DNA of 64,000 bases from Anaerocolumna cellulosilytica. Its GTDB lineage: Bacteria; Bacillota; Clostridia; Lachnospirales; Lachnospiraceae. The notes beneath the pieces were generated by a model. The model was not told where the DNA came from and did not search any database. It saw nothing but the letters and a program-made list of their open reading frames with translations. Positions 1 to 64,000 of this stretch are shown here, in pieces; position 1 is the first letter of the stretch, and each line of letters starts with the position of its first letter. Made by a program: the position numbers and the translations under genes. The stretch is from assembly GCF_014218335.1 (NCBI RefSeq), contig NZ_AP023367.1:3349501-3413500 (forward strand), given 5' to 3'.

Positions 1-425
1 TCTGGTTATAGCCGCCTCCCTGGCTTTGGTCACGATTTTGTCCCTGATAGCCTTGGCCACGGTTCTGTCCTTGGTAGCCTTGACCCTGTGGACGATTTTG
101 GTTATTATAACCACCACCTTGACTGCGGTTCTGGTTATTATAGCCGCCTCCCTGGCTCTGGTCACGATTTTGTCCCTGATAGCCTTGACCACGGTTCTGT
201 CCCTGATAGCCCTGACCCTGTGGACGATTTTGGTTATTATAACCACCGCCTTGACTGCGGTTTTGGTTGTTATAGCTTCCCTGACTTTGATCACGGTTTT
301 GGTTGTTATACCCTCCCTGACTTTGATCACGGTTTTGGTTGTTATACCCTCCCTGGCCTTGATCACGGTTTTGCCCTTGATAACCCTGACCCTGTGGACG
401 GTTCTGGTTATTATAGCCACCACCC
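1..425 (-). repeat. Tandem repeats inside infB coding for Gln/Gly/Asn/Arg-rich units
   Basis: The coding strand consists of in-frame units of 27-39 bp encoding variants of GGYNNQNR and GQGYQGQNR separated by DQSQ, SQ or PQ. A higher-order unit of about 44 codons (132 bp) is present nearly twice: the text beginning near position 2 recurs near 133 with few base changes. Near-identical DNA, including third positions, indicates recent duplication by slippage or unequal exchange. The tract continues past the left edge. Confidence 0.9.
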
Positions 426-709
426 TGGTTTTGTCTGTTCATCTGCTGGTTTGCTGATCCTGCAGCTGAGGCATGACGGTTGTTGTCGCCATTATGTGGC
501 TGAGATACAGTCTGCTTATCTCTAAAAGAAGTATCTTTTTGTGAATTGTCTCTAGGAGAAAAATGACTTTTCACCATATTCACAGCACTATCATCTATAC
601 TGCTCATGTGGCTTTTTACATCCATACCCTTTTCATTTAAAAAGCTGACGATATCCTTACTGTGTTTATCCATTTCTTTTGCTAATTCATATATCTTAAT
701 TTTTGCCAT
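1..709 (-). CDS. infB: Translation initiation factor IF-2, N-terminal part (3' end outside window)
   Basis: IF-2 is the GTPase that places initiator tRNA on the 30S subunit. Only the first 236 codons lie in the window. Reading on the minus strand from ATG at 709, residues 1-50 (MAKIKIYELAKEMDKHSKDI) match the IF2_N domain. After a polar linker, from about residue 95 to the window edge, the protein is a low-complexity tract of units such as GGGYNNQNR, QGYQGQNR and DQSQ. The GTPase core is not in view. The start has a GGAGG ribosome binding site about 8 nt upstream. It is the last gene seen of the nusA operon, 24 bp after the L7Ae-type gene. The identity rests on the N-terminal domain plus operon position; the repeats are not informative for family. 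Confidence 0.93.
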   Translation of the reverse strand, partial: MAKIKIYELAKEMDKHSKDIVSFLNEKGMDVKSHMSSIDDSAVNMVKSHFSPRDNSQKDTSFRDKQTVSQPHNGDNNRHASAAGSANQQMNRQNQGGGYNNQNRPQGQGYQGQNRDQGQGGYNNQNRDQSQGGYNNQNRDQSQGSYNNQNRSQGGGYNNQNRPQGQGYQGQNRGQGYQGQNRDQSQGGGYNNQNRSQGGGYNNQNRPQGQGYQGQNRGQGYQGQNRDQSQGGGYNQ

Positions 710-733
710 ACTTACTACCTCCACTTATACGAC

Positions 734-1111
734 TCAATGTATATCCATACATTTGTCATTGTTAAACATGTTCAGTTGCTTTTCTACCGCATCAGCCAGA
801 CCTTTGTCTAACAGAACTAGGGATGCCCTGAATTCTTTTCCTATTGCGTGGCCAAGTTTTGTTTTTTCACCAAAAAAGTAAATCGGCACTTTATAGTAAG
901 TACACATATTGGTAAACATTTTTTTCGTATTGTTCGATGCATCCTCAGCAACAATTACTAATTTGCCTTTTCCTTCTTTCACGGATTTTTCTGTCATAAA
1001 TTCACCGCTTAAAAGGCTGCCGGCCTTTGCTGCCAATCCAATATAAGAAAATACTTTTTTTTCTACAATAGGCCTAAGCCCGCTATTATCCTTTTCATCA
1101 TTCAAGTCCAT
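734..1111 (-). CDS. ylxQ: L7Ae/L30e-family RNA-binding protein (YlxQ type)
   Basis: 125 aa protein of the L7Ae/L30e/S12e/Gadd45 fold, the YlxQ group found between ylxR and infB in Firmicutes. Visible family features are the N-terminal segment VFSYIGLAAKAGSLLSGEF, the central strand LVIVAEDASNNTKKMF and the turn VPIYFFGEKTKLGHAIGKE. Members bind kink-turn RNA; the exact target of YlxQ is not settled. It overlaps the 3' end of ylxR by 14 bp, so the two are probably translationally coupled; its AGGAG ribosome binding site lies inside ylxR, 4 nt before the chosen ATG. The length is slightly above the usual ~100 aa because of an acidic N-terminal extension. Confidence 0.85.
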   Translation of the reverse strand: MDLNDEKDNSGLRPIVEKKVFSYIGLAAKAGSLLSGEFMTEKSVKEGKGKLVIVAEDASNNTKKMFTNMCTYYKVPIYFFGEKTKLGHAIGKEFRASLVLLDKGLADAVEKQLNMFNNDKCMDIH

Positions 1112-1370
1112 TCAGCTCCTTTTCTAATGCCTCATACACTTCATGAGGAATACTTACCTTTAAGGATCTTTCAAGGCCCTTGCTTTTCGCTGCCTTCCGA
1201 AGACATTCTAAGGATTTGCATATGTATGCTCCTCTGCCGTTCTTCTTGCCAGTAGCATCAATTATGATAGCTTCCTCCGGTGTTTTAATTACTCGGATCA
1301 TTTCTTTTTTATTTTTTAACGCCCCACAACCTGTGCATTGTCTCTGGGGAATTTTTTTAATGCCACTCAT
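1098..1370 (-). CDS. ylxR: YlxR/RnpM family RNA-binding protein (DUF448)
   Basis: 90 aa protein with the YlxR signature PQRQCTGCGALKNKKEMIRV near the N-terminus and the GRGAYICKSLECLRKAAKSK segment in the middle, both hallmarks of DUF448. YlxR (renamed RnpM in some Firmicutes) is reported to bind the RNase P RNA and to modulate RNase P; that role is transferred from the family. The ATG at 1370 follows the nusA stop by one base, and its ribosome binding site (GGGAA) lies within the last nusA codons. It sits in the conserved order nusA-ylxR-ylxQ-infB. Confidence 0.92.
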   Translation of the reverse strand: MSGIKKIPQRQCTGCGALKNKKEMIRVIKTPEEAIIIDATGKKNGRGAYICKSLECLRKAAKSKGLERSLKVSIPHEVYEALEKELNGLE

Positions 1371-1371
1371 A

Positions 1372-2427
1372 CTATTCCCATCCGTAGTCTTCTGCCTGTG
1401 ACTCGCTCTTAATATCTATCTTATAGCCGGTGAGTCTTGCAGCCAGTCTAGCATTCTGACCTTCCTTACCAATTGCTAAAGATAACTGATAATCTGGAAC
1501 GATAACACGCGCACTTTTTTCTTCTTCATCCACATGAACAGATACAACCTTTGCAGGACTTAAAGCATTCTCAATCAGAATAGCCGGATTTTCACTCCAA
1601 TTAATAATATCTATTTTTTCGCCCCTTAACTCATTAACAATGGCATTCACCCTTGCACCATTTAGACCTACGCAGGAACCTACCGGGTCAACATCAGGAT
1701 TGTTTGAATAAACCGCCATCTTTGTTCTGGAACCTGCTTCTCTTGAAATACTCTTGATTTCAACAGTACCATCTTTTACTTCTGTTACTTCTGCCTCAAA
1801 TAGACGTTTTACAAGCTCGGGATGCGTTCTGGACACAGTAATTCTTGGACCTTTTGTAGTATCTTTTACTTCAAGTACATAAAGCTTAATACGGTCTGTT
1901 GGCCTGAAATGCTCTGCTTTAACTTGTTCATTTTCCGTCAGCACAGCATCAACCTTACCAAGATTAATACTTACATTATTGCCTACGTAACGCTGTACAA
2001 TACCAGTAACTACATCTTTTTCTTTACTGTAGTACTGGTTAAATAGAACTTTTCTTTCCTCTTCCCTAATTTTTTGCACTACCACCTGTTTCGCCTTCTG
2101 AGCTGCAATACGTCCGAAATTCTTAGGAGTCACTTCAACATTAACGATATCTCCGATATCATTTCTGGGATATTTTAACCTGGCTTCCACAACACTTACC
2201 TGAGTAACAGGGTCTGTAACAGTTTCTACAATTTCACGCTCTGCATAAACGCTGACTGCTCCGGTTTGTCGGTTAATGTCAACTTTTATATTATCTGCTT
2301 TGCCGAAATGATTTTTACAGGCTGCAACCAAAGAATTTTCCATAGCTTCCAGTAATATTTCCTTGCTGATATCTTTTTCTCTTTCAATCTGATTTAATGC
2401 GTCAATTAACTCTTTATTATTGTTCAT
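1372..2427 (-). CDS. nusA: Transcription termination/antitermination factor NusA
   Basis: 351 aa, the short NusA form of Gram-positive bacteria. It binds RNA polymerase and nascent RNA and modulates pausing, termination and antitermination. Residues 1-130 are the polymerase-binding N-terminal domain (starting NKELIDALNQIEREKDISKE), followed by an S1 domain with GIVQRYVGNNVSINLG and two KH domains, with DPVGSCVGLNGARVNAI and then LAIGKEGQNARLAARLTG. There are no C-terminal acidic repeats of the E. coli kind. The start has a strong GGAGGA site. It lies 54 bp after rimP and 1 bp before ylxR. Confidence 0.97.
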   Translation of the reverse strand: MNNNKELIDALNQIEREKDISKEILLEAMENSLVAACKNHFGKADNIKVDINRQTGAVSVYAEREIVETVTDPVTQVSVVEARLKYPRNDIGDIVNVEVTPKNFGRIAAQKAKQVVVQKIREEERKVLFNQYYSKEKDVVTGIVQRYVGNNVSINLGKVDAVLTENEQVKAEHFRPTDRIKLYVLEVKDTTKGPRITVSRTHPELVKRLFEAEVTEVKDGTVEIKSISREAGSRTKMAVYSNNPDVDPVGSCVGLNGARVNAIVNELRGEKIDIINWSENPAILIENALSPAKVVSVHVDEEEKSARVIVPDYQLSLAIGKEGQNARLAARLTGYKIDIKSESQAEDYGWE

Positions 2428-2481
2428 TTTCTTCGAATCCTCCTCATTCCTGTTCTAGTATGTCAGACAAGATATTATGTG

Positions 2482-2949
2482 TTAAAAGTCAAACGCCAAA
2501 CGGATTAATGCTATATTAGACCGCGGAATTTCCAACATATTTCCATTTTCTAATTCGACGACCAACTTCTCCTGGTCGTACTCAGTTAACAGGCCTACAA
2601 ATTCCTTCTGCTTATCAATGCCTTTAAAAAGCTTAATTTCAACTTCTTTATTAATGCTTCTAGCAAAGTCCTTCTCTTTTTTTAATTGTCTGCCAAGACC
2701 AGGGGAACTGACCTCTAAAATATAAGCATCCGGTATAAAGTCATGCTCATCCAATAAATCACTGAGTGCTCTGCTTATCAGCTCACAATCATCAACAGAA
2801 ATACCGCCTTCTTTGTCAATATAGGCTCTAAGATACCAGTTACCACCCTCTTTTACATATTCAACGTCTACCAAATCAAAGTTATTCTTTTGTATGATGG
2901 GCTCAAGCAGCTTTTCTGTTTTTAATTCATATTCTTCTCTTTTTGTCAT
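2482..2949 (-). CDS. rimP: Ribosome maturation factor RimP
   Basis: 155 aa protein that assists 30S subunit maturation. The N-terminal alpha/beta domain carries the typical LVDVEYVKEGGNWYLRAYID and the motif ISVDDCELISRALSDLLDE, then YILEVSSPGLGRQLKKEKDF, all strongly conserved in RimP; the C-terminal Sm-like domain ends in IPRSNIALIRLAFDF. I place the start at ATG 2949 because GGAGG lies 7 nt upstream; a longer reading from 2991 is possible but would put the ribosome binding site inside the gene. It is the first gene of the rimP-nusA-ylxR-ylxQ-infB operon, downstream of a sigma-A type promoter at 3091-3119. Confidence 0.95.
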   Translation of the reverse strand: MTKREEYELKTEKLLEPIIQKNNFDLVDVEYVKEGGNWYLRAYIDKEGGISVDDCELISRALSDLLDEHDFIPDAYILEVSSPGLGRQLKKEKDFARSINKEVEIKLFKGIDKQKEFVGLLTEYDQEKLVVELENGNMLEIPRSNIALIRLAFDF

Positions 2950-3037
2950 TGAATCCTCCATGTATCTTACATCTATAGCAGACGTAAACAACTGTTACTG
3001 TTGCAAATTATTAACTTTGCTTTTACGCAAATATAAA

Positions 3038-3057
3038 GAGTGGACTTTCGCCCACTC
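3038..3057 (-). promoter_or_regulatory. Leader hairpin of the rimP-nusA operon (possible attenuator)
   Basis: On the minus strand GAGTGG and CCACTC pair around the 8-nt loop GCGAAAGT, followed by CTTTATATTTG. It lies between the -10 at 3091 and the rimP start, so it is in the 5' leader of this operon. I recall similar short GC hairpins with trailing T's ahead of rimP/nusA in other Firmicutes. Function as an attenuator, for example for NusA autoregulation, is inference. Confidence 0.6.
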
Positions 3058-3090
3058 TCATTCCATACGTTATCATACTTACAATAAATG

Positions 3091-3119
3091 ATTATAGCAC
3101 CAGTTATCAGATAATGCAA
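3091..3119 (-). promoter_or_regulatory. Sigma-A type promoter for rimP-nusA-infB
   Basis: On the minus strand -35 TTGCAT (3119-3114), a 17-nt spacer and -10 TATAAT (3096-3091). It follows the end of the his operon at 3158 and precedes the rimP leader hairpin. Confidence 0.75.
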
Positions 3120-3157
3120 GGGGTTTTTTAATTTTTTCCAATTACAGCCATAAATCC

Positions 3158-4417
3158 TTATCTGCGGTGCGCCAATTCTTTTACGATATCTGACCACTCT
3201 AATCCACATTCTGCCATGAGCACCATCATATGATAAAGAAAATCTGATATTTCATACTTTAATTCTTCTGCATCAGGGTTTTTAGCGGCTATAATAATTT
3301 CCGTGGCTTCCTCACCGCATTTTTTTAATATTTTGTCAATCCCCTTATCAAATAAATAATTTGTGTAAGAGCCTTCTTTCGGATTCTTTTTTCGGTCAGC
3401 TATGGTCTCATACACTTCTGAAAAAACCGTTAAAGGATTGGTAGTATCGTGCGCCTTCTTCACCAAATCAGTATAAAAACAACTCTGACTGCCTGTATGG
3501 CAGGCAGGTCCTACTTGCTGTACTTTTGCAAGGATAGTATCTTTATCACAGTCAATTTGTAATGTCTTAACATACTGAACATGACCGGACGTTTCGCCTT
3601 TTACCCACAGGCTTTGCCTGCTCCGGCTAAAGTAAGTCATCTTACCTGTCTCTACCGTCCTATCAAAAGCTTCTTCATTCATATATGCTACCATTAATAC
3701 CTGACTGGTTTTATACTCCTGAACAACAACCGGAATCAATCCGTCACCGTTTAACTTAAACTCCTTAAATGCAAGACTGCTTTCATAAGTATTAACTTCA
3801 ACTCCCTGTTCCTTTAAGGTCTTTTTCACCTGAAACAATTCCGTACTGTTGAATCTATCTGAGATGATACCTGTTACACCTTTTAAAGTTATTATATCCT
3901 TTAGCTGCACATCCAGTAAGCTGTCCCTTAGTATAACAGGTACACTCATTACTTCTATCATGTCCAGAAAATCAACCGTTAATTCATTCCGGTCTAAAAT
4001 TAAGGTTGAGATACACAGATTTTTTAGAACATCCAAAGATGTTTTCTTTAATACGTCCTCTAAATTATCCAGCAGCAAATAAATTTTATCTGTTCCAAAC
4101 CGTAAAGCTCCTTCTTTTATAGCCTCCGGAAAGTTTAAGGTTTCCTTTTGCAATACTACATAAGAAGCTCCGGTATAAAGTGCCTTTTTTATATCTTCAA
4201 ACCGCTTTACATAGCAGCCGATATATATGGGAATATCAATCGTTTTGGAAAGTTCTTTTACCAGAATTAGAAATTCTTCCCGTTGTTCTTCCACCATAGA
4301 GTACTGATATACATATATTCCATCTGCACCGCCTGATTCATAAGCTGCTGCTGCCTGTCGTACTTGCTCATTCCCCTGACCTTCGCAATTTATAGAAGGT
4401 ATAATTTTTTGATACAT
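3158..4417 (-). CDS. hisI: HisIE (phosphoribosyl-AMP cyclohydrolase/phosphoribosyl-ATP pyrophosphatase) with degenerate HisF-like N-terminal domain
   Basis: 419 aa, about twice the length of ordinary HisIE. Residues 226-316 are His[29 protein letters not shown], and the metal-binding IDCDKD and [13 protein letters not shown] are intact. Residues 340-419 are HisE with [16 protein letters not shown] and [14 protein letters not shown]. These catalyse steps 2 and 3 of histidine synthesis. Residues 1-210 resemble the HisF barrel: IIPSIN where HisF has [44 protein letters not shown] in place of the GGGIRS region, and IYLLLDN. The first catalytic Asp is Asn here and the phosphate-binding glycines are lost, so this domain is probably not a cyclase. 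It is the last his gene, 92 bp after hisB, with a GGTGGG ribosome binding site. Confidence 0.92.
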
Positions 4418-4509
4418 AGCTTCATGCCCACCTTTCTCCTATATTTTACCGCCATTAATAGCTTGACTGACTCTCAGCTTTATGCCCCATGCTAGCAGTA
4501 AAAGATAAC

Positions 4510-5100
4510 CTAATCTACCACTCCCTTAGTAGACAAAACATCCTGTATCCGCTCATCTTTTGCAGAAGCTTCGTCTAATGCTCTGGCAAATGCCTTAAAG
4601 ATAGCTTCAATAATATGATGATTATTACTTCCATGCAATACCTTTATATGAAGGTTCATACCTGCACTGTATGATATGGCATAAAAAAATTCTTTCACCA
4701 ACTCTGTATCCAGATATCCTACTCTGTCCGTGGTTAATTCCACATCAAAGACTAGATAAGGACGGCCTGACAAATCAATGGCACATAAAGCAAGCGTTTC
4801 ATCCATTGGAAGCATAGTACTGCCATACCGTTTTATGCCCTTCTTATCCCCGAGTGCCTGTTTGATTGCCTGTCCAAGAACTATTCCGGTATCTTCTACT
4901 GTATGATGTCCGTCCACATATAAATCTCCAGTTACTTTTAGGGTTAAATCAAAAAAACCATGTCTTGCAAAACTATGAAGCATATGGTCAAAAAATCCGA
5001 TGCCGGTATCTATTTGGGCATTTCCTGTTCCATCCAAATCTACAGTAAGGTTTATGTCTGTTTCCTTGGTTTTTCTTTCAATGACTGCTCTTCTTGCCAT
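4510..5100 (-). CDS. hisB: Imidazoleglycerol-phosphate dehydratase
   Basis: 196 aa monofunctional HisB, which dehydrates imidazole glycerol phosphate to imidazole acetol phosphate (step 6 of the histidine pathway). The metal-binding motifs are present: DHMLHSFARHGFFDL, DGHHTVEDTGIVLGQA, and near the C-terminus GSNNHHIIEAIFKAFARAL. No HisN phosphatase domain is fused, as is usual in Firmicutes. The start at ATG 5100 (MARRAVIERKTKET) gives the family length and follows the hisD stop by one base; a reading from 5151 would extend into hisD without family support. Confidence 0.96.
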   Translation of the reverse strand: MARRAVIERKTKETDINLTVDLDGTGNAQIDTGIGFFDHMLHSFARHGFFDLTLKVTGDLYVDGHHTVEDTGIVLGQAIKQALGDKKGIKRYGSTMLPMDETLALCAIDLSGRPYLVFDVELTTDRVGYLDTELVKEFFYAISYSAGMNLHIKVLHGSNNHHIIEAIFKAFARALDEASAKDERIQDVLSTKGVVD

Positions 5101-5101
5101 A

Positions 5102-6409
5102 TTAACACTCTTCCCCTTTCTCTTCAAAACGTACGGAGATGGAATTGGCATGCGCAGTTAAGCCTTCTGCTTCGGCAAAGGTAACTATGTCCTTATGAAT
5201 AGGCTCCAAAGCTTCTTTTGAATAGGATATAATGCTTGATTTCTTAATAAAGTCATCTACACTAAGAGGTGAGAAGAATTTTGCCGTACCATTGGTTGGA
5301 AGTACATGATTTGGTCCTGCAAAGTAATCTCCTAACGGTTCACTGCTATATTCACCAAGGAATATAGCACCTGCATTCTCTATCTTTGTCATTATCTGAA
5401 AAGGGTCTTTAGTTAAAATCTCTAGATGTTCAGAGGCTATTTCATTAGCAGCTGCTATGGCCTCTTCTATATTTGAGGCAATTAGAATATATCCATAATT
5501 ATCAAGAGATTTTTTAATAATTTCTTTTCTGGATAATATGGCAGTAAATCCCTCTACTTCCTTTAACACCTGCTCTGCAACTTCACTGCTAGTCGTAACT
5601 AAAATTGCTGATGCCAATTCATCATGCTCAGCCTGGGATAGAAGATCTGCTGCGATATATCTGGGGTTAGCAGTTTCATCAGCAAGTACAAGGATTTCAC
5701 TGGGCCCTGCAATGGAGTCTATACTTACATGCCCATACACAGCTTTTTTGGCAAGTGCTACATAGATATTACCGGGTCCTACTATTTTATCTACCTTAGG
5801 GACACTTTCTGTACCAAAGGCCAAGGCAGCGATTGCCTGGGCTCCTCCGGCTTTATATATTCTATCAACTCCTGCTTCCCTTGCTGCAACCAGGGTTCCG
5901 GCATAAATTTTACCGTCCCTATCCGGAGGCGTCACCATAATCACTTCTTTAACCCCTGCCACTCTTGCAGGAAGAACATTCATAAGTACAGAGGAGGGAT
6001 AAGCAGCTTTTCCACCGGGAACATACACCCCTACAGAAGATAAAGGCGTAACCTTTTGTCCTAAAATAACTCCATTTGGCTCACTGTCAAACCAACTGTA
6101 CTGTTTTTGCTTCGCATGATAGTTTTTTATATTTATGGCTGCTTTTTTAATTACCTCAATTACTTCGGGAGCAACGGTCTGGTAAGCTTCCTCATACTCT
6201 GCTTCAGTAACTAAAATATTGTCTTTACTGATATCTGCCTTGTCAAACTGCTTTGTGTATGCAAACAATGCGTGGTTGCCATTTGCCCTCACATCTTCAA
6301 TAATCAGACTCACGGTTTCCATATAAGTGTCGTATTGATTCGGACTTCTTTTTAAAAGATTGTTAAGCAAATCTTTTTTGGTTTCTGTATCTAACTTTAA
6401 TATCTTCAT
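5102..6409 (-). CDS. hisD: Histidinol dehydrogenase
   Basis: 435 aa enzyme for the last two oxidations, histidinol to histidine, using NAD and zinc. Seen in the sequence: GVYVPGGKAAYPSSVLMN, DKIVGPGNIYVALAKK, SIAGPSEILVLADE, LLSQAEHDELASAILVT (Zn ligands) and IASEHLEIL with the general-base His, then FLGEYSSEPLGDYFAGPNH. Length is normal. GGAGG stands about 10 nt before the ATG. It lies between hisG and hisB, a standard his operon order. Confidence 0.97.
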   Translation of the reverse strand: MKILKLDTETKKDLLNNLLKRSPNQYDTYMETVSLIIEDVRANGNHALFAYTKQFDKADISKDNILVTEAEYEEAYQTVAPEVIEVIKKAAINIKNYHAKQKQYSWFDSEPNGVILGQKVTPLSSVGVYVPGGKAAYPSSVLMNVLPARVAGVKEVIMVTPPDRDGKIYAGTLVAAREAGVDRIYKAGGAQAIAALAFGTESVPKVDKIVGPGNIYVALAKKAVYGHVSIDSIAGPSEILVLADETANPRYIAADLLSQAEHDELASAILVTTSSEVAEQVLKEVEGFTAILSRKEIIKKSLDNYGYILIASNIEEAIAAANEIASEHLEILTKDPFQIMTKIENAGAIFLGEYSSEPLGDYFAGPNHVLPTNGTAKFFSPLSVDDFIKKSSIISYSKEALEPIHKDIVTFAEAEGLTAHANSISVRFEEKGEEC

Positions 6410-6436
6410 AGCCTGTTCCCTCCTTCTTGTGTATTT

Positions 6437-7084
6437 TTACGAATTTTTTGCCAACACTTCCCTAAGAGCAGTGATTAGTCTTGTAATTCTCTCATGCTGC
6501 ATCTTCATACTCACCTGATTTACCACCATACGAGCTGATAACGGACAGATTTCTTCAAGAACATCCAGTCCGTTTTCTCTTAAGGTAGACCCGGTTTCCA
6601 CAATATCCACGATAACCTCAGACAGACCTACAATGGGCGCAAGCTCTATGGAACCATTTAATTTTATAATTTCAACCGTTTGATGCTTTTTATTATAAAA
6701 ATAATCTTTCGCTATATTGGGGTATTTAGTAGCTACACGTATCAGTTCCCCGTGCTGCAATAATTCCATTGCCTCTTTGGGTCCGGCTACACACATTCTG
6801 CATTTTCCAAGTCCCAAATCAATGACTTCATAAAGTTTGCGGCCCTCTTCCAATATGGTATCACGGCCTACTACTCCGATATCAGCAGCACCATATTCAA
6901 CATAAGTTGGCACATCATTGGCTTTCGCAAGGAATATTTTTATTTTTTGTTCCTCATTAACGAATATTAATTTTCTGGAGTCCGGATCTTTCATTTCTTC
7001 ACAGGTATATCCCACCTGCTCCAGAATTTCCAGAGTCTTTTTTGCAAGTCTTCCCTTAGCAAGGGCAAAGGTTAAATATCTCAT
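6437..7084 (-). CDS. hisG: ATP phosphoribosyltransferase, short catalytic form HisG(S)
   Basis: 215 aa, the short type of HisG that lacks the C-terminal regulatory domain and works as a hetero-octamer with HisZ. It catalyses ATP plus PRPP to PR-ATP, the committed step. Typical segments are [37 protein letters not shown], the PRPP-binding [16 protein letters not shown], and the closing [14 protein letters not shown] choose ATG 7084 because GGGAG lies 6 nt upstream and the product then begins as other HisG proteins do; upstream in-frame codons to 7165 would run through the hairpin-SD module. hisZ precedes it, as expected for this form. Confidence 0.96.
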
Positions 7085-7113
7085 AAGAACTCCCATCTGT
7101 GCGCACTTGCACA
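7085..7113 (-). promoter_or_regulatory. Hairpin-SD module before hisG
   Basis: On the minus strand TGTGC and GCACA form a stem around a 6-nt loop (7098-7102 with 7109-7113), then GAT, GGGAG (7094-7090) as ribosome binding site, 5 nt and ATG. The same layout occurs before four other genes in this window. Confidence 0.65.
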
Positions 7114-7269
7114 TATAAAAAAAGGTACCGTAACAGTTTTTTATAATATAATAAGTTTCAGGCATTTGCTAATACATCCACCTGATATTTTAATAAACAG
7201 CATAAACTAATTTTTTGCCTGTAGAAGTTTAAACTATTACCATAAATATCCGGCAGACATTTACTAGGA

Positions 7270-8526
7270 TTACATAAAATCCTGAATTCTTGCCGCTGTT
7301 ACCGTTCCTGTATCTGACTGAATTACCTGGATTAACTCTGACTCGGTAAAGTAAAGAATCCCACCAATTCCATTCCTCCTGGAATATGCAATGTATTCAT
7401 CGATTTCTTTTTCTTCTTCCACTGCCAGCAACTCTATATTCATACTTTGGCTTCTGAAATGATTTGCCAAAACAATTGCATTTTTTAGAAGATGTTTTTT
7501 ATATAATATCAGGGTGTTTTCCGGTTCCCCTTTTATTTCAATTTTTTGTCTTGAAAGAGCCAATAACAACTGATCAACTAAGATGGCTAGTCCGATTGCC
7601 GGTGCTTCCTTACCGAACTGTCCCACCAAATTATCATATCTTCCTCCATTTGCTATAGTATCTCCGGTACCATAGGTATATGCACGGAATATGATTCCTG
7701 TATAATAATTGTATTTGCTTAACATTCCAAGGTCAAAGGTAATGTATTGTTCCAAACCGTATACAGATAATATATCATAGAGTTGTTCCAGACGTTCAAT
7801 CGCCTGTAGTGCCCTTTTATTTTTTGTTAGCGCTTTTGCCTCAGATAGTTTCTCAAGATTGCCAAAAAGCTCTGGAAGGGTCAAAAATACTTTTTTCAGT
7901 TCCGGGCTGATATCTTTACTGGATATTAACTCTTCCACACCAAACATATTTTTCTGTTCGATTAGATGACGCAGTTGAGACTCTTCTTCCGCATTAAATC
8001 CGGCTTCCTCCGATAAACCGCAGAAAAATTCTGCTTCACCAATTTCTACCTGAAATTCCTTCAGTCCGGCATCTAATAGGCACTCAATGGTTAAAGCCAG
8101 CATTTCTGCATCCCCCTGAGGAGTTGCATCATTGATAAGCTCTGCACCTAACTGGGTAGATTCCTTTAATTTCCCTTGATAACTGCTGTTATTTATGAAT
8201 GTACTTCCCATGTAACAAAGCCTGATAGGAAACATTTCTTCTTTGTAGTATTTTGCTGCACATCTGGCAATAGATGGAGTAATATCCGGCCTTAATACCA
8301 ATGTATTTCCTTCTCTGTCAAAAAATTTATACATGTGCTTAGGGGCTACAGTTCCTCTTTCCTGACTGAAAATATCAGCAAATTCAAAGGTCGGTGTCTG
8401 TATGTCCTTAAAACCGTGAAGCTTCATTATATGATGAAGTTTATTCTGAAGTACCAGTTTTCGTTCACATTCTGCATTATAAATATCTCTCACACCTTCC
8501 GGTGTATGTAATAATCTTTCTATCAT
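7270..8526 (-). CDS. hisZ: ATP phosphoribosyltransferase regulatory subunit HisZ
   Basis: 418 aa paralogue of the class II histidyl-tRNA synthetase core that has become the allosteric subunit for short HisG. Core motifs seen are LLHTPEGVRDIYNAE at the N-terminus, FADIFSQERGTVAPKHMYKFFDREG and LRPDITPSIARCAAKY, and FDLGMLSKYNYYTGIIFRAYTYGTG with ANGGRYDNLVGQFG. A full anticodon-binding domain is reduced to a short C-terminal region. Position as first gene of the his operon, followed by a short hisG, supports HisZ over HisS. The start at 8526 follows AAAGGTG by 4-5 nt; ATG at 8541 is the alternative. Confidence 0.93.
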   Translation of the reverse strand: MIERLLHTPEGVRDIYNAECERKLVLQNKLHHIMKLHGFKDIQTPTFEFADIFSQERGTVAPKHMYKFFDREGNTLVLRPDITPSIARCAAKYYKEEMFPIRLCYMGSTFINNSSYQGKLKESTQLGAELINDATPQGDAEMLALTIECLLDAGLKEFQVEIGEAEFFCGLSEEAGFNAEEESQLRHLIEQKNMFGVEELISSKDISPELKKVFLTLPELFGNLEKLSEAKALTKNKRALQAIERLEQLYDILSVYGLEQYITFDLGMLSKYNYYTGIIFRAYTYGTGDTIANGGRYDNLVGQFGKEAPAIGLAILVDQLLLALSRQKIEIKGEPENTLILYKKHLLKNAIVLANHFRSQSMNIELLAVEEEKEIDEYIAYSRRNGIGGILYFTESELIQVIQSDTGTVTAARIQDFM

Positions 8527-8708
8527 GTTGCACCTTTGCATAACATATCATTCACAGATGTGTTACTGAGCACCCTTTCTTATCTGTATTTTGATAGCTT
8601 TCTATTTAATAAATAACTAAAACACGACGTGAAATCCTACTATTAACTATTCTTCTTTCTACTTCACCATGGTAACGTGATAATTCACTACCATATCAAT
8701 GTCAACCT

Positions 8709-8737
8709 ATTATATTACAATTGATATCTGCTGTCAA
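8709..8737 (-). promoter_or_regulatory. Consensus sigma-A promoter of the his operon
   Basis: On the minus strand -35 TTGACA (8737-8732), a 17-nt spacer and -10 TATAAT (8714-8709), identical to consensus. The -35 contains the original recU stop codon (AGT TGA CA) and directly abuts the left target duplication of the IS element. The 180-nt leader to hisZ shows no T-box anticodon or acceptor-binding motif that I can recognise; a stem GGTAGTGA/TCAC..TACC lies just after the expected +1. The gene-free stretch 8527-8868 otherwise holds only the IS left end. Confidence 0.85.
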
Positions 8738-8763
8738 CTGTTATCCTTTTCTTTTTCACGTTC
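8738..8763 (+). repeat. Left copy of the IS target-site duplication
   Basis: This 26-bp stretch (27 bp if base 8737 is counted) is identical to 10340-10365. It begins CTGTTATCC and ends CACGTTC. On the minus strand it is the last codons of recU. Confidence 0.9.
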
Positions 8764-8868
8764 TCTGAACCATTTTTGATAATGTCTTAAGTAACCACAA
8801 GTGATTATGTCCCAAATGAGTAATCCATGTTACACTATATCCTCATGACTTACAGATGAGGAGACATT

Positions 8869-10266
8869 ATGAGAAAGGTCAAGTTGACTATGAATGAAGA
8901 AAAACGTTATGAAGTAATAAAGAAGTTAGTAGACACAAACGGAAATAAAAAGAATGCTGCCTTGAAGATCGGTTGCACCGAAAGACATATCAATAGAATG
9001 ATTGCAGGATATAAACGTGATGGTAAATCCTTTTTTATACATGGAAACAGAGGTCGGACTCCTGCTCATGCTCTTTCAAAAGAAACCAAGCAAACTGTCC
9101 TAGATTTATATCGTAGTAAGTACTTCGATACGAATTTTACTCATTGTATCGAGCTTCTAGAGAAGTATGAGGGAATTTCTATTTCTGTATCTACATTGAA
9201 CTCTATTTTAGAAAAAGAATATATTCTTTCTCCAAAAGCTACCCGATCAAAAAAAAGAAAAACCAAACTAAAACTTAAACATTTGAAAACACAAACTAAA
9301 TCTAAAAAGATACTAGCAGAGTTGCAATCCAATATCGTTGCAATCGAGGATGCACATTCCAGACGTCCTAGATGTGCTTATTTTGGCGAAATGCTTCAAA
9401 TGGATGCTTCGATCCACTTGTGGTTCGGTGATACGAAAACTCAGCTTCACATCGCTGTCGATGATGCAACTGGTACTATTGTCGGTGCTTACTTTGATGA
9501 ACAAGAAACTTTAAAAGGATACTACAATGTGTTTCATCAAGTACTTACTGAGTATGGTATTCCCTATTTATTTTTTACCGATAACCGTACAGTTTTTGAA
9601 TATAAACAAAAAAACGCCCCTTCTATCGAAGAGGACACATACACACAATTCGCTTATGCTTGTAAACAGCTAGGTGTTGAAATCAAGACCAGCAGTATAC
9701 CACAAGCAAAAGGTCGAGTGGAACGATTGTTCCAAACCTTACAATCTCGCCTACCAGTCGAATTACGCCTGGCAGGCATAAACACACTTAGCGAAGCAAA
9801 TGCATTCTTAAACTCCTACATAAAAGAATACAATGCCAAGTTTGCTCTAGAGACCAATCTTATCAAATCTGTCTTTGAAAAGCAACCCGTTTTAGAAGAA
9901 ATAAATCTTGTTCTTTCTGTTCTTACAGAAAGAAAGATAGATAATGGACACTGTTTGAAGTTTAAAAATAAGTATTTTAAGACACTTGATAAGAACGGGC
10001 ATCAGGTACACTTTTATAAGGGGACAAAGGCAATGGTAATAGAAGCATTTGACGGTAATAAATACTGTTGTATAGATGAGAGTATTTATGCGCTAGAAGC
10101 AATTCCGTCACATGAGAAAATATCAAAAAACTTTGATCTTACGCTGTCGCAGAATAGAACAATAAAGCGGAAGATACCAGGGATGCATCATCCTTGGAGA
10201 AGGCAAGAATTCTGGCGTTTTGTTAAAATGCAGGAACACCACTGGAATGATGAAGTCCCTGCTTAA
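8869..10266 (+). CDS. DDE transposase, IS1202/ISNCY type
   Basis: 465 aa. The N-terminal 60 residues form a helix-turn-helix (KKNAALKIGCTERHINRMIA) followed by a second putative DNA-binding region with a basic stretch near 125-148 (KATRSKKRKTKLKLKHL). The rve-like catalytic core has D179 in EMLQMDASIHLW, D238 in LFFTDNRTVFEY and E285 in QAKGRVERLFQTLQ, so the DDE triad is complete. The C-terminal 100 residues are the beta-rich tail common in this group. It is the only protein gene on the plus strand and runs convergently with recU. No frameshift or internal stop is seen. Confidence 0.93.
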   Translation: MRKVKLTMNEEKRYEVIKKLVDTNGNKKNAALKIGCTERHINRMIAGYKRDGKSFFIHGNRGRTPAHALSKETKQTVLDLYRSKYFDTNFTHCIELLEKYEGISISVSTLNSILEKEYILSPKATRSKKRKTKLKLKHLKTQTKSKKILAELQSNIVAIEDAHSRRPRCAYFGEMLQMDASIHLWFGDTKTQLHIAVDDATGTIVGAYFDEQETLKGYYNVFHQVLTEYGIPYLFFTDNRTVFEYKQKNAPSIEEDTYTQFAYACKQLGVEIKTSSIPQAKGRVERLFQTLQSRLPVELRLAGINTLSEANAFLNSYIKEYNAKFALETNLIKSVFEKQPVLEEINLVLSVLTERKIDNGHCLKFKNKYFKTLDKNGHQVHFYKGTKAMVIEAFDGNKYCCIDESIYALEAIPSHEKISKNFDLTLSQNRTIKRKIPGMHHPWRRQEFWRFVKMQEHHWNDEVPA

Positions 10267-10275
10267 ATAGATAAA

Positions 10276-10297
10276 AGCACCAGCCACAGCTGGTGCT
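10276..10297 (+). terminator. Hairpin after the transposase gene
   Basis: AGCACCAGC and GCTGGTGCT pair perfectly over 9 bp around CACA, 9 bp after the transposase stop. The following T-tract is weak (AATGTTTAAAATTT). It may end transposase transcription or block read-through from recU into the element. Confidence 0.6.
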
Positions 10298-10323
10298 AAT
10301 GTTTAAAATTTATTAGGACATTC

Positions 10324-10887
10324 TCAAAAATGCTTGACACTGTTATCCTTTTCTTTTTCACGTTCATCCATTTCTTTCGCAATATTTTCAATATAATGGA
10401 TATATAAATTATTTACACATTTTATCTCATTATCCGTACACAGCTCCTCTAGGCGAAAACTTTTTCTTCCTCCTTCTAAAGCTCTGTTCCAGAAATTGAG
10501 TAATTTATTATAAGGTAAATAATGATATAGATTCCTTTTGGAAAAATAAATCAGCAGGAAAGAAATCCCTCCCTGCTGTTCAAAATCTTCCATAAATTTC
10601 ACCTGATGATCATGTATATTCTGAAGAGCAAATGTATCGGTGGCACATTCCTTTGCATCAAAACATACCGGTATCCCCTGAACTACCCCTATATAATCTA
10701 CCGTACTTTTTTCTTCGAAATAGGCAAGGGTTATATGTCTTTTCTCCTTATCAATACAAGTGGGCGTAATAGGGGTGGGAATCTTCTGAATAAGAGCCAA
10801 TTTTTTTTCCCGGTATCTGGAATTGGTAAGGTTAATCAACTCTTCCAGTGCAGACCCTCTAAGACCTCTGGAATTCCATGAAGGCAT
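10324..10887 (-). CDS. recU: Holliday junction resolvase RecU, stop codon replaced by IS sequence
   Basis: 187 aa. RecU resolves four-way junctions in recombination and segregation in Firmicutes. Family features: RGSALEELINLTNSRYREKK, ALIQKIPTPITPT, ITLAYFEEKSTVDYIGVVQG, the catalytic IPVCFDAKE and FEQQGGISFLLIYF. The fold and active-site residues are complete. The last four codons (Val-Lys-His-Phe) and the stop come from the right end of the IS; in the pre-insertion sequence, rebuilt from the left target copy, the protein would end ...KDNS followed directly by TGA. The effect on function is therefore expected to be slight. A good GGAGA site precedes the ATG. Confidence 0.94.
   Translation of the reverse strand: MPSWNSRGLRGSALEELINLTNSRYREKKLALIQKIPTPITPTCIDKEKRHITLAYFEEKSTVDYIGVVQGIPVCFDAKECATDTFALQNIHDHQVKFMEDFEQQGGISFLLIYFSKRNLYHYLPYNKLLNFWNRALEGGRKSFRLEELCTDNEIKCVNNLYIHYIENIAKEMDEREKEKDNSVKHF
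10340..10365 (+). repeat. Right copy of the IS target-site duplication
   Basis: Identical to 8738-8763, and to base 10339 if the ambiguous first A is counted. It lies within the recU coding sequence. Confidence 0.9.
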
Positions 10888-10917
10888 GTCATATCTCCTT
10901 TCTCATATTTACAGTAT

Positions 10918-11062
10918 AGGATTAGGCAATTGCGAAATGATACATCTTGGATGTAGGCGAACTCACCAACGTTAAAGGTGACTTGCCACCGCATCGGAAC
11001 CTGTTTTGGTGATTTTGACTGGTTCTGACACACACAATAGCCGTTGCACAATTGTCTAATCT
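10918..11062. mobile_element. MITE-like repeat between the RluA-type gene and recU
   Basis: A stretch of about 145 bp is bounded by imperfect inverted repeats, AGGATTAGGCAATTG at the left and, as reverse complement of the right end, AGATTAGACAATTG. Both sides are flanked by the direct repeat ACAGTAT (10911-10917 and 11063-11069). It has no convincing coding potential. It separates recU from the preceding gene and may have brought or removed regulatory sequence. No transposase with these ends is in the window. Confidence 0.55.
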
Positions 11063-11080
11063 ACAGTATTTTAGTAGGTA

Positions 11081-12052
11081 TTAACTTACAAATAAACTTT
11101 CCTGTATTTTTAAAAAAAGTTCTTCCGGTTCTGCCTTTACCGTTTTAGTAGATAAATGTGCAAACGCACCGCCTAGTTCGGGAAATGTTAATTCATAAGC
11201 ATGAAGCAATTGGTGGTTTAGCCGGTGGCTTCTCTTAAACTTTGCATTTAATGCCTCATCTCCATACTTGGTATCTCCCAATATAGGGTGTCCTATACTG
11301 CTTAGGTGGGCACGTATCTGATGTGTTTTTCCAGTAATCAGCTTTACTTTTAATAAAGTAAAACCTGTGCTTAAATTGATAGGAATATATTCCGTCTGAA
11401 TCGGTGACTGGTTGGGTCCCGGTTTCTGGGTTATGGTAACCTTGTTAGTCCTTTCATCCTTTGCTAAATAGCCTGTAATCCGCTTTGCTTCCTTTATAAC
11501 ACCCTTTACAATGCATATATAGTATTTATCTAACTTGCGCTCTCTAAACAATTCTGACATTACCTGCAACCCTGCCAGTGTCTTACCTGCTACTACAAGA
11601 CCACTGGTATTTCTATCCAAACGATTACATATACCGGGTTTAAAGGTTATAAGCTGTTCTTCTGTTAATTGTCCAGATTCAAGCAGATAAGCCTGTACAT
11701 GCTCAACAAGAGATATATCCTCTTTTTCTGCTTTTTGTGACAATAACCCAGCTGGTTTATTAATTATAAGAATTTCAGAATCTTCATAAATAACGGAAAG
11801 TTCCTGTTTAATAGGAACGACTGTGACCGCCTGGCTGAAGTTCTGTATTGTTTCCTCAGACAAAAACAGTCTGATTTCATCGTTCACCTGTGTTTTTTCA
11901 GACCCTTCTGCTTTCTTACCGTTTAAGGTTATATTTTTTTTACGGAGCATTTTATAGATAAAGCTTTTTGGAGCTTTTCCAAGCAGCTTCATTAGCAACT
12001 TGTCAAGTCTCTGTCCCGCCTCATTTTTCTCAACTACAATAAGTTTCATCAT
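11081..12052 (-). CDS. RluA-family 23S rRNA/tRNA pseudouridine synthase (RluC/RluD-like)
   Basis: 323 aa. The N-terminal S4 RNA-binding domain (AGQRLDKLLMKLLGKAPKSF, then NITLNGKKAEG) is followed by the catalytic domain with GICNRLDRNTSGLVVAGKT carrying the catalytic Asp, and by LITGKTHQIRAHLSSIGHPI near the C-terminus. This is the RluA superfamily; which uridine it modifies cannot be told from sequence alone. The start codon overlaps the stop of the HAD gene, with AAGGA just upstream, so the two are likely co-translated; ATG at 12049 is equally possible. It groups with two other rRNA modification genes in this region. Confidence 0.9.
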   Translation of the reverse strand: MMKLIVVEKNEAGQRLDKLLMKLLGKAPKSFIYKMLRKKNITLNGKKAEGSEKTQVNDEIRLFLSEETIQNFSQAVTVVPIKQELSVIYEDSEILIINKPAGLLSQKAEKEDISLVEHVQAYLLESGQLTEEQLITFKPGICNRLDRNTSGLVVAGKTLAGLQVMSELFRERKLDKYYICIVKGVIKEAKRITGYLAKDERTNKVTITQKPGPNQSPIQTEYIPINLSTGFTLLKVKLITGKTHQIRAHLSSIGHPILGDTKYGDEALNAKFKRSHRLNHQLLHAYELTFPELGGAFAHLSTKTVKAEPEELFLKIQESLFVS

Positions 12053-12720
12053 TACATCCTTTTATCATATAATACTTCCCGAATAGATTCCACATAATAA
12101 TCTGCCAACTCCTGCTTAGCCAGCGTATCCATTTCTGATGCCTGATCAAAAACGGCACAGACCTTCATACCCGCACTTTTACCTGCCATGATACCTTGTA
12201 TCACATCCTCAAACACAAGACATTCTTCGGGCAGCACTTCTAAATCTTTTGCAACCAGTAAGTATATATCCGGAGATGGTTTCCCCTTTTCTACCTCACA
12301 AGATGTTCTAATAGAATCAAAATAAACACTGATACCAAGTTTTTCCGTTACCAATTCTACTAATTCTCTAGAATTACTGGTAGCTATCCCAGCCTTTCTT
12401 CCGGTTTTCTTAAGCAGTTCTAACAATTCCTTTGTACCTTCTTTTAGAGGGACTTCGTTGGCATATTTTTCCCATGCCATGCTGCTCCATTCCTCTTTTA
12501 TTTCATCAATTGAATCTGCTATTCCAAATCTATCTTTAAAGTACTGAGCGGTCTCTGTAAAACTCATACCCGTAATTGCAGGTTGTAAATCCCCTGGAAG
12601 TACTATATCAAACTTCTTTAAGTACTCTACATCAATTTCCTCCCATAACCACATGGAATCAATTAAGGTTCCGTCTAAATCAAAAACCACCGCTTTTATA
12701 TCCGCTAATATATTTTGCAT
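12052..12720 (-). CDS. HAD-superfamily phosphatase/phosphomutase, beta-phosphoglucomutase-like
   Basis: 222 aa. The four HAD motifs are visible: VVFDLDGTLIDSMW (nucleophile Asp and acid/base Asp), ATSNSRELVELV (Ser), KGKPSPDIYLLVAKDL (Lys) and CLVFEDVIQGIMAGKSAGM (acidic pair). A helical cap lies between motifs 1 and 2, as in the subclass I group that includes beta-phosphoglucomutase and phosphoglycolate phosphatase. The substrate cannot be assigned. It sits 6 bp after the RsuA-type gene and overlaps the RluA-type gene, forming a three-gene unit. Confidence 0.88.
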   Translation of the reverse strand: MQNILADIKAVVFDLDGTLIDSMWLWEEIDVEYLKKFDIVLPGDLQPAITGMSFTETAQYFKDRFGIADSIDEIKEEWSSMAWEKYANEVPLKEGTKELLELLKKTGRKAGIATSNSRELVELVTEKLGISVYFDSIRTSCEVEKGKPSPDIYLLVAKDLEVLPEECLVFEDVIQGIMAGKSAGMKVCAVFDQASEMDTLAKQELADYYVESIREVLYDKRM

Positions 12721-12726
12721 GCAGTA

Positions 12727-13461
12727 TCACCCTTTTAATTTTTTTAATTCAGCTTCTGTTAACTTTCTATATTCTCCCTTTTTAAGGCTATTATCCAAAA
12801 CAAGCTCTCCCATTTGCAGACGTTTTAAATAAATGACTTCTTTTTTTACTGCTTCAAACATCCGTTTAATTTGATGAAACTTGCCTTCATATATGGTTAT
12901 CTCTACTTCTGAGACATCATCCGCCTTTAAAATGTTTAACCGAGCCGGAAGTGTTGTAAAATCCTCTTCCAGTTTTATGCCGGTCTTAAAAATATTAACA
13001 TCTTCTGCTGTGACTCTTCCTTTCACTTTTGCATAGTACAGTTTGGATATATGCTTTTTAGGAGAAAGCAGTTTATGAGCCAGCTCCCCATCATTGGTTA
13101 TTAAAAGCAAGCCTTCCGTATCCTTATCCAGACGACCAACCGGAAAAAGCTCTTTTTTCATGAAATGTTCTCTTTTCATACCTTCCTGTATCAAATCTAG
13201 TACAGTCGTGTGAAGATTGTCAGTCGTGGCAGAAACCACTCCTGCCGGTTTATGAAGCATATAATATTCCATTGCTGCATATATTAATTCACTACCATCA
13301 AAGGCAACCCTATCTCTGCTTACATCAATTTTCCTATCCGCTGATTTTTCTATTTCTCCATTCACTGTAACCTTGCCCTTTTTGATATGAAGTTTTACTT
13401 CGCTTCTAGTTCCCGTCCCCATATCAGCAAGAAATTTATCTAAACGCACCAAGCCAGCCAT
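12727..13461 (-). CDS. RsuA-family rRNA pseudouridine synthase
   Basis: 244 aa. The N-terminal S4 domain (VRLDKFLADMGTGTRSEVKLH) is joined to the catalytic domain with PVGRLDKDTEGLLLITNDG, which contains the catalytic Asp, followed by GKFHQIKRMFEAVKKEV typical of the RsuA/RluB/RluE branch. Its size and the presence of the S4 domain fit RsuA, which forms pseudouridine 516 in 16S rRNA, but RluB-type specificity cannot be excluded. First gene of the small cluster with the HAD and RluA-type genes; GAGAGGATG precedes the ATG. Confidence 0.9.
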   Translation of the reverse strand: MAGLVRLDKFLADMGTGTRSEVKLHIKKGKVTVNGEIEKSADRKIDVSRDRVAFDGSELIYAAMEYYMLHKPAGVVSATTDNLHTTVLDLIQEGMKREHFMKKELFPVGRLDKDTEGLLLITNDGELAHKLLSPKKHISKLYYAKVKGRVTAEDVNIFKTGIKLEEDFTTLPARLNILKADDVSEVEITIYEGKFHQIKRMFEAVKKEVIYLKRLQMGELVLDNSLKKGEYRKLTEAELKKLKG

Positions 13462-13647
13462 GTTATCATCCTCTCTTTATCATGCTAAATAATTATTTGA
13501 TGGAATCAATCTAAAGCACCCCAAAAAGAATTCCTGGGCAAGTCACCCTATTATTTGAGTTATTCTGCCTAGTTACCTAAACAAGGTGTTTTGAGCTAGC
13601 TGTCATACAAATAAACAGAGCTGTAAACGCTCTAAACCAAATACTGC

Positions 13648-15042
13648 TTACAATAAACGCCATCCTGGAAGATATTTATTTTTCAGAGTACTTCCTGTTA
13701 ATTTGCCCCATCCCAAGGGATATCCATCCACTGCAACCAGGTTAAAACCATCCGATGTTCCCTGGTCTACTTCTATGGTTTCACATTTTAGGTATTTTAT
13801 AGTGTCTTGACTTTCTGCCGTTAACTCTAAGACTTTATCATACTCCCCGGTCTTTAAGGCACAAGCCAGAGCCTGACTAGGTTCAAACCGGTTCTTTTTC
13901 ATTTCTCCCAACAAAAGACCTGCTCTCATAATCCGAAGCCCTTTTAAATCTGGTATTCCCTCCGGCAGCAGATATAGCTTGTCCTCCCGAAGTTCAAGCT
14001 GTTCCCTTTTTACCGGCAAACCTAATCCACTTATAAACATTTCCGCCTCTTCTGATAGTTTTCCTTTATTTCCGCTCTTATAAGATATATTGCTCTTCTT
14101 ACACTCCGCCCCTTTTTCCAAAAGAGTTATAAAATGACCTTCACCTTTTATCCTGTGCGGCCATAGACGAATACAATTCTTTAATTCCTCCGGTCCATCT
14201 ACCCACTCCGGTCTGCCAAATGAAAATCCTTCGTAAGAAACTTCTCTTCCTTCTTTATTTACTCTGGTAAGAGGATTGACCACCTTAAATTCAGGACACT
14301 GCTTTAGCAGGTATGCGATTGTTCCTTCATTCTCTTCGGGTGAAAAAGTGCAGGTTGAAAACAGAAGGCTTCCACCAGGTTTTAACATTTTAGCAGCCTG
14401 TAATATAATTTCTTTTTGAATCTTATTATAATAAGCAACACCATACTGCTCCCAGTTTTTCATAATAGCAGGACTTTTACGAAACATGCCTTCACCGGAG
14501 CATGGTGCATCTACTAATATCTTATCAAAATAACCCTCAAAACAATTAACAAGCTTTGCAGGGGCTTCACTGATTACTACCGGATTCCTTGTTCCAAAAA
14601 GTTCAATGTTTTTTAACAGCGCTTTTGCCCTGGAATTACTAATATCATTTGATATTAGTACGCCTTGACCCTGTAGCTTTGCTGCAAGCTCTGTACTTTT
14701 TCCACCTGGAGCAGCGCATAAATCAAGCACCTTGTCACCTGGTTTGACAGGCAAAAGACTAGCAGGAGTCATAGCACTGGGCTCCTGTATATAATAAAGA
14801 CCTGCATAATAATAAGGATGCTTAGCGGGCTGTTCTTTGGGATTATAATAATAACCGTTGGATATCCATGGTATCCGCTTTATTTCAAATGGACATATTT
14901 TCTCGAATTCTTCCGGTGATATTTTTAATGTATTTACACGTAAACCGCTATAATGTTTTTCATCGAAGCAACTACTGAATACTTCATATTCCTCCTTTAA
15001 AAGTTCCTTCATCCTATCTTCGAATAACTTGGGTAATGTCAT
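13648..15042 (-). CDS. rsmF: RsmF-like 16S rRNA m5C methyltransferase (NOL1/NOP2/Sun family)
   Basis: 464 aa SAM-dependent methyltransferase. The Rossmann core shows VLDLCAAPGGKSTELAAKL (SAM binding), LVDAPCSGEGMFRKSP and LLFSTCTFSPEEN, giving the two catalytic cysteines of m5C RNA methyltransferases. A C-terminal extension of some 170 residues (PUA-like, ending GYPLGWGKLTGSTLKNKYLPGW) matches RsmF/YebU length rather than RsmB, and there is no N-terminal NusB-like domain. It is followed after 186 bp by the pseudouridine synthase cluster and preceded 23 bp upstream by the alarmone synthetase. Confidence 0.88.
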   Translation of the reverse strand: MTLPKLFEDRMKELLKEEYEVFSSCFDEKHYSGLRVNTLKISPEEFEKICPFEIKRIPWISNGYYYNPKEQPAKHPYYYAGLYYIQEPSAMTPASLLPVKPGDKVLDLCAAPGGKSTELAAKLQGQGVLISNDISNSRAKALLKNIELFGTRNPVVISEAPAKLVNCFEGYFDKILVDAPCSGEGMFRKSPAIMKNWEQYGVAYYNKIQKEIILQAAKMLKPGGSLLFSTCTFSPEENEGTIAYLLKQCPEFKVVNPLTRVNKEGREVSYEGFSFGRPEWVDGPEELKNCIRLWPHRIKGEGHFITLLEKGAECKKSNISYKSGNKGKLSEEAEMFISGLGLPVKREQLELREDKLYLLPEGIPDLKGLRIMRAGLLLGEMKKNRFEPSQALACALKTGEYDKVLELTAESQDTIKYLKCETIEVDQGTSDGFNLVAVDGYPLGWGKLTGSTLKNKYLPGWRLL

Positions 15043-15065
15043 TGGTTTCTCCTTAAACTACTTTC

Positions 15066-15869
15066 TTATCTCAGGCTTTGAGCCCGGTATCCCTCTGATA
15101 TAATGTCCAGTTCTTTATGAAAGCGCTGTAACTGCTCTAAGTCACCTGTTTCATATATTTGAAAAAACTCGTCCTGAATTTTTATAACTTCTCTTTTATT
15201 TGCCACTTTATATAGGTTTTGAATATTATTCAATATATCTGCAACCATATTCGCCTTTATTTTAAAAGAATTCTGTGCATCCATAATTTCACCTCTGACA
15301 GAAGACATTTCCTGATCAAGGGCAATAATGGCATCTGCTGCCTTGGACAACCTTCCTTTAATATGTTCCGGCATATTTTGTTTGTATTTATATTGCAGAG
15401 AATGTTCTATGGTAGCCCAGAAATTCATGGCTAATGTACGTATCTGTATCTCTGCTTGTACTTTTTTTGTTCCTTCTAAAGTCTGAACGGAATAATAGAT
15501 GATTAGGTGATAACTTCGATAGCCACTGGATTTCATATTCTTTATATAATCCTTCTCACTCTTAATCTCCATGTCCGTACGTTTATTGATAATTTCTACA
15601 ACCTTTTGAATGTCCTCAACAAACTGGCATATAATACGAATTCCGGCAATATCTTCTATTTTATCCTCTATATCCTTTAAAGGAATTTCCTTCTTTTGTG
15701 CTTTTTCCAAAATACTTGATATCGTCTTAACTCTGCCATGCACCTGTTCAATGGGTGAATATGCCCCCATATTACGATATTCTTCTATTAAATGATTGAA
15801 CTTAACCACTAGCTCATCCACCGTTAAAACATAGGGATCAAGTATCTCTCTCCACATTTGAATTTTCAT
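15066..15869 (-). CDS. Small alarmone synthetase (RelA/SpoT-domain GTP pyrophosphokinase)
   Basis: 267 aa single-domain (p)ppGpp synthetase of the YjbM/YwaC type, without HD hydrolase, TGS or ACT domains. Typical elements are VHGRVKTISSILEKAQKK, IEDIAGIRIICQFVEDI, DYIKNMKSSGYRSYHLII, and AEIQIRTLAMNFWATIEHSLQYKY, containing the GTP-site Tyr and the conserved Glu and His. A C-terminal helical tail of about 70 residues follows, as in RelQ tetramers. It is probably cytosolic and raises (p)ppGpp on stress. It is transcribed from an extended -10 promoter at 16027 and its start is preceded by a hairpin-SD module; rsmF follows 23 bp later. Confidence 0.92.
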   Translation of the reverse strand: MKIQMWREILDPYVLTVDELVVKFNHLIEEYRNMGAYSPIEQVHGRVKTISSILEKAQKKEIPLKDIEDKIEDIAGIRIICQFVEDIQKVVEIINKRTDMEIKSEKDYIKNMKSSGYRSYHLIIYYSVQTLEGTKKVQAEIQIRTLAMNFWATIEHSLQYKYKQNMPEHIKGRLSKAADAIIALDQEMSSVRGEIMDAQNSFKIKANMVADILNNIQNLYKVANKREVIKIQDEFFQIYETGDLEQLQRFHKELDIISEGYRAQSLR

Positions 15870-15914
15870 TTAAACTCCCATCTGTGTGCTCTAGCACTAC
15901 CAGCACTTGCACAC
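15870..15914 (-). promoter_or_regulatory. Hairpin-SD module before the alarmone synthetase
   Basis: On the minus strand GTGTGC (15914-15909) pairs with GCACAC (15889-15884), enclosing a 19-nt region that contains a smaller hairpin; then AGAT, GGGAG (15879-15875), 5 nt and ATG. A partial second copy, GCACAGATGAGG, lies about 80 bp upstream near 15960-15975. The surrounding sequence 15870-16026 is leader only. Confidence 0.65.
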
Positions 15915-16026
15915 GTACAAATCATGATGTTGAAAAAATATCTTTTTTCAATTTATAGCCTCATCTGTGCGTACTGGCGTAATTATTATATTAAATTTTT
16001 ATTCCTTAATCTGCCTGCTCGTGGAT

Positions 16027-16055
16027 ATTATACCACATTCTCATAACTTGTGGTA
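16027..16055 (-). promoter_or_regulatory. Extended -10 promoter with embedded palindrome, upstream of the alarmone synthetase
   Basis: On the minus strand -10 TATAAT (16032-16027) is preceded by TGG, an extended -10. No good -35 exists (TACCAC at 17 nt). TACCACA and TGTGGTA form a perfect 7-bp inverted repeat with an 11-nt spacer (16055-16049 and 16037-16031) whose right arm runs into the -10. The arrangement suggests a regulator-binding site. Confidence 0.65.
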
Positions 16056-16088
16056 CTGTTTTTATGAGTAAGAATCTTATATAACCCG

Positions 16089-17018
16089 CTATTTTGTCTT
16101 GTTAAGATATCGTAAAATATAATATGGATTTACACTAAGTTCTCCAAAAGGAGTCTCTACATATATACCAAAATGCAGATGTACATCAAACTTTCCTACA
16201 GTGCCTTCCTTTCCATAACCACTGTCTCCCATAAATCCTAAAAAATCACCGGCAGATACCTTGTCTCCGACAGTCAGATTTTTTGCATAGGAATCTAAAT
16301 GAGCATAATAAAAATAAGCCCCTTCTATTCCACGTATTCCAACCCGATATCCGCCCTGTTCCAACCAGCCCATCTTTTCCACTGTTCCGTCTGTAGCACT
16401 TATAATCCGGTGAACCCCTCTTAAATTGTCCACTGCCATTAAGTCCGTACCTTCATGTCTTCTTTTTCCACCATAACTCCTGAAAGAATTCCAGGAGTCC
16501 TCAAAGGTGACAAGAAATTCCCCTTCTGCATTGGCAGCGATCGGAAATACTTTTATATCTCGAAGGATTGCCTGGTAATAGCTTTTTAATTCCTTAAAAT
16601 AATCCGTATTCCTAATAGACCTTAACAAATAATCCATATTTTTTTTAGATATCCGCCCATTCTGTAGGTCGCTTTGGGATAGCAGCATTAGTAGCGTAAG
16701 ATGTTCTGCATCTTCATTTTCACCTTTTTTTATCAAATCTATATAAGATTCCTCAAGCAGCATTTCTCGAAAACTGTCGTAGTTCACTCCTTCTGCCTTT
16801 AATACTTGTTCATATATATGTAATTGAATACGGTTCTGAGTTCTTACAGACAAAACAGCAGAAAACAAAAGCATTAATAAACAAACGAAAAGTTCAACCT
16901 GCTTTATACTGTTAGACCTATTTTCTTTCCTTCGAGCAGTTCTCTGTACTGGAACACACAATCGGTTCTTTCTATCTTTCTTTTTTAGTTCTGCTATTAC
17001 TCTATCTTGGTCTAGCAT
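16089..17018 (-). CDS. Membrane-anchored M23 family metallopeptidase
   Basis: 309 aa. A basic cytoplasmic N-terminus (to about residue 40) precedes one membrane segment (QVELFVCLLMLLFSAVLSV), then an extracellular helical stalk, then the C-terminal peptidase. The zinc ligands of the LytM/M23 fold are present: RRHEGTDLMA (His and Asp) and KFDVHLHFGIYVETPFGE (HxH), with GYRVGIRGIEGAYFYYAHLD between. M23 enzymes cut peptidoglycan cross-bridges; with all ligands intact this is probably active. It stands alone between the alarmone synthetase and the LCP gene, with a GAGGA site before the ATG. The spoIIQ-like topology suggests wall remodelling, but no specific role can be fixed. Confidence 0.88.
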   Translation of the reverse strand: MLDQDRVIAELKKKDRKNRLCVPVQRTARRKENRSNSIKQVELFVCLLMLLFSAVLSVRTQNRIQLHIYEQVLKAEGVNYDSFREMLLEESYIDLIKKGENEDAEHLTLLMLLSQSDLQNGRISKKNMDYLLRSIRNTDYFKELKSYYQAILRDIKVFPIAANAEGEFLVTFEDSWNSFRSYGGKRRHEGTDLMAVDNLRGVHRIISATDGTVEKMGWLEQGGYRVGIRGIEGAYFYYAHLDSYAKNLTVGDKVSAGDFLGFMGDSGYGKEGTVGKFDVHLHFGIYVETPFGELSVNPYYILRYLNKTK

Positions 17019-17183
17019 AAATTCCTCTCACTCCGGCACGTCCTTATAATTATATGACAAAATGATATATATATGACAGCGATCTATAATACAACCTTTT
17101 TAAGCTTTATATATGCCTGAATACTGCTTGTCCTGAATGAATGTTTTAAATTGTAGGTGGCATGGTAATGCTTAATTTTGAAC

Positions 17184-17224
17184 GAAAAAGATGCTGATAT
17201 AAAAAACATATATCAGCATCTTTC
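17184..17224 (-). terminator. Rho-independent terminator after the LCP gene
   Basis: A perfect 12-bp stem, GATGCTGATATA with TATATCAGCATC, 7-nt loop, followed on the minus strand by TTTTT. It lies 9 bp after the LCP stop and, with T's on the other side too, could work in both directions. The 17019-17183 stretch upstream of the M23 gene contains A+T-rich sequence with two TGTCATATA copies but no promoter I would call. Confidence 0.88.
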
Positions 17225-17232
17225 TACTATCG

Positions 17233-18531
17233 TTATTGTTTGCCGCTGCCAAAAATAAACCCGTGCAATTCTTCTATATTCTTTGGTATATCAGGAATTA
17301 ATACTGACATTCCTCTAACATAACCTTCTTCAAATGTATGGTCTGCAGGTAGTCTCAGGTTCTGTATTTCGGAAATCCCTATATTCACCGCGGTTTTTAA
17401 ATATTGCTCAAAATCCCCTTTACGGACATCTGTTGTTATAAATGGCAGAATATCATTCAATAGAAAGGCAAGCTCTGGAAGGCTTTTGGATTTATATTTA
17501 TCAAATATGGCATTTAAAACAACTCTTTGCCTGGAGGTTCGTCCAAAATCATTTAACTGATTATCACTAGTCTTTACATAGCGGATACGGCAGTACCCTA
17601 ACGCCTGGTTACCATTTAAAACCTGTCTGCCGCCAACTACATTACGATATTCAGGCTTTGATATATAATTCGTAGAATTTAAATAATGCGCTTCTCCACT
17701 GGTTAAATCTATCGTAACACCGCCCAGTTTATCTATAATATCTTCAAAATCATCAAATCCAACCAATACATAGCCATCCAACTTAATATCGAAATTTAGT
17801 TCAACCGTTTCATATAACAACGGAATTCCACCAATTTCATAGGCAGTATTTAATTTATTATCTTTATAGCCAGGAATCTGTACCAACATGTCCCTCATTA
17901 AAGATGTCAATTTAAATGTATTATCTTTTGTATTCATAGTACCAATCATCATAATGTCTGTACGACCTCTGGCTGTTCCTGAGTCAATAGCCTCTTCACC
18001 TAAAAGAAGAATATTTATAACCCCTTCTTCTCTTCGTACTCCATCTTGTGTGTGTTCTTCATTCCATACAACTGGAATCGGGGTTATGGTGGGAGCTACT
18101 CCGGTTACTTCGACATCATCAACCTCTGGCTGAAGCACTACATTAAGACCTTCATCATAATTCATCTTACCATAAGCATACTCTGTCGCCGAACGCCACA
18201 AGAAGTTTTTTCCCAGCGGTGTCAAAAATAAAAACACAATTGCAAAAATGAATACTCCTATGACCCCAAATGATATTTTTAAAGTTTTTGAGAATCTGAA
18301 CCCTTCCTTCCCTGTCTCAACAGTTGTCCCGTCTAGTTCTTTACATATCTGCTTTGCCAAAGATTCATTAATGCTTTCCAGTACCTCATCTTGTCCTGTT
18401 ATTACTATATTATCAATTTGTTTATCATCCATGTCTGCTTTTGTTTTTGTCTGCTGCTTCTCTTTGGACTCCTCCGTACCACTACTAAGATTGTCTGCTA
18501 TCTCTTCTTCTCTGGCTTCATCCATTTTCAT
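17233..18531 (-). CDS. LCP (LytR-CpsA-Psr) family cell-wall polymer ligase
   Basis: 432 aa. An acidic, Lys/Glu-rich cytoplasmic N-terminus of about 90 residues is followed by one membrane segment (ISFGVIGVFIFAIVFLFL) and the extracellular LCP domain. LCP motifs are present: INILLLGEEAIDSGTARGRTD (pyrophosphate-binding Arg/Asp), FKLTSLMRDMLVQIPG, and LGYCRIRYVKTSDN..DFGRTSRQRVVL. LCP enzymes move lipid-linked polymers onto peptidoglycan. Driven by its own promoter at 18587-18615, which carries a palindrome over the -10; AGGAG lies 7 nt before the ATG. The neighbouring CapA-like gene suggests an envelope polymer function for both. Confidence 0.9.
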   Translation of the reverse strand: MKMDEAREEEIADNLSSGTEESKEKQQTKTKADMDDKQIDNIVITGQDEVLESINESLAKQICKELDGTTVETGKEGFRFSKTLKISFGVIGVFIFAIVFLFLTPLGKNFLWRSATEYAYGKMNYDEGLNVVLQPEVDDVEVTGVAPTITPIPVVWNEEHTQDGVRREEGVINILLLGEEAIDSGTARGRTDIMMIGTMNTKDNTFKLTSLMRDMLVQIPGYKDNKLNTAYEIGGIPLLYETVELNFDIKLDGYVLVGFDDFEDIIDKLGGVTIDLTSGEAHYLNSTNYISKPEYRNVVGGRQVLNGNQALGYCRIRYVKTSDNQLNDFGRTSRQRVVLNAIFDKYKSKSLPELAFLLNDILPFITTDVRKGDFEQYLKTAVNIGISEIQNLRLPADHTFEEGYVRGMSVLIPDIPKNIEELHGFIFGSGKQ

Positions 18532-18573
18532 GCCATAACTCCTATGATTTGATTTTTAGTACCTGTTCCAAAT

Positions 18574-18615
18574 ACTGGCATGAATTATTATACCATGCCA
18601 GTTATGGAATGTAAA
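18574..18615 (-). promoter_or_regulatory. Promoter of the LCP gene with a palindrome spanning the -10
   Basis: On the minus strand -35 TTTACA (18615-18610), 17-nt spacer, -10 TATAAT (18592-18587), preceded by TGG (extended -10). Perfect 9-bp inverted arms ACTGGCATG (18602-18594) and CATGCCAGT (18582-18574) with an 11-nt spacer enclose the -10 almost exactly. There is no T-tract, so an operator is more likely than a terminator. Confidence 0.75.
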
Positions 18616-18642
18616 ATTATTTTAAAGTATTTGTAAATCAAA

Positions 18643-19809
18643 TTATGGCAGAACTTTACCATTTTCGTCAAAAGTAATATCAAATGAAATCTTTTTCATG
18701 TATTCATGGAATTTTTCTATAGCAGAACGATCGGTAATCAGTGAAGTTTTAGCACCTTCTGCCTTAGCCGGCAGTAACTTAAGCTCTGCCTGATTCTCTT
18801 CATTAATACCCACTTCTAAAACTGCTGTCTGATTAATGTTACTATAGAATATAAAATTGCCAAGGCTGTAAACTATAGGTTTTCCATTATAGTATTCGAT
18901 TCCCTGTAATACATGGGGATGGCTTCCTATTACCAAATCTGCACCGGCATCTATATACTGCTTAGCCATAGTTCTTTGGTAATCAAGGGGTGTATCCGCT
19001 TTTTCAATTCCCCAATGTACATACACAACTACAAAATCACTTTCCTCTGAAGCCTTTTTAATATCCTCCAAAAGGTAAGTTGGGTCGTATGTAGTTAACA
19101 TTCCGGGCTTTGAATTAGTAGCATTCCATTCCGGTACCGGTATGACCCTAGAGGCTGCCAGAAAAGCAAGTTTTTTCCCTTTTACTTCTTTATATTTGAT
19201 TTCTCTGGCTTCCGTTAGATTATTTCCAACTCCTGTATAGGTAATTCCTTCCTGATTTAGAGTTTCAAATGAATCTACGAAAGCATCGATTCCAAAATCT
19301 AGGCTATGGTTATTAGCTAAGGTTACGATATCTAATCCCATATCTGTAAATACCTTTACGTATTCGGGATTTACACGAAAAGTATACTGCTTGTCTGCCG
19401 CCGGAGTTCCCCTGGTACTAAAAGTAAATTCCTGATTTGCCATAAAAATGTCCGCCCCATGAAATAAATCTTTTATACCAGTTGATACTACTCCATCTAT
19501 TCCATGGTTGTTATAATTTTTAATCACATAGTCAGATAAATAAATATCCCCTGCAAACACCAGCTTTATATCTTCCCACACTTCTGGCTCAGTAGTCGGC
19601 GATTGAGTGGGAACCAATGTAATATTGTCATTCCCCTCATCCTGACCCTCACCTTCTCCTGTATTCCCTTCTTCTTCATTACTTACCACTTGATCATACG
19701 GGCTTCTTCCACCGGTATACTTGTTAAATTCATATATAACAACTATCGCTAAAAGGGTAAAAGTAAAAATGATAAAAGTCAATAAACCGTACATTTTCTT
19801 TTTGCTCAT
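18643..19809 (-). CDS. CapA/PgsA-like metallophosphatase-fold protein
   Basis: 388 aa, one N-terminal membrane anchor (MYGLLTFIIFTFTLLAIVVI), an acidic low-complexity linker, and a CapA domain from about residue 80. Motifs are LVFAGDIYLSDYV, IFMANQEFTFST, IVTLANNHSLDFG, FVVVYVHWGIE and VIGSHPHVLQGIEYY, the metallophosphatase-like pattern of the CapA group linked to poly-gamma-glutamate or other capsule synthesis. No pgsB/capB or capC genes lie nearby, so a poly-glutamate role is doubtful. It lies between the PepD terminator and the LCP promoter. Confidence 0.87.
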   Translation of the reverse strand: MSKKKMYGLLTFIIFTFTLLAIVVIYEFNKYTGGRSPYDQVVSNEEEGNTGEGEGQDEGNDNITLVPTQSPTTEPEVWEDIKLVFAGDIYLSDYVIKNYNNHGIDGVVSTGIKDLFHGADIFMANQEFTFSTRGTPAADKQYTFRVNPEYVKVFTDMGLDIVTLANNHSLDFGIDAFVDSFETLNQEGITYTGVGNNLTEAREIKYKEVKGKKLAFLAASRVIPVPEWNATNSKPGMLTTYDPTYLLEDIKKASEESDFVVVYVHWGIEKADTPLDYQRTMAKQYIDAGADLVIGSHPHVLQGIEYYNGKPIVYSLGNFIFYSNINQTAVLEVGINEENQAELKLLPAKAEGAKTSLITDRSAIEKFHEYMKKISFDITFDENGKVLP

Positions 19810-19829
19810 ATGTATATACCTATCCTTAT

Positions 19830-19872
19830 AAAAAGGAGCTGCTGAAAACTCTCTATCATTTTGCAGCAGCCC
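19830..19872 (-). terminator. Rho-independent terminator after pepD
   Basis: On the minus strand GGGCTGCTG pairs with CAGCAGCTCC around a long loop, followed by TTTTT. It lies about 47 bp after the pepD stop and just before the CapA gene. Confidence 0.85.
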
Positions 19873-19919
19873 GTCTGTGTCTTATAGTTTCAATCCTTTA
19901 TTTATGCAGTCATATCCTG

Positions 19920-21371
19920 CTATTGTATTCCTTCAATTACCTTTTCCAAATACTGATAAACTCTTATCGCCGAGCTTATACTAAGCCTTTCTTTTGGTGT
20001 GTGAATATCATTCATATCAGGACCCAAAGAAACAATATCAACTCCTGGTATCTTTTCAGCAAAAAAGCTGCATTCCAAGCCTGCATGGATTGCTTCTAAT
20101 TTAGCTTCTCTCCCATACTGCTCCTTAAATATTTTACACATATGGTCTCTTAAGAAGGATTCCTTTTTATATTCCCAGGCTGGATACTGGCCTCTGACGT
20201 AAAACTCTCCACCTAAGAAATTAGCCATATACTGTAAACGACTGCATATAAACTGCTTGTAGCTGTTTACAGAACTTCGTACAGAAAAGCAGTAAACGGC
20301 TTTTTCTTCTTCCATTTTAAAAATACCTAAGTTTAAGGAACTCTCTACCAACCCTGATATATCAGAACTCATAACCTGTACGCCGTTAGGTGTATTTAAT
20401 AATAGAAACAGCAGCTTTTCAAAGGAGGTTGGATGTAATACACTATACTTTCCTTCTTCCTGGACTGCAACATCTATCGTAAGACCAGGTTCACTGGTAA
20501 CTAATTCGTTTTTATATTTTGCTGTTAATGATTTAACTGTCTCTTGTAACGCGTCCAGTTCTTTCGATTCAACCACAATATAAGAAGAGGCTTCTCTGGG
20601 GATGGCATTATCTTTTAAGCCACCTGCTAAATCAGCAAGGTAAAAGTCTGTAGAATCTTTTAATTCAAATAATAAACGAGCCATTAACTTGGTTGCATTG
20701 GTCCGGTTTTTATGAATTTCCGCGCCTGAATGTCCGCCTTGTAATTCACTGATGCTAAGATGTACTTTAAGACCTTTTTCATTGATTCGTTTTACAGGCA
20801 GTTCACAGGTTGCAGTTAAACCTCCTGCTGAACTGATAAGTAAAGAGCCTTCCTCTTCAGAATCTACATTAATTAAGTATTTTCCTTTCAGAATAGATAC
20901 ATCAAGACCAATTGCTCCATCCATTCCCACTTCTTCATCCGTTGTAAATATTGCTTCAATTCTAGGGTGTTTTAACGTTTCATCTTCTAAGAAAGCCAAT
21001 GAATATGCTAATGCTATTCCATTGTCTGCTCCTAAGGTAGTTCTGTCAGCGTGTATATAATCGCCGTCAACAAACAGATCAATTCCTTCTGTTAAAAAGT
21101 CATGGGTACAATCATTCGTCTTTTCACAGACCATATCCATATGCCCCTGAATAATGACTGCGGGAGCATTTTCATACCCTTTTGAAGCTTCTTTTATGAT
21201 AACTACATTTTCATATTCATCTTGTACATATTCTAATCCATGGCTTTTTGCATACTCTACAAGATAGTTACTAATAGCCGTATTATTTTTTGACCCTCTT
21301 GGCACAGCGGATATTTCATTAAAATAATGCAGAACTTTTTTATAATCTTTTTCAACTAAAATTGGATTCAT
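19920..21371 (-). CDS. pepD: Aminoacyl-histidine dipeptidase (PepD, M20 family)
   Basis: 483 aa cytosolic zinc dipeptidase of broad specificity (carnosinase type). M20 metal site and catalytic residues are visible: VIIQGHMDMVCEK, TLGADNGIALAYS, AIFTTDEEVGMDGAIGLD (catalytic Glu pair), YLINVDSEEEGSLLISSAGG, the lid domain with LQGGHSGAEIHKNR, and HAGLECSFFAEKIPGVD...GPDMNDIHTPKERLS at the C-terminus. Length is typical of PepD. It probably helps recycle amino acids from peptides. It starts 69 bp after the UPF0210 gene, in a gap with the weak hairpin CATACAG/CTGTATG. Confidence 0.94.
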   Translation of the reverse strand: MNPILVEKDYKKVLHYFNEISAVPRGSKNNTAISNYLVEYAKSHGLEYVQDEYENVVIIKEASKGYENAPAVIIQGHMDMVCEKTNDCTHDFLTEGIDLFVDGDYIHADRTTLGADNGIALAYSLAFLEDETLKHPRIEAIFTTDEEVGMDGAIGLDVSILKGKYLINVDSEEEGSLLISSAGGLTATCELPVKRINEKGLKVHLSISELQGGHSGAEIHKNRTNATKLMARLLFELKDSTDFYLADLAGGLKDNAIPREASSYIVVESKELDALQETVKSLTAKYKNELVTSEPGLTIDVAVQEEGKYSVLHPTSFEKLLFLLLNTPNGVQVMSSDISGLVESSLNLGIFKMEEEKAVYCFSVRSSVNSYKQFICSRLQYMANFLGGEFYVRGQYPAWEYKKESFLRDHMCKIFKEQYGREAKLEAIHAGLECSFFAEKIPGVDIVSLGPDMNDIHTPKERLSISSAIRVYQYLEKVIEGIQ

Positions 21372-21440
21372 TTTATACCTAAACCTTTCTCATACAGTAT
21401 GCTTTCAAACATCTGTATGTATAAAGTTATTTTTTTATCA

Positions 21441-22805
21441 CTAATTTTTAAAGCTATGGATAGGTGCCGGTATTCTTCCTCCACGGTTTATAAAAGCTTC
21501 ACAGCTAAAGGAATTAACAGGCATAACCGGCGCATATCCTAATAAACCACCGAATTCCACTATTTCTCCGATTTTTTTCCCGATAACCGGAATCAATCTG
21601 ACAGCAGTTGTCTTTTGGTTAATCATACCAATTGCCATTTCATCAGCAATGATTCCTGATATGGTAGCAGCACTGGTATCTCCAGGTATGGCTATCATAT
21701 CAAGGCCTACAGAGCATACACAGGTCATAGCTTCTAATTTTTCAAGAGTTAATGCTCCTGCCTGAACCGCATTAATCATACCCTGATCTTCACTTACAGG
21801 AATAAAAGCTCCACTTAAACCCCCAACATAAGAGGATGCCATTACACCACCCTTCTTCACCTGATCATTTAATAAAGCAAGCGCAGCTGTTGTCCCCGGA
21901 GCTCCGGCATGTTCAAGTCCCATCTCCTGGAAAATTTCAGCAACACTATCACCTACTGCCGGAGTCGGCGCCAGTGATAAGTCTATAATACCAAAGGGTA
22001 CGTTTAAGCGTCTTGATGCTTCCTGAGCAACCAGCTGCCCCACTCTTGTAATTTTAAAAGCCGTTGTCTTAATAGTTTCACAAAGTGTTCCAAAATCTGC
22101 TCCTCTTACACTTTCGAGCGCTTTTTTAACCACACCGGGTCCGCTTACACCAACGTTGATAATTGCATCTCCTTCTGTAATACCATGAAATGCCCCAGCC
22201 ATGAAAGGGTTGTCATCGGGTGCATTACAAAATACCACCAGCTTGGCGCAACCAAGTGAATCTCTTTCCTTTGTATATTCAGCAGCCTTAAGAATGATTT
22301 CACCCAACAATTTTACAGCATCCATATCAATACCGGTCTTGGTTGAGCCTACATTGACAGAACTACACACTCTTTCTGTGGTGGCAAGAGCTTCCGGGAT
22401 GGAATGAATCAGGTTTAAATCGCTTGTAGTCATACCTTTGGAAACCAGTGCAGAATATCCACCGATAAAATTAACCCCTACGGTCTTTGCTGCTTCATCA
22501 AGCGTCTTAGCTATAGTCACATAGTCCTCCGGTGTTTTGCACGCTGAAGCACCTACTAATGCTATGGGCGTTACAGAAATTCTTTTATTTACAATGGGTA
22601 CCCCATACTCCCTTTCAATAGCCTTACCTGTAGATACCAAATCTTTTGCAACTGTTGTTATTTTATTATAAATCTTTTTATTCAATTCATCCAGATTAGT
22701 ATCCGCACAATCTAAAAGGCTTATACCCAGAGTAATTGTTCTCACATCCAGATTTTCCTGTTCAATCATTTTATTGGTTTCAATTACTTCCTGTATATTT
22801 ATCAT
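21441..22805 (-). CDS. PFL-like family protein (UPF0210/DUF711)
   Basis: 455 aa protein of UPF0210, distantly related to the pyruvate formate-lyase fold but without a known activity. Family segments include [20 protein letters not shown] at the start, [59 protein letters not shown] and [16 protein letters not shown]. The start at 22805 matches other members; an upstream ATG at 22856 would add an unsupported tail. It is preceded by the ACT-domain gene, a pairing that recurs widely in Firmicutes and archaea, which suggests a shared amino-acid or one-carbon sensing role. The role is unproven. Confidence 0.9.
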
Positions 22806-22928
22806 CTCGTTACCCACGCCTTTCATTTTCTGTCCTCCGAAAGAACAAAAAGTCATACCGTACTTTTTATTCTGTCGGATTTTTTATCACCTTATATCTT
22901 ATAAATTAATAAATTTATAGAATATAAT

Positions 22929-23201
22929 CTATAGCCTGTGCATTTTATTAAAAATGTCCTCATGCTGGGCTTTAATAATAACTCCTATCTCTTCACCAAT
23001 CTTCTCCAATTCCGTTGCAAGTTCTTCGAAGTTTTTCGGTGTCTCGTTGGCATCTACAATCATCATCATGTTAAAGTATCCCTGAACGATTGTCTGGGAA
23101 ATGTCCAGAATATTAACCTGGTTCTCTGCTAAATAGGTACATACCTTAGCGATGATTCCTACACTGTCTTTTCCTACTACTGTAATAATTGTCTTTTTCA
23201 T
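22929..23201 (-). CDS. ACT domain protein (UPF0237)
   Basis: 90 aa, a single ACT domain: TIITVVGKDSVGIIAKVCTY with the glycine ligand-binding turn, VNILDISQTIVQGYFNMMMI, and a second half ending IGVIIKAQHEDIF. ACT domains bind amino acids or small ligands as dimers; this one carries no effector domain, so it probably acts on a partner, most likely the UPF0210 protein encoded 123 bp downstream. The start is preceded by a strong hairpin-SD module (23202-23232). Confidence 0.93.
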   Translation of the reverse strand: MKKTIITVVGKDSVGIIAKVCTYLAENQVNILDISQTIVQGYFNMMMIVDANETPKNFEELATELEKIGEEIGVIIKAQHEDIFNKMHRL

Positions 23202-23232
23202 CTTCAGCTCCCGTCTGCGACCCTCGGTCGCA
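23202..23232 (-). promoter_or_regulatory. Hairpin-SD module before the ACT domain gene
   Basis: On the minus strand TGCGACC and GGTCGCA form a perfect 7-bp stem with a 3-nt loop (23232-23226 with 23222-23216), then GAC, GGGAG (23212-23208), 6 nt and ATG. The strongest stem of the family in this window, and different in sequence from the others, so the shape is kept while the bases change. Confidence 0.65.
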
Positions 23233-23251
23233 TATAAATATAAAATGTATT

Positions 23252-24049
23252 TTAACCTATTGATAGCATTTCTGACGCTTCTTCTCTTTTTGCAACACTC
23301 AAGAGAAGCCCTGTGGTTTTATCATCAATAATCTGATTCAGTTCCGCACGAACCGTTTCGTAAGCCAATTCTTCATAATTATTTTCCCGACTTAGATGCG
23401 CTAGGGTTATATGTTTTAATTTCTCATGAAATAACCGACAGATTAACCTGGCCGAATTTTCATTGGATAAATGTCCTCTGTCTCCTAATATTCTTTGCTT
23501 TAAGTAATAAGGATATCCTCCAACCAAAAGCATATTTTCATCATGGTTCGCTTCCATAAGAAGTATTTCGGAGCCCGACAGCTTTGATATAATATATTCA
23601 TCAAAGGTTCCAAGGTCGGTAGCCATTCCTACTTTATGTCCCCCTGCCTGAAAGGTATAGCAGACAGAATTAGAGGCATCATGGGAGGTGGAAAATGGGT
23701 CTACCTGTATGTCATTTATAAAAAATGATTCGTCCGGTACCACATAATGCAACAATTCTTCCGCGATACGCCCTACATTTTTTGTCCTTACTATGGCATT
23801 AATGGTTTCAGCTGTTCCGTAAATAGGTGTGTGATATCTTCTGGCAAGGACACCTAAACCCTGAATATGGTCAGAATGCTCATGTGTAATTAATATACCC
23901 TGAATATCCTGAGGCGATATGTCAATACTGCTTAACCCATTTTCAATTTTCTTTCCGCTGATACCAGCATCTATTAAAAGCTTTGTATGTTCGCTGCCAA
24001 CAAAGGTACAGTTTCCACTGCTGCCGCTTGCAATACTGCATAAATTCAT
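23252..24049 (-). CDS. MBL-fold metallohydrolase of the YycJ/WalJ family
   Basis: 265 aa. Metallo-beta-lactamase motifs are complete: LLIDAGISGKKIENGL, ILITHEHSDHIQGLGVLARR (HxHxDH), KVGMATDLGTF, LLMEANHDENMLLVGGYPY and ITLAHLSRENN. The sequence pattern SIASGSSGNCTFVG at the N-terminus is the YycJ hallmark. YycJ is reported as a 5'-3' exonuclease linked to mismatch repair in some Firmicutes; here it is outside its usual walK cluster. Its own promoter lies at 24136-24164, and AGGAGG precedes the ATG. Confidence 0.9.
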   Translation of the reverse strand: MNLCSIASGSSGNCTFVGSEHTKLLIDAGISGKKIENGLSSIDISPQDIQGILITHEHSDHIQGLGVLARRYHTPIYGTAETINAIVRTKNVGRIAEELLHYVVPDESFFINDIQVDPFSTSHDASNSVCYTFQAGGHKVGMATDLGTFDEYIISKLSGSEILLMEANHDENMLLVGGYPYYLKQRILGDRGHLSNENSARLICRLFHEKLKHITLAHLSRENNYEELAYETVRAELNQIIDDKTTGLLLSVAKREEASEMLSIG

Positions 24050-24081
24050 AAGTACCTCCTAAACCACTGTTGGCTGTATTA

Positions 24082-24164
24082 ATTGAAACAATGCACCATT
24101 ATACCTTGTTTCAATGTTACTTCGTAACATGAAAAAGTATCCCTTATTCTAATCCATTTGTCAA
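24082..24164 (-). promoter_or_regulatory. Promoter of yycJ followed by two inverted repeats
   Basis: On the minus strand -35 TTGACA (24164-24159), 17-nt spacer, -10 GATACT (24141-24136). Downstream come the perfect palindrome ATGTTAC-GAA-GTAACAT (24130-24114) and arms ATTGAAAC/GTTTCAAT 18 nt apart (24115-24108 and 24089-24082), the latter enclosing a second TATAAT. The first palindrome lies at the expected +1 and has the size of a repressor operator. Confidence 0.6.
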
Positions 24165-24183
24165 CCAATTTCTAATAATTATA

Positions 24184-24205
24184 CAGATGGAATAATTTTT
24201 ATCTG
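24184..24205 (-). terminator. Weak terminator after the FtsA-like gene
   Basis: CAGAT and ATCTG pair on the minus strand around a 12-nt A+T-rich loop, followed by TATAATTATT. It lies 9 bp after the stop codon. The stem is short, so some read-through into yycJ is likely. Confidence 0.4.
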
Positions 24206-24213
24206 TTTATTAC

Positions 24214-26343
24214 TTAATTTTTCCAATATAATTCAATTATATCACTGTCTTTTATCGGGTGGGTAAAGTCTGTCTTTTCACCATTAAGGGTAATGATTAA
24301 CTCAGAGCCTCCCGCCTTTGTAAGGTCAAAGGGATAAAAATCAAATACGTCCACAAAGATGTATTTTTCTTTTCCTGATAGTTTAATCGGCTCCCTGTTT
24401 ATACTAACATAGATGTCATTTGTTACACCGGTTCTCTCTACTACCGGAGTCTTTAGTTCCGCTGCCATTACCTCTGCTACCTGTGATGGGGTAACATCAG
24501 CAATTTTCTCTTCTATATTATAGGACAGATTTTCATCTCTTGTGTCCTCAAAGCTGTCGTCAAATTGGTTTTCCGTATATGTATACTCATCTTTTATAGG
24601 GTACTGGATATTGAAATTCTCATATACCTTTTCGTCTTTGGCTGCAACAACATGATTAACCAGTATATTATCTCTAAAAGGCAAATCCATAAATTCTAAT
24701 ATCTGACCCAGTGTGTAATAATTCCTGATCTGAATGTCGTCCCCATCCTTTATCTTATAAAATTCAGACACCAGCTCACCGTTTACCTCAACAAATTTAG
24801 GGCAACTAATATGTTTATCATTTAACACAAAGGTAATTGTACTTTTATACTCCGGTAATTTCCCCACTTCAACCTCTGCAGCTCTGCCAACCGTAGACTC
24901 AATTATTTCAATTTTATCGTTTTGCTCTATCCTGTGACTAATACCGGTAACTTCTCCGTTCAACTTGACTAGAGCGGCTTCTCCCAATTCACCTCTGGCC
25001 ATACGTTTACTTCCGTTTATGGTAAATTCAAGTGCTTTTCCTCGCCTCGGAAACAGTTTTTCATTAGGGAATCCAATCTGTATTGCAGCGTCCACAATGG
25101 ATAGCTTGTTATTGTCATATAACTTAACTCTTTCTCCATTTACATGAACAAAGATAAAATTATTACTCTGGTCATAAAAATTCAGACAGATACCAATAGG
25201 TGTAACCAGTAGAGGATCCTTTTTAATACCTTCCTGCAAAAAGGTTACTTCTCCTAATACCTCTTCTCCTCGTAAAGCTACTCTGTCTTTTTGGAGACCA
25301 AGATATTCTGCAAGGCTTGTAATAAAACCAGGTATTTTTCCACCTCCACCAACTACAAATACTGCACTGACTGCTTTATCACCATTTAATTTAATTATTC
25401 TCTCAGCAATGCTTTTCGTAATTTTACGTACGGCTTCAGAAACGTTTTCTATTACCTCTTCAGTTGTTATTTTATGACTTAATCCCATAATGTCCTTATA
25501 TGTTATTTTCTTCTTTTTTAAACAGGACAATTTTATGGTCTCCGCCGCTTTAAATTCCACCAGATACGTTTGTACAATTGCCTCGGTAATTTCATCCCCT
25601 GCACTTGGAATCATTCCATAGGCGATGATACTGCCATCCTTGGTTATTGATATATCCGAAGTACCTGCTCCGACATCAACCATTGCTATATTTAATAAGC
25701 GGAATTTTTCCGGAATAGCTACATTTATTGCCGCAATGGGTTCCAGAGTTAAATTTGCCACCTGAAGTCCTGCCCGCTCTACGGCAGAATACAAGCCATC
25801 AATAACTTCATCCGGTAAAAAGGTGGCTAAAAGCTTAGTTCCTATCCGGTTTGCCTTATGCCCTTCCAGCTTGCCAATCGTATAACCATTCAAATAATAG
25901 TGGATGACCGAGTATCCAACACAGTAAAAATTTATTTTATCCTCCTGCATATCAGAACGCAGTGTTTCATAGGCTTTTTCCACACCAATCAAGTCCAGGG
26001 AGTGAATATGTTCTTCATTGACGGTCGTCTCACTGGGAAATTCATATTCTGCATCCACTGTAACTGTTTTTAATACTCTACCGGCTGCTGCAATGCAAAC
26101 TTCTGTGAGTTTACAATCAGTCTGCTTCTCCAGTTCCCTAGTTACTGAAAGGATGGTTTCTGCTACCTTTCCAATATCATGAATCTGGCCATCCATCATG
26201 GCTCGTGTTTCATGCTCTCTCACACACTGGGCCACTACCAGAAACTGATTCGAATTATCTCGGTATCCTACTGTTCCTACAATGCTTCTGGTACCTATAT
26301 CTAAACCATATACTAAATGTTCCGGATATCTTTTGTTTTCCAT
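24214..26343 (-). CDS. Long FtsA-like actin-fold ATPase with C-terminal beta-grasp-like repeats
   Basis: 709 aa against about 420 for classical FtsA. Residues 10-395 form the actin-like core: VYGLDIGTRSIVGTVGYR (phosphate 1), MVDVGAGTSDISITKDG (phosphate 2), AVFVVGGGGKIPGF (adenosine) and an SHS2/1C region at about 80-165. Residues 395-709 are unusual: segments near 458-480 (LNGEVTG...DKIEI), 518-539 (VNGELVS...GDDIQI) and 685-706 (LNGEKTD...SDIIELYW) share the pattern NGE, some 12 residues, then an I-x-D turn, as in ThiS/MoaD beta-grasp folds. Clostridia often carry such a second FtsA-like gene by polA/coaE. It lacks an obvious membrane-binding C-terminal helix. Its role in division or shape is inferred from the fold only. 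Confidence 0.85.
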   Translation of the reverse strand: MENKRYPEHLVYGLDIGTRSIVGTVGYRDNSNQFLVVAQCVREHETRAMMDGQIHDIGKVAETILSVTRELEKQTDCKLTEVCIAAAGRVLKTVTVDAEYEFPSETTVNEEHIHSLDLIGVEKAYETLRSDMQEDKINFYCVGYSVIHYYLNGYTIGKLEGHKANRIGTKLLATFLPDEVIDGLYSAVERAGLQVANLTLEPIAAINVAIPEKFRLLNIAMVDVGAGTSDISITKDGSIIAYGMIPSAGDEITEAIVQTYLVEFKAAETIKLSCLKKKKITYKDIMGLSHKITTEEVIENVSEAVRKITKSIAERIIKLNGDKAVSAVFVVGGGGKIPGFITSLAEYLGLQKDRVALRGEEVLGEVTFLQEGIKKDPLLVTPIGICLNFYDQSNNFIFVHVNGERVKLYDNNKLSIVDAAIQIGFPNEKLFPRRGKALEFTINGSKRMARGELGEAALVKLNGEVTGISHRIEQNDKIEIIESTVGRAAEVEVGKLPEYKSTITFVLNDKHISCPKFVEVNGELVSEFYKIKDGDDIQIRNYYTLGQILEFMDLPFRDNILVNHVVAAKDEKVYENFNIQYPIKDEYTYTENQFDDSFEDTRDENLSYNIEEKIADVTPSQVAEVMAAELKTPVVERTGVTNDIYVSINREPIKLSGKEKYIFVDVFDFYPFDLTKAGGSELIITLNGEKTDFTHPIKDSDIIELYWKN

Positions 26344-26392
26344 CCACTAAACCTCCACATATAACTGTAAAGTATTTTCCATCTGTTAGATT

Positions 26393-26977
26393 TTATTTCC
26401 CTGCAAGCAAAATTTCTATCTGCTTTTCCAGGCTGACAGATACCTGGTAATTTTCCAGCACGTGCGTACTTAATCGCTTATATTCTTCCTCTGTAATTTG
26501 ATTTTTAAATATCATTTCGATTTTTTTATCATCATAATTTCTAGTTTTTTTCAGTCGTTCTCTTCGAACTTCCTCCGGTGCAAAAACATACCAGATTTCA
26601 TCACAGTAGTCCTCTAAACCTGCCTGAAGAGGTAAAGCTGTCTCAACACAAACCAGTCTTTTTTCTTTTTGTTCTTCAATTTGCTTCTTTGTATATTGAA
26701 TGACATAGGGATGGGTAAAGGAATTTAATCTACTTAACCTTTCTTCGTCTTTATATGCAATACTTCCAAGCTTTTTACGATCTATTTCTCCTGCTTCATT
26801 TAATATTTCCATTCCAAAATATTCTAAAATTAATTGGTAGGACAGATTTCCTTTTTTCATCAGGTTATGAGCAATCTGATCCATATTAATCAGATATGCC
26901 TGGTATTTTCTTTCTAATAGATCTGCAACTAACGATTTACCACTACCCACGCCTCCGGTAAGTCCTATTACTTTCAT
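26393..26977 (-). CDS. coaE: Dephospho-CoA kinase
   Basis: 194 aa. It phosphorylates dephospho-CoA in the last step of CoA synthesis. The P-loop VIGLTGGVGSGKSLVADLL, the acceptor site YLINMDQIAHNLMKKG, and VCVETALPLQAGLEDYCDEIWYVFAP are characteristic, with KNQITEEEYKRLSTHVLEN as the C-terminal lid. The start at 26977 is chosen because it lies after AAGGATG and 13 bp after the polA stop, whereas the in-frame ATG at 27004 overlaps polA. The order polA-coaE-ftsA-like suggests one operon. Confidence 0.94.
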   Translation of the reverse strand: MKVIGLTGGVGSGKSLVADLLERKYQAYLINMDQIAHNLMKKGNLSYQLILEYFGMEILNEAGEIDRKKLGSIAYKDEERLSRLNSFTHPYVIQYTKKQIEEQKEKRLVCVETALPLQAGLEDYCDEIWYVFAPEEVRRERLKKTRNYDDKKIEMIFKNQITEEEYKRLSTHVLENYQVSVSLEKQIEILLAGK

Positions 26978-26990
26978 ACATATATCATCC

Positions 26991-29657
26991 TTATTTTGCT
27001 TCATACCAGTTGCTTCCCGATTTCACTTCTACTTCAAGAGGTACCCTAAGCTTAGCAGCGTTCTGCATCTCCTCCTCTAGGATGTGGCTGACTTGTTCAA
27101 TCTCATCCTTGTGAGCTTCGATCAGAAGTTCATCGTGAATCTGTAATATCAGTCTGGATTTTAACTTTAAGCCCTTTAACTTCTCATTGACCCGTATCAT
27201 GGCTATTTTAATAATATCTGCTGCCGTTCCCTGAATAGGAGAATTCATGGCAACTCTTTCACCGAAAGATCGCTGCATAAAATTAGAGGAATTTAACTCA
27301 GGTATGGGTCTTCTTCTTCCAAACATAGTACTTACATATCCCTCACCCTTACCGTTTGCTACCAATTCATCCAAAAAGTTCTTTACCCTAGGATACGTCT
27401 CAAAATATTTATTAATATAGGATTCCGCTTCTTTCTTTGAAATATTTAAATCCTGTCCTAACCCAAAAGAACTAATGCCATAAACAATACCAAAATTTAC
27501 TGCCTTGGCATTACTTCTCTGTAAAGAAGTAACCTCATTAAGAGGTGTATGGAATACCTGAGAAGCTGTTATTCTATGGATGTCCTGTGCTTCCCGGTAT
27601 GCATCTATGAGACGTTCGTCACCTGACATATGGGCAAGTACTCTTAATTCAATCTGGGAATAGTCTGCATCTAAAAATATATAATCTTCTCTTGGTATAA
27701 ATACCTTTCGTATTTCTCTTCCAAGCTCCATCTTAATCGGTATGTTTTGAAGATTGGGTTCGGTACTGCTGATTCTTCCTGTTGCAGCAATGGTTTGTTG
27801 AAATTTACCATGAATTCTTTCATCATCACCGATGTATACCGCAAGTCCGTCTGCATAGGTGGATTTTAATTTGGTAACCTGCCTGTAATCTAAAATCATA
27901 CGAATCACAGGATGTTCCGGCACCAGTTTTTCCAATATATCCGCAGATGTAGAGTAACCGGTTTTTGTTTTCTTCCCGAAGGGCAGACGCAATTTTTCAA
28001 ACAGAATTACCCCAAGCTGTTTTGGGGAATTTATATTAAATTCTTCTCCTACCAGTTTGTAAATCTCTGTTTCCAGACTATTTATGCTAACTAAAAGCTT
28101 GTCTCCGTATTCTTTTAATTCCTGACGGTTTACACGGATTCCCCGATTCTCCATATCATAGAGTGTATACACTAAAGGCATTTCAATCTCGTAAAACAAC
28201 TTGTACATATCTGCTGCTTGTAAGGCCTCAATAATTAGAGGAGCCGCTTTACAGGCTGAAAAAGCCTGATAGCAGCAAAAATGGGTAAACTCCTCTTGCT
28301 TCTCTACCATCGAAACAGAAAGTTTATTCTTGCCAAATAATTCACTTTGAGAAGGTATTGTAAGGCCTAAATAATCCTTTGCAATATCATCATATCCATA
28401 AGAATCACTTAAAGGATTTAACAGGTAGGCAGCAATACTTGCATCAAATATATTTTCTTGTAATTTCTCACAATTGCCTTCTGAAACTATGGTATTAAGA
28501 GCTGGAAGATGCAGCTGTTGTTTTAAATTTAGTGTAGCCAGCTGTTTCTTTTGTGCCAAATCTTTTACTTTACCGGCCAAATAAGTATCCGTTACTTTCT
28601 CACCGGCTTTTATAAAATAAGCTTTTTCATTGCTGGGAGCAATAGAGAGCCCCAGTAATTCTTCCTCATGAATAAACACAAAACCCGGGATTCCATTTAC
28701 TTTTTCAAGGCCATTAAATATTTCTTCAACCTCTTCTAAAGTCTCAACGGATTGAAAAGCTTCTTCAATTCCAGTATTTTGAGTAAGCTGTACCTGAAAA
28801 CGGTTTAACAGACTTTTAAATTCTAGCCTTTTAAAATAACCGTAGGCATTTTCATTATAAATATTATCAAATACTGCCTCCTGAATCTCAAATTCCAACG
28901 GACAATCCACTTTAATGGTTGCCAGTACCTTACTTAAGATTGCCTGCTCATAATTATTTCTTAAGGCTTCTCTTGCTTTCGGAGGAGTAACTTCTTCTAT
29001 ATGATTATAAGCATTTTCAATCGTATCAAATGTACCGATTATCTTGCCGGCAGTCTTTTCTCCAACCCCCGGTACTCCCGGTATATTGTCGGAGGCATCC
29101 CCCATGAGTCCTTTTAAATCAATAAATTGAAGTGGTGTAACTCCATAGGCTTCTATTACATCCTTTGTGTTATAGTTTTCTATTTCTGTCCCACCCTTTT
29201 TTGTTTTGGGTATACGAATCTTTATCTTCTCACTGGCTAATTGCAGTAAATCCCTGTCACCAGATACCAAGGATACCTCATATCCATCCTTTTCACAAAT
29301 TGTTGCAATTGTACCAAGAACATCATCGGCCTCAAATCCTGGTTTTTCCATTATGGTTATATCCATGGCACGCAGTACTTCTTTCATTATTGGTACCTGC
29401 TGCCTCAATTCATCCGGCATGGACTTTCTCGTTCCTTTATAGGCTTCATACATTTCATGGCGGAAGGTTGGTTGATGTACATCAAAAGCAACCGTTAAAA
29501 AATCTGGCTTTTCTTCATCTAATATTTTAAACATAATATTTAAAAAGCCCAGCACAGCATTAGTTGGAATACCCTCTGAATTGGTCAATACCGGTATTGC
29601 ATAAAAAGCTCTGTTTAAAATACTATGCCCATCAATTAATACTATTTTTTTATCCAT
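26991..29657 (-). CDS. polA: DNA polymerase I, proofreading domain degenerate
   Basis: 888 aa. The 5'-3' exonuclease domain is complete (KKIVLIDGHSILNRAFYAIP, EADDVLGTIA, LVSGDRDLLQLAS, LKGLMGDASDNIPGVPGVGE). The middle domain keeps the fold (FDASIAAYLLNPLSDSYG) but no DxE motif appears where exonuclease motif I is expected (FVFIHEEELLGLSIAP), and motifs II and III are not recognisable, as in Bacillus-type Pol I. The polymerase has DADYSQIELRVLAHMSGD, the O-helix RSNAKAVNFGIVYG and LQIHDELLIEAH. It acts in repair and Okazaki-fragment processing. Start at 29657 with GAGG 7 nt upstream; ATG at 29699 is less likely. Confidence 0.97.
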   Translation of the reverse strand: MDKKIVLIDGHSILNRAFYAIPVLTNSEGIPTNAVLGFLNIMFKILDEEKPDFLTVAFDVHQPTFRHEMYEAYKGTRKSMPDELRQQVPIMKEVLRAMDITIMEKPGFEADDVLGTIATICEKDGYEVSLVSGDRDLLQLASEKIKIRIPKTKKGGTEIENYNTKDVIEAYGVTPLQFIDLKGLMGDASDNIPGVPGVGEKTAGKIIGTFDTIENAYNHIEEVTPPKAREALRNNYEQAILSKVLATIKVDCPLEFEIQEAVFDNIYNENAYGYFKRLEFKSLLNRFQVQLTQNTGIEEAFQSVETLEEVEEIFNGLEKVNGIPGFVFIHEEELLGLSIAPSNEKAYFIKAGEKVTDTYLAGKVKDLAQKKQLATLNLKQQLHLPALNTIVSEGNCEKLQENIFDASIAAYLLNPLSDSYGYDDIAKDYLGLTIPSQSELFGKNKLSVSMVEKQEEFTHFCCYQAFSACKAAPLIIEALQAADMYKLFYEIEMPLVYTLYDMENRGIRVNRQELKEYGDKLLVSINSLETEIYKLVGEEFNINSPKQLGVILFEKLRLPFGKKTKTGYSTSADILEKLVPEHPVIRMILDYRQVTKLKSTYADGLAVYIGDDERIHGKFQQTIAATGRISSTEPNLQNIPIKMELGREIRKVFIPREDYIFLDADYSQIELRVLAHMSGDERLIDAYREAQDIHRITASQVFHTPLNEVTSLQRSNAKAVNFGIVYGISSFGLGQDLNISKKEAESYINKYFETYPRVKNFLDELVANGKGEGYVSTMFGRRRPIPELNSSNFMQRSFGERVAMNSPIQGTAADIIKIAMIRVNEKLKGLKLKSRLILQIHDELLIEAHKDEIEQVSHILEEEMQNAAKLRVPLEVEVKSGSNWYEAK

Positions 29658-29878
29658 ATCAAATCCTCTATATACCGCAGAACAGACTGCAGTTGCCACT
29701 GTAAGCGAATTAAACCAGTTTCACGTGGTGAAAAAACGGGTTGTGGCATCCTTTCTCATTTATTCTTTTCCTTTTTATAGAAACAGTTAGGCAATTGCTA
29801 CAGTTCTTATATTTATTTTGATTATTTTGCTTACTTCCTTATTCTAGACAAAGTAATCCCCAATATCACTTGCACCCA
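29658..29878. other. Gap between polA and the zinc-finger protein gene
   Basis: 221 bp without a convincing gene. It holds TTCAC/GTGAA around CAC near 29720 and an 11-bp near-palindrome AGGCAATTGCT (29790-29800) flanked by ACAGTT on both sides, reminiscent of the termini of the MITE-like repeat at 10918. I cannot place a good sigma-A promoter for polA here. Confidence 0.5.
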
Positions 29879-30508
29879 CTAATATACACCGGTTATCCAG
29901 TTCGGTATCCGGTATCGTCTGCCAATACCTCTCGGTGCTTTATATTCGTCCCATATCCTGTCCCCAAAGGCTTCTTTCATTAGGATTGCTCCCTCTGTAT
30001 CCCTCTGCTTTAGATATGCATAAATCTCTGGCAGATTGTCAAGCATAATACCGGACAGATTCTCTTTACCATAGTTTTTAGAATCTTCTGAAAGGTCTCC
30101 CAATTCCTCTACAATGAACAAGCTTTCTGTCATATATACACTTTTCTTTGGTCCAGCGTTTAAAACATCCTCTACCACAAATTCTCCCAATCGTAAGCTT
30201 GAGGCTACTGCTACTAGAGAAATCAGTATGATTAAAACAATACGCTTTCTGATATGTAAGAATTTTTGGTGTATAATTCTTTCCTCCGACAGCCTTATTA
30301 AATCCATAAAATCCTGATGAAAGTCATTGGAAAGCTCCTTATCATCGTCTAGTTGCTTCATACCGGCAAGTAAAACATAATAAACTTCCAATTCCTCCAT
30401 ACAGTTGGGGCAATTACGGATATGATGAATAAACTCTTCTAACTGGCCGTTTGATAATTCATCATTTATAAACGGCATTATCAGCCGTTGAACATCAATA
30501 CAATTCAT
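29879..30508 (-). CDS. Membrane protein with N-terminal zf-HC2 (anti-sigma-like) zinc finger
   Basis: 209 aa. Residues 1-45 resemble zf-HC2: CIDVQRLIMPFINDELS, then HHIRNCPNCMEELE with the HxxxCxxC zinc motif, as in RsiW/RsrA-type anti-sigma factors. One membrane segment lies near residue 92 (IVLIILISLVAVASSL), followed by an extracellular part of about 100 residues ending in WDEYKAPRGIGRRYRIP. No ECF sigma gene is adjacent, so the usual partner is missing. It has its own promoter at 30582-30610 and GTGGTAAT before the ATG. A sensor or anti-sigma role is inference. Confidence 0.75.
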   Translation of the reverse strand: MNCIDVQRLIMPFINDELSNGQLEEFIHHIRNCPNCMEELEVYYVLLAGMKQLDDDKELSNDFHQDFMDLIRLSEERIIHQKFLHIRKRIVLIILISLVAVASSLRLGEFVVEDVLNAGPKKSVYMTESLFIVEELGDLSEDSKNYGKENLSGIMLDNLPEIYAYLKQRDTEGAILMKEAFGDRIWDEYKAPRGIGRRYRIPNWITGVY

Positions 30509-30581
30509 ATTACCACATGCCTTTCGTTTTCCGTACCTTGCTTACCCCACAGCTTACCTTTATTGTATCCGTTAATTATTC

Positions 30582-30610
30582 ATTTTACCCTTTTTTCAGA
30601 AATGTTTCAA
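30582..30610 (-). promoter_or_regulatory. Sigma-A type promoter for the zinc-finger protein gene
   Basis: On the minus strand -35 TTGAAA (30610-30605), 17-nt spacer and -10 TAAAAT (30587-30582). About 75 bp of leader follows. The gene-free stretch 30509-31010 also holds the tRNA with its promoter and terminator on the other strand. Confidence 0.6.
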
Positions 30611-30701
30611 CTAATCTTTTCTATTTCTTTGGAAAACCATGTTGGAATATAAAATTGGATATATTTCGGATAAATATTTGCATTTATTTTCATTTTTCTA
30701 C

Positions 30702-30730
30702 TTGCATTCTGATTATAATTGTGTTAGAAT
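30702..30730 (+). promoter_or_regulatory. Promoter of tRNA-Leu
   Basis: Plus strand -35 TTGCAT (30702-30707), 17-nt spacer, -10 TAGAAT (30725-30730), 17 bp before the mature 5' end. It is divergent from the promoter at 30582-30610. Confidence 0.75.
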
Positions 30731-30747
30731 AATCTTCGCTGGTTCAA

Positions 30748-30830
30748 GCGGATGTGGCGGAATGGCAGACGCAGCAGACTCAAAATCTGCCGGGGGTGAC
30801 CTCGTGAGGGTTCGAGTCCCTCCATCCGCA
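30748..30830 (+). tRNA. tRNA-Leu, anticodon CAA
   Basis: 83-nt class II tRNA. Acceptor arms GCGGATG and CATCCGC pair, with discriminator A at 30830. D arm TGGCGGAATGGCAGACGCA, anticodon stem GCAGA/TCTGC with loop CTCAAAA (anticodon CAA, reads UUG), a variable arm CGGGGGTGACCTCG and T arm AGGGTTCGAGTCCCT. CCA is not encoded. It is a solitary tRNA gene with its own promoter and terminator. Confidence 0.97.
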
Positions 30831-30842
30831 TTGTAAAATGCT

Positions 30843-30879
30843 ATCTCGGAAGTCTTATTTTAGATTTTCGAGATTTTTT
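30843..30879 (+). terminator. Terminator of tRNA-Leu
   Basis: ATCTCGGAAGTCT pairs with AGATTTTCGAGAT over 13 bp (two G-U pairs) with a 6-nt loop, followed by TTTTT on the plus strand, 12 bp after the tRNA. Confidence 0.88.
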
Positions 30880-30955
30880 GTATTAATATAATATGCTTTG
30901 CTTAGTATCCTCACTTGTAGAAAACCACTTCATAAAAGCTTCTCAGTTTTTTACT

Positions 30956-30991
30956 TAAAAAGAAGCTGCTGCAAAAAATTGTAACAGCTTC
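30956..30991 (-). terminator. Terminator of the TPR/S41 gene
   Basis: On the minus strand GAAGCTG and CAGCTTC pair around a 16-nt loop, followed by TTTTT. It lies 20 bp after the stop codon at 31011. Confidence 0.88.
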
Positions 30992-31010
30992 CTAGTATTA
31001 TATAAGATAT

Positions 31011-33230
31011 TTATTCTGCTATCTCACCAATTACTTTTAAGTAGTCTTGTAGCTTATCGGATTTTATATATACATCCGGCTTTATCTTATTTTCCATTAT
31101 ATTTTGCTGCCTTACATTCCAATAATGACTTACTACATAAATCATCAGTTTACGTTCCAGATCCTCATAAACATATTGACCGACACCCTTTCCAAAGGTA
31201 TCTCTTCCAATTACTGTCACATTGTTTAAGTAGGTTCTCAAGCCCAAGGTCAGAAGTTCCGCTGCACTTGCAGTATTTTCGTTTACCAGCAAATATATAT
31301 GCTTAAAAGTTATTCTGGATTCATCGGAATAATAATTATAAGTATATCCATCCCTGCTTATTAAAGTACTGGTTACGTATTCCGGCAATAAAACATCTAA
31401 AATATTATTTGCAGTATCCGTAAGTCCACCGGAATTATCTCTTAAGTCAATGATTAAGTCCTTTTTCTCCGGATGTTTTATTGCATCTAATATATCTATA
31501 ACCGTATTATCTGTATTTTCATAAAATCCAGGTATCCTAAGGTAAAACTGTCCTTTTTCCTCTTTGTACTCAATCTGTTCAATGTAACTTACGTAATCAT
31601 AGAAATCATCATAAAGTACAAAGGTAAACTGGTCATCTTCTAACTTCATATCATCTACAGCTTTTGCAATTTCTTCATTTGTCATATCTTCTTTACAAAA
31701 CAGTTCTTCTATTTTTTCCGCCAGACCCTCCTTATCCTCCAGATAAAGATAATTTTCTAAAATAAATTCCTTTACCCGTTCCCCGACCGGTTCCTTTCGT
31801 TCTGCCATGGATTCTTGTACATATAAAGCTGTACTGTTTGAAGGGTTCTGCTCAAGGCACTGTTTTGCATATTTACCGGCATTCTCGAAATCTTCCATCT
31901 TTAAGTAGGCATAGGCGATATTAGATAATATGTACTCATCCTCTGGATATAGTTCCATTGCCCTTTTATAATAAGCAATTGCTTGTTCATAATCATGAAG
32001 ATTATAATAGCTTTCCCCAATATACCAGTATATACTGTAATTAGGATCCAATTTTTCTTCCGCAAGTTTTCCGTACTTAATACACTGATTATACCTTTTA
32101 CCATATAGGAGCGCATATTGAATATTCAAATATCCATCTTTGTTTTCAGGTGCGCTTTTTATTGCCTTTTCAAAGTATGGTATGGACTCCATATACAAGT
32201 ATTGATTTACATATAAGTTTCCTACGGCGTTATATAATTCATAGGTTGCAGTCCCATTATCTACTCTTTCTTTATAATATTCCAAAGCTCCTTCTATACC
32301 TTCTAAAGCCTCATAAGAATAAATTATCCAGCTGTCTAACACATCAATATCCGGATTTTCTTCCCTTAGCTCAGTAAAATAATCTAATGCCTCCTTATAT
32401 TTTTCAGAATTATAATAAAATTCTCCTATCATATGTTTGACTTCTATATCATCGGGATACTGCATAAGTAATTCTTTATAAAAACCTCTGGCTTCCTCAT
32501 AACCTCTTAAAACTGTTAGCAGTTCTCCTTTTTCCTTAAGCAAATCAAACTCTGTTTTGTTACTAATGGTTATATCTTCCAGATACTCTAAAGCCTTCTC
32601 ATCATTACCCATATTTCTTTCACATTTTACTATATATAGTAAAGCATCTGTATCTCTTGCCATTTCATTATACTTTAAAAATAACTTAAGAGCTTCCTCA
32701 TAAAGCCCCATATCATAGTTTACAATCCCTTTTCCATATATGGCATACCCTGTTCTAGGATTAATTTCTAGAGCTTTGTCATAACATTCCAAGGCCTCTT
32801 CATAGCGGTAAAGCCCACTTAGCGCATTTCCTTTATTAACATATTCATTTTCCGTATTCGGCTGTATACTTAATGCCTTCTCAATATACTCAAGACTAGC
32901 GTCGTAATCATATAACGAATGATAAGCCATTGCCAGGTTATTCCATGCATTATCCCTGAGTTCATCCGCTTTATTTTCTTTTTTAACGGTCTCTAGGTAT
33001 AATGTTTCTAACTGGTTCGCTAATTCAAGGGATTTATGAAAGCATTCGATTGATTTTATATACTCTTCCTGATTATGTAACTTCAATCCCTCCTTGTTAT
33101 ATTCCTCAGCTTGCTTTATTATTTTTAGTGCTTCTAATTTCTCCTGGTCTATTGTCAGACTACAGGCATTTAAACTCATACAGCTTATAAAGATAGCTAT
33201 AATAAGTAAATATTTGTACTTCTTTTTCAT
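31011..33230 (-). CDS. Lipoprotein with many TPR repeats and a C-terminal S41 (CtpA-type) protease domain
   Basis: 739 aa. A signal peptide with lipobox ends CMSLNAC, so Cys is lipidated. Residues of roughly 30 to 500 form at least a dozen tetratricopeptide repeats (for example DYDASLEYIEKALSIQPN, RYEEALECYDKALEINP, DYEQAIAYYKRAMELYP). The C-terminal 250 residues are S41 peptidase: LIIDLRDNSGGLTDTANNIL, NENTASAAELLTLGL with the catalytic Ser, and GRDTFGKGVGQYVYE with the catalytic Lys. No PDZ domain is seen. The start at 33230 follows GGTGGG by 3 nt and gives the signal peptide at the N-terminus. An exported scaffold joined to a protease fits a secreted quality-control or processing role; the substrate is unknown. 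Confidence 0.88.
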   Translation of the reverse strand: MKKKYKYLLIIAIFISCMSLNACSLTIDQEKLEALKIIKQAEEYNKEGLKLHNQEEYIKSIECFHKSLELANQLETLYLETVKKENKADELRDNAWNNLAMAYHSLYDYDASLEYIEKALSIQPNTENEYVNKGNALSGLYRYEEALECYDKALEINPRTGYAIYGKGIVNYDMGLYEEALKLFLKYNEMARDTDALLYIVKCERNMGNDEKALEYLEDITISNKTEFDLLKEKGELLTVLRGYEEARGFYKELLMQYPDDIEVKHMIGEFYYNSEKYKEALDYFTELREENPDIDVLDSWIIYSYEALEGIEGALEYYKERVDNGTATYELYNAVGNLYVNQYLYMESIPYFEKAIKSAPENKDGYLNIQYALLYGKRYNQCIKYGKLAEEKLDPNYSIYWYIGESYYNLHDYEQAIAYYKRAMELYPEDEYILSNIAYAYLKMEDFENAGKYAKQCLEQNPSNSTALYVQESMAERKEPVGERVKEFILENYLYLEDKEGLAEKIEELFCKEDMTNEEIAKAVDDMKLEDDQFTFVLYDDFYDYVSYIEQIEYKEEKGQFYLRIPGFYENTDNTVIDILDAIKHPEKKDLIIDLRDNSGGLTDTANNILDVLLPEYVTSTLISRDGYTYNYYSDESRITFKHIYLLVNENTASAAELLTLGLRTYLNNVTVIGRDTFGKGVGQYVYEDLERKLMIYVVSHYWNVRQQNIMENKIKPDVYIKSDKLQDYLKVIGEIAE

Positions 33231-33265
33231 TGGCCCACCCACTTTGTTTGTATCTACCATAAATT

Positions 33266-33324
33266 TTTAAAAAAAGGGCCTGCTGTAAACATCCTTATAT
33301 CTAACAATGTATTTTACAACAGAC
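33266..33324 (-). terminator. Terminator of the YceG-like gene
   Basis: On the minus strand GTCTGTTGTAAA pairs over 12 bp with TTTACAGCAGGC, followed by a run of T's. It lies between the stop codon at 33362 and the lipoprotein start at 33230. Confidence 0.85.
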
Positions 33325-33361
33325 CAAGCTTATCCATATTAAATTAGTATCGTAAATTCTA

Positions 33362-33973
33362 TTATTTAAAGATAATCTTATCTGCTATATCTTTATATGA
33401 TGAAAGCATCTCTATTTCATAATTTCCAATTTTGATATCTCTTGTATAATCATTTTGTTTCAAATATTGATTAAACCCCTCAGCATCCTCGATAACTCCC
33501 TTTTCCATCAATAATTTAGCAACACCTTCTGATGTCATTCCGCTCTTGATTTCGACTCTAACTTTTTGAACTGAAAAAACATCTTCTTGCTCTGTGTCCA
33601 ATGGAGCTTCTTCTGTCGGAGCAGGAATCTGGGTTATTTCTACTGTTACAGATGGGATTACAGCATTATCTGCTGCTTCCTTTTCATCCGCAAGCTTTTC
33701 CGCGTTTAAATTATCTACTGACTTTTCATCAGTTATAGGCTCCTTGTCAGGCTCTTGCCCAGAGGTATCCTGCTGCCAGACGGTAGGTGTTGGAGTTGAT
33801 AATAAACCGGTAAGTTTATCTGTTTTTTCTACCATTCCCAATTCCTTTGCACGGTTTATTATTTCTTCATCTGATAGTGTCTTCTTAGATGGAGACTGGT
33901 TAGCCACTGTTAAAATAAGAGTTGAAAATAATATACCAACACCTATACCCCTTAAATAGTACTTTAATTTCAT
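33362..33973 (-). CDS. Membrane protein with YceG/MltG-like N-terminal module, no lytic domain
   Basis: 203 aa. One N-terminal membrane segment (GIGVGILFSTLILTVAN), a Glu/Thr/Pro-rich linker, and a C-terminal 60-residue module: VRVEIKSGMTSEGVAKLLME, KGVIEDAEGFNQYLKQNDY, KIGNYEIEMLSSYKDIADKI. This matches the LysM-like part of MltG proteins (IPEGSS.. for binding, then AGTYEL), but the catalytic lytic transglycosylase domain is absent. It may bind peptidoglycan or be a vestige. The start at 33973 has GGGAA 5 nt upstream, after a small hairpin TTGC-TAT-GCAA; ATG at 33985 is less likely. Confidence 0.7.
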   Translation of the reverse strand: MKLKYYLRGIGVGILFSTLILTVANQSPSKKTLSDEEIINRAKELGMVEKTDKLTGLLSTPTPTVWQQDTSGQEPDKEPITDEKSVDNLNAEKLADEKEAADNAVIPSVTVEITQIPAPTEEAPLDTEQEDVFSVQKVRVEIKSGMTSEGVAKLLMEKGVIEDAEGFNQYLKQNDYTRDIKIGNYEIEMLSSYKDIADKIIFK

Positions 33974-34095
33974 TATTATTCCCATTGCATAGCAAATTTC
34001 TTAAAATTGCGCTACTGCCACAAATAATCCAGTTGAAAAAAGAAACACGCGGCTTTCCTTTCTAGTTTATTTTCTTTCAACCATACCTTTATAAA

Positions 34096-34130
34096 AGTTA
34101 TTTCACACTAGCTCCCATCGCATGCCGCTT
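34096..34130 (-). repeat. Orphan copy of the hairpin-SD-like element
   Basis: On the minus strand ACAGAAGCGGCATGC, then GATGGGAG, resembles the module before fliL (ACAGAAGGGGCATGC...GATGGGAG). No open reading frame of useful length begins within 40 bp after it. It lies in the 193-bp gap between the SwrB-like and YceG-like genes. Confidence 0.5.
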
Positions 34131-34164
34131 CTGTTTGAAGATTCAGCACTGCTACATATCAGGG

Positions 34165-34190
34165 TGTGAAATTGCATTCTATTTCACACT
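34165..34190 (-). terminator. Hairpin overlapping the stop of the SwrB-like gene
   Basis: GTGTGAAAT and ATTTCACAC pair over 9 bp around AGAATGCA on the minus strand; the stop codon TAG lies inside it. There is no T-tract after it. It may stabilise the 3' end of the flagellar operon transcript or end it weakly. Confidence 0.45.
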
Positions 34191-34835
34191 ATCCTTATAC
34201 AAATCAATAACAAGCTTTACTTCTCCTTGTCCTAGTTCTAAAGTTTTTGAGATGTCAACGATAGAAAAACCCTGTGAATACATTTCTAGTATTTTTTGAT
34301 TGTGGTTAGTGGTTAAATCTTCATTATTTTTTTCAGTAATTATAGGCTTTTTATTCTGTTTATCTTCTATATTTTTCTTATCAGGTACAATCTTTTGTAT
34401 CTCATTTACAGCCTGCTTATTGAAAGTATTGTCTTTTACCGATGAATCTGTCGCATTAACACGCTCAATATCCTTCATTATATTCTTAAGTTCCGTTTCT
34501 TTTTCATTCAGCATATTATATAAAAATACCACTTCTTCATGGTTTTGACTGATTTTTTCTAATAATTGATTTGAAAAATCATTAACGGCAATTATTTTTT
34601 CATTTGATATCTGACTCAATTTATCGTCAACCTTTATTACAGCCTCTTCTGAAGCTTCCTGTAATAAAACATTTATTTTTTTCTTAATATCTTGTATTTC
34701 TGTTAAACTTAACTCCCTTTGGCTTACCAAAGCTTCATATACTTCGTTGCTATGATTCGATTTATCTACCAGAAAGCAGCTTATAATAATTACTGCAATT
34801 CCCATCAGTATTAAAAATATTACTATAGGTGTCAT
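34179..34835 (-). CDS. SwrB-like membrane protein of the flagellar operon (DUF6115 type)
   Basis: 218 aa. One N-terminal membrane helix (VIFLILMGIAVIIISCFLV), a long coiled-coil region (about 30-130) with heptad-like Leu/Ile spacing, a linker, and a C-terminal helix-turn-helix-like motif NQKILEMYSQGFSIVDISKTLELGQGEVKLVIDLYK. The same architecture and ending occur in SwrB, which in Bacillus subtilis follows sigD and promotes basal-body assembly. Here it lies at the end of the same gene cluster. The match is by architecture, not by strong overall identity. Confidence 0.7.
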   Translation of the reverse strand: MTPIVIFLILMGIAVIIISCFLVDKSNHSNEVYEALVSQRELSLTEIQDIKKKINVLLQEASEEAVIKVDDKLSQISNEKIIAVNDFSNQLLEKISQNHEEVVFLYNMLNEKETELKNIMKDIERVNATDSSVKDNTFNKQAVNEIQKIVPDKKNIEDKQNKKPIITEKNNEDLTTNHNQKILEMYSQGFSIVDISKTLELGQGEVKLVIDLYKDSVK

Positions 34836-34851
34836 GATCTTGTCTCTCCTG

Positions 34852-35163
34852 CTATATCTTAATGTCTATGGAGCCTGGTCTTACTGCTTCTGTTTTATCC
34901 TGTTTATCTTTTTTCTTTTTCTTACTACCATTAGAACCTGTATAAGAGGAATTTCCCTTTTCCTTCGCATCATAACGATATTCCTTATTATCACTTTTGA
35001 TTGTTTTAACTGTCATTTGACTATTGTGCTTGATTTCACCGTTAAATTGCTGATGAATCTGCATTTGATCATGCAAGGGTTTTTGATTCTCCTGCTGCTT
35101 ATGTAAAGTGACTTCTTGTGTTTTGGGAGCCATAGTTGCAATATCAATCCTCGTTATGGGCAT
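34852..35163 (-). CDS. Small hydrophilic flagellar-operon protein of unknown function
   Basis: 103 aa, no membrane segment, rich in Lys, Gln and His. It begins MPITRIDIATMAPKTQEV and ends with a basic run (SNGSKKKKKDKQDKT) before RPGSIDIKI. I do not recognise a domain. The order and tight spacing (16 bp on each side) between the FapA gene and the SwrB-like gene and a good AGGAGG site show it is a real gene of the operon. Confidence 0.65.
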   Translation of the reverse strand: MPITRIDIATMAPKTQEVTLHKQQENQKPLHDQMQIHQQFNGEIKHNSQMTVKTIKSDNKEYRYDAKEKGNSSYTGSNGSKKKKKDKQDKTEAVRPGSIDIKI

Positions 35164-35178
35164 GGAAGCTACCTCCTT

Positions 35179-36783
35179 TTATAATGGTACAACCTTAATA
35201 TCCGCTTTATCACGGATAAACCTGGTATAATGGACTTCTGTTTTTACAAAGTAATTTACATTGGATATTATTATTTTAACACCCGGATATGCAACATTTT
35301 CTATACGAATACTACCACTGTCGGAGCTTCCAATTTCAGCACGTAACTGCTCATATTTTTTTGTAAGTTCTTTTATTTCTGCTCTTAAAGTAATGCAATT
35401 TTTTGTAGCCATCCGAATATAATCTAGCCTTTCCTGAGAGAGTACTTCCCCGGAACTTATTTTTTTCTTATAGGTATCCATAATGGGCAGCAGCTTGTCC
35501 AAGTCATTCTCAAGACTGGCGATTTTCTTCTCAAGCCCACGAAATTCATCAACTATACCTGGATCAATACCAACCTCCAAAATCGTTTGAGTTCCCATGG
35601 TAGATCCTGCGGTCTTAGCTGTTATCATAGTTCCTGACTGTATGGCACCACCGGTTATAAAACCTTTCTTTCCTCCAACCGTAACATCCCCTTTAGCCAT
35701 GACTTTACAATGGAGAATAGCTTCTGTTGTAATGTAGCCACCTGCTTTTACAACTGCGTTTTCAATAAATTTAGTGATGATATTACTGCCTGCCTCCATG
35801 GTACCTTTGCTCATTCCCTGCATACCACGCTTTAAGATAATCTGCCCTCCCGCAACCAGAGATGCACCTTCAACCACGCCATTTACAATAATATCACCCT
35901 TTGCCCGGATTGAATAACCAGTTAGTACATTCCCTTTCACATTTACATTGCCTTCATACTCTATATCTCCAGTAGAGGAATCTACATCTGCAAGTACATC
36001 ATATGTGTTAGAGACGAAAACCTTCCCATCTGTTACTGTTGCATGTCCGCTGACATTTGCAAACATAGTTAAACCATCATCGGATAAGTAAATATCTTTG
36101 CCATGTTTTAAGATTTTTTGTATTACTTTTTTAGGAGTTAATACACCACCACAGACATCCATGCCCGATTTACCGGGAATTGCAGGGCTTAATGTTGCCA
36201 GTACATCACCTTTACTGATGGAACTTATCATATCCAGCTTATGAAAATCAACGGTTCCATCTTCATTCTGTTTCGGCTTCAGCGTGTTATCTGTATTAAA
36301 ATTATAGACAATTACTGCATCTTTTCCTTCCAGAGGTTTAACTCCCTTAGCAAGTATTATATCTTCATTATATTTTTTATTCCTTATGAAACCTTCTACA
36401 TTCTCCTGGATAACACCATAGCGGACTCCAGCAACTGCCAAACTGCCTACGATATCACTCATGGTAAGTTCCTTACCACCGTTTGAAGATGGATAGAATC
36501 TTCCGTAGGCAACCATTTTGTCAGGAGTAATCGTTATATTTACGGTTTCATCTTCTGTCGCTAATTTGGCAGATGTCAGTTTAACTTCAACTGCCTTATC
36601 TTTTGATACTAGTAATGCACGCCCCAATGCATTCACATCATAATCATAGATTTTTCTGTCTGCAAGATAGTTATTTACATCATTATAATCAACTGCCTTG
36701 CCTGTACCTACAGGAGGTATTAACTTTATGTAAGTACCATCTTCCTTAATCTCCAGTTTAAAATATCCGTTTTTGTTATCCAT
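35179..36783 (-). CDS. FapA (DUF342) domain protein
   Basis: 534 aa. N-terminal region with NGYFKLEIKEDGTYIKLIPP and the pattern GVRYGVIQENVEGFIRN, then a right-handed parallel beta-helix with repeated glycine turns (DVLADVDSSTGDIEYEGNVN, GNVLTGYSIRAKGDIIVNG, VEGASLVAGGQIILKRGMQG), then a coiled coil around 420-490. DUF342 proteins carry this FapA fold. Their role is unclear; in Vibrio FapA inhibits flagellar synthesis and binds glucose-related signalling proteins. The start at 36783 follows AGGGGAG by 4 nt. It comes right after sigD. Confidence 0.85.
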   Translation of the reverse strand: MDNKNGYFKLEIKEDGTYIKLIPPVGTGKAVDYNDVNNYLADRKIYDYDVNALGRALLVSKDKAVEVKLTSAKLATEDETVNITITPDKMVAYGRFYPSSNGGKELTMSDIVGSLAVAGVRYGVIQENVEGFIRNKKYNEDIILAKGVKPLEGKDAVIVYNFNTDNTLKPKQNEDGTVDFHKLDMISSISKGDVLATLSPAIPGKSGMDVCGGVLTPKKVIQKILKHGKDIYLSDDGLTMFANVSGHATVTDGKVFVSNTYDVLADVDSSTGDIEYEGNVNVKGNVLTGYSIRAKGDIIVNGVVEGASLVAGGQIILKRGMQGMSKGTMEAGSNIITKFIENAVVKAGGYITTEAILHCKVMAKGDVTVGGKKGFITGGAIQSGTMITAKTAGSTMGTQTILEVGIDPGIVDEFRGLEKKIASLENDLDKLLPIMDTYKKKISSGEVLSQERLDYIRMATKNCITLRAEIKELTKKYEQLRAEIGSSDSGSIRIENVAYPGVKIIISNVNYFVKTEVHYTRFIRDKADIKVVPL

Positions 36784-36797
36784 AAGTCTCCCCTTCA

Positions 36798-37565
36798 TCA
36801 AATTCTCATTAATAGTTCGATATTGTTTCCGAGCTTTAATTTCATCTTTTGTAATGCCTTAGTATGAAGTTGGGAAATTCTCGATTCAGAAACTTCTAAT
36901 ATAGAACTGATTTCTTTTAGTGTTAAATCTTCATAATAATAAAGTATAATAACCTTTTTTTCTTTTTCCGTCAGTGTTTCTAAAGTTTTGGCTAAAATTT
37001 CCTTTAATTCCTGTTTCTCAATAATTCGGTCAGGTGTTTCAAATTCGGAGCTTAAATTAGACTCCATCTTTGCTTCGCTTCCCTGTTCCATATATTCGTC
37101 CAAGGATAGTAGATTTGAAACCTTTGTCTGACTTTGCCAGGTTTCAAATTCTTCTAACGTAATATCTAACTCTTTAGCAACCTCTTCATCAGTAGCAACC
37201 CTGCCGTATTCTGTCTCAATTTTGTGAATGGCCGCATCTAATTTTCTTTGTTTTTGCCTTAAGGTTCTGGGAATCCAATCCATTTTACGGATTTCATCTA
37301 AAATGGCACCACGGATACGAAAGCTTGCATAGGTTTCAAATTTTACACCTTTGGCATAGTCAAATTTATCAACAGCGTCAATGAGCCCGAATATACCATA
37401 ACCTACCAAATCATCATATTCCACATTATATCCCAAATACATGCTTAGGCGCCCTGCCACGATCTTAACTAAGCTCGCATATTCAATTATGATTTTTTCG
37501 CGTCCTTCGGTTGTTTTTGTTTTACTGTATTCTTCCCAAAGCTTTGCCCTGCATTCCGCATTCAT
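36798..37565 (-). CDS. sigD: RNA polymerase sigma factor for flagellar operons (FliA/SigD/WhiG)
   Basis: 255 aa. Regions 2 to 4 of a sigma-28 factor: YDDLVGYGIFGLIDAVDKFD, VKFETYASFRIRGAILDEIR, KMDWIPRTLRQKQRKLDAAI, then region 4 with LTEKEKKVIILYYYEDLTLK and ISSILEVSESRISQLHTKAL. Sigma-28 transcribes late flagellar, motility and autolysin genes and is held by FlgM until the hook is complete. No FlgM gene is in view. It follows cheD and a small membrane-protein gene, at the 3' end of the cluster as in Bacillus. Confidence 0.95.
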   Translation of the reverse strand: MNAECRAKLWEEYSKTKTTEGREKIIIEYASLVKIVAGRLSMYLGYNVEYDDLVGYGIFGLIDAVDKFDYAKGVKFETYASFRIRGAILDEIRKMDWIPRTLRQKQRKLDAAIHKIETEYGRVATDEEVAKELDITLEEFETWQSQTKVSNLLSLDEYMEQGSEAKMESNLSSEFETPDRIIEKQELKEILAKTLETLTEKEKKVIILYYYEDLTLKEISSILEVSESRISQLHTKALQKMKLKLGNNIELLMRI

Positions 37566-37600
37566 TTATAGTGCTCCTTCTGATTCATTGTTTACTGCTG

Positions 37601-37909
37601 TTATATCTCTGATGAATCCTCGGTTTTTCTTTCTCCAATCGTTGAATCTCCCTTTTGAGAGATTTCTTCTTCAGTAGTAAGTTCTTCTTCCTCCGTTGGA
37701 GTTTGTACAGTTTCTGTTGGTACTCCAGGTACAGCCGTTGCTTTCCTTATAATCACTGTTACTATTTTGCCAATTATATAAAATATTATTAATACAATTA
37801 GTAGAGCCTTAAGTCCATCTAATGCCTTTACGCCATTTACAATATTTAGAATACTGGTTATTGCTCCGGCAATGAGCATAATGGCAGGTGCAATGTATCT
37901 CTCCCTCAT
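37601..37909 (-). CDS. Small membrane protein between cheD and sigD
   Basis: 102 aa. Two membrane helices near the N-terminus (IAPAIMLIAGAITSILNIV and LKALLIVLIIFYIIGKIVTV), then a Thr/Glu-rich acidic tail (about 35 residues). No known domain. The start at 37909 has AGGA 8 nt upstream; in-frame starts at 37915 and 37939 are possible. Placement between cheD and sigD makes it part of the operon; a link to membrane insertion or to the sigma factor is only a guess. Confidence 0.65.
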   Translation of the reverse strand: MRERYIAPAIMLIAGAITSILNIVNGVKALDGLKALLIVLIIFYIIGKIVTVIIRKATAVPGVPTETVQTPTEEEELTTEEEISQKGDSTIGERKTEDSSEI

Positions 37910-37954
37910 ATTCATCATCCTTTTCTTTTGATTTCTCAAAAGATAAAAACTAAA

Positions 37955-38440
37955 TCACATGACCTTTAAAGGTTTTCCGACTGATTTTACATGCAGTTCA
38001 CCTGTCTCCGGATAAAATTCAATGGTTCTACCATAATCTAGTCCTGTATCTTCTGCAATAATACGTATCCCTAAGGATTTCAATTTTAATTTACTTGCTT
38101 CCGTGTTCCGTTCACCAATTCGCAGCATATCATTGTTAGAACTAAAGGCGAACATCTGCGCGCCACCGGCAATTTTGGCTATTAGCCGGCTTTTGCTTGC
38201 ACCGATTGACACCATTTTGTCAATCAGTGCATCAATACCCGTATCTGCAAACTTAGCAGTATTTTCATTATTTTTTATCTTGGTGCTGTCCGGCAGCATT
38301 ACATGTACCATCCCGGCTGTTTTTTTTAAGGAATCATATAAAACAATTCCTACACAAGAACCTAATCCTAACGTAGTTAAGGCATCCGGCGTGGTACAAA
38401 CGTTTAAGTCAGCCATCCCTACTTTTATTAATTTTCCCAT
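37955..38440 (-). CDS. cheD: Chemoreceptor glutamine deamidase CheD
   Basis: 161 aa. CheD deamidates Gln residues in chemoreceptors and binds CheC. The catalytic motif LGLGSCVGIVLYDSLKKTAG contains the Cys, AGMVHVMLPDS has the His, and KIAGGAQMF contains the Thr/Ser-adjacent loop; GERNTEASKLKLKSLGIRII follows. Length is normal. It follows cheC by 8 bp, so the two partners are probably made together. Confidence 0.95.
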   Translation of the reverse strand: MGKLIKVGMADLNVCTTPDALTTLGLGSCVGIVLYDSLKKTAGMVHVMLPDSTKIKNNENTAKFADTGIDALIDKMVSIGASKSRLIAKIAGGAQMFAFSSNNDMLRIGERNTEASKLKLKSLGIRIIAEDTGLDYGRTIEFYPETGELHVKSVGKPLKVM

Positions 38441-38448
38441 ATACCCAC

Positions 38449-39072
38449 CTATAATCCTAATGAGGATAGAATAACACCATATGATTCTAAAGAAGGTATG
38501 AGGATAAAATATCCGTTTACATCAGAGTCATCTTTGCTAAACTGTGTTTCAATTATCAATGCCTTATCACCAACTTTTCCAAATTCAATTGCCGGTACAC
38601 TTAAAATGGCACCAGCCATATCAATTGACATATAAGGAACGCTGGCATCTATCCGAATACCTGTTAAGGTGGATAGGGAAGATAGATACGCACCGGCAAT
38701 AATATTACCGATTTCTTTTAAAGCTGATAACTCCATTTCTGTAAAACTTTCGTCTTCCGGCGGTTTACCCAAAAGTATGTTAACAAGCCGGTATGCTGAT
38801 TTTTGCTCCATCATAAACATCATCATACCATTAATTTCACCTTCTAAGGTTATCAGTATGCCTACTACAATATTCTCTGCTCCACCTACAGTATCCGGCA
38901 AGTCTTTAAATTCCAGTAATGCAACTTTAGGAACATTCATATCTACTTTACCATTAACCATAGTTGATAACGCCGTTGTTGCATTCCCAGCACCTATATT
39001 TCCAATTTCTTTTAAAACATCAACCTGCATACTATCTATATTGTCTAAGTTTATGTTTGACACTGGCAGCAC
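38449..39072 (-). CDS. cheC: CheY-P phosphatase CheC
   Basis: 207 aa. Two copies of the phosphatase signature are visible: DVLKEIGNIGAGNATTALST and ELSALKEIGNIIAGAYLSSL, each with Glu and Asn of the ExxN motif. CheC dephosphorylates CheY-P and is stimulated by CheD, giving adaptation in Firmicutes chemotaxis. It is followed by cheD 8 bp later and preceded by cheW. Confidence 0.95.
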   Translation of the reverse strand: MLPVSNINLDNIDSMQVDVLKEIGNIGAGNATTALSTMVNGKVDMNVPKVALLEFKDLPDTVGGAENIVVGILITLEGEINGMMMFMMEQKSAYRLVNILLGKPPEDESFTEMELSALKEIGNIIAGAYLSSLSTLTGIRIDASVPYMSIDMAGAILSVPAIEFGKVGDKALIIETQFSKDDSDVNGYFILIPSLESYGVILSSLGL

Positions 39073-39075
39073 TCC

Positions 39076-39528
39076 TTAAACTGTTTCTTTTTCAACAATA
39101 ACTCCGGCAATATTTAACAAGGATATTAAGCCCTCCTTGTGTTTGCCGATTCCACTAATATATCCGTTCTTATCTTCTACAGCACTGTTACTTACTTTCT
39201 CAACCATTGTATCGTCTAAAGTAACGACTTCCTTAACCTCATCTACAATAATTCCAACCGCAGATTGAGGCTCTAACTTAATTATAATAATTCTTGTTGC
39301 TCCTGTTGCTTCTTCTTCCTCTAAGTCAAATTTTAAGCGCATGCTCATAACAGGTATAATTTCACCCCTTAAATTTATAACACCTTTAAAATATGACTGT
39401 GCCTTCGGTACTCTTGTTATTCTTTGCATTCTGACAATATTATCAACATATTTGATGTCGATTCCATATTGCTCAATTCCTATTTTTACAACTATGTATT
39501 GTTTTGAATCAATCATATTTCCATCCAT
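39076..39528 (-). CDS. cheW: Chemotaxis coupling protein CheW
   Basis: 150 aa. SH3-like CheW fold: QYIVVKIGIEQYGIDIKYVDNI, TRVPKAQSYFKGVINLRGEIIPVMSMRLKF, and VDEVKEVVTLDDTMVE. It bridges chemoreceptors and CheA. GGGGGG lies 6 nt upstream of the first ATG. It stands 12 bp after cheA. Confidence 0.94.
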   Translation of the reverse strand: MDGNMIDSKQYIVVKIGIEQYGIDIKYVDNIVRMQRITRVPKAQSYFKGVINLRGEIIPVMSMRLKFDLEEEEATGATRIIIIKLEPQSAVGIIVDEVKEVVTLDDTMVEKVSNSAVEDKNGYISGIGKHKEGLISLLNIAGVIVEKETV

Positions 39529-39540
39529 GCCAGTCCCCCC

Positions 39541-41631
39541 TTAAACCAAAGTATTTACATCAAGTATCAGGGCCACTTCACCATCACCTAAAATGGTTGC
39601 ACCGCCGATAATTTTATTATTGTTAATGTACTTTCCAATGGACTTAATAACGATTTCCTGTTGTCCAATCAGGTTATCAACTATAATACCAGCTAATCTG
39701 TCACCTTTGGAGACGATAACAACTGTAAGGTTGTCCTGCTGTTTATCTGTTTCAGGAACATCAAGCATTTTATCCAGTCGGATAAGGGGTATTACCGTAC
39801 CTCTTAAGTTAATTACTTCTTTCGAGTGTACATATTTGATTTCTGAGCTTTGAACATCTTCAATGGTCTGGATACTGCCTAATGGAATTGCATACTTTTC
39901 AGTTCCCAACTCAACCATCAACGCCTGTATAATAGCTAAGGTTAATGGTAAGCGGATAATAAAATTACTACCCCCTCCAAGTTTTGTTCTGGCTTCGATA
40001 TCACCGCCCAATGCTTCAATCTTAGTCTTAACAACATCAAGACCAACACCTCGCCCGGATACATCCGATATAACTTCTGCCGTAGAAAAGCTCGGTCTGA
40101 ATAAAAGATCAATTATTTCCTTATCAGACATTAATTCAGCCTGTTCCTGTGTTATAGTGCCCTTATCGATGGCCTTCTTTTTAACTTTTTCTACATTAAT
40201 ACCAGCACCGTCATCACGAACTTCAATAACTACATTGTTACCATCCTGATACGCATCCAAATAGATGGATCCAACTGCTGGTTTTCCTTGATTCATTCGT
40301 TCTTCGTTGCTTTCCAGACCATGGTCTGCGGCATTACGAAGCAAATGCATCAACGGGTCACCAATCTCGTCAATTACTGTTCTATCTAATTCTGTTTCTT
40401 CACCAGTCATATATAATTCCATCTTCTTATCCAACTTTTTGGATAAGTCACGTATCATACGAGGGAAGCGGTTTACTACACTTTCAATCGGCACCATTCG
40501 TACTTTCATTACTGACTCATGAAGATTGGTTGTAACACGTTCCAGATATTCAATTTGTTCATTAAATCCTGAGCCATTTGAGGAATTCTTATCACTGCTG
40601 CTAATGGACACTAATCCGTTCTTTGCTATTATTAACTCACTCACCAGATTCATTAGAACATCCAGTTTTTCAATATCAACACGTACAGAGCGGTTTACCA
40701 CTGGTTTTGCCGGCTGCTGTTTTGCAGCTGTGCCTGCTTGCTGTACCGGAGCCTTTGCTGCCACGGTATTACTCTTTTCCTTTACCTCAGCAGCCACCTG
40801 ATGATTATCTTGAATAGCTTCTACTGCTTCGCTGTAATCAGCTTCAATCTTTTCAATAACAACATCCTTTACCTCAGACACGTTAAGAACAGAACTTTGT
40901 ATTTTTTCTATACTAACCTTAGTTAACAGAATTACACTGAAATCAAAATCAAATTTTTCATCTTCAATATCCTGAACCTCGGGCTGGGACTTGATTACAT
41001 CCCCTAAGCTCTCTAAAGCTTTAAAAACAAGAAACGCCCTGGCTGCTTTTAATATACAGGATTCTTGAATGTACACTGTAATACCAAAGGCATTCATTCC
41101 AATTTCATCAGCCTTATTAATGGCTTTTTTTTCATAATCAGCGATTACTAAATTCTTATATCTTAATACGGTATCCGAATTACTTTCAACGACAGCTTCT
41201 GCAGAAACCACAGCAGCTTTAGGAACTTCCTTGGTTTCTTTTCCTAATCCAATGTTTAAAATTGTATTAAGTTGTTTAATGATGTCCTCATAATCCTCTG
41301 TTCCTTCATCAGCACTTTCTTGAATATTACTCAAATAGGCTTCTAACGCATCTAAACCTTTGAATAGTACATCTACTAAGTCAGCAGTAACACCCATTTT
41401 CCCGTTTCTTATTTCTGAAAATACATTTTCCATATCATGAGTCAGTCTCTGCATTCTCTTATAGCCCATAGTACCTGCCATTCCTTTTAAAGAATGAGCC
41501 GCTCTAAATATTTCATTAATAGTTTCTGTATTTTCAGGTTCTGTCTCTAAAACCAGCAACTGCTGGTTTAAGCTTTGTAAATGTTCTTTCGTTTCATCAA
41601 TAAAAATCTCAAGATATTGACTTACATCCAT
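39541..41631 (-). CDS. cheA: Chemotaxis histidine kinase CheA
   Basis: 696 aa. The P1 Hpt domain has FRAAHSLKGMAGTMGY with the phosphorylated His; a P2 domain (residues roughly 155-290) binds CheY/CheB; the dimerisation domain begins VRVDIEKLDVLMNLVSELII; the kinase has the N box LMHLLRNAADHGLESNEER, EVRDDGAGINVEKVKKKA and the G boxes SDVSGRGVGLDVVKTKIEAL; and a CheW-like P5 domain ends the protein. It phosphorylates CheY and CheB. Located between cheB and cheW. Confidence 0.97.
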   Translation of the reverse strand: MDVSQYLEIFIDETKEHLQSLNQQLLVLETEPENTETINEIFRAAHSLKGMAGTMGYKRMQRLTHDMENVFSEIRNGKMGVTADLVDVLFKGLDALEAYLSNIQESADEGTEDYEDIIKQLNTILNIGLGKETKEVPKAAVVSAEAVVESNSDTVLRYKNLVIADYEKKAINKADEIGMNAFGITVYIQESCILKAARAFLVFKALESLGDVIKSQPEVQDIEDEKFDFDFSVILLTKVSIEKIQSSVLNVSEVKDVVIEKIEADYSEAVEAIQDNHQVAAEVKEKSNTVAAKAPVQQAGTAAKQQPAKPVVNRSVRVDIEKLDVLMNLVSELIIAKNGLVSISSSDKNSSNGSGFNEQIEYLERVTTNLHESVMKVRMVPIESVVNRFPRMIRDLSKKLDKKMELYMTGEETELDRTVIDEIGDPLMHLLRNAADHGLESNEERMNQGKPAVGSIYLDAYQDGNNVVIEVRDDGAGINVEKVKKKAIDKGTITQEQAELMSDKEIIDLLFRPSFSTAEVISDVSGRGVGLDVVKTKIEALGGDIEARTKLGGGSNFIIRLPLTLAIIQALMVELGTEKYAIPLGSIQTIEDVQSSEIKYVHSKEVINLRGTVIPLIRLDKMLDVPETDKQQDNLTVVIVSKGDRLAGIIVDNLIGQQEIVIKSIGKYINNNKIIGGATILGDGEVALILDVNTLV

Positions 41632-41632
41632 C

Positions 41633-42781
41633 TTACTGTACCCCCAGATTCTTTAATATGGCACCGGCAATCTGATCTAGCGGAAGAATCTCGTTGACCA
41701 GCCCCGCTTCAGCAACTACTTTAGGCATTCCGTAAACCGTACTAGTTGCTTCATCCTGTGCTATTACATAGATATTTTTTTTCTCTTTTAATTGTTTGAT
41801 TCCGTAGGTTCCATCGCCGCCCATACCTGTTAAAACTACACAGGTAATTTCTGAAAAATCTGAATGCATTAAAGATTCAAATAAGATATCAGCACACGGT
41901 TTTAATCCATTTCTGGCAGACTCCAGTGTAACTGATAATTGCTGCCCATTTTCTGTCTGAACAAGGCGCATCTGGCTACCACCTTTTGCAATATAAGCTG
42001 TTCCCGACTTTATAACTTCTCTGTCGTTTGCTTCTTTCACCTCTAGCTTGCTCATTTCATTGAGCCGATTTGCTAAGGAGGCGGTAAAACCTTCCGGCAT
42101 ATGCTGAACGATTAAGACACTGCACCCTAACGACTGCGTTAATTTAGGAATAACCTGTTGCAGAGCTTTAGGACCTCCAGTAGAACAGGCAATTGCGACT
42201 AATTTCTTACCACCTCTTTTAAAAGCAGGTTTAAATTCACTAGTATGTACTGGTCGCATATCCGGCTGTAGAGATATAATCTCTGGTCGATGTAGCGTCT
42301 GTTCTGTTGACATAGTCCGGTTCTTTCTATAACCAGCCACGTCTTGCAGAAACATCTCTTTTGCCGGAGCTTCATAAAGTTTTGTTGCCATAACAAGACA
42401 ATCAATAATTTTATTCTTAAAATTATCACTCTTTACTTCAAAAAAACTGTCCGGTTTCGTAACAAAATCAAAAGCACCAAGTTCTAATGCCCGAATAGTC
42501 TCTTTTGTGCCTTCCTTGGCAACCGTACTTACAATGATGATATTGGCTTTTACATTATGTTTTTCCAACTCTTCTAATAACTCAAGGCCATTCATCTTTG
42601 GCATGTTGATATCCAAAATAATTGCATCATAAACTTCACGTTCCTGGGCTAACAACTGAAATGCTTCTAATCCATTCGTTGCTAGTTTACATACTTGAAA
42701 CCTAGAATCTAAGTTTATTATATCAGAGAGCACCCTTCTCATGAGTGCAGAGTCATCAACTATCAAAACTTTTTTCTGCAT
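41633..42781 (-). CDS. cheB: Chemotaxis methylesterase CheB
   Basis: 382 aa. A receiver domain (LIVDDSALMRRVLSDIINLD, DAIILDINMPKMNGLELLEE with the phosphorylated Asp) is joined through a linker to a methylesterase domain with AIACSTGGPKAL, LIVQHMPEGFTASLANRL and VVLTGMGGDGTYG, giving the Ser-His-Asp triad. Phosphorylated CheB removes methyl groups from chemoreceptors. It starts 2 bp before cheA. No cheR methyltransferase lies within the window. Confidence 0.96.
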   Translation of the reverse strand: MQKKVLIVDDSALMRRVLSDIINLDSRFQVCKLATNGLEAFQLLAQEREVYDAIILDINMPKMNGLELLEELEKHNVKANIIIVSTVAKEGTKETIRALELGAFDFVTKPDSFFEVKSDNFKNKIIDCLVMATKLYEAPAKEMFLQDVAGYRKNRTMSTEQTLHRPEIISLQPDMRPVHTSEFKPAFKRGGKKLVAIACSTGGPKALQQVIPKLTQSLGCSVLIVQHMPEGFTASLANRLNEMSKLEVKEANDREVIKSGTAYIAKGGSQMRLVQTENGQQLSVTLESARNGLKPCADILFESLMHSDFSEITCVVLTGMGGDGTYGIKQLKEKKNIYVIAQDEATSTVYGMPKVVAEAGLVNEILPLDQIAGAILKNLGVQ

Positions 42782-42889
42782 ATTTCGCCCTCCATAACTT
42801 TTTTGGATATTTCTCCTGTCTTACATCAAAGGGATTTACCACTGTATAAATTTGAATCCTTTTCCTGCACGTCACACATTACTGTAGAA

Positions 42890-43651
42890 TTATTTTTTTT
42901 CTTTACTTCTACGACGACGTTCTTCTTCAAAAATATACTTGATAATAGCTTCCCGTTCATTTTTCTGAAGTTCTTTAAATTGAATACGATTCTCATAAAA
43001 CCCCTGTCTATGAATCATCTTTTCAGATGTAATAATTACCGCATCTAAAACACAATTTTTCAATTCTATCTCATTTGAAAAATTGATTTGTAGTTTAATT
43101 ATATCTCCGTAATCATAAGACCGGTTAGAGACAAATCTGGCACCACCACCGCTTATGTCTAATATTGTACCTGTTTCCCATTCCCTTTTACAAACTTCTA
43201 AAGCTTTTATTAGTTGCTGCTTTCCCACCTCATCCTTGTAATTACTATCTTTTAGTTTGGTGGTAATAGAGACTTCCATATCAGATACAACATAATACTC
43301 TATATCTAAAATACATTCCAAACGATAAAATTGCCTCCGTTGAAACTTTTCTAAATCAGATATGCATTGCACAGTTAGAATGAAGATATTATTGACCTGT
43401 AATCGATTGGTGATCACGCCCCTACATTGATACAGTCCCTTTTTTGTAAAAAACCGCAGACCATACTTATCGCCAATAGAAAGAGGGATTATTCTTCCTT
43501 TGTCCATTGGCATAAGAATTACTGCAGTCTCGTCTTCTTTGAAATCTAAAACCTGGCTTTTATAGATCTTCTCATGTTCCATTTCTTTTGAATTTACTCT
43601 TATCTTTTTCAATTCCAGTTTATCACCAATCTCAATTAAGTCTTTCATCAT
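42890..43651 (-). CDS. PilZ-domain c-di-GMP receptor, YcgR/YpfB-like flagellar brake
   Basis: 253 aa. The N-terminal YcgR-like barrel (DKLELKKIRVNSKEMEHEKI) precedes a PilZ domain with RRQFYRLECILDIEYY (the RxxxR ligand motif) and ILDISGGGARFV (DxSxxG), so cyclic di-GMP binding is expected. In Bacillus and enterics such proteins slow the motor. The start is set at ATG 43651 because GGGG lies 11 nt upstream; the codon GTG at 43663 would overlap the ribosome binding site. It lies between flhG and cheB in the operon. Confidence 0.85.
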   Translation of the reverse strand: MMKDLIEIGDKLELKKIRVNSKEMEHEKIYKSQVLDFKEDETAVILMPMDKGRIIPLSIGDKYGLRFFTKKGLYQCRGVITNRLQVNNIFILTVQCISDLEKFQRRQFYRLECILDIEYYVVSDMEVSITTKLKDSNYKDEVGKQQLIKALEVCKREWETGTILDISGGGARFVSNRSYDYGDIIKLQINFSNEIELKNCVLDAVIITSEKMIHRQGFYENRIQFKELQKNEREAIIKYIFEEERRRRSKEKK

Positions 43652-43667
43652 ATGTATCTTCACCCCA

Positions 43668-44549
43668 CTATCTTTTAGATTTTATACGTAGTAAATTTGA
43701 GAAAAGCCCTGCAATGCCAACAGAGGGCTGTGTCTTTTCAGAAACATTATCACATAATATATTTGCTATTTCATAGACTGCCCTGGAAGAAGGGGCATTG
43801 GGATAAAGTATGGAATACGGCTTTTGTTGCATAACAGCTCTTGTTACATTTGAGTCCTGTGGTATACTACCTAAAAACTCCATTTTTATAGTCAGAAATC
43901 TTTCAACAACCAGATTTAGCTTGGTATATAGCTGCTTTCCTGCTTCCTTTGAATCTACCCTGTTAGCAAGCATCTTTATCGCTGTCTGATTAGAGGAAAA
44001 TTCCAGTTTCCGGTTTAATATTTTTAGTAGTGCATAAGCATCTGTTATAGAAGTAGGCTCTGGGGTTGCCACCAATAATACTTCTGAACTGGCGGTTACA
44101 AATTCTAACACACTATCCGTAATGCCCGCACCAGTATCTATAATAATAATGTCTGCAAGAGAATCTAGTTCATAAAGCTTTTGGGTTAGATATGTTATCT
44201 GACTTTTTGTTACATTCGTAAGCTCCTGTATACCAGAACCCCCAGATATAAATCCGATATTTTCAGGTCCCTTTGTAATAATATCTTGCAGCTCCCTACC
44301 TCGAAACATTAAATCAGCCATATTATACTTTGGACGAATGCCAAGCATTACTTCAACATTAGCCAGTCCAAAATCAGCATCTAGAATAACAACTCGTTTA
44401 CCCTGTCTGCTTAAGTTAATGGCAAGATTTACTGATACATTTGATTTTCCCACACCACCTTTGCCACTTGTTACTGTAATAACTCGTGACATACCATCCG
44501 GCTGGTTCTGTCTTTTTATAATGTTTCTTAATTGTTCAGCCTGGTCCAT
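43668..44549 (-). CDS. flhG: Flagellar number regulator FlhG/FleN (MinD-like ATPase)
   Basis: 293 aa. The deviant Walker A GKGGVGKSNVSVNLAINLSR, switch regions VILDADFGLANVEVMLGIRP and IIIDTGAGITDSVLEF, and the C-terminal membrane-targeting helix place it in the MinD/FlhG group. It acts with FlhF to set flagellar number and position. It overlaps flhF by one base and is followed by the PilZ gene. Confidence 0.95.
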   Translation of the reverse strand: MDQAEQLRNIIKRQNQPDGMSRVITVTSGKGGVGKSNVSVNLAINLSRQGKRVVILDADFGLANVEVMLGIRPKYNMADLMFRGRELQDIITKGPENIGFISGGSGIQELTNVTKSQITYLTQKLYELDSLADIIIIDTGAGITDSVLEFVTASSEVLLVATPEPTSITDAYALLKILNRKLEFSSNQTAIKMLANRVDSKEAGKQLYTKLNLVVERFLTIKMEFLGSIPQDSNVTRAVMQQKPYSILYPNAPSSRAVYEIANILCDNVSEKTQPSVGIAGLFSNLLRIKSKR

Positions 44550-45781
44550 TAATCATTGCCTCCTAAAAGCTTCTTGGCGGTTTCCTGCGTATCAATTTTT
44601 GAAATATCGTCTGGAACGTTTTGTCCATAAGCTGCATAGGATAAATCAGCACTGGTTAACATCTTTATATTTAGTATATTACCTACAGAAATTGTTTCAT
44701 CTAATTTTGTAAATATCAATCGGTAATTCGTTATTTCAGAATAACATTCGGTTATTCGGGTCAAATCCTTATATTTTGTTGTAGCACTAAGAACCAAATA
44801 TATTTCTCTTTCTTCCTCTTCTACTGTATGAATCAATTTTTCGAGGTCATCTCTTTGTTCTCTGTTTTTATGAGAACGACCTGCCGTATCAACAAGAACG
44901 ATATCATAATCGTTTAATTCCTTTTTCGCTTCTATTATTTCTTCTTCTGTATAGATTACCTTCATCGGTACACTAAGAATATTGGCATAGGTTCTTAACT
45001 GTTCTACTGCTGCAATACGATATGTATCCGATGTTAACATAGCGATTTTGGCCTTTTTATTTATTTTTAAATCAGATGCGATTTTAGCTATGGTAGTAGT
45101 CTTTCCAACACCAGTTGGTCCGATAAAAAAAACAAATTTAGTTTTTCCTTCTATCACTTCTATTGTCTTTGGTTGACCAAGCTTAAGTACAATTTTTTGA
45201 TATACGTTAGATAGTATATTGTCAACGGCGGTATCTTTCTTAAATTTGTTTTCTATCTCACCAATTATTTGATTGACAAAAATCTCATCAACTTCATTTT
45301 TAACCAATTGATTATACACTAACTGCATATAGGAGGATTTTTTTTCTTCCTCTTCACTCTTTGGTTCAAGTACCTTTACCAGCTCCCTTTTATTTGTCTG
45401 CTTTTCCCTTAGCTGTGTTTCTAATAATTCTTGTAAATTATTTAATTTTTTTTCAATAGCAGAAGTATCTTCTCTAGTCTCAGTATTCACAGCTGCTGAA
45501 ATATTCAGTGCCGAAATCACTTCACTATTATCATAAATCAAGTTAGGATTAAATTTAGGAGCAATCTTCTCTACTTTTAGAGTTTCTTTTTTTTCAGCTG
45601 CTAAAATTCCTGCCTCGTCAATGGCAGCCGTAACTTCCACAACCGGCTTGCGAAATAAACGGTACACTCCTCTGGGCGAAATAGTTTTTATGTTCATTAC
45701 AATCGCATCTTTTCCCAATTCATCTTTTGCTAATAATATTGCCTCTGTTTCTGTACCTGCCTGAAATTTCTTAATAATCAC
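44549..45781 (-). CDS. flhF: Flagellar biosynthesis GTPase FlhF (SRP family)
   Basis: 410 aa. A variable N-terminal domain, then N and G domains: FVFFIGPTGVGKTTTIAKIA (G1), MLTSDTYRIAAVEQLRTYA, IVLVDTAGRSHKNREQ (G3), LIFTKLDETISVGNI (G4) and the closing helix. FlhF is a dimeric SRP-type GTPase activated by FlhG that recruits flagellar components to the pole or site of assembly. It overlaps flhA by one base and flhG by one base, indicating tight coupling. Confidence 0.95.
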   Translation of the reverse strand: MIIKKFQAGTETEAILLAKDELGKDAIVMNIKTISPRGVYRLFRKPVVEVTAAIDEAGILAAEKKETLKVEKIAPKFNPNLIYDNSEVISALNISAAVNTETREDTSAIEKKLNNLQELLETQLREKQTNKRELVKVLEPKSEEEEKKSSYMQLVYNQLVKNEVDEIFVNQIIGEIENKFKKDTAVDNILSNVYQKIVLKLGQPKTIEVIEGKTKFVFFIGPTGVGKTTTIAKIASDLKINKKAKIAMLTSDTYRIAAVEQLRTYANILSVPMKVIYTEEEIIEAKKELNDYDIVLVDTAGRSHKNREQRDDLEKLIHTVEEEEREIYLVLSATTKYKDLTRITECYSEITNYRLIFTKLDETISVGNILNIKMLTSADLSYAAYGQNVPDDISKIDTQETAKKLLGGND

Positions 45782-47814
45782 TAAACTGTCACCATCCCTA
45801 CCGACTGTAATTCAACATTGGATTCTATTTCATTGTAAGAAATCACAATTAAATCTTTAAAATAATCCTGAGTCAGCTTCTTAAAATACATTCTGACAAT
45901 AGGAGAAGTTATAACGATTGGGCTTTTTCCGATGTTCTCAAGCTTCTGCACTTCTTCCTCTACAGATTGCATAATCCCTTTTGTCTTTTCCGGATCAAGA
46001 GCCAGATAAGCTCCCTGTTCTGTCTGCTTTACAGAACCCATTATCTCTTGTTCGATTTTTGGATCTAAGGTTACAACACTCGTTGTTTCACTAACAGGAA
46101 AATACTTGTTAGATATTGCTCTTTTTAAACTCTGTCGTACATATTCTGTAAGCACATCGGTATCTCTGGTTGTTGACGCATAATCTGCCAAGGTTTCAAA
46201 AATAGTAATTAAATCCCTGATTGAAATTCCTTCTTTAAGCAGATTCTGCAATACCTTTTGTATTTCTCCGACTCCTAACAGCTTAGGTACTAGTTCTGTA
46301 ATAAGTGTTCCATTTGCTTCCTGAACATTATTAATAAGATTTTGAACATCCTGCCTTGTAAGAAGCTCATGTATATGGCCTCTAATAATTTCAGTTAAAT
46401 GAGTGGCAATAATGGAAGGCGGATCTACTACCGTATACCCCACTGACTCCGCTCTTTCTCTCTGGCTTTCCGTAATCCAAATTGCCGGAAGGTGGAAAGA
46501 AGGTTCAAAGGTTGGTATACCTGTAATTTCTTCTTCTACATAGCCCGGATTCATTGCCATATAATGGTCAAAAAGTATCTCTCCTTCACTGACCGGTACT
46601 CCTTTTATCTTAATAACATACTGGTTCGGGTTTAACTGTATATTATCTCTAAGACGTATTATCGGCACAACACATCCTAATTCCAAGGCAACCTGTCTTC
46701 GGATTAGTACAACTCGGTCGAGTAAATCACCGCCCTGGTTAAAATCAGCTAATGGTATAATACCATAACCAAACTCAAGCTCAATTGGGTCTACCTGTAA
46801 TAATGAGACAACATTCTCAGGTTTTCTGATTTCGTCACCAGAAGATTCCTCCATGGTCGCCATCTCTTCGATAGCCTCCACTTCCATCTTGCTGGCAATC
46901 GCTCTGCCGCATATGATAAAAACTACACCATACGCGCAAAATACTAAATCATTCAAAGGGGTAGCTATCCCTAAGAATATTAAGCTGCCTCCTACCATAT
47001 ACATAACTTTCGGTATGGAAAACAACTGCTTTAAGAGTAAATCGCCTGTATCCGTATCCTTAGAAACCTTCGTAACAAGAATTCCGGTGGATAAAGAAAT
47101 GAGAAGAGCTGGAATCTGACTTACAAGACCATCCCCAATGGTTAATATGCTAAACTTTTCAAAGGCTTCTGCCATTCCCATGCCCTGTCGAAGCACTCCC
47201 ATAGCCATTCCGCCAGCAAAATTAATCAAGGTAATAATAAGACCCGCAATGGCATCTCCTTTTACGTACTTTGTAGCACCGTCCATAGAACCAAAAAAAG
47301 TAGATTCTTCCTGTATTTTCTCCCGTCTTTCTCTTGCCTGGGCATCTGTTATTGCACCCGTATTCAAATCCGCATCAATGGCCATCTGCTTACCAGGCAT
47401 AGCATCCAGAGTGAATCTGGCAGTTACCTCTGCTACACGCTCAGAGCCTTTATTGATAACTAAAAATTGCACCAGAAGTAATATAATGAATACGATAATT
47501 CCTACAATGGGATCACCTGCACCCACAAAGTTACCAAAGGTTTCGACAACATTCCCTGGTTCACCTGTGGTAATAATCAGTTTAGTAGAGGACACATTCA
47601 ACGAAACACGAAATATTGTTGTAAATAACAATATTGTGGGAAAAGATGCCATATTTAAAACTTCTCTTGAGAATAACGAATTAAATAAAACAATTAATGC
47701 TATGGCTATATTCATCGCTAACATAATATCCAATAATAAGGACGGAATCGGCACAATCAAAAACATAATTGCTGCCAATAAATACAGGCCCACGGCCAAG
47801 TCAGTTTTTTTCAT
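45781..47814 (-). CDS. flhA: Flagellar type III export gate protein FlhA
   Basis: 677 aa. Eight membrane helices in the N-terminal half (DLAVGLYLLAAIMFLIVPIP, IAIALIVLFNSLF, IIVFIILLLVQFLVINKG, ALLISLSTGILVT and others), with the FHIPEP-type loop AEVTARFTLDAMPGKQMAID and STFFGSMDGATKYVKGDAI. The C-terminal cytosolic half carries the chaperone-docking domains. It forms the nonameric export gate. It lies between flhB and flhF with minimal spacing. Confidence 0.97.
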   Translation of the reverse strand: MKKTDLAVGLYLLAAIMFLIVPIPSLLLDIMLAMNIAIALIVLFNSLFSREVLNMASFPTILLFTTIFRVSLNVSSTKLIITTGEPGNVVETFGNFVGAGDPIVGIIVFIILLLVQFLVINKGSERVAEVTARFTLDAMPGKQMAIDADLNTGAITDAQARERREKIQEESTFFGSMDGATKYVKGDAIAGLIITLINFAGGMAMGVLRQGMGMAEAFEKFSILTIGDGLVSQIPALLISLSTGILVTKVSKDTDTGDLLLKQLFSIPKVMYMVGGSLIFLGIATPLNDLVFCAYGVVFIICGRAIASKMEVEAIEEMATMEESSGDEIRKPENVVSLLQVDPIELEFGYGIIPLADFNQGGDLLDRVVLIRRQVALELGCVVPIIRLRDNIQLNPNQYVIKIKGVPVSEGEILFDHYMAMNPGYVEEEITGIPTFEPSFHLPAIWITESQRERAESVGYTVVDPPSIIATHLTEIIRGHIHELLTRQDVQNLINNVQEANGTLITELVPKLLGVGEIQKVLQNLLKEGISIRDLITIFETLADYASTTRDTDVLTEYVRQSLKRAISNKYFPVSETTSVVTLDPKIEQEIMGSVKQTEQGAYLALDPEKTKGIMQSVEEEVQKLENIGKSPIVITSPIVRMYFKKLTQDYFKDLIVISYNEIESNVELQSVGMVTV

Positions 47815-47846
47815 TAGAATTGCCCCCTAAACTACCTACATCTTTT

Positions 47847-48947
47847 TTATTTATTTAAATTATATACGTAAGCCAAAACCTCAGCAGTCATCTGATAAAG
47901 TTCAGGCGGTATTTCATTTCCAATTTCAACATTATAATATAACATTCTGGCAAGAGGCTTGTTTTCAACAATATGAATCTTATTCTCCCTCGCTGCCTCC
48001 TTAATTTTCTGAGCCAGATAATCTGCACCTTTCGCTAAAAGAATGGGTGCGTCTGACTTTTCTCTGTCATATTTTATAGCCGCCGCAAAATGTGTCGGGT
48101 TTGTTATAACCACATCTGCTTCCGGCAGACTTTGCATCATTCTGCGTTGAGAGACCTCTCTCATTTTTGCTTTTATCTTGCCTTTTATTTGAGGATCACC
48201 TTCCGATTGTTTGTACTCATCCTTTATTTCCTGCTTCGTCATCCTCATATCTTTTTTAAATTTAAACTTCTGGTATAAATAATCAGCCAAGCCTAGAATT
48301 AAAAATACAATACTGATATTTATCCCCAGTCCAATTACGATATTACCAATAAATATAATTGCCTGCATCAGTTCCATGTCATAAAGCTTTAACAACATAG
48401 CACTTTGATTCTTTAAAGTATTATAAGCAATAGTCAATATTGCTCCTATTTTAATAAGTTCTTTGAATAAATCTACAACTTTATCTTTAGAAAAAATCTT
48501 CTTCATCCCAGAAATTGGATTGAACTTGCTAAATTTAGGTTGTAACGGCTTAGCAGTTGGCTTCCATTTTACCTGGAACAAGTTAATCGCTACCACTGTA
48601 AAAAATGATGCTATTAATACGGGTATTAATATCTTTAATATTGAAAGTAATCCTTCTTGCATGAGTGCCCGTGAGGTATTAATATTGAATTCTTCTCCGG
48701 CTATTTTTTCAATATTATTATAAAACTCATAAAAGGCACCGAGAAATCCTTTTCCTATTGTCCCTACAAATACTTTTAAGGTTACGAATAATGTAAACAA
48801 TGCTGCTGCCGTAACCAAATCTGTACTTTTTGCAACCTGCCCTTCTTGCCTAGCATCCGTTAATTTTTTTGCAGTAGGCTCCTCTGTTTTCTCTCCACCG
48901 GAGCCTTCTGCAAAAAATTGCAACTCGTATTTTAGTAGCCTTTCCAT
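47847..48947 (-). CDS. flhB: Flagellar export switch protein FlhB
   Basis: 366 aa. Hydrophilic start EKTEEPTAKKLTDARQEGQV, typical of FlhB/YscU, four membrane helices, then the cytoplasmic domain with the self-cleaving motif VVITNPTHFAAAIKYDREK (NPTH). Cleavage between Asn and Pro switches secretion from hook to filament substrates. GGAGG stands 10 nt before the ATG. It is 33 bp upstream of flhA. Confidence 0.96.
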   Translation of the reverse strand: MERLLKYELQFFAEGSGGEKTEEPTAKKLTDARQEGQVAKSTDLVTAAALFTLFVTLKVFVGTIGKGFLGAFYEFYNNIEKIAGEEFNINTSRALMQEGLLSILKILIPVLIASFFTVVAINLFQVKWKPTAKPLQPKFSKFNPISGMKKIFSKDKVVDLFKELIKIGAILTIAYNTLKNQSAMLLKLYDMELMQAIIFIGNIVIGLGINISIVFLILGLADYLYQKFKFKKDMRMTKQEIKDEYKQSEGDPQIKGKIKAKMREVSQRRMMQSLPEADVVITNPTHFAAAIKYDREKSDAPILLAKGADYLAQKIKEAARENKIHIVENKPLARMLYYNVEIGNEIPPELYQMTAEVLAYVYNLNK

Positions 48948-48981
48948 AGGTGATATACCTCCAGGTAAGTTTGTAGCCTGT

Positions 48982-49746
48982 CTAAGATAGTGCTTTTATG
49001 GAGGCCTTTATCATTTCCATTATCTGATCTGATATAAAACGTGATACATTTGGAGTAAATAATACTAAGAGAAATAAAATAAATAGACCAACCATAACTT
49101 TAAGCTGTAACCCGATAACAAACATATTAAGCTGAGGTGCTATCTTAGCTAATATTGCAAGTATTGCATTTACAATAAGTATTCCAGCAAAAACAGGTAG
49201 TACAATGCGAAAACCGATGATAAAATATTCTTTCATAAAATTTATCATTAATACATGCATATTGGGATTTATAACAGCTTTCCCTACCGGTATTACCTTG
49301 TAGGTATCCACCAAGGCACGGATAATGTAATGATGTAAATTCGTAGCCAACATAATCAGCATTACGATATAAGAATAGTAATTTCCGGTAATGGTGGTCT
49401 GTATATTGGATACAGGATCCAATTGATTTACCATGGAAAAACCTATCTCCATGTCAATCATTTGCCCGGCAAAATTTAAAATATAATAACTGACATTGGC
49501 AAAAAAACCAACTATAAAACCAACCATGGCTTCTTTTATTATAAGCGCAGCAAAACCGATAACTCCATCATAGGATATTTCAGCCGGTATCACCTGAAAT
49601 ACAATAATCGCCAAAAATAAAGAAAATCCAACCTTCACTTTTCGTGGAACGTTCTTAATACTGAAGAATGGTGCCGCATAAATAAAGGTTGTTATCCTCA
49701 CAAATATTAATAAAAAAACTTCAAATCCGTTAATTGAAAATGTCAT
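48982..49746 (-). CDS. fliR: Flagellar export apparatus protein FliR
   Basis: 254 aa, five or six membrane helices, with family segments RITTFIYAAPFFSIKNVPRK, NFAGQMIDMEIGFSMVNQLDP and AKIAPQLNMFVIGLQLKVMV. FliR joins FliP and FliQ in the export gate complex in the membrane. It overlaps fliQ by 4 bp and stands 34 bp before flhB, the order found in Bacillus. Confidence 0.95.
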   Translation of the reverse strand: MTFSINGFEVFLLIFVRITTFIYAAPFFSIKNVPRKVKVGFSLFLAIIVFQVIPAEISYDGVIGFAALIIKEAMVGFIVGFFANVSYYILNFAGQMIDMEIGFSMVNQLDPVSNIQTTITGNYYSYIVMLIMLATNLHHYIIRALVDTYKVIPVGKAVINPNMHVLMINFMKEYFIIGFRIVLPVFAGILIVNAILAILAKIAPQLNMFVIGLQLKVMVGLFILFLLVLFTPNVSRFISDQIMEMIKASIKALS

Positions 49747-50018
49747 ACAGAATTAATATAATACTCCAAATTTGTAATTAACTCTATAGTAAAGTCGCGT
49801 ACTTCAGTCATCATCCAGCTTCCCAGCAACATAATAACCAAAAATATCGCCAAGAGTTTAGGAACAAATGTGAGGGTCTGCTCCTGAATAGATGTAACTG
49901 TCTGAAGTATACTTACAACAAGCCCTACAATTAGGGAAACGATTAGTAACGGTGCAGAGACTTTTATGATTAACCATAATGTCTGTCTGGCAATATCAAT
50001 AATTATATTTTCATTCAT
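49743..50018 (-). CDS. fliQ: Flagellar export apparatus protein FliQ
   Basis: 91 aa, two membrane helices, with IDIARQTLWLIIKVSAPLL, GLVVSILQTVTSIQEQTLTF and PKLLAIFLVIMLLGSWMM. The size and pattern are typical for FliQ, a subunit of the FliPQR gate. It overlaps fliR by 4 bp. The pre-ATG region has an AAAGGGTATGG-like site. Confidence 0.95.
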   Translation of the reverse strand: MNENIIIDIARQTLWLIIKVSAPLLIVSLIVGLVVSILQTVTSIQEQTLTFVPKLLAIFLVIMLLGSWMMTEVRDFTIELITNLEYYINSV

Positions 50019-50054
50019 CTAACTACCATACCCTTTCTGAATTCCTGTATCCTA

Positions 50055-50915
50055 TCAGTAAAAGGTCTTAACCACTTCACCAATTATTAATCCCCAGCCA
50101 TCAGCCAGTATAAATAACAGGATTTTAAATGGCATGGATATTGTAGTAGGTGGGAGCATCATCATACCCATAGACATAAGCGTTGATGCAACTACCATAT
50201 CTATGATGATAAACGGAATATAAATTACAAAACCTATAATAAAAGCAGTCCGCAATTCACTAACAATAAAAGCCGGTATTATAACTGTTGTGGGTATTTC
50301 ATCCAGGTTTTCTACCGTATCTATTTCTGCGATGTCCATAAACAGTCGCAGGTCATTGGGTCGCCCATCTAACTGATCCAGCATAAATTCTCTTATAGGT
50401 GCAACACCTGCTTTAAATGCCTGTTCCTGCGTAATTTCTCCTCTGGATAATGGCTGCACAGCCTCAGTATTAATCTGGCTAAAAACCGGATTCATAATAA
50501 AGAAAGTTAAAAATAATGCCAGACCAATTAATATCTGATTAGGAGGTGTTGTCTGAGTACCAAGTGCCGACCTTACAAAGTGAAGTACAATGATAATCCG
50601 TGTAAAGGACGTTACCATAATAAGTATGGACGGCGCCAGAGAAATTAATGTCAATACCAGCATCATCTGAAGAGTTGGTGCAAGCCCCCCCTCCTTAGAA
50701 CCAGTATCCAGATTAAATTGAAATGGACCGATATTACCACTTACATTGGAATCTGACGTTGTATTTCCTTCCGTTGCTGCTTGTGTGCCGGTATTATTAT
50801 TTGTACCGGTTGCAGATACGGTTGTAGCACAAAAAAAGGTTAATGTACATACTACAAATAAGACTCCTATGATCCCAAACATGTTTCTTCTGTGTCTTCT
50901 TATAAATGTACCCAT
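50055..50915 (-). CDS. fliP: Flagellar export apparatus protein FliP
   Basis: 286 aa with a cleavable-looking N-terminal hydrophobic segment (NMFGIIGVLFVVCTLTFFC), a Thr/Asn-rich linker, and the FliP core with ILIMVTSFTRIIIVLHFVRS, ALGTQTTPPNQILIGLALFL and FIIIDMVVASTLMSMGMMML. The start is set at ATG 50915; an in-frame TTG at 50924 overlaps the ribosome binding site (AAAGG). It starts the fliPQR set and follows fliO. Confidence 0.95.
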   Translation of the reverse strand: MGTFIRRHRRNMFGIIGVLFVVCTLTFFCATTVSATGTNNNTGTQAATEGNTTSDSNVSGNIGPFQFNLDTGSKEGGLAPTLQMMLVLTLISLAPSILIMVTSFTRIIIVLHFVRSALGTQTTPPNQILIGLALFLTFFIMNPVFSQINTEAVQPLSRGEITQEQAFKAGVAPIREFMLDQLDGRPNDLRLFMDIAEIDTVENLDEIPTTVIIPAFIVSELRTAFIIGFVIYIPFIIIDMVVASTLMSMGMMMLPPTTISMPFKILLFILADGWGLIIGEVVKTFY

Positions 50916-50939
50916 GAATACCAACCTTTACTAATGATC

Positions 50940-51329
50940 TTATGATTGATCATCTTCCTTATTTTTATCTTTTGACTTTGTCATAGCTGCTTGAATTATT
51001 TCCTTGAAATTATATCCCTGCTGTTTATCAGTTTTTATTATTGTAACATCACTCTCCTGTAACTCAGCTACAACATTCATTTCATCTTTTCCAACTGCTA
51101 TGACAAAATACCTTTTTCCTATCTGAACTAATTGCAGATATTTATTTTGGGTAACTTTAAATGTCTCAATTACTTTAAAGTTACTATTTTTCGTCATTCC
51201 CATTTTAACGCCCCCTACAAATTTTGTAGTAAGAACTGTTATAGCAAGAATGCCCACAAATAGAATGCTTACCCCAAGCAACTGAAGCAAGCTATCCCAA
51301 GTTGACGTTGCTGTCAATAATGTAATCAT
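50940..51329 (-). CDS. fliO: Flagellar biosynthesis protein FliO
   Basis: 129 aa. One membrane helix (LLGVSILFVGILAITVLTTK) and a cytoplasmic domain with MTKNSNFKVIETFKVTQNKY, LQLVQIGKRYFVIAVGKDEM, the FliO/FliZ pattern. FliO is a short-lived scaffold for FliP assembly. Conserved position between cheY and fliP; GGGAG lies 7 nt before the ATG. Confidence 0.85.
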   Translation of the reverse strand: MITLLTATSTWDSLLQLLGVSILFVGILAITVLTTKFVGGVKMGMTKNSNFKVIETFKVTQNKYLQLVQIGKRYFVIAVGKDEMNVVAELQESDVTIIKTDKQQGYNFKEIIQAAMTKSKDKNKEDDQS

Positions 51330-51360
51330 ATGGCAACTCCCTTAAAAGGCAGCAAATAGA

Positions 51361-51723
51361 TTAACCAACGGCTTTCTTTACCGCCTCAAGAACTCTATCA
51401 GCCTGGAATGGTTTCACAATAAAATCTTTAGCACCTGATTGAATAGATTCAATAACCATTGCCTGTTGTCCCATTGCTGAACACATAATAATATTTGCAG
51501 AAGGATCTGTTGCTTTAATCTTCTTTAACGCCTGAATACCATCCATCTCAGGCATAGTAATATCCATCATTACTAAGTCAGGTTTTGTTTCATTGTATTT
51601 TTCTACTGCTTTGACACCGTTTTCTGCTTCACCAACAATGGTGTAACCATTTTTGCTTAAGATATCCTTAATCATCATTCTCATAAATGCCGCGTCATCA
51701 CATATTAAAATATTTTTAGCCAT
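51361..51723 (-). CDS. cheY: Chemotaxis response regulator CheY
   Basis: 120 aa single receiver domain: ILICDDAAFMRMMIKDILSK (acidic pocket), DLVMMDITMPEMDGIQALKK with the phosphorylated Asp, IIMCSAMGQQAMV (Ser) and DFIVKPFQADRVLEAVKKA (Lys). Phosphorylated CheY binds FliM and FliY, whose N-termini carry the CheY-docking motif. It lies between fliY and fliO, the Firmicutes order. Confidence 0.95.
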   Translation of the reverse strand: MAKNILICDDAAFMRMMIKDILSKNGYTIVGEAENGVKAVEKYNETKPDLVMMDITMPEMDGIQALKKIKATDPSANIIMCSAMGQQAMVIESIQSGAKDFIVKPFQADRVLEAVKKAVG

Positions 51724-51799
51724 TATTTTTATCTCCTATCATGTTTAATTTATATTGAGCTAATTATATAATCACTTTTTCATTCAAGGAATAGTGATG

Positions 51800-52951
51800 T
51801 TATTTAACAATTTCAGTAACCCTGATACCAAAGGACTCCTCAATAACTACTACTTCGCCTTTTGCTACAAACTTACCATTAACCAATACATCAATTGGTT
51901 CTCCAGCCAATTTATTAAGTTCAATGATTGTGCCTGGTGAAAAATCTAGAATTTCTTTAATGGATTTGCTTGTTCTTCCCAGTTCAACTGTGACCTCTAA
52001 GGGTACGTCCATAATGAGACCAATATTTTCAGGTTGAACAACTGACTGCTGTGGCATAGTAAAAGGTTGAAAAAATGCTGGTTGTACATTAACATCTTGT
52101 ACTGGTGGAACCATATTATTTCCTCCTGGATATCCTTGCATTTGAGGTGCAAAGGGTATTTGACCTTGCGGCATTGCTTGGGATTGCTGCCCTGCATTGG
52201 GGTTAACTGTTTCAACAGCTTTTTGCTGCTCCGCCTTTGCCGGTGCTGTATTTGCCTTTGTATTCTGTTGTTCTTTTGTAAACTGGCTATATAATTCTCT
52301 GGCAAAATCAAACGGATACAACTGCATTAATTCACTGTCAACCAAATCTCCAATTTCCATCTTAAAAGATACCTTAACAAATTGTTCTTTTAGAAACGGA
52401 GCAATATCAGCACCATCAATGGACTCGTTTAAATCTACTAATTTTGATAACGGTGGACTAATATCAACTCTTTTCTCTAACATAGACGAAATGGAAGTGG
52501 ATGCGGAACCCATCATCTGGTTCATTGCTTCACTAATAGCACTTAAATGTAATTCAGACAAATCCCCTGATACATTTGTACCGTCTCCGCCCATCATTAA
52601 ATCTGTAATAATCTTTACATCAGCTTCTTTTAAAATTAAAATATTATTACCGTCAAGTCCTTCCTTGTAATATATCTGAATAAATACACAGGGCCTGTCG
52701 TAATTATCTGCCAAATCATTCCAAGTAGCATATGATACAACCGGAGTTGTAATAACTACTTTTTGATTAACCAGGGAAGACAAAGTTGTTGCTGCTGTTC
52801 CCATGCTTATATTAGAAACTTCACCAATTGCATCCTTCTCTTCATCTGATAAGTTCCCCAGTTCATTGCTTGCTGTGTTTGCACTATCTATGTCAGAACC
52901 TATCCCACTTAGAAGCGCGTTGATCTCTTCTTGAGATAACATACCATCCAT
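51800..52951 (-). CDS. fliY: Flagellar motor switch phosphatase FliY
   Basis: 383 aa. The N-terminus MLSQEEINALLSGIG is the CheY-P docking motif. Two CheC-like phosphatase motifs follow (EKDAIGEVSNISMGTAATTL and ELHLSAISEAMNQMMGSAST), then a Gln/Pro/Asn-rich linker (about 225-305), and a C-terminal FliN/SpoA domain (DVPLEVTVELGRTSKSIKEI, then PIDVLVNGKFVAKGEVVVIE). FliY combines CheY-P hydrolysis with the C-ring position of FliN. AGGAG precedes the ATG. It follows fliM by 5 bp. Confidence 0.95.
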   Translation of the reverse strand: MDGMLSQEEINALLSGIGSDIDSANTASNELGNLSDEEKDAIGEVSNISMGTAATTLSSLVNQKVVITTPVVSYATWNDLADNYDRPCVFIQIYYKEGLDGNNILILKEADVKIITDLMMGGDGTNVSGDLSELHLSAISEAMNQMMGSASTSISSMLEKRVDISPPLSKLVDLNESIDGADIAPFLKEQFVKVSFKMEIGDLVDSELMQLYPFDFARELYSQFTKEQQNTKANTAPAKAEQQKAVETVNPNAGQQSQAMPQGQIPFAPQMQGYPGGNNMVPPVQDVNVQPAFFQPFTMPQQSVVQPENIGLIMDVPLEVTVELGRTSKSIKEILDFSPGTIIELNKLAGEPIDVLVNGKFVAKGEVVVIEESFGIRVTEIVK

Positions 52952-52956
52952 AATTG

Positions 52957-53934
52957 TTACTCCTCTCTGATAATTGATGAAATTCTTACTGCATAAGTAT
53001 CTGAAGATGCGCCTGGTAACGCCTTGAATTTATTTATGTTACCTACGTAAATATCTAATTCATCATCGGTTTTTGTATTTAACTTGATAATATCTCCTAT
53101 TTGCAGCCCTAAAAAGTCATTGACAGAAATTGCGCTTTTGCCAAGAACTGCTTTAATCGGAACTTTTGCTTTGGATATAGCCATTTCAATAAATTCCTGA
53201 TAACTGTCATCATCTTTTACTTGCATTGTTGAGAACCAATATTTCGTATTTAACTTATCTACTACACTCTCCAAACATGCATATGGCAAACAGACGTTCA
53301 TCATCCCTTCTACATTACCAATCTTTATGTTCATAGTAACGATAGAAATCATCTCACTAGGAGCTATAATCTGAGCAAATTGAGAATTTGTCTCAATCCT
53401 TGTAAGCCTGGGTTCCAATTGAATCACATTATTCCATGGCTCACTGAGCAGATTTGTACATACATTAAAAATTCGTTCTATAATAATTAACTCAATTTCA
53501 GTAAATTCTCTTGCTTTTTCTAAGGGAGAACCACCGCCACCTAACATCCGGTCAACCATAGCATAACCCAGATTGTCAGCAAGCTCTATAATTATATTCC
53601 CTTCCAAAGGTGAAAAATCTATTATACCTAATAGTACTGGGTTAGATAATGCATTTGTAAACTCTGAGTATGCGACTGCTTCAGAATTTATTACCTCCAC
53701 TTGTACATTTTTTCTAAAGTAAGCCGGTAAATTCGTAGAAAGCAATCTCCCATAATGTTCAAATATTATCTCTAAAGTTCTAAGGTGCTCTTTTGAGAAT
53801 TTTGATGGTCTGGCAAAATCATAATTTTTAACAGCTCTTTCGCCGTTCCCCTTAAATTCGTCCGCGTCTAGTTCACCACTGCTTAACGCCTTAAGCAGAT
53901 TGTCAATCTCATTTTGAGACAAGACGTCGCCCAT
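52957..53934 (-). CDS. fliM: Flagellar motor switch protein FliM
   Basis: 325 aa. VLSQNEIDNLLKALSSGEL at the N-terminus is the CheY-binding motif; the middle CheC-like domain includes LADNLGYAMVDRMLGGGGSP; the C-terminal SpoA domain is at about 250-325. FliM forms the C-ring wall and receives CheY-P. The start at 53934 has GGAGG 8 nt upstream; ATG at 53940 would be too close to it. It is 5 bp before fliY and 70 bp after fliL. Confidence 0.95.
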   Translation of the reverse strand: MGDVLSQNEIDNLLKALSSGELDADEFKGNGERAVKNYDFARPSKFSKEHLRTLEIIFEHYGRLLSTNLPAYFRKNVQVEVINSEAVAYSEFTNALSNPVLLGIIDFSPLEGNIIIELADNLGYAMVDRMLGGGGSPLEKAREFTEIELIIIERIFNVCTNLLSEPWNNVIQLEPRLTRIETNSQFAQIIAPSEMISIVTMNIKIGNVEGMMNVCLPYACLESVVDKLNTKYWFSTMQVKDDDSYQEFIEMAISKAKVPIKAVLGKSAISVNDFLGLQIGDIIKLNTKTDDELDIYVGNINKFKALPGASSDTYAVRISSIIREE

Positions 53935-54004
53935 TGTCATTACCTCCCGGGTGATTACTTAATACTATAATAGCACATATTTCGAATAAAATCACCATTT
54001 TGTT

Positions 54005-54574
54005 TTATTCTGTTACCATATTCAGTGATACGCTAAATATAAAATCAGAGTCAAAGTATTCCTGAATTTTTAACAAAATATCTTCTTTCAATTTACTTTT
54101 TGTTTCAACTGTATTAATCTCCTGCATCGTATAACTTCTAACTTGATCACTAACAATTTCTTTTAGTACACTTAAATTGGTCTCCACCTTTGGCTGAAGT
54201 GCCTTATAGTCCTTAGCCTTCGTGTTAATAGATAAAGACACAGAAACCAACGCATAATGATTTTTACTGTTAACAGCTGTAGTACTATTATTAGAGGTAG
54301 TACTATTATTAGAGGTAGTACTGTTAACAGTTGTATTCTTTAGATTAACTGTTAAATCAGTGGGAAATTGATATACTTCAATATCCTTTATATCTACTGC
54401 CTTACTTTTTTCATCTGTGCCTTCTAACTCCAAGTCAATAGAAGTAGCCACTTTAGATATCAGTTCATTTGTTCTCATGGTTGTCGGAACTACTGCAAAT
54501 ACAAGTACAGCAGCAAGTACCATATTTAATATTCCAATTGCTAATATTATAATTGTCAAGAGATTCTTTTTCAT
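54005..54574 (-). CDS. fliL: Flagellar basal body protein FliL
   Basis: 189 aa. One membrane helix (LLTIIILAIGILNMVLAAVL) and a periplasm-side domain with conserved HYALVSVSLSINTKAKDYKA and the closing FIFSVSLNMVTE. FliL surrounds the stator and supports torque. Residues near 85-105 hold a short Asn/Ser/Thr repeat (NSTTSN units) unusual for the family. I choose ATG 54574 since GGGAG lies 5 nt upstream, within a hairpin-SD module; ATG at 54586 would overlap it. Confidence 0.88.
   Translation of the reverse strand: MKKNLLTIIILAIGILNMVLAAVLVFAVVPTTMRTNELISKVATSIDLELEGTDEKSKAVDIKDIEVYQFPTDLTVNLKNTTVNSTTSNNSTTSNNSTTAVNSKNHYALVSVSLSINTKAKDYKALQPKVETNLSVLKEIVSDQVRSYTMQEINTVETKSKLKEDILLKIQEYFDSDFIFSVSLNMVTE
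54266..54335 (-). repeat. 18-bp tandem repeat in fliL
   Basis: The unit AGTACTATTATTAGAGGT on the plus strand is repeated about three times, giving the NSTTSN units in the protein. The units are nearly identical at the DNA level, so expansion is recent. Confidence 0.8.
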
Positions 54575-54600
54575 GATGTCTCCCATCCGCCTACACAGGC
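54575..54600 (-). promoter_or_regulatory. Hairpin-SD module before fliL
   Basis: On the minus strand GCCT and AGGC pair around GTGT (54600-54597 with 54592-54589), then GGAT, GGGAG (54584-54580), 5 nt and ATG. Weakest stem of the set, but with the same spacing as the others. Confidence 0.55.
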
Positions 54601-54614
54601 ATGCCCCTTCTGTC

Positions 54615-55421
54615 TTAATTATTTATATCATTATATATCTTAATTTCAACACGTCTGTTTTTTGCTTTTCCTACATCTGTCTCATTACCTGCTATCGGAT
54701 CATATTCCCCTCTACCAGTCCATTTTAAAGTTTTAGGATCCATTCCTTTCTCCTTAATCAGGTACTCTGCTGCATTTAGCGCTCTGGCAGAAGACAACCA
54801 GTTATTATCAGGATATGAACTGCTGCGTATTGGCACATTATCTGTATGCCCTTCTATTTCAATCAGGTATTTATCATACAGCTTAACGACGTCTCCGACT
54901 TTACCAAAAATAGGGAGAGCCTCTGTTTTAATATCTGCTTTACCTGAGTCAAACAAAATAGAACCGCTTAATGATATTTTGACATATTGAAAATTAGGGT
55001 CGATACTTAATTCTATGTAATCTTCCAAATTTTTTTTATCAACAACATCTGAAATTTCATCATACATTTCTTGTGAAGCCTTTTTTTGTTGCTCTAATAT
55101 TTCCTCAACCGCCTTATCAAAACTATCAACCTCTGCCTCATCATCACTTCGACCTGTCGTATTAAAATATTGATCAAAATCATTTAACTGAGATATACCA
55201 GATGAGATTAATCTACTTTCATCAATTACAGACCTTCCTCCACTAAAAATACTAAAACTATTAGTCATGGATTGTACTATTTTTTCATATTTCTCCGCGT
55301 CAACAGTAGAGGATGCAAAAAGTAAAACGAAGAAGCAAAGAAGCAGATTCATTAAGTCAGCAAAAGTATTCAGCCACGGCGCACCCGCACTACTCTCTTC
55401 GGCTTTTTTCTTCCTAGCCAT
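54615..55421 (-). CDS. motB: Flagellar stator protein MotB
   Basis: 268 aa. One membrane helix with the proton-path Asp (NTFADLMNLLLCFFVLLFAS), a plug/linker, and a C-terminal OmpA-like peptidoglycan-binding domain with LIEIEGHTDNVPIRSSSYPD and GRGEYDPIAGNETDVG. Together with MotA it forms the stator. The start at 55421 follows GAGGTTG; it overlaps motA by 8 bp, so the two are translationally coupled. Confidence 0.95.
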   Translation of the reverse strand: MARKKKAEESSAGAPWLNTFADLMNLLLCFFVLLFASSTVDAEKYEKIVQSMTNSFSIFSGGRSVIDESRLISSGISQLNDFDQYFNTTGRSDDEAEVDSFDKAVEEILEQQKKASQEMYDEISDVVDKKNLEDYIELSIDPNFQYVKISLSGSILFDSGKADIKTEALPIFGKVGDVVKLYDKYLIEIEGHTDNVPIRSSSYPDNNWLSSARALNAAEYLIKEKGMDPKTLKWTGRGEYDPIAGNETDVGKAKNRRVEIKIYNDINN

Positions 55422-56238
55422 CAACCTCACCACCTTCATTTACATCGAATTCAGCACGATTTGTGGGATTTAAGAAGGATTTTAATTTTTCTTCAATAAC
55501 TCTAGGATTTTCACCTGCTTGTATTGATAATAATCCCTCAACAATTACTTCTTTCATCATAATCTCAGCAGCATTTCTTGCTTTTAGTTTATTAACTACC
55601 GGAATACATATCCAGTTTGCTAATACGGAGCCGTAGAATGTGGTAACTAAAGCAACCGCCATATTAGGGCCTATCGTAGAAGGATCATTTAAATCCTTTA
55701 ACATATTAACCAGACCAATTAAGGTACCAATCATACCCCAGGCCGGACCCATGGCTGATAGCTTATCCCAAAAACCAATGGTATCACTATGTCTTCCTTC
55801 AATACATGACAATTCTGTTTCAAGAATACTTCGTACCAGTTCAGGGTCTGTTCCATCTACGATGAGCAGGATTCCCTTTTTCAAGAATTCATCCTCAATA
55901 CTATTAGCAGTCTCTTCCAATGCCAGAAGACCTTCTTTTCTGGCGACATTTGACAATGCAATAATATTTTTTATGGTTTCCACATCGTTGTAAGCAGGTG
56001 TCTGTAATACCAGCTTAAAGGAAGCCAACTTTTCAACATATGTTTTGAGACTTGGTTCCATGGTCATTAATGTTGTAAAAGAACCACCAAAGGTTATTAA
56101 TATAGACGGAATATCAATGAAGTTCATTATCTTTCCAAACGAAACACTCATTGTCCCCATATCAAATACAATACCAAAAATCATTAAAACAATTCCGCTT
56201 ATTAACCCTATAATTGATGCAATATTCAAAATAGTCAC
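55414..56238 (-). CDS. motA: Flagellar stator protein MotA
   Basis: 274 aa with four membrane helices, starting GTG (ribosome binding site AGGTGG). Typical parts: ASIIGLISGIVLMIFGIVFD, the cytosolic loop with PELVRSILETELSCIEGRH, and MGPAWGMIGTLIGLVNMLKD in the third helix with the conserved Pro of the torque path. Conducts protons with MotB and pushes on the C-ring. It precedes motB and follows flbD. Confidence 0.95.
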   Translation of the reverse strand: MTILNIASIIGLISGIVLMIFGIVFDMGTMSVSFGKIMNFIDIPSILITFGGSFTTLMTMEPSLKTYVEKLASFKLVLQTPAYNDVETIKNIIALSNVARKEGLLALEETANSIEDEFLKKGILLIVDGTDPELVRSILETELSCIEGRHSDTIGFWDKLSAMGPAWGMIGTLIGLVNMLKDLNDPSTIGPNMAVALVTTFYGSVLANWICIPVVNKLKARNAAEIMMKEVIVEGLLSIQAGENPRVIEEKLKSFLNPTNRAEFDVNEGGEVDG

Positions 56239-56264
56239 CCACCTAACTTAAGTCTTTTGTACTC

Positions 56265-56465
56265 CTAATCTTCTTTTAAAAATCTCGAAAAAAGTTCTTT
56301 TTTGTAACATTTTACAAGATTAATTACTTCTTGTCTACTCTCTTTTACCAGTATTTTTTTCCCATTCGTCAATGTTATGACTGTGTCAGGAATTTCTTCA
56401 ATTGTTTCTATTAAGTCGGCATTCACGGTTATATTAACATCATTCATTTTTGTTATATTAATCAT
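56265..56465 (-). CDS. flbD: Flagellar protein FlbD
   Basis: 66 aa, small cytosolic protein with ITKMNDVNITVNADLIETIE, DTVITLTNGKKILVKESRQE and a helix, the FlbD pattern. Its function in the operon is not settled; it usually lies between flgE and motA, as here. The start at 56465 has GGGG 5 nt upstream; an in-frame ATG at 56498 would put the ribosome binding site inside the gene. Confidence 0.88.
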   Translation of the reverse strand: MINITKMNDVNITVNADLIETIEEIPDTVITLTNGKKILVKESRQEVINLVKCYKKELFSRFLKED

Positions 56466-56602
56466 TTTATCCCCATGCCTTTCTACAAATCGGTTCACCT
56501 AAAATCGCAACTGTATATATCGCCCTATTTATTTATAGGACTGCTGTTATCTACTTTTACAATTTAAATTTATAACAGCAGTCCTAAATTAATTTACCTT
56601 AA

Positions 56603-58027
56603 TTAACGTTTCAGATTAATAAGCTCTTCCAAAAGGGAATCGGAAGTTGTAATAATTCTTGAATTCGCCTGGAAACCTCTTTGGGTAGTAATCATTTCTG
56701 TAAACTGAGCCGCCAAGTCTACATTTGACATTTCCACTACACCAGGTGTAAACTTTCCACCATCACTGCTTACATCATGTCCGATACCATCAAAAGAACC
56801 GGAGTTCTGGGTTTCAGAAAACATATTGTCACCAACTGCTTCAAGACCCGCAGGATTTGCAAAGGATGCAACTGCAATCTGACCTAATAATCTACTGTCA
56901 CCATTGTCATATTTACCAAAGATTTTACCGTAATTATCAACGCCAATGCCTGTCATATTACCTGCCTTACGTCCTTTACCACTACCATCTGAAGCACCAG
57001 TATTACCTTCAATTGTAGATTTACCACTACCGCCATACATAGTCATTTTTGAGAAATCTACAGCAATTGGCGTAAAGGGACTATTTCCTGTAGCTGTAAC
57101 CGTCAGATTTATTCCGGTATTACCTGCACCTCCTACACTGACAAAATCACCTGAACCTGAATGAAATTCAAGTACGGAAGGTGTGCCAGTAGCCGCTAAG
57201 GTTAAACCTGTTGTTGCGTTTACTGTTGCTGCGTAAGATACACCTCCAATAGCAACTGATGTAATTGCTGTTGCAGTATACGGATCTGCAGTTGTACCGG
57301 AACCTTTCATAAAGATAGATTTTCCGTTTTTATCAACGATATTATCTAAGGTAATATTGTATTGATTCGTTGCAGTACTCTGTTTCAAATTCAAGGTAGC
57401 GGTATATTCATTACCTGTAGCATCATAGAAAGTAATATTAGCCTTTCTTCCACTTGCTATTATCTGTGTATCCTTATTATCAATATTACCGGATACATAT
57501 GCTTTTGTAGTCCCTTCCGGTGCAGAATACAGATTTTCAGGCTTCATTATCTGTAAGGCTGATACCGTATCTTGAATTACTTTCGTTGAATCTTTAGGGT
57601 CTACCTGCCACCCCATTACCGTAGCACCAGTCGGTGTACAAAGTGTACCATTTGCATCTACATCAAAAGACCCAGCCTTTGTAAAGTAATTGGTACCTGC
57701 ATTGTTTACAACAAAGAAAGAATCTCCTGATATCATAAGGTCAAAAGGATTATCTGTTCTCTGTGCACCACCGGTTTTTGTAATGGCTGCTTTAATCCCT
57801 GCAACGCTGCTACCCAAACCAATCTGCATGGCATTACGTCCGGCAGCACCGGTATTCGTATTCGGACCGGTTGCACTTTGTACAGTCTGATAAAATATAT
57901 CAGAAAATGTAACGGAACTGGCTTTAAAACCTATTGTATTAACGTTCGCTATATTATTACCTATAACGTCCATCTTGGTCTGGTGAACACTTAAACCTGA
58001 AACACCAGAATATAATGATCTCATCAT
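56603..58027 (-). CDS. flgE: Flagellar hook protein FlgE
   Basis: 474 aa. N-terminal rod-like motif SLYSGVSGLSVHQTKMDVIG and NNIANVNTIGFKASSVTFSD, an exposed central region, and the C-terminal hook motif VDLAAQFTEMITTQRGFQAN, then SRIITTSDSLLEELINLKR. It polymerises into the flexible hook under the FlgD cap. A strong AGGAGG precedes the ATG. It comes after the TIGR02530-type gene and before flbD. Confidence 0.95.
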   Translation of the reverse strand: MMRSLYSGVSGLSVHQTKMDVIGNNIANVNTIGFKASSVTFSDIFYQTVQSATGPNTNTGAAGRNAMQIGLGSSVAGIKAAITKTGGAQRTDNPFDLMISGDSFFVVNNAGTNYFTKAGSFDVDANGTLCTPTGATVMGWQVDPKDSTKVIQDTVSALQIMKPENLYSAPEGTTKAYVSGNIDNKDTQIIASGRKANITFYDATGNEYTATLNLKQSTATNQYNITLDNIVDKNGKSIFMKGSGTTADPYTATAITSVAIGGVSYAATVNATTGLTLAATGTPSVLEFHSGSGDFVSVGGAGNTGINLTVTATGNSPFTPIAVDFSKMTMYGGSGKSTIEGNTGASDGSGKGRKAGNMTGIGVDNYGKIFGKYDNGDSRLLGQIAVASFANPAGLEAVGDNMFSETQNSGSFDGIGHDVSSDGGKFTPGVVEMSNVDLAAQFTEMITTQRGFQANSRIITTSDSLLEELINLKR

Positions 58028-58110
58028 AATGTAATGACCTCCTTATTAGTGGGTGTGTAATTACCCTGTCTGTCAATCAAGGGTACTATGCCTCCATTCG
58101 GTCCAGCATT

Positions 58111-58509
58111 TTAAATGATTACAGCACCATCAATATTAGTAAAAATTTTATCCTCACCGTCATTCACGGCTGTAATTACAGTGTTATTTCTGACATTTAC
58201 AATAAAAGCAATGTTGTCAACCATAACCAAGGATTCTTTAATTCCTTTTTCCTGTGCTTTCTTAGCACCGGTATTAAGCCTTTCCAGTTGTTTGTCCGAT
58301 AAATCGATATTCCTGCTAGCCAATCTTTCATTCGCATGCCTTGAGAATTTCAGAGAACCGGTTTGTTCCAACTGTTGCTGCTTTAATAATTCAATAAAGG
58401 GTATTCCTTGACCTTCCGGTACCTGACTGCTTATCTTATTTTTATTTTTTAAGAGCTGGCCGGTCATTTGCTCTATTGAATTAAAATTTGTTTGTGAAAT
58501 CTGTTTCAT
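58111..58509 (-). CDS. Small flagellar operon protein (TIGR02530/FlgBiosyn-like)
   Basis: 132 aa. Motifs SRHANERLASRNIDLSDKQL and VMVDNIAFIVNVRNNTVITA match the uncharacterised flagellar-operon family found between flgD and flgE (also called YlzI-neighbour, TIGR02530). It is hydrophilic, with no membrane segment. The start is set at ATG 58509 because GGGAG lies 6 nt upstream within a hairpin-SD module; a reading from 58560 would run through the hairpin. Role unknown, perhaps hook assembly. Confidence 0.75.
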   Translation of the reverse strand: MKQISQTNFNSIEQMTGQLLKNKNKISSQVPEGQGIPFIELLKQQQLEQTGSLKFSRHANERLASRNIDLSDKQLERLNTGAKKAQEKGIKESLVMVDNIAFIVNVRNNTVITAVNDGEDKIFTNIDGAVII

Positions 58510-58562
58510 ACTTGACTCCCATCTATGTGTTGAAGCGCGTATTTTTCTTTGCACCTGCACAT
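58510..58562 (-). promoter_or_regulatory. Hairpin-SD module before the TIGR02530-type gene
   Basis: On the minus strand ATGTG (58562-58558) pairs with CACAT (58529-58525) at the ends of a long loop; then AGAT, GGGAG (58520-58516), 6 nt and ATG. Upstream, GCAGGTGCAAA is present twice (58550-58600), and GTAAG/CTTAC forms another small hairpin. The 58563-58686 gap holds nothing else that I recognise. Confidence 0.6.
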
Positions 58563-58686
58563 GTACAGTAAGGGATGCTTACATTTTGCACCTGCCTCTT
58601 TTCACGTCGACGTCCTTTTCAACGTTCTGGGTGACTTCACGATTACATTATGCTCCTTTTATACCTGCTGCTTCTTAAAGTTATGC

Positions 58687-59463
58687 CTAATCATCTGTAT
58701 TTTCTGTGCTATCTTCGCCTTGTTCAGCTTCCGGAGCCGTTCCCTCAATGGTAACAGTTATCTTATTGGTAACGGTTGTATACAGAATATCATTAAACAT
58801 TAATACAGGTTTGTAGGTGCCATTATCTAAATTCATAAACGCTTCCTTGCTGATAGTTACTTTATTACCGTCTAAGGTAACATATTTAGCATCAACTGCT
58901 TTACCACCAATTATAAATGCAATATCATCAGCAATTGTCTTATCAGAACCAAGGTTTACTTCAAAGCTGATATTTGATGGCTCTTCTTTGTTAAAGGTCG
59001 CTTTTACCGGATTCGGTATATAAGGAGCTCCTCTTTGCAATAAATATGTAGCATCAACAACTTGGACAATTTGATCCAAAGTATAAATATTATCATTGAC
59101 AACTAGATTCGCAACTCCATTTGATATAACAACAGAATCAACGGTTCCGTCTTTTAAAATCATATTGCCAGTTCCGTCTTTTGAATTTACTACAACATTC
59201 ATCCCTACAAGGCCAAATGCTTGGTTATTACTTGATGTCTGATTTAAGTTCTGCATCTGTTCCAATTGTGAAAAGGTTGCAAGCTGTTCAACAAATTGGG
59301 TATCTGTACTTGGATTCAAAGGATCCTGATATTTCATCTGGGTCACCAGCAATTTTAAAAATGCAGTTTTATCCAGAGAGCCTGTGCCTGACTTAGAAGC
59401 AGTGCTCGTGGAATTCGTAGAAACTACTTTTCCATTCGTAACCTGTTGTAAAAGATCACTCAT
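58687..59463 (-). CDS. flgD: Flagellar hook assembly protein FlgD
   Basis: 258 aa. The conserved N-terminal region has LDKTAFLKLLVTQMKYQDPL, then STDTQFVEQLATFSQLEQMQ, the FlgD signature. The C-terminal part resembles the tudor and Fn3-like domains, here with VDATYLLQRGAPYIPNPVKA. FlgD caps the growing hook and is lost afterwards. It lies 12 bp after fliK. Confidence 0.93.
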   Translation of the reverse strand: MSDLLQQVTNGKVVSTNSTSTASKSGTGSLDKTAFLKLLVTQMKYQDPLNPSTDTQFVEQLATFSQLEQMQNLNQTSSNNQAFGLVGMNVVVNSKDGTGNMILKDGTVDSVVISNGVANLVVNDNIYTLDQIVQVVDATYLLQRGAPYIPNPVKATFNKEEPSNISFEVNLGSDKTIADDIAFIIGGKAVDAKYVTLDGNKVTISKEAFMNLDNGTYKPVLMFNDILYTTVTNKITVTIEGTAPEAEQGEDSTENTDD

Positions 59464-59475
59464 AAGAACCTCCTA

Positions 59476-60846
59476 TTAAACGGTATAATCCACACTATTT
59501 GTAGCCTGTTCCAAACTATCGAGGGAAGAATTCTCAATCTTTTCTTCTTCTATTGCTTCCGAACCCTCAAAAAGCCTTCCGCGATTACCTGATTTTTCCT
59601 GATGCTTTTGTGTATCGCCCGCAGCCTGGTCGCTTCCAGTAAAATTAAAGTTAGCTACTGTTACTTCGATTGCTTCAACTTTCAATCCCTGTTGGTTTAG
59701 ATTTTCTCGTAAAATATGTAACTGACTTTCTATTGCTTCTTTAGCTATCTCATTCTGCGTTTGAAACTGTGCGGTCAGAATACCGTCTTTTGCAACTACA
59801 GAAAGATTTACTTTTCCTAAATGCTCAGGATTTAATTGAATTTCCATAGATGTCTGTTCAGGTTTAATAAATACTTTAATCTGCTCAATAATCTGAGTAG
59901 TGATGTCTTGTATCTGCCTGCTATTAGAAACCTCTTCTTCAAAACCTGCTAATCCCTCACTACCTTTTACTGCTAAGTTTTGAATAAAAGACTCAAGAGA
60001 CGTCTCCGCTGCTGCTTCTTCCTTATTTCCGGTGTTGTCAGAAGCAGTATTCTGCCCTTGTGAATCAGTTTTATAAACTTCAACAGAAGTTCCATTTCCG
60101 CTTGTAGCTGCAGTTTCTGAACTATCCTTTGTTGCATTAAGTTCTTTTGCAGAACTCTCTTCATCCGGATTTTCTAAAGTAGTTGGAGCAATTATATATT
60201 CATCCTGCTTTTCCTGGTTATTAATACTATCCAGGTATTGTTCAACTTGTTCCTTCGTCACTCCAAAGTCATCTGTTACACTCTTTACTGTCTCTGACAA
60301 CTGTTTCAACGTATCCGCCAGTTCTTCATTGGTTAAAAATTCAGATATATCCTCTGCTCCCTTTACTTGTAACACTAATTGTTTCAGATTATCCGGATTT
60401 AAGAGGTCTAGCATGGTAAGTCCAAGTGTTTCCATTGCTTTTTCAAGCTCTTCTTTCGATATTCCAAGCTGTTCCTGTATTGAATTCTGCAAAGCTGCAA
60501 TAAAATCTTCAATATTGCTAAATGCTATATTGTCCATCTTTCCATCTGCAAGTGGGTCTATTTCACCTGCTAATACCAAACCTTCTGTGCCTGTACTGCT
60601 TAAAACAGTATTCTTATTCACTTCCTGCTGAATCTTATTAAAATCACTCTTTGCAGGCACTTGGCTTTTATTAATAAATGTTTTCTTAGTTGCAGCAACA
60701 GTCTCTCTTAGTACATCCTTTGATTTCACACTATTATCCATAATACCCGCAAAATCATTACCTGAACTTTTTTGATTCATAGAAACTTTATTGTTTTGAC
60801 CGGATCCAGCTAAATCAAATAGCTGTGTTTTTAAATTGGCTGTCAT
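59476..60846 (-). CDS. fliK: Flagellar hook-length control protein FliK
   Basis: 456 aa, long and low in conservation at the N-terminus, as is usual for this ruler protein. The C-terminal domain (Flg_hook type) has SMEIQLNPEHLGKVNLSVVA, DGILTAQFQTQNEIAKEAIE, SQLHILRENLNQQGLKVEAI, which contacts FlhB to switch export. Position between the MotE-like gene and flgD supports the call. An acidic Ser/Glu-rich middle region (about 215-305) is probably extended. Confidence 0.9.
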   Translation of the reverse strand: MTANLKTQLFDLAGSGQNNKVSMNQKSSGNDFAGIMDNSVKSKDVLRETVAATKKTFINKSQVPAKSDFNKIQQEVNKNTVLSSTGTEGLVLAGEIDPLADGKMDNIAFSNIEDFIAALQNSIQEQLGISKEELEKAMETLGLTMLDLLNPDNLKQLVLQVKGAEDISEFLTNEELADTLKQLSETVKSVTDDFGVTKEQVEQYLDSINNQEKQDEYIIAPTTLENPDEESSAKELNATKDSSETAATSGNGTSVEVYKTDSQGQNTASDNTGNKEEAAAETSLESFIQNLAVKGSEGLAGFEEEVSNSRQIQDITTQIIEQIKVFIKPEQTSMEIQLNPEHLGKVNLSVVAKDGILTAQFQTQNEIAKEAIESQLHILRENLNQQGLKVEAIEVTVANFNFTGSDQAAGDTQKHQEKSGNRGRLFEGSEAIEEEKIENSSLDSLEQATNSVDYTV

Positions 60847-60906
60847 CCTTTGTTTTCCTCCTTTCTATCATTCTCTTTATACTTAAGTGAACAATTCACA
60901 TTAAGC

Positions 60907-61683
60907 CTATTTTTTATTAGAAATTTCAGCATCCATATCAAACATCTTTTTTGTAATTTTGGCTGCTGCGGTAGAGTCCATTTGTGCTAATATCAATGCA
61001 CTTTCAGAAGGTCTCATTGTTAAAAGCATCTTCGCTACAAGGTCAATATCCGCGGTCATAGTCTCAAATACAGCTGCTGCTTCTGCTGGTTTCATCTTTC
61101 TATAGATTTCAGCTTTTTCTTTTATAGCTTTTGAGTATTGCAGCTGTTCAACAACTTGTCTGTATATTTCTTCAGCATTAGACGGGTCAATGCTTTCATA
61201 GTATGCTTTGTATTCTTCTATATCTGGCGCCGCTTCAGCAAATACGATTTTTTCCTCGAATTCTTTTACCCTTTGCTCAAATTTCAGCTGATTTTCTTCA
61301 AATACTTTAAGCCTGTCTACCTCAGCCTGTAATTCCTGTAACTTATTTCCCTCTGATTCACTATCTGCTGTAAGACTTTCATTTATAGCTTCCAATTCTT
61401 TAATTCGTTCAATTGCATCTTCCAAAGTTTTATATGGATAATCATTTTCATAGGCTATCTGCTCTTCTGATACATCAGGCAGTATTTTATTTACTACGGG
61501 TATATCTTTTAAAAGCGGTCTTAGTACAGAGGAGCCAAACCCTCCTATATTTAATTTAATAAGTACTGCAAAGAATGCAAGCCAGATTAGAATAATTACT
61601 AAAACAATGACTATTCCTATTATTCTGCTTTTTATGCTTTTCCCATTTTCAGCTTCTTCAACAGGTATATTGTTTCTTGCCAT
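60907..61683 (-). CDS. MotE-like membrane protein (MgtE-N domain, YlxF type)
   Basis: 258 aa. One membrane helix (IIGIVIVLVIILIWLAFFAVL) with a long coiled-coil (about 100-155) and a C-terminal MgtE_N/FliG-middle-like domain with YRKMKPAEAAAVFETMTADI and AKMLLTMRPSESALILAQM. The same layout is found in YlxF and MotE, which act as chaperones or stator-coupled proteins in flagellar assembly. It lies between fliJ and fliK. Confidence 0.85.
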   Translation of the reverse strand: MARNNIPVEEAENGKSIKSRIIGIVIVLVIILIWLAFFAVLIKLNIGGFGSSVLRPLLKDIPVVNKILPDVSEEQIAYENDYPYKTLEDAIERIKELEAINESLTADSESEGNKLQELQAEVDRLKVFEENQLKFEQRVKEFEEKIVFAEAAPDIEEYKAYYESIDPSNAEEIYRQVVEQLQYSKAIKEKAEIYRKMKPAEAAAVFETMTADIDLVAKMLLTMRPSESALILAQMDSTAAAKITKKMFDMDAEISNKK

Positions 61684-61694
61684 TTTGTTTCCTC

Positions 61695-62144
61695 CTAGTA
61701 ATCGGTAGGATTATTGTATTTAAAACTGACTAGTTCATCAATTTCTTTTCTTTCTCCTGATTCATACTCCACAAAAAATTCCTGTAACGCATTATCTTTT
61801 AACTTCTCATGGGTTTTTCTTTCAACCATTGCTGTATTTAAACGGGTTCTCATAAGCTCTAAATGCTGCTCCGCTTTTTTCACTGCAATTTCCTGCTGTT
61901 TGATAAAATATTTTGTTATTTCTATGGCCTCTTCACATTGCCGAAGCTCTATTATGTCTAACTTTGTACTCATTATCATTTTTTTTCTTTCCTGATAAAT
62001 GATCACTTTCTGCTTTAACGTAAATAGTTTTTCTTCTTCTTCGGTAAGCTTCATTCTGGCCATACCATATGCAGTTTTGGCCTGGTCTTCCATCTTGTAT
62101 TTAATACCCAAAATGTTTTCCATCTTATATATAAATTTAGCCAT
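61695..62144 (-). CDS. fliJ: Flagellar export coiled-coil protein FliJ
   Basis: 149 aa, nearly all helical coiled coil (KYKMEDQAKTAYGMARMKLT, then AVKKAEQHLELMRTRLNTAM). FliJ is the soluble stalk of the FliI hexamer, linking to FlhA. Low sequence identity is usual for the family, so its identity rests on size, coiled coil and position directly after fliI (8 bp). Confidence 0.88.
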   Translation of the reverse strand: MAKFIYKMENILGIKYKMEDQAKTAYGMARMKLTEEEEKLFTLKQKVIIYQERKKMIMSTKLDIIELRQCEEAIEITKYFIKQQEIAVKKAEQHLELMRTRLNTAMVERKTHEKLKDNALQEFFVEYESGERKEIDELVSFKYNNPTDY

Positions 62145-62152
62145 TTACCCAC

Positions 62153-63463
62153 CTATTCTTCAAATAATTCTGTTAGTCTAAAGACAATCTCATCGAAATT
62201 CAATTTTTCATAAACGTCCTGCTGAAGAAACTTATTAACAGCTTCTATCTTGGATATAGCATAATCAATATTTTTATTAGAACCATTTTTATAGGCTCCT
62301 ATATTAATTAAATCCTCTGCTTCATTGTAAGTAGCTAAAACCATTTTAAGCTTGCCAGCTAATTGTTTATGCTCCTTTGTAACAATAGAAGACATGACAC
62401 GGGATATACTTTGAAGTACATCAATTGCAGGATAATGATTTTTATTAGCAAATTTACGCGTCAACATGATATGCCCGTCCAGGATACCTCTTGCGGTGTC
62501 AGTTATTGGTTCATTGAAGTCATCACCATCTACCAAAACAGTATATAAGCCTGTAATTGACCCTTTTTCCGAATTACCTGCCCGTTCTAAAAGTTTAGGC
62601 ATTTCTGAATATACGCTGGGTGGATAACCTCTAGAAACCGGGGGTTCACCTGATGCAAGCCCAATCTCTCTTTGTGCCATAGAAAATCGAGTCAAAGAAT
62701 CCATCATCAATAAGACATCTTTGCCCTGATCTCTAAAATATTCAGCTATAGCTGTAGCCGTCTTAGCTGCCTTCTTACGAATAAGAGCGGGCTTATCAGA
62801 GGTTGCAACTACCACCACAGAACGGCTCATTCCTTCTTCGCCCAAATCTCTTTCCAAGAATTCGCGTACTTCCCTGCCACGTTCTCCAATTAAAGCGATT
62901 ACATTAATATCTGCCTTTGTATTTCTGGCAAACATTCCAAGAAGAGTACTTTTACCAACACCACTTCCTGCAAATATACCAATTCTCTGACCTTTCCCTA
63001 CAGTTATCATGCCATCTACAGCCTTAACTCCAAGAGGCAGCACCTCATCAATTAATTTACGTTTCATAGGGTCCGGCGGTTCTGCCTCTACAGAATACCC
63101 TTTGGTTAATACAAGCTCAGATTCGTCAATGGGTTGTCCCAAGCCATCTAAGGTCTTTCCAAGCAGAGAATCACCAACAAAGACCTTTAATGGTTCTTTC
63201 GTACATTCAACTGTACTTCCGACGCCAACACCTTCCACATTACCATAGGGCATTAGTAAAATCCTGTCTTCACGAAACCCTACAACTTCCGCCATAATTA
63301 TCTGTGTTTTATCCTTAGATACAATCATGCACAAATCATTTAGTTTCGCTTTCGGACCAATAGATTCAATTGTCAATCCAACAACCTTTACAACTTTTCC
63401 CAAGTTCTTCTCATAGGTTCTATCTAATAACGCCTTATACTTATTTATATCTACTGAAAGCAT
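62153..63463 (-). CDS. fliI: Flagellum-specific ATPase FliI
   Basis: 436 aa. Walker A RIGIFAGSGVGKSTLLGMFA, Walker B VLLMMDSLTRFSMAQREIGL, and GRGREVREFLERDLGEEGM-like segments show the F1-ATPase-beta-like fold of FliI. It releases chaperones from export substrates. It lies directly after fliH (13 bp) and before fliJ. Confidence 0.97.
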   Translation of the reverse strand: MLSVDINKYKALLDRTYEKNLGKVVKVVGLTIESIGPKAKLNDLCMIVSKDKTQIIMAEVVGFREDRILLMPYGNVEGVGVGSTVECTKEPLKVFVGDSLLGKTLDGLGQPIDESELVLTKGYSVEAEPPDPMKRKLIDEVLPLGVKAVDGMITVGKGQRIGIFAGSGVGKSTLLGMFARNTKADINVIALIGERGREVREFLERDLGEEGMSRSVVVVATSDKPALIRKKAAKTATAIAEYFRDQGKDVLLMMDSLTRFSMAQREIGLASGEPPVSRGYPPSVYSEMPKLLERAGNSEKGSITGLYTVLVDGDDFNEPITDTARGILDGHIMLTRKFANKNHYPAIDVLQSISRVMSSIVTKEHKQLAGKLKMVLATYNEAEDLINIGAYKNGSNKNIDYAISKIEAVNKFLQQDVYEKLNFDEIVFRLTELFEE

Positions 63464-63476
63464 CTTTAACCGCCCT

Positions 63477-64000
63477 CTATTCTGTTTGTATGGAAAGTAG
63501 TTTTATATCCCGCATTAAGTTATTAAGCTGAGTGTCCAGGCTGCAATCAATAATACTGGTATCCGTTTCTATCATACATTGATTTTTCGTAAGTTCTTTA
63601 TCTATTACCACTTCAATGACTGTTTCCGGACTTACCAATGTTAAAAGTTCAGCAATCCTAGAATGTACTGATTCGTAATCCTCTTTTGAGATTTTAATAA
63701 TAAAATTCTTACTGTTATCCGCATGATACATAGCATTATGTATAAGATGGTATACAATCTGCTTATATTCTTTAGCCAGTACACCCGTCATCTTCTCAAG
63801 GAGCATAGTCAGTATATCTGCCAGCTGAGGCTCTAAAAGCAATAATTGCTCACTAAATTCCTCTTCCTGACGGATTTTAGCTTCCTGCAAGTCTCGTTTC
63901 ATTTCATCTGCTTCTTCCATGCCTTTTTTTAATCCTTCGGCATAACCCCGACTTTTCGCCTCTTCATACATCTTTTCACTGGTTGCAGCCGCTGCCTCTT
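63477..64000 (-). CDS. fliH: Flagellar assembly protein FliH (N-terminus outside window)
   Basis: The 3' 174 codons are in view; the reading frame is open to the right edge (preceding residues EAAAATSEKMYEEAKSRGY). It shows the GYAEGLKKGMEEADEMKR-type helical Gly motif of FliH and a C-terminal domain ending in LNNLMRDIKLLSIQTE, homologous to F-type ATPase stalk subunits. FliH binds and restrains FliI. It precedes fliI by 13 bp. Confidence 0.9.
   Translation of the reverse strand, partial: EAAAATSEKMYEEAKSRGYAEGLKKGMEEADEMKRDLQEAKIRQEEEFSEQLLLLEPQLADILTMLLEKMTGVLAKEYKQIVYHLIHNAMYHADNSKNFIIKISKEDYESVHSRIAELLTLVSPETVIEVVIDKELTKNQCMIETDTSIIDCSLDTQLNNLMRDIKLLSIQTE

Follow-up and report, generated by a model that had tools for sequence, protein, structure and literature searches.

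Several unrelated genes on the minus strand of the 64,000-nucleotide stretch of DNA analysed here (the window) begin in a similar way, with a small hairpin, GGGAG and an ATG in close succession, which raises the question of whether these starts share a defined element and, if so, what that element is and how it came to lie there. A first-pass annotation had named five such starts, together with an orphan copy and two partial ones, and all of these sequences are located where it had placed them. We searched with two covariance models, one of a type I module (R1) and one of a type II module (R3). The training rows of R1 were picked by the string GCACAGATGGGAG, so that conservation of GCACAGATGGGAG is by construction, and its structure was set by hand. 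The features of the window are as follows.

6437-7084, minus strand: hisG gene (HisG Pfam match, 7.7e-57).
7088-7124, minus strand: type I element of hisG (R1 36.4 bits, E 1.2e-7; training row, L003), comprising a minimal hairpin B TGTGC/GCACA, AGAT, GGGAG (7090-7094), 5 nt and ATG.
15066-15869, minus strand: RelA/SpoT-type alarmone synthetase gene (RelA_SpoT Pfam match).
15873-15924, minus strand: type I element of the alarmone synthetase gene (R1 71.6 bits, E 1.2e-17; training row), comprising a hairpin B with an inner hairpin, AGATGGGAG, 5 nt and ATG.
15930-15951, minus strand: hairpin A of the same element (TTGAAAAAAG..TTTTTTCAA), read from the sequence.
15959-15970, minus strand: GCACAGATGAGG, read from the sequence; possibly the end of a decayed upstream tandem copy.
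22929-23201, minus strand: gene for an ACT-domain protein (ACT Pfam match).
23206-23241, minus strand: type I element of the ACT gene (R1 31.9 bits, E 2.2e-6; training row), comprising a 7-bp stem TGCGACC/GGTCGCA, AGACGGGAG, 6 nt and ATG.
33977-34092, minus strand: type II element before position 33973 (R3 49.2 bits, E 6.8e-8; partly a training row).
34110-34198, minus strand: type II element, the former orphan (R3 84.7 bits, E 4.5e-15; training row, L437).
54575-54600, minus strand: fliL leader, a member of neither family.
58111-58509, minus strand: TIGR02530-type flagellar gene (Flagellar_put Pfam match).
58514-58572, minus strand: type I element of the TIGR02530-type gene (R1 45 bits, E 4.3e-10; training row), comprising a long hairpin B, AGATGGGAG, 6 nt and ATG.

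The type I unit is about 65-75 nt long and consists of hairpin A, (A)TCC-TGATTTGTAY, hairpin B, AGATGGGAG, 5-6 nt and ATG. Hairpin B varies in sequence, with stem changes that compensate one another; hairpin A and the constant TGATTTGTAY are parts of the unit that had been missed. In two sets of copies without another copy before them, hairpin A was detected in 59 of 101 and 82 of 102. Four of the five named starts (hisG, the alarmone synthetase, ACT and TIGR02530-type genes) do share this module as judged by R1, with scores that are partly by construction because all four are training rows. The fifth does not: the fliL leader was not matched by R1 at E<=10, even with filters disabled, nor by R3 on the minus strand. 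The supposed orphan (34096-34130) and the copy before 33973 are indeed repeat copies, but they belong to type II, a sister family with a different hairpin B. The ATGGGA of the latter copy is spaced as a Shine-Dalgarno (SD) sequence would be for the ATG at 33973-33971, and the frame starting there has a YceG-like Pfam match of 29 bits, below the cut-off of 32.4. What had been called a partial copy at about 15960 probably represents a decayed copy upstream of the alarmone synthetase element.

That good SDs merely happen to follow stems is barely credible as an explanation of these starts. The fliL leader does resemble such a case. In the window, however, GAYGGGAG occurs 7 times against 1.99 +- 1.53 in shuffled sequence, with 1 of 100 shuffles reaching 7. 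Across the genome, a motif search of the kind proposed earlier finds GCACAGATGGGAG with up to one mismatch at 74 places, compared to 0 for the reversed control. In this 5.43-Mb genome R1 gives at least 105 matches at E<=0.01 (150 candidates scored) and at least 123 at E<=1 (150 of 1776 candidates scored). Stem covariation is also well beyond that of shuffles, with 64 double-changed cells against 15.7 +- 3.5 and none of 500 shuffles as high. At orthologous starts most of hairpin B persists: of 12 outer pairs that have changed, 8 can still form (chance 1/6), and substitutions fall at 20 of 192 stem positions and 17 of 56 loop positions. Covariation and the orthologue comparison thus both support the earlier proposal, drawn from compensatory stem differences, that the shape of the stem is under selection. 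Taken as a whole, the family is beyond chance, and the pattern is genuine and more extensive than first noted.

The copies are strongly placed with respect to genes. Among 104 copies without another copy following, 79 place GGGAG where an SD would stand for a frame that begins with ATG, compared to 129 of 3965 random positions (3.3%), 190 of 1975 other GGAG sequences and 0 of 104 when the reverse face of the copies is considered; the remaining 25 copies fail this test. The GGGAG of the element would be the SD actually used. Type II copies are mostly not so placed (6 of 30 at SD distance). In IMSAGC_011 and Parablautia intestinalis, 0 of 13 and 0 of 9 strict-pattern copies tested lie at ATG starts (copies followed by another copy included), and since these two genomes have copies away from gene starts, the ribosome-binding use of the element looks secondary.

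A structure so close to the SD could act as a genome-wide translational control element, in which a protein or small molecule recognises the conserved TGATTTGTAY and AGAT on either side of hairpin B, and CTCC or ATCC before TGATTTG pairs with GGGAG, closing the SD upon a signal. The flanks are conserved beyond what an SD needs (in a named set itself selected by these strings), CTCCC..GGGAG pairing is possible in some lineages, RNAfold predicts a closed GGGAG for each of the two example leaders, and the retention of hairpin B at orthologous starts is something that control would also demand. We nevertheless consider this fairly unlikely. The genes that follow the element are unrelated, 87 of their proteins (truncated to 300 aa) being spread over 108 Pfam families of which none is shared by more than 4, and the positions of the element turn over among congeners. 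By prediction, the SD is as accessible as in leaders with shuffled upstream parts, whether in the genome's own leaders (0.404 versus 0.378, p 0.43, n=77) or in the named leaders (0.401 versus 0.375, p 0.46, n=65). Nor does carrying CTCC or CCCC make the 21 leaders concerned more closed than their shuffles (0.47 versus 0.40). On the strength of these comparisons we rejected SD masking, as by a thermometer or an SD-sequestering leader. Nor do Rfam covariance models match at an element in the window or at ten loci. The sole Rfam match at the ten loci, mir-425, is below the gathering score and away from the element.

CsrA and temperature had been put forward specifically as agents of translational control. 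That each start carries a CsrA operator or an RNA thermometer is, in our estimation, very unlikely, even though GGA is present, the window includes flagellar and stress genes, and csrA was found in all 11 element-bearing genomes tested, a compatible gene content. The presence of csrA does not discriminate, because among five genomes without an element match it is over the cut-off in three, below it in one and absent from one. CsrA sites hold GGA in a hairpin loop. Here GGA is outside the loop and GGGAG lies 3' of the stem, and the position of GGA, together with the lack of a regulon, led us to reject CsrA as the leading reading. The absence of functional coherence downstream and of predicted SD masking beyond shuffles weighs against a thermometer as well, and none of our analyses gave positive support to a riboswitch, CsrA or thermosensor reading.

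The other suggestion made at first pass, that of a small mobile repeat supplying a ribosome-binding site, fits the roughly 100 matches, the arrays, the turnover, the kept SD position and the junctions at GGAG. The element is at the alarmone synthetase gene in this genome and was not seen in the 150 nt upstream of the 13 of 13 congeneric orthologues listed, a comparison in which the left flank is unaligned. At this site, and only here, parsimony would point to gain. Among 21 orthologue pairs from two MAGs, 11 are without a type I element in the second MAG by inspection. Three pairs of occupied and empty sites could be aligned on both flanks (L129/L154, the same place as L399; L361/L377; L103/L413), which places the junctions to within 0-2 nt at the left end and 0-3 nt at the right. 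In all three, left identity stops 0-2 nt past the GGAG of the native SD, and the additional DNA at the occupied site has a GGAG at its own end. These three pairs could also be precise losses between two GGAGs. GGAG occurs within 14 nt before hairpin A in 8 of 59 single copies (3.0 expected) and 18 of 82 (6.7 expected), that is, in a minority, and some of these copies resemble old tandem copies. Tandem arrays also occur; the one in L276, for instance, has eight matched units 70 nt apart. We set aside the idea of a coding leader that runs through the unit because the tandem spacings in this genome (75, 74, 70 and 66 nt) are not all multiples of three.

All 15 genomes of the genus gave matches, from 1 to 105 per genome (150 candidates scored in each). 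In a sample of the family, under strict filters and with 39 candidates scored, the element was found in 7 of 150 genomes and 6 of 149 genera. In named genomes the short-form pattern matched 115 stretches, whose titles give Lachnospiraceae genera, Clostridium sp. or unassigned Clostridiales/Clostridia and nothing else; the long-form pattern matched none in that collection, which may omit records near this genome, and viral contigs gave 0 matches to the pattern. Among the titles and abstract openings listed in literature searches, with subscription papers mostly outside their scope, we found no account of such an element.

Family, positions, copy number, tandem arrays, the three pairs, compensating stems and turnover are established at the level of sequence. 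We propose, with a probability of about 0.6, that we are dealing with a MITE- or REP-like repeat, roughly 65-75 nt long and mobile but non-autonomous, that inserts 3' of GGAG and rebuilds the SD. The proposal would entail that occupied sites are gains and not the remainder after losses, that an enzyme moves the repeat in trans and that translation is left unaffected. GGAG in intergenic DNA would be expected to be mostly Shine-Dalgarno sequence. An element moved in trans and inserted directly 3' of GGAG would therefore land between SD and start codon, and its GGGAG right end would place a new SD 5-6 nt before the ATG, so that the occupied gene would still be translatable. From then on the gene would retain hairpin B and GGGAG, whereas hairpin A and the former SD would be lost by decay. 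Head-to-tail arrays, in which the last unit serves as SD, would arise by further insertions or by slippage.

It is possible, if somewhat doubtful, that the system goes further: that a dedicated transposition system targets the SD itself, inserting a portable two-hairpin ribosome-binding site and rebuilding the SD, and that it thereby spreads into essential genes without breaking them, replacing over time the start signals of about 100 genes per genome. The common picture places small dispersed repeats in spare intergenic DNA. This one sits in a highly constrained spot, from SD to start codon, apparently by carrying the signal that it displaces. If so, it would constitute a natural experiment in start-signal swapping across unrelated genes, serve to mark recent insertions in Lachnospiraceae and allow testing of how an SD-adjacent hairpin affects initiation.

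As to what might move the repeat, one reading is that it is a REP or BIME of the REPtron class, mobilised by TnpA_REP (RAYT) or an IS200/IS605 transposase, with the SD position a residue of selection. The palindromes, high copy number and arrays are consistent with this, as are the copies tested in IMSAGC_011 and P. intestinalis, which lie away from ATG starts, and the repeat is short, palindromic, multi-copy and mostly intergenic, as REPs are. According to the description given in PMC8266576, the palindrome of a REP is preceded on its 5' side by a tetranucleotide, usually GTAG; GTAY or RTAY stands in that position before hairpin B, but GTAG itself is absent. Moreover, the Y1 transposase family PF01797 has no match in the element-bearing genomes G107 (29 element matches), G087 (8) and G099, draft assemblies that may miss genes. 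In this genome (G000) there are four PF01797 loci, which are IS200-like, are without element ends and follow T-rich stretches. At the 13 of 20 PF01797 loci scanned, the element end AGAYNGGRG was found at none, and comparison of four locus pairs revealed no parent element that combines these ends with a Y1 transposase. The REPtron origin is thus unlikely, and a Y1 transposase was rejected as the mover because G107, G087 and G099 lack a match and the copies present in G000 are all IS200-like.

Our preferred reading, a mobile repeat that rebuilds the SD, can be set against known systems. SD-adjacent leader RNAs (riboswitches, ribosomal protein leaders and CsrA sites) likewise have structure adjoining a gene's SD, but here no regulon was seen, no Rfam model matches at the element and sites turn over among congeners. 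A 50-genome survey of ncRNAs describes mobile or repeat motif candidates, structured and multi-copy, that it reads as selfish, inconsistent orientation to genes being the mark of such motifs (PMC11109978); its main text contains neither 'Lachno' nor 'phytofermentans'. Our element is also structured and multi-copy, but 0 of 104 copies present their reverse face to a start. With REPs, BIMEs and REPINs, as characterised in PMC8266576 and PMC3116915, it shares short dispersed palindromes, high copy number, clusters or arrays and lineage-specific sequences. It differs in having no GTAG and no linked TnpA_REP gene, in a GGGAG right end that lies at SD distance in several lineages and in units of two unlike hairpins arranged head-to-tail. 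Finally, whereas no parent IS with these ends was found among the loci scanned and the IS200-like copies of this genome are other elements, the repeat resembles non-autonomous IS200/IS605 elements in its two subterminal hairpins, A and B, and, in the three pairs, in what may be an insertion directly downstream of a short fixed target.

The first-pass annotation had described, at five minus-strand gene starts of the window, a short module in which a hairpin stands 3-4 nt before GGGAG. All of the sequences that it quoted are present where it placed them, and four of the five sites (hisG, alarmone synthetase, ACT protein and the TIGR02530-type gene) belong to one repeat family, type I; the fifth, fliL, is not a member, and the family widens to about 100 matches genome-wide. 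When 30 of the 74 pattern matches in the genome were inspected, the unit proved larger than first described, and relatives have this larger form too. The unit consists, in order, of hairpin A (e.g. TTGAAAA..TTTTCAA or GTGTGAAAT..ATTTCACAC), (C)ATCC or CTCC, TGATTTGTAY, hairpin B, AGATGGGAG, 5-6 nt and ATG. The hairpin B stem is GTGTGC/GCACAC in many copies of the window's genome, often with one or more inner hairpins nested within it, and in other lineages hairpin B has a simple GCNNGC/GCNNGC stem and a TAAA-like loop; its stem sequence tends to be lineage-specific. At three places in the window's genome (G000:C1:1035566-1035660, 1722125-1722191 and 400862-400927) hairpin B has become larger, with inner hairpins (AGTGCNNNNAGCACT-like units) that lie nested or next to one another, perhaps through internal duplication. 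One relative, G158, carries two type I subfamilies side by side.

Type I subfamilies in G158
Subfamily 1 (loci L357, L360, L369, L370, L372): GTGTGC/GCACAC stem, mostly 5-nt spacers
Subfamily 2 (loci L355, L361, L364): GCGTGC/GCACGC stem, often AGAGTGAAAG as hairpin A, mostly 6-nt spacers

An alignment of 115 distinct copies has 64 cells in which both sides of a pair are changed, compared with 15.7 ± 3.5 after shuffling (0/500) and at most 17 when partners were slid out of register; the alignment was fitted to the model with its hand-set structure, which favours that structure. Between orthologues, with stems read by hand, 8 of 12 changed outer pairs in eight conserved sets still pair (chance, 1 in 6 per single change), two of these 8 coming from one pair that does not pair in G158; if a change common to two species is entered a single time, 5 of 8 remain (tallied by hand from this output). 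Of four changes at the closing pair, 2 left it paired and 2 broke it. Substitutions numbered 20 of 192 in stems versus 17 of 56 in loops.

Motif searches and a covariance model, the kinds of check proposed in the first-pass annotation, recovered the family in the 5,430,627-base, single-contig genome to which the window (3349501-3413500) belongs. Pattern GCACAGATGGGAG, with at most one mismatch, occurs at 74 places (reversed control, 0), and pattern CAGATGGGAG at 117 (control, 2). The type I model gave at least 123 matches at E ≤ 1 (150 of 1776 candidates scored) and at least 105 at E ≤ 0.01 (150 of 1719), which are probably lower bounds because just 150 candidates were scored each time; the window's own ACT site is absent among the 123. 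One array (L276:2031-2555) holds eight matched units at 70-nt spacing, seven with identical scores. All 15 genomes of the genus have matches at E ≤ 0.01 (1 to 105 each), including G159, with a 1500-base stretch identical to Anaerocolumna sp. AGMB13025, and G024, with a 700-base stretch identical to Anaerocolumna aminovalerica DSM 1283. Under strict filters, with 39 candidates scored per genome, 7 of 150 genomes sampled across the family matched, the window's own included (6 of 149 genera). A pattern scan found 115 stretches in the named species collection, in records titled Lachnospiraceae, Anaerocolumna, Parablautia, Kineothrix, Lachnoclostridium, Eisenbergiella, Clostridium sp. or unassigned Clostridiales/Clostridia, and none in viral contigs.

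A sister family, type II, shares the layout of type I but has its own hairpin B (TAGTGTGAAAT..ATTTCACACCCTGATTTGAGGCAGTGCC..GGCATGCAATGGGAGCT), and its pairs covary too (16 rows). It has at least 53 matches at E ≤ 0.01 (150 of 2971 candidates scored), two of them within the window. At 34110-34198 and 33977-34092 of the window and in L419-L478, type II copies have a hairpin A of the same kind, a common CCCTGATTT and a distinct, bulged hairpin B whose end is GGCATGCAATGGGAG; they are mostly intergenic and only sometimes at Shine-Dalgarno (SD) distance. Six of 30 pattern places lay at that distance, although some two-mismatch places may be non-members, and in a second locus check, where 6 of 30 loci were unreadable, copies were again mostly off it.

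GGGAG would be expected to base-pair with the tail of 16S rRNA. Of the 123 type I matches, 104 lack a further copy within about 110 nt downstream; in 79 of these an ATG 4-9 nt past the SD begins a frame of 60 codons or more, and in 25 it does not. The same criterion is passed by 129 of 3965 positions picked at random from these regions, by 190 of 1975 other same-strand GGAGs and by none of the 104 reverse faces. With any start codon allowed, 88 of the 123 pass, and spacing is 5 or 6 nt in 79 of those 88. In 40 of 82 gene-start copies a same-strand open frame ends within 150 nt upstream; many may thus lie inside operons, where action would most naturally be on translation and not on a promoter. 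The 87 downstream proteins, each trimmed to no more than 300 aa, are a mixed set: at E ≤ 1e-5 they match 108 Pfam families, and the most frequent family occurs in 4 of them. In the strict pattern set, with 6 copies near sequence ends dropped and copies with another copy behind included, ATG starts follow 25 of 31 copies in SRR15510218_bin.35, 16 of 21 in S29_Bin8, 17 of 30 among the remaining ungrouped copies and 3 of 6 and 1 of 5 in two further MAGs, but none of 13 in IMSAGC_011 or 9 in Parablautia intestinalis. Since GGGAG is part of the element in the last two as well, its SD use looks like a consequence of landing place, and mainly because copies are not always at starts, we regard the element primarily as a mobile repeat and only secondarily as a translation signal.

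Translational control, by an RNA-binding protein such as CsrA or by temperature, had been raised earlier as an alternative. Both example folds show GGGAG in a paired state, yet across 77 own and 65 named leaders predicted SD accessibility does not differ from that of leaders with shuffled upstream parts, so folding indicates neither masking nor exposing. The presence of csrA in all 11 element-bearing genomes (over cut-off in 3 of 5 others) is compatible with CsrA and is no evidence for it.

Occupancy turns over between relatives. The element precedes none of 13 congeneric alarmone synthetase orthologues (150 nt before the start). Eleven element-bearing genes among 19 prepared G158 fragments were looked up in G152 and G161: eight keep it, one has an element-free counterpart that aligns with it (L361 with the element, L377 without), L359 is element-free in both relatives with an unalignable left flank, and L365 is not comparable. 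Of 25 SRR15510218_bin.35 genes looked up in S29_Bin8, four were unmatched; by hand reading of 150 nt upstream, 10 of the other 21 keep a type I element (one degraded) and 11 lack it, L134/L412 ambiguously. Among these 11, the pairs L103/L413 and L129/L399 (the latter initially observed as L129/L154) can be aligned on both sides, two more (L119/L407 and L147/L404) show one edge or a near one, and the rest are unaligned. L129:7674-7755 (minus strand) also gave a sub-threshold Rfam mir-425 match (40.8 bits; gathering 60) in a bacterial MAG, presumably a chance stem or foreign sequence. A third hairpin-SD type, GCCGCCTGCGGCGGCGGAATGAGAGG, adjoins the ATG in L400 of S29_Bin8, at a start that carries a type I element in the related MAG, and similar ones occur in L133 and L110.

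In the three two-sided pairs, left identity covers a native GGAG (AAGGAG, AAAGGAG, CTGGAG) and ends 0-2 nt beyond it; the extra DNA itself ends in GGAG, and right identity restarts 0-3 nt later. Precise loss between two GGAGs would leave the same picture. A GGAG lies within 14 nt before hairpin A at about 2.7 times the control rate (single copies: 8 of 59 and 18 of 82), although most single copies lack one and some with it resemble old tandem copies. As a mover, the four PF01797 loci of the window's genome were rejected, being IS200-like without element ends; three element-bearing draft genomes have no PF01797 match. IS200-like elements at L202/L208, L212/L215 and L209/L213/L216 lie directly behind T-rich-ended hairpins resembling terminators. 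Taken together, the sequence comparisons best support a non-autonomous mobile repeat that would insert behind an SD sequence and then restore it.
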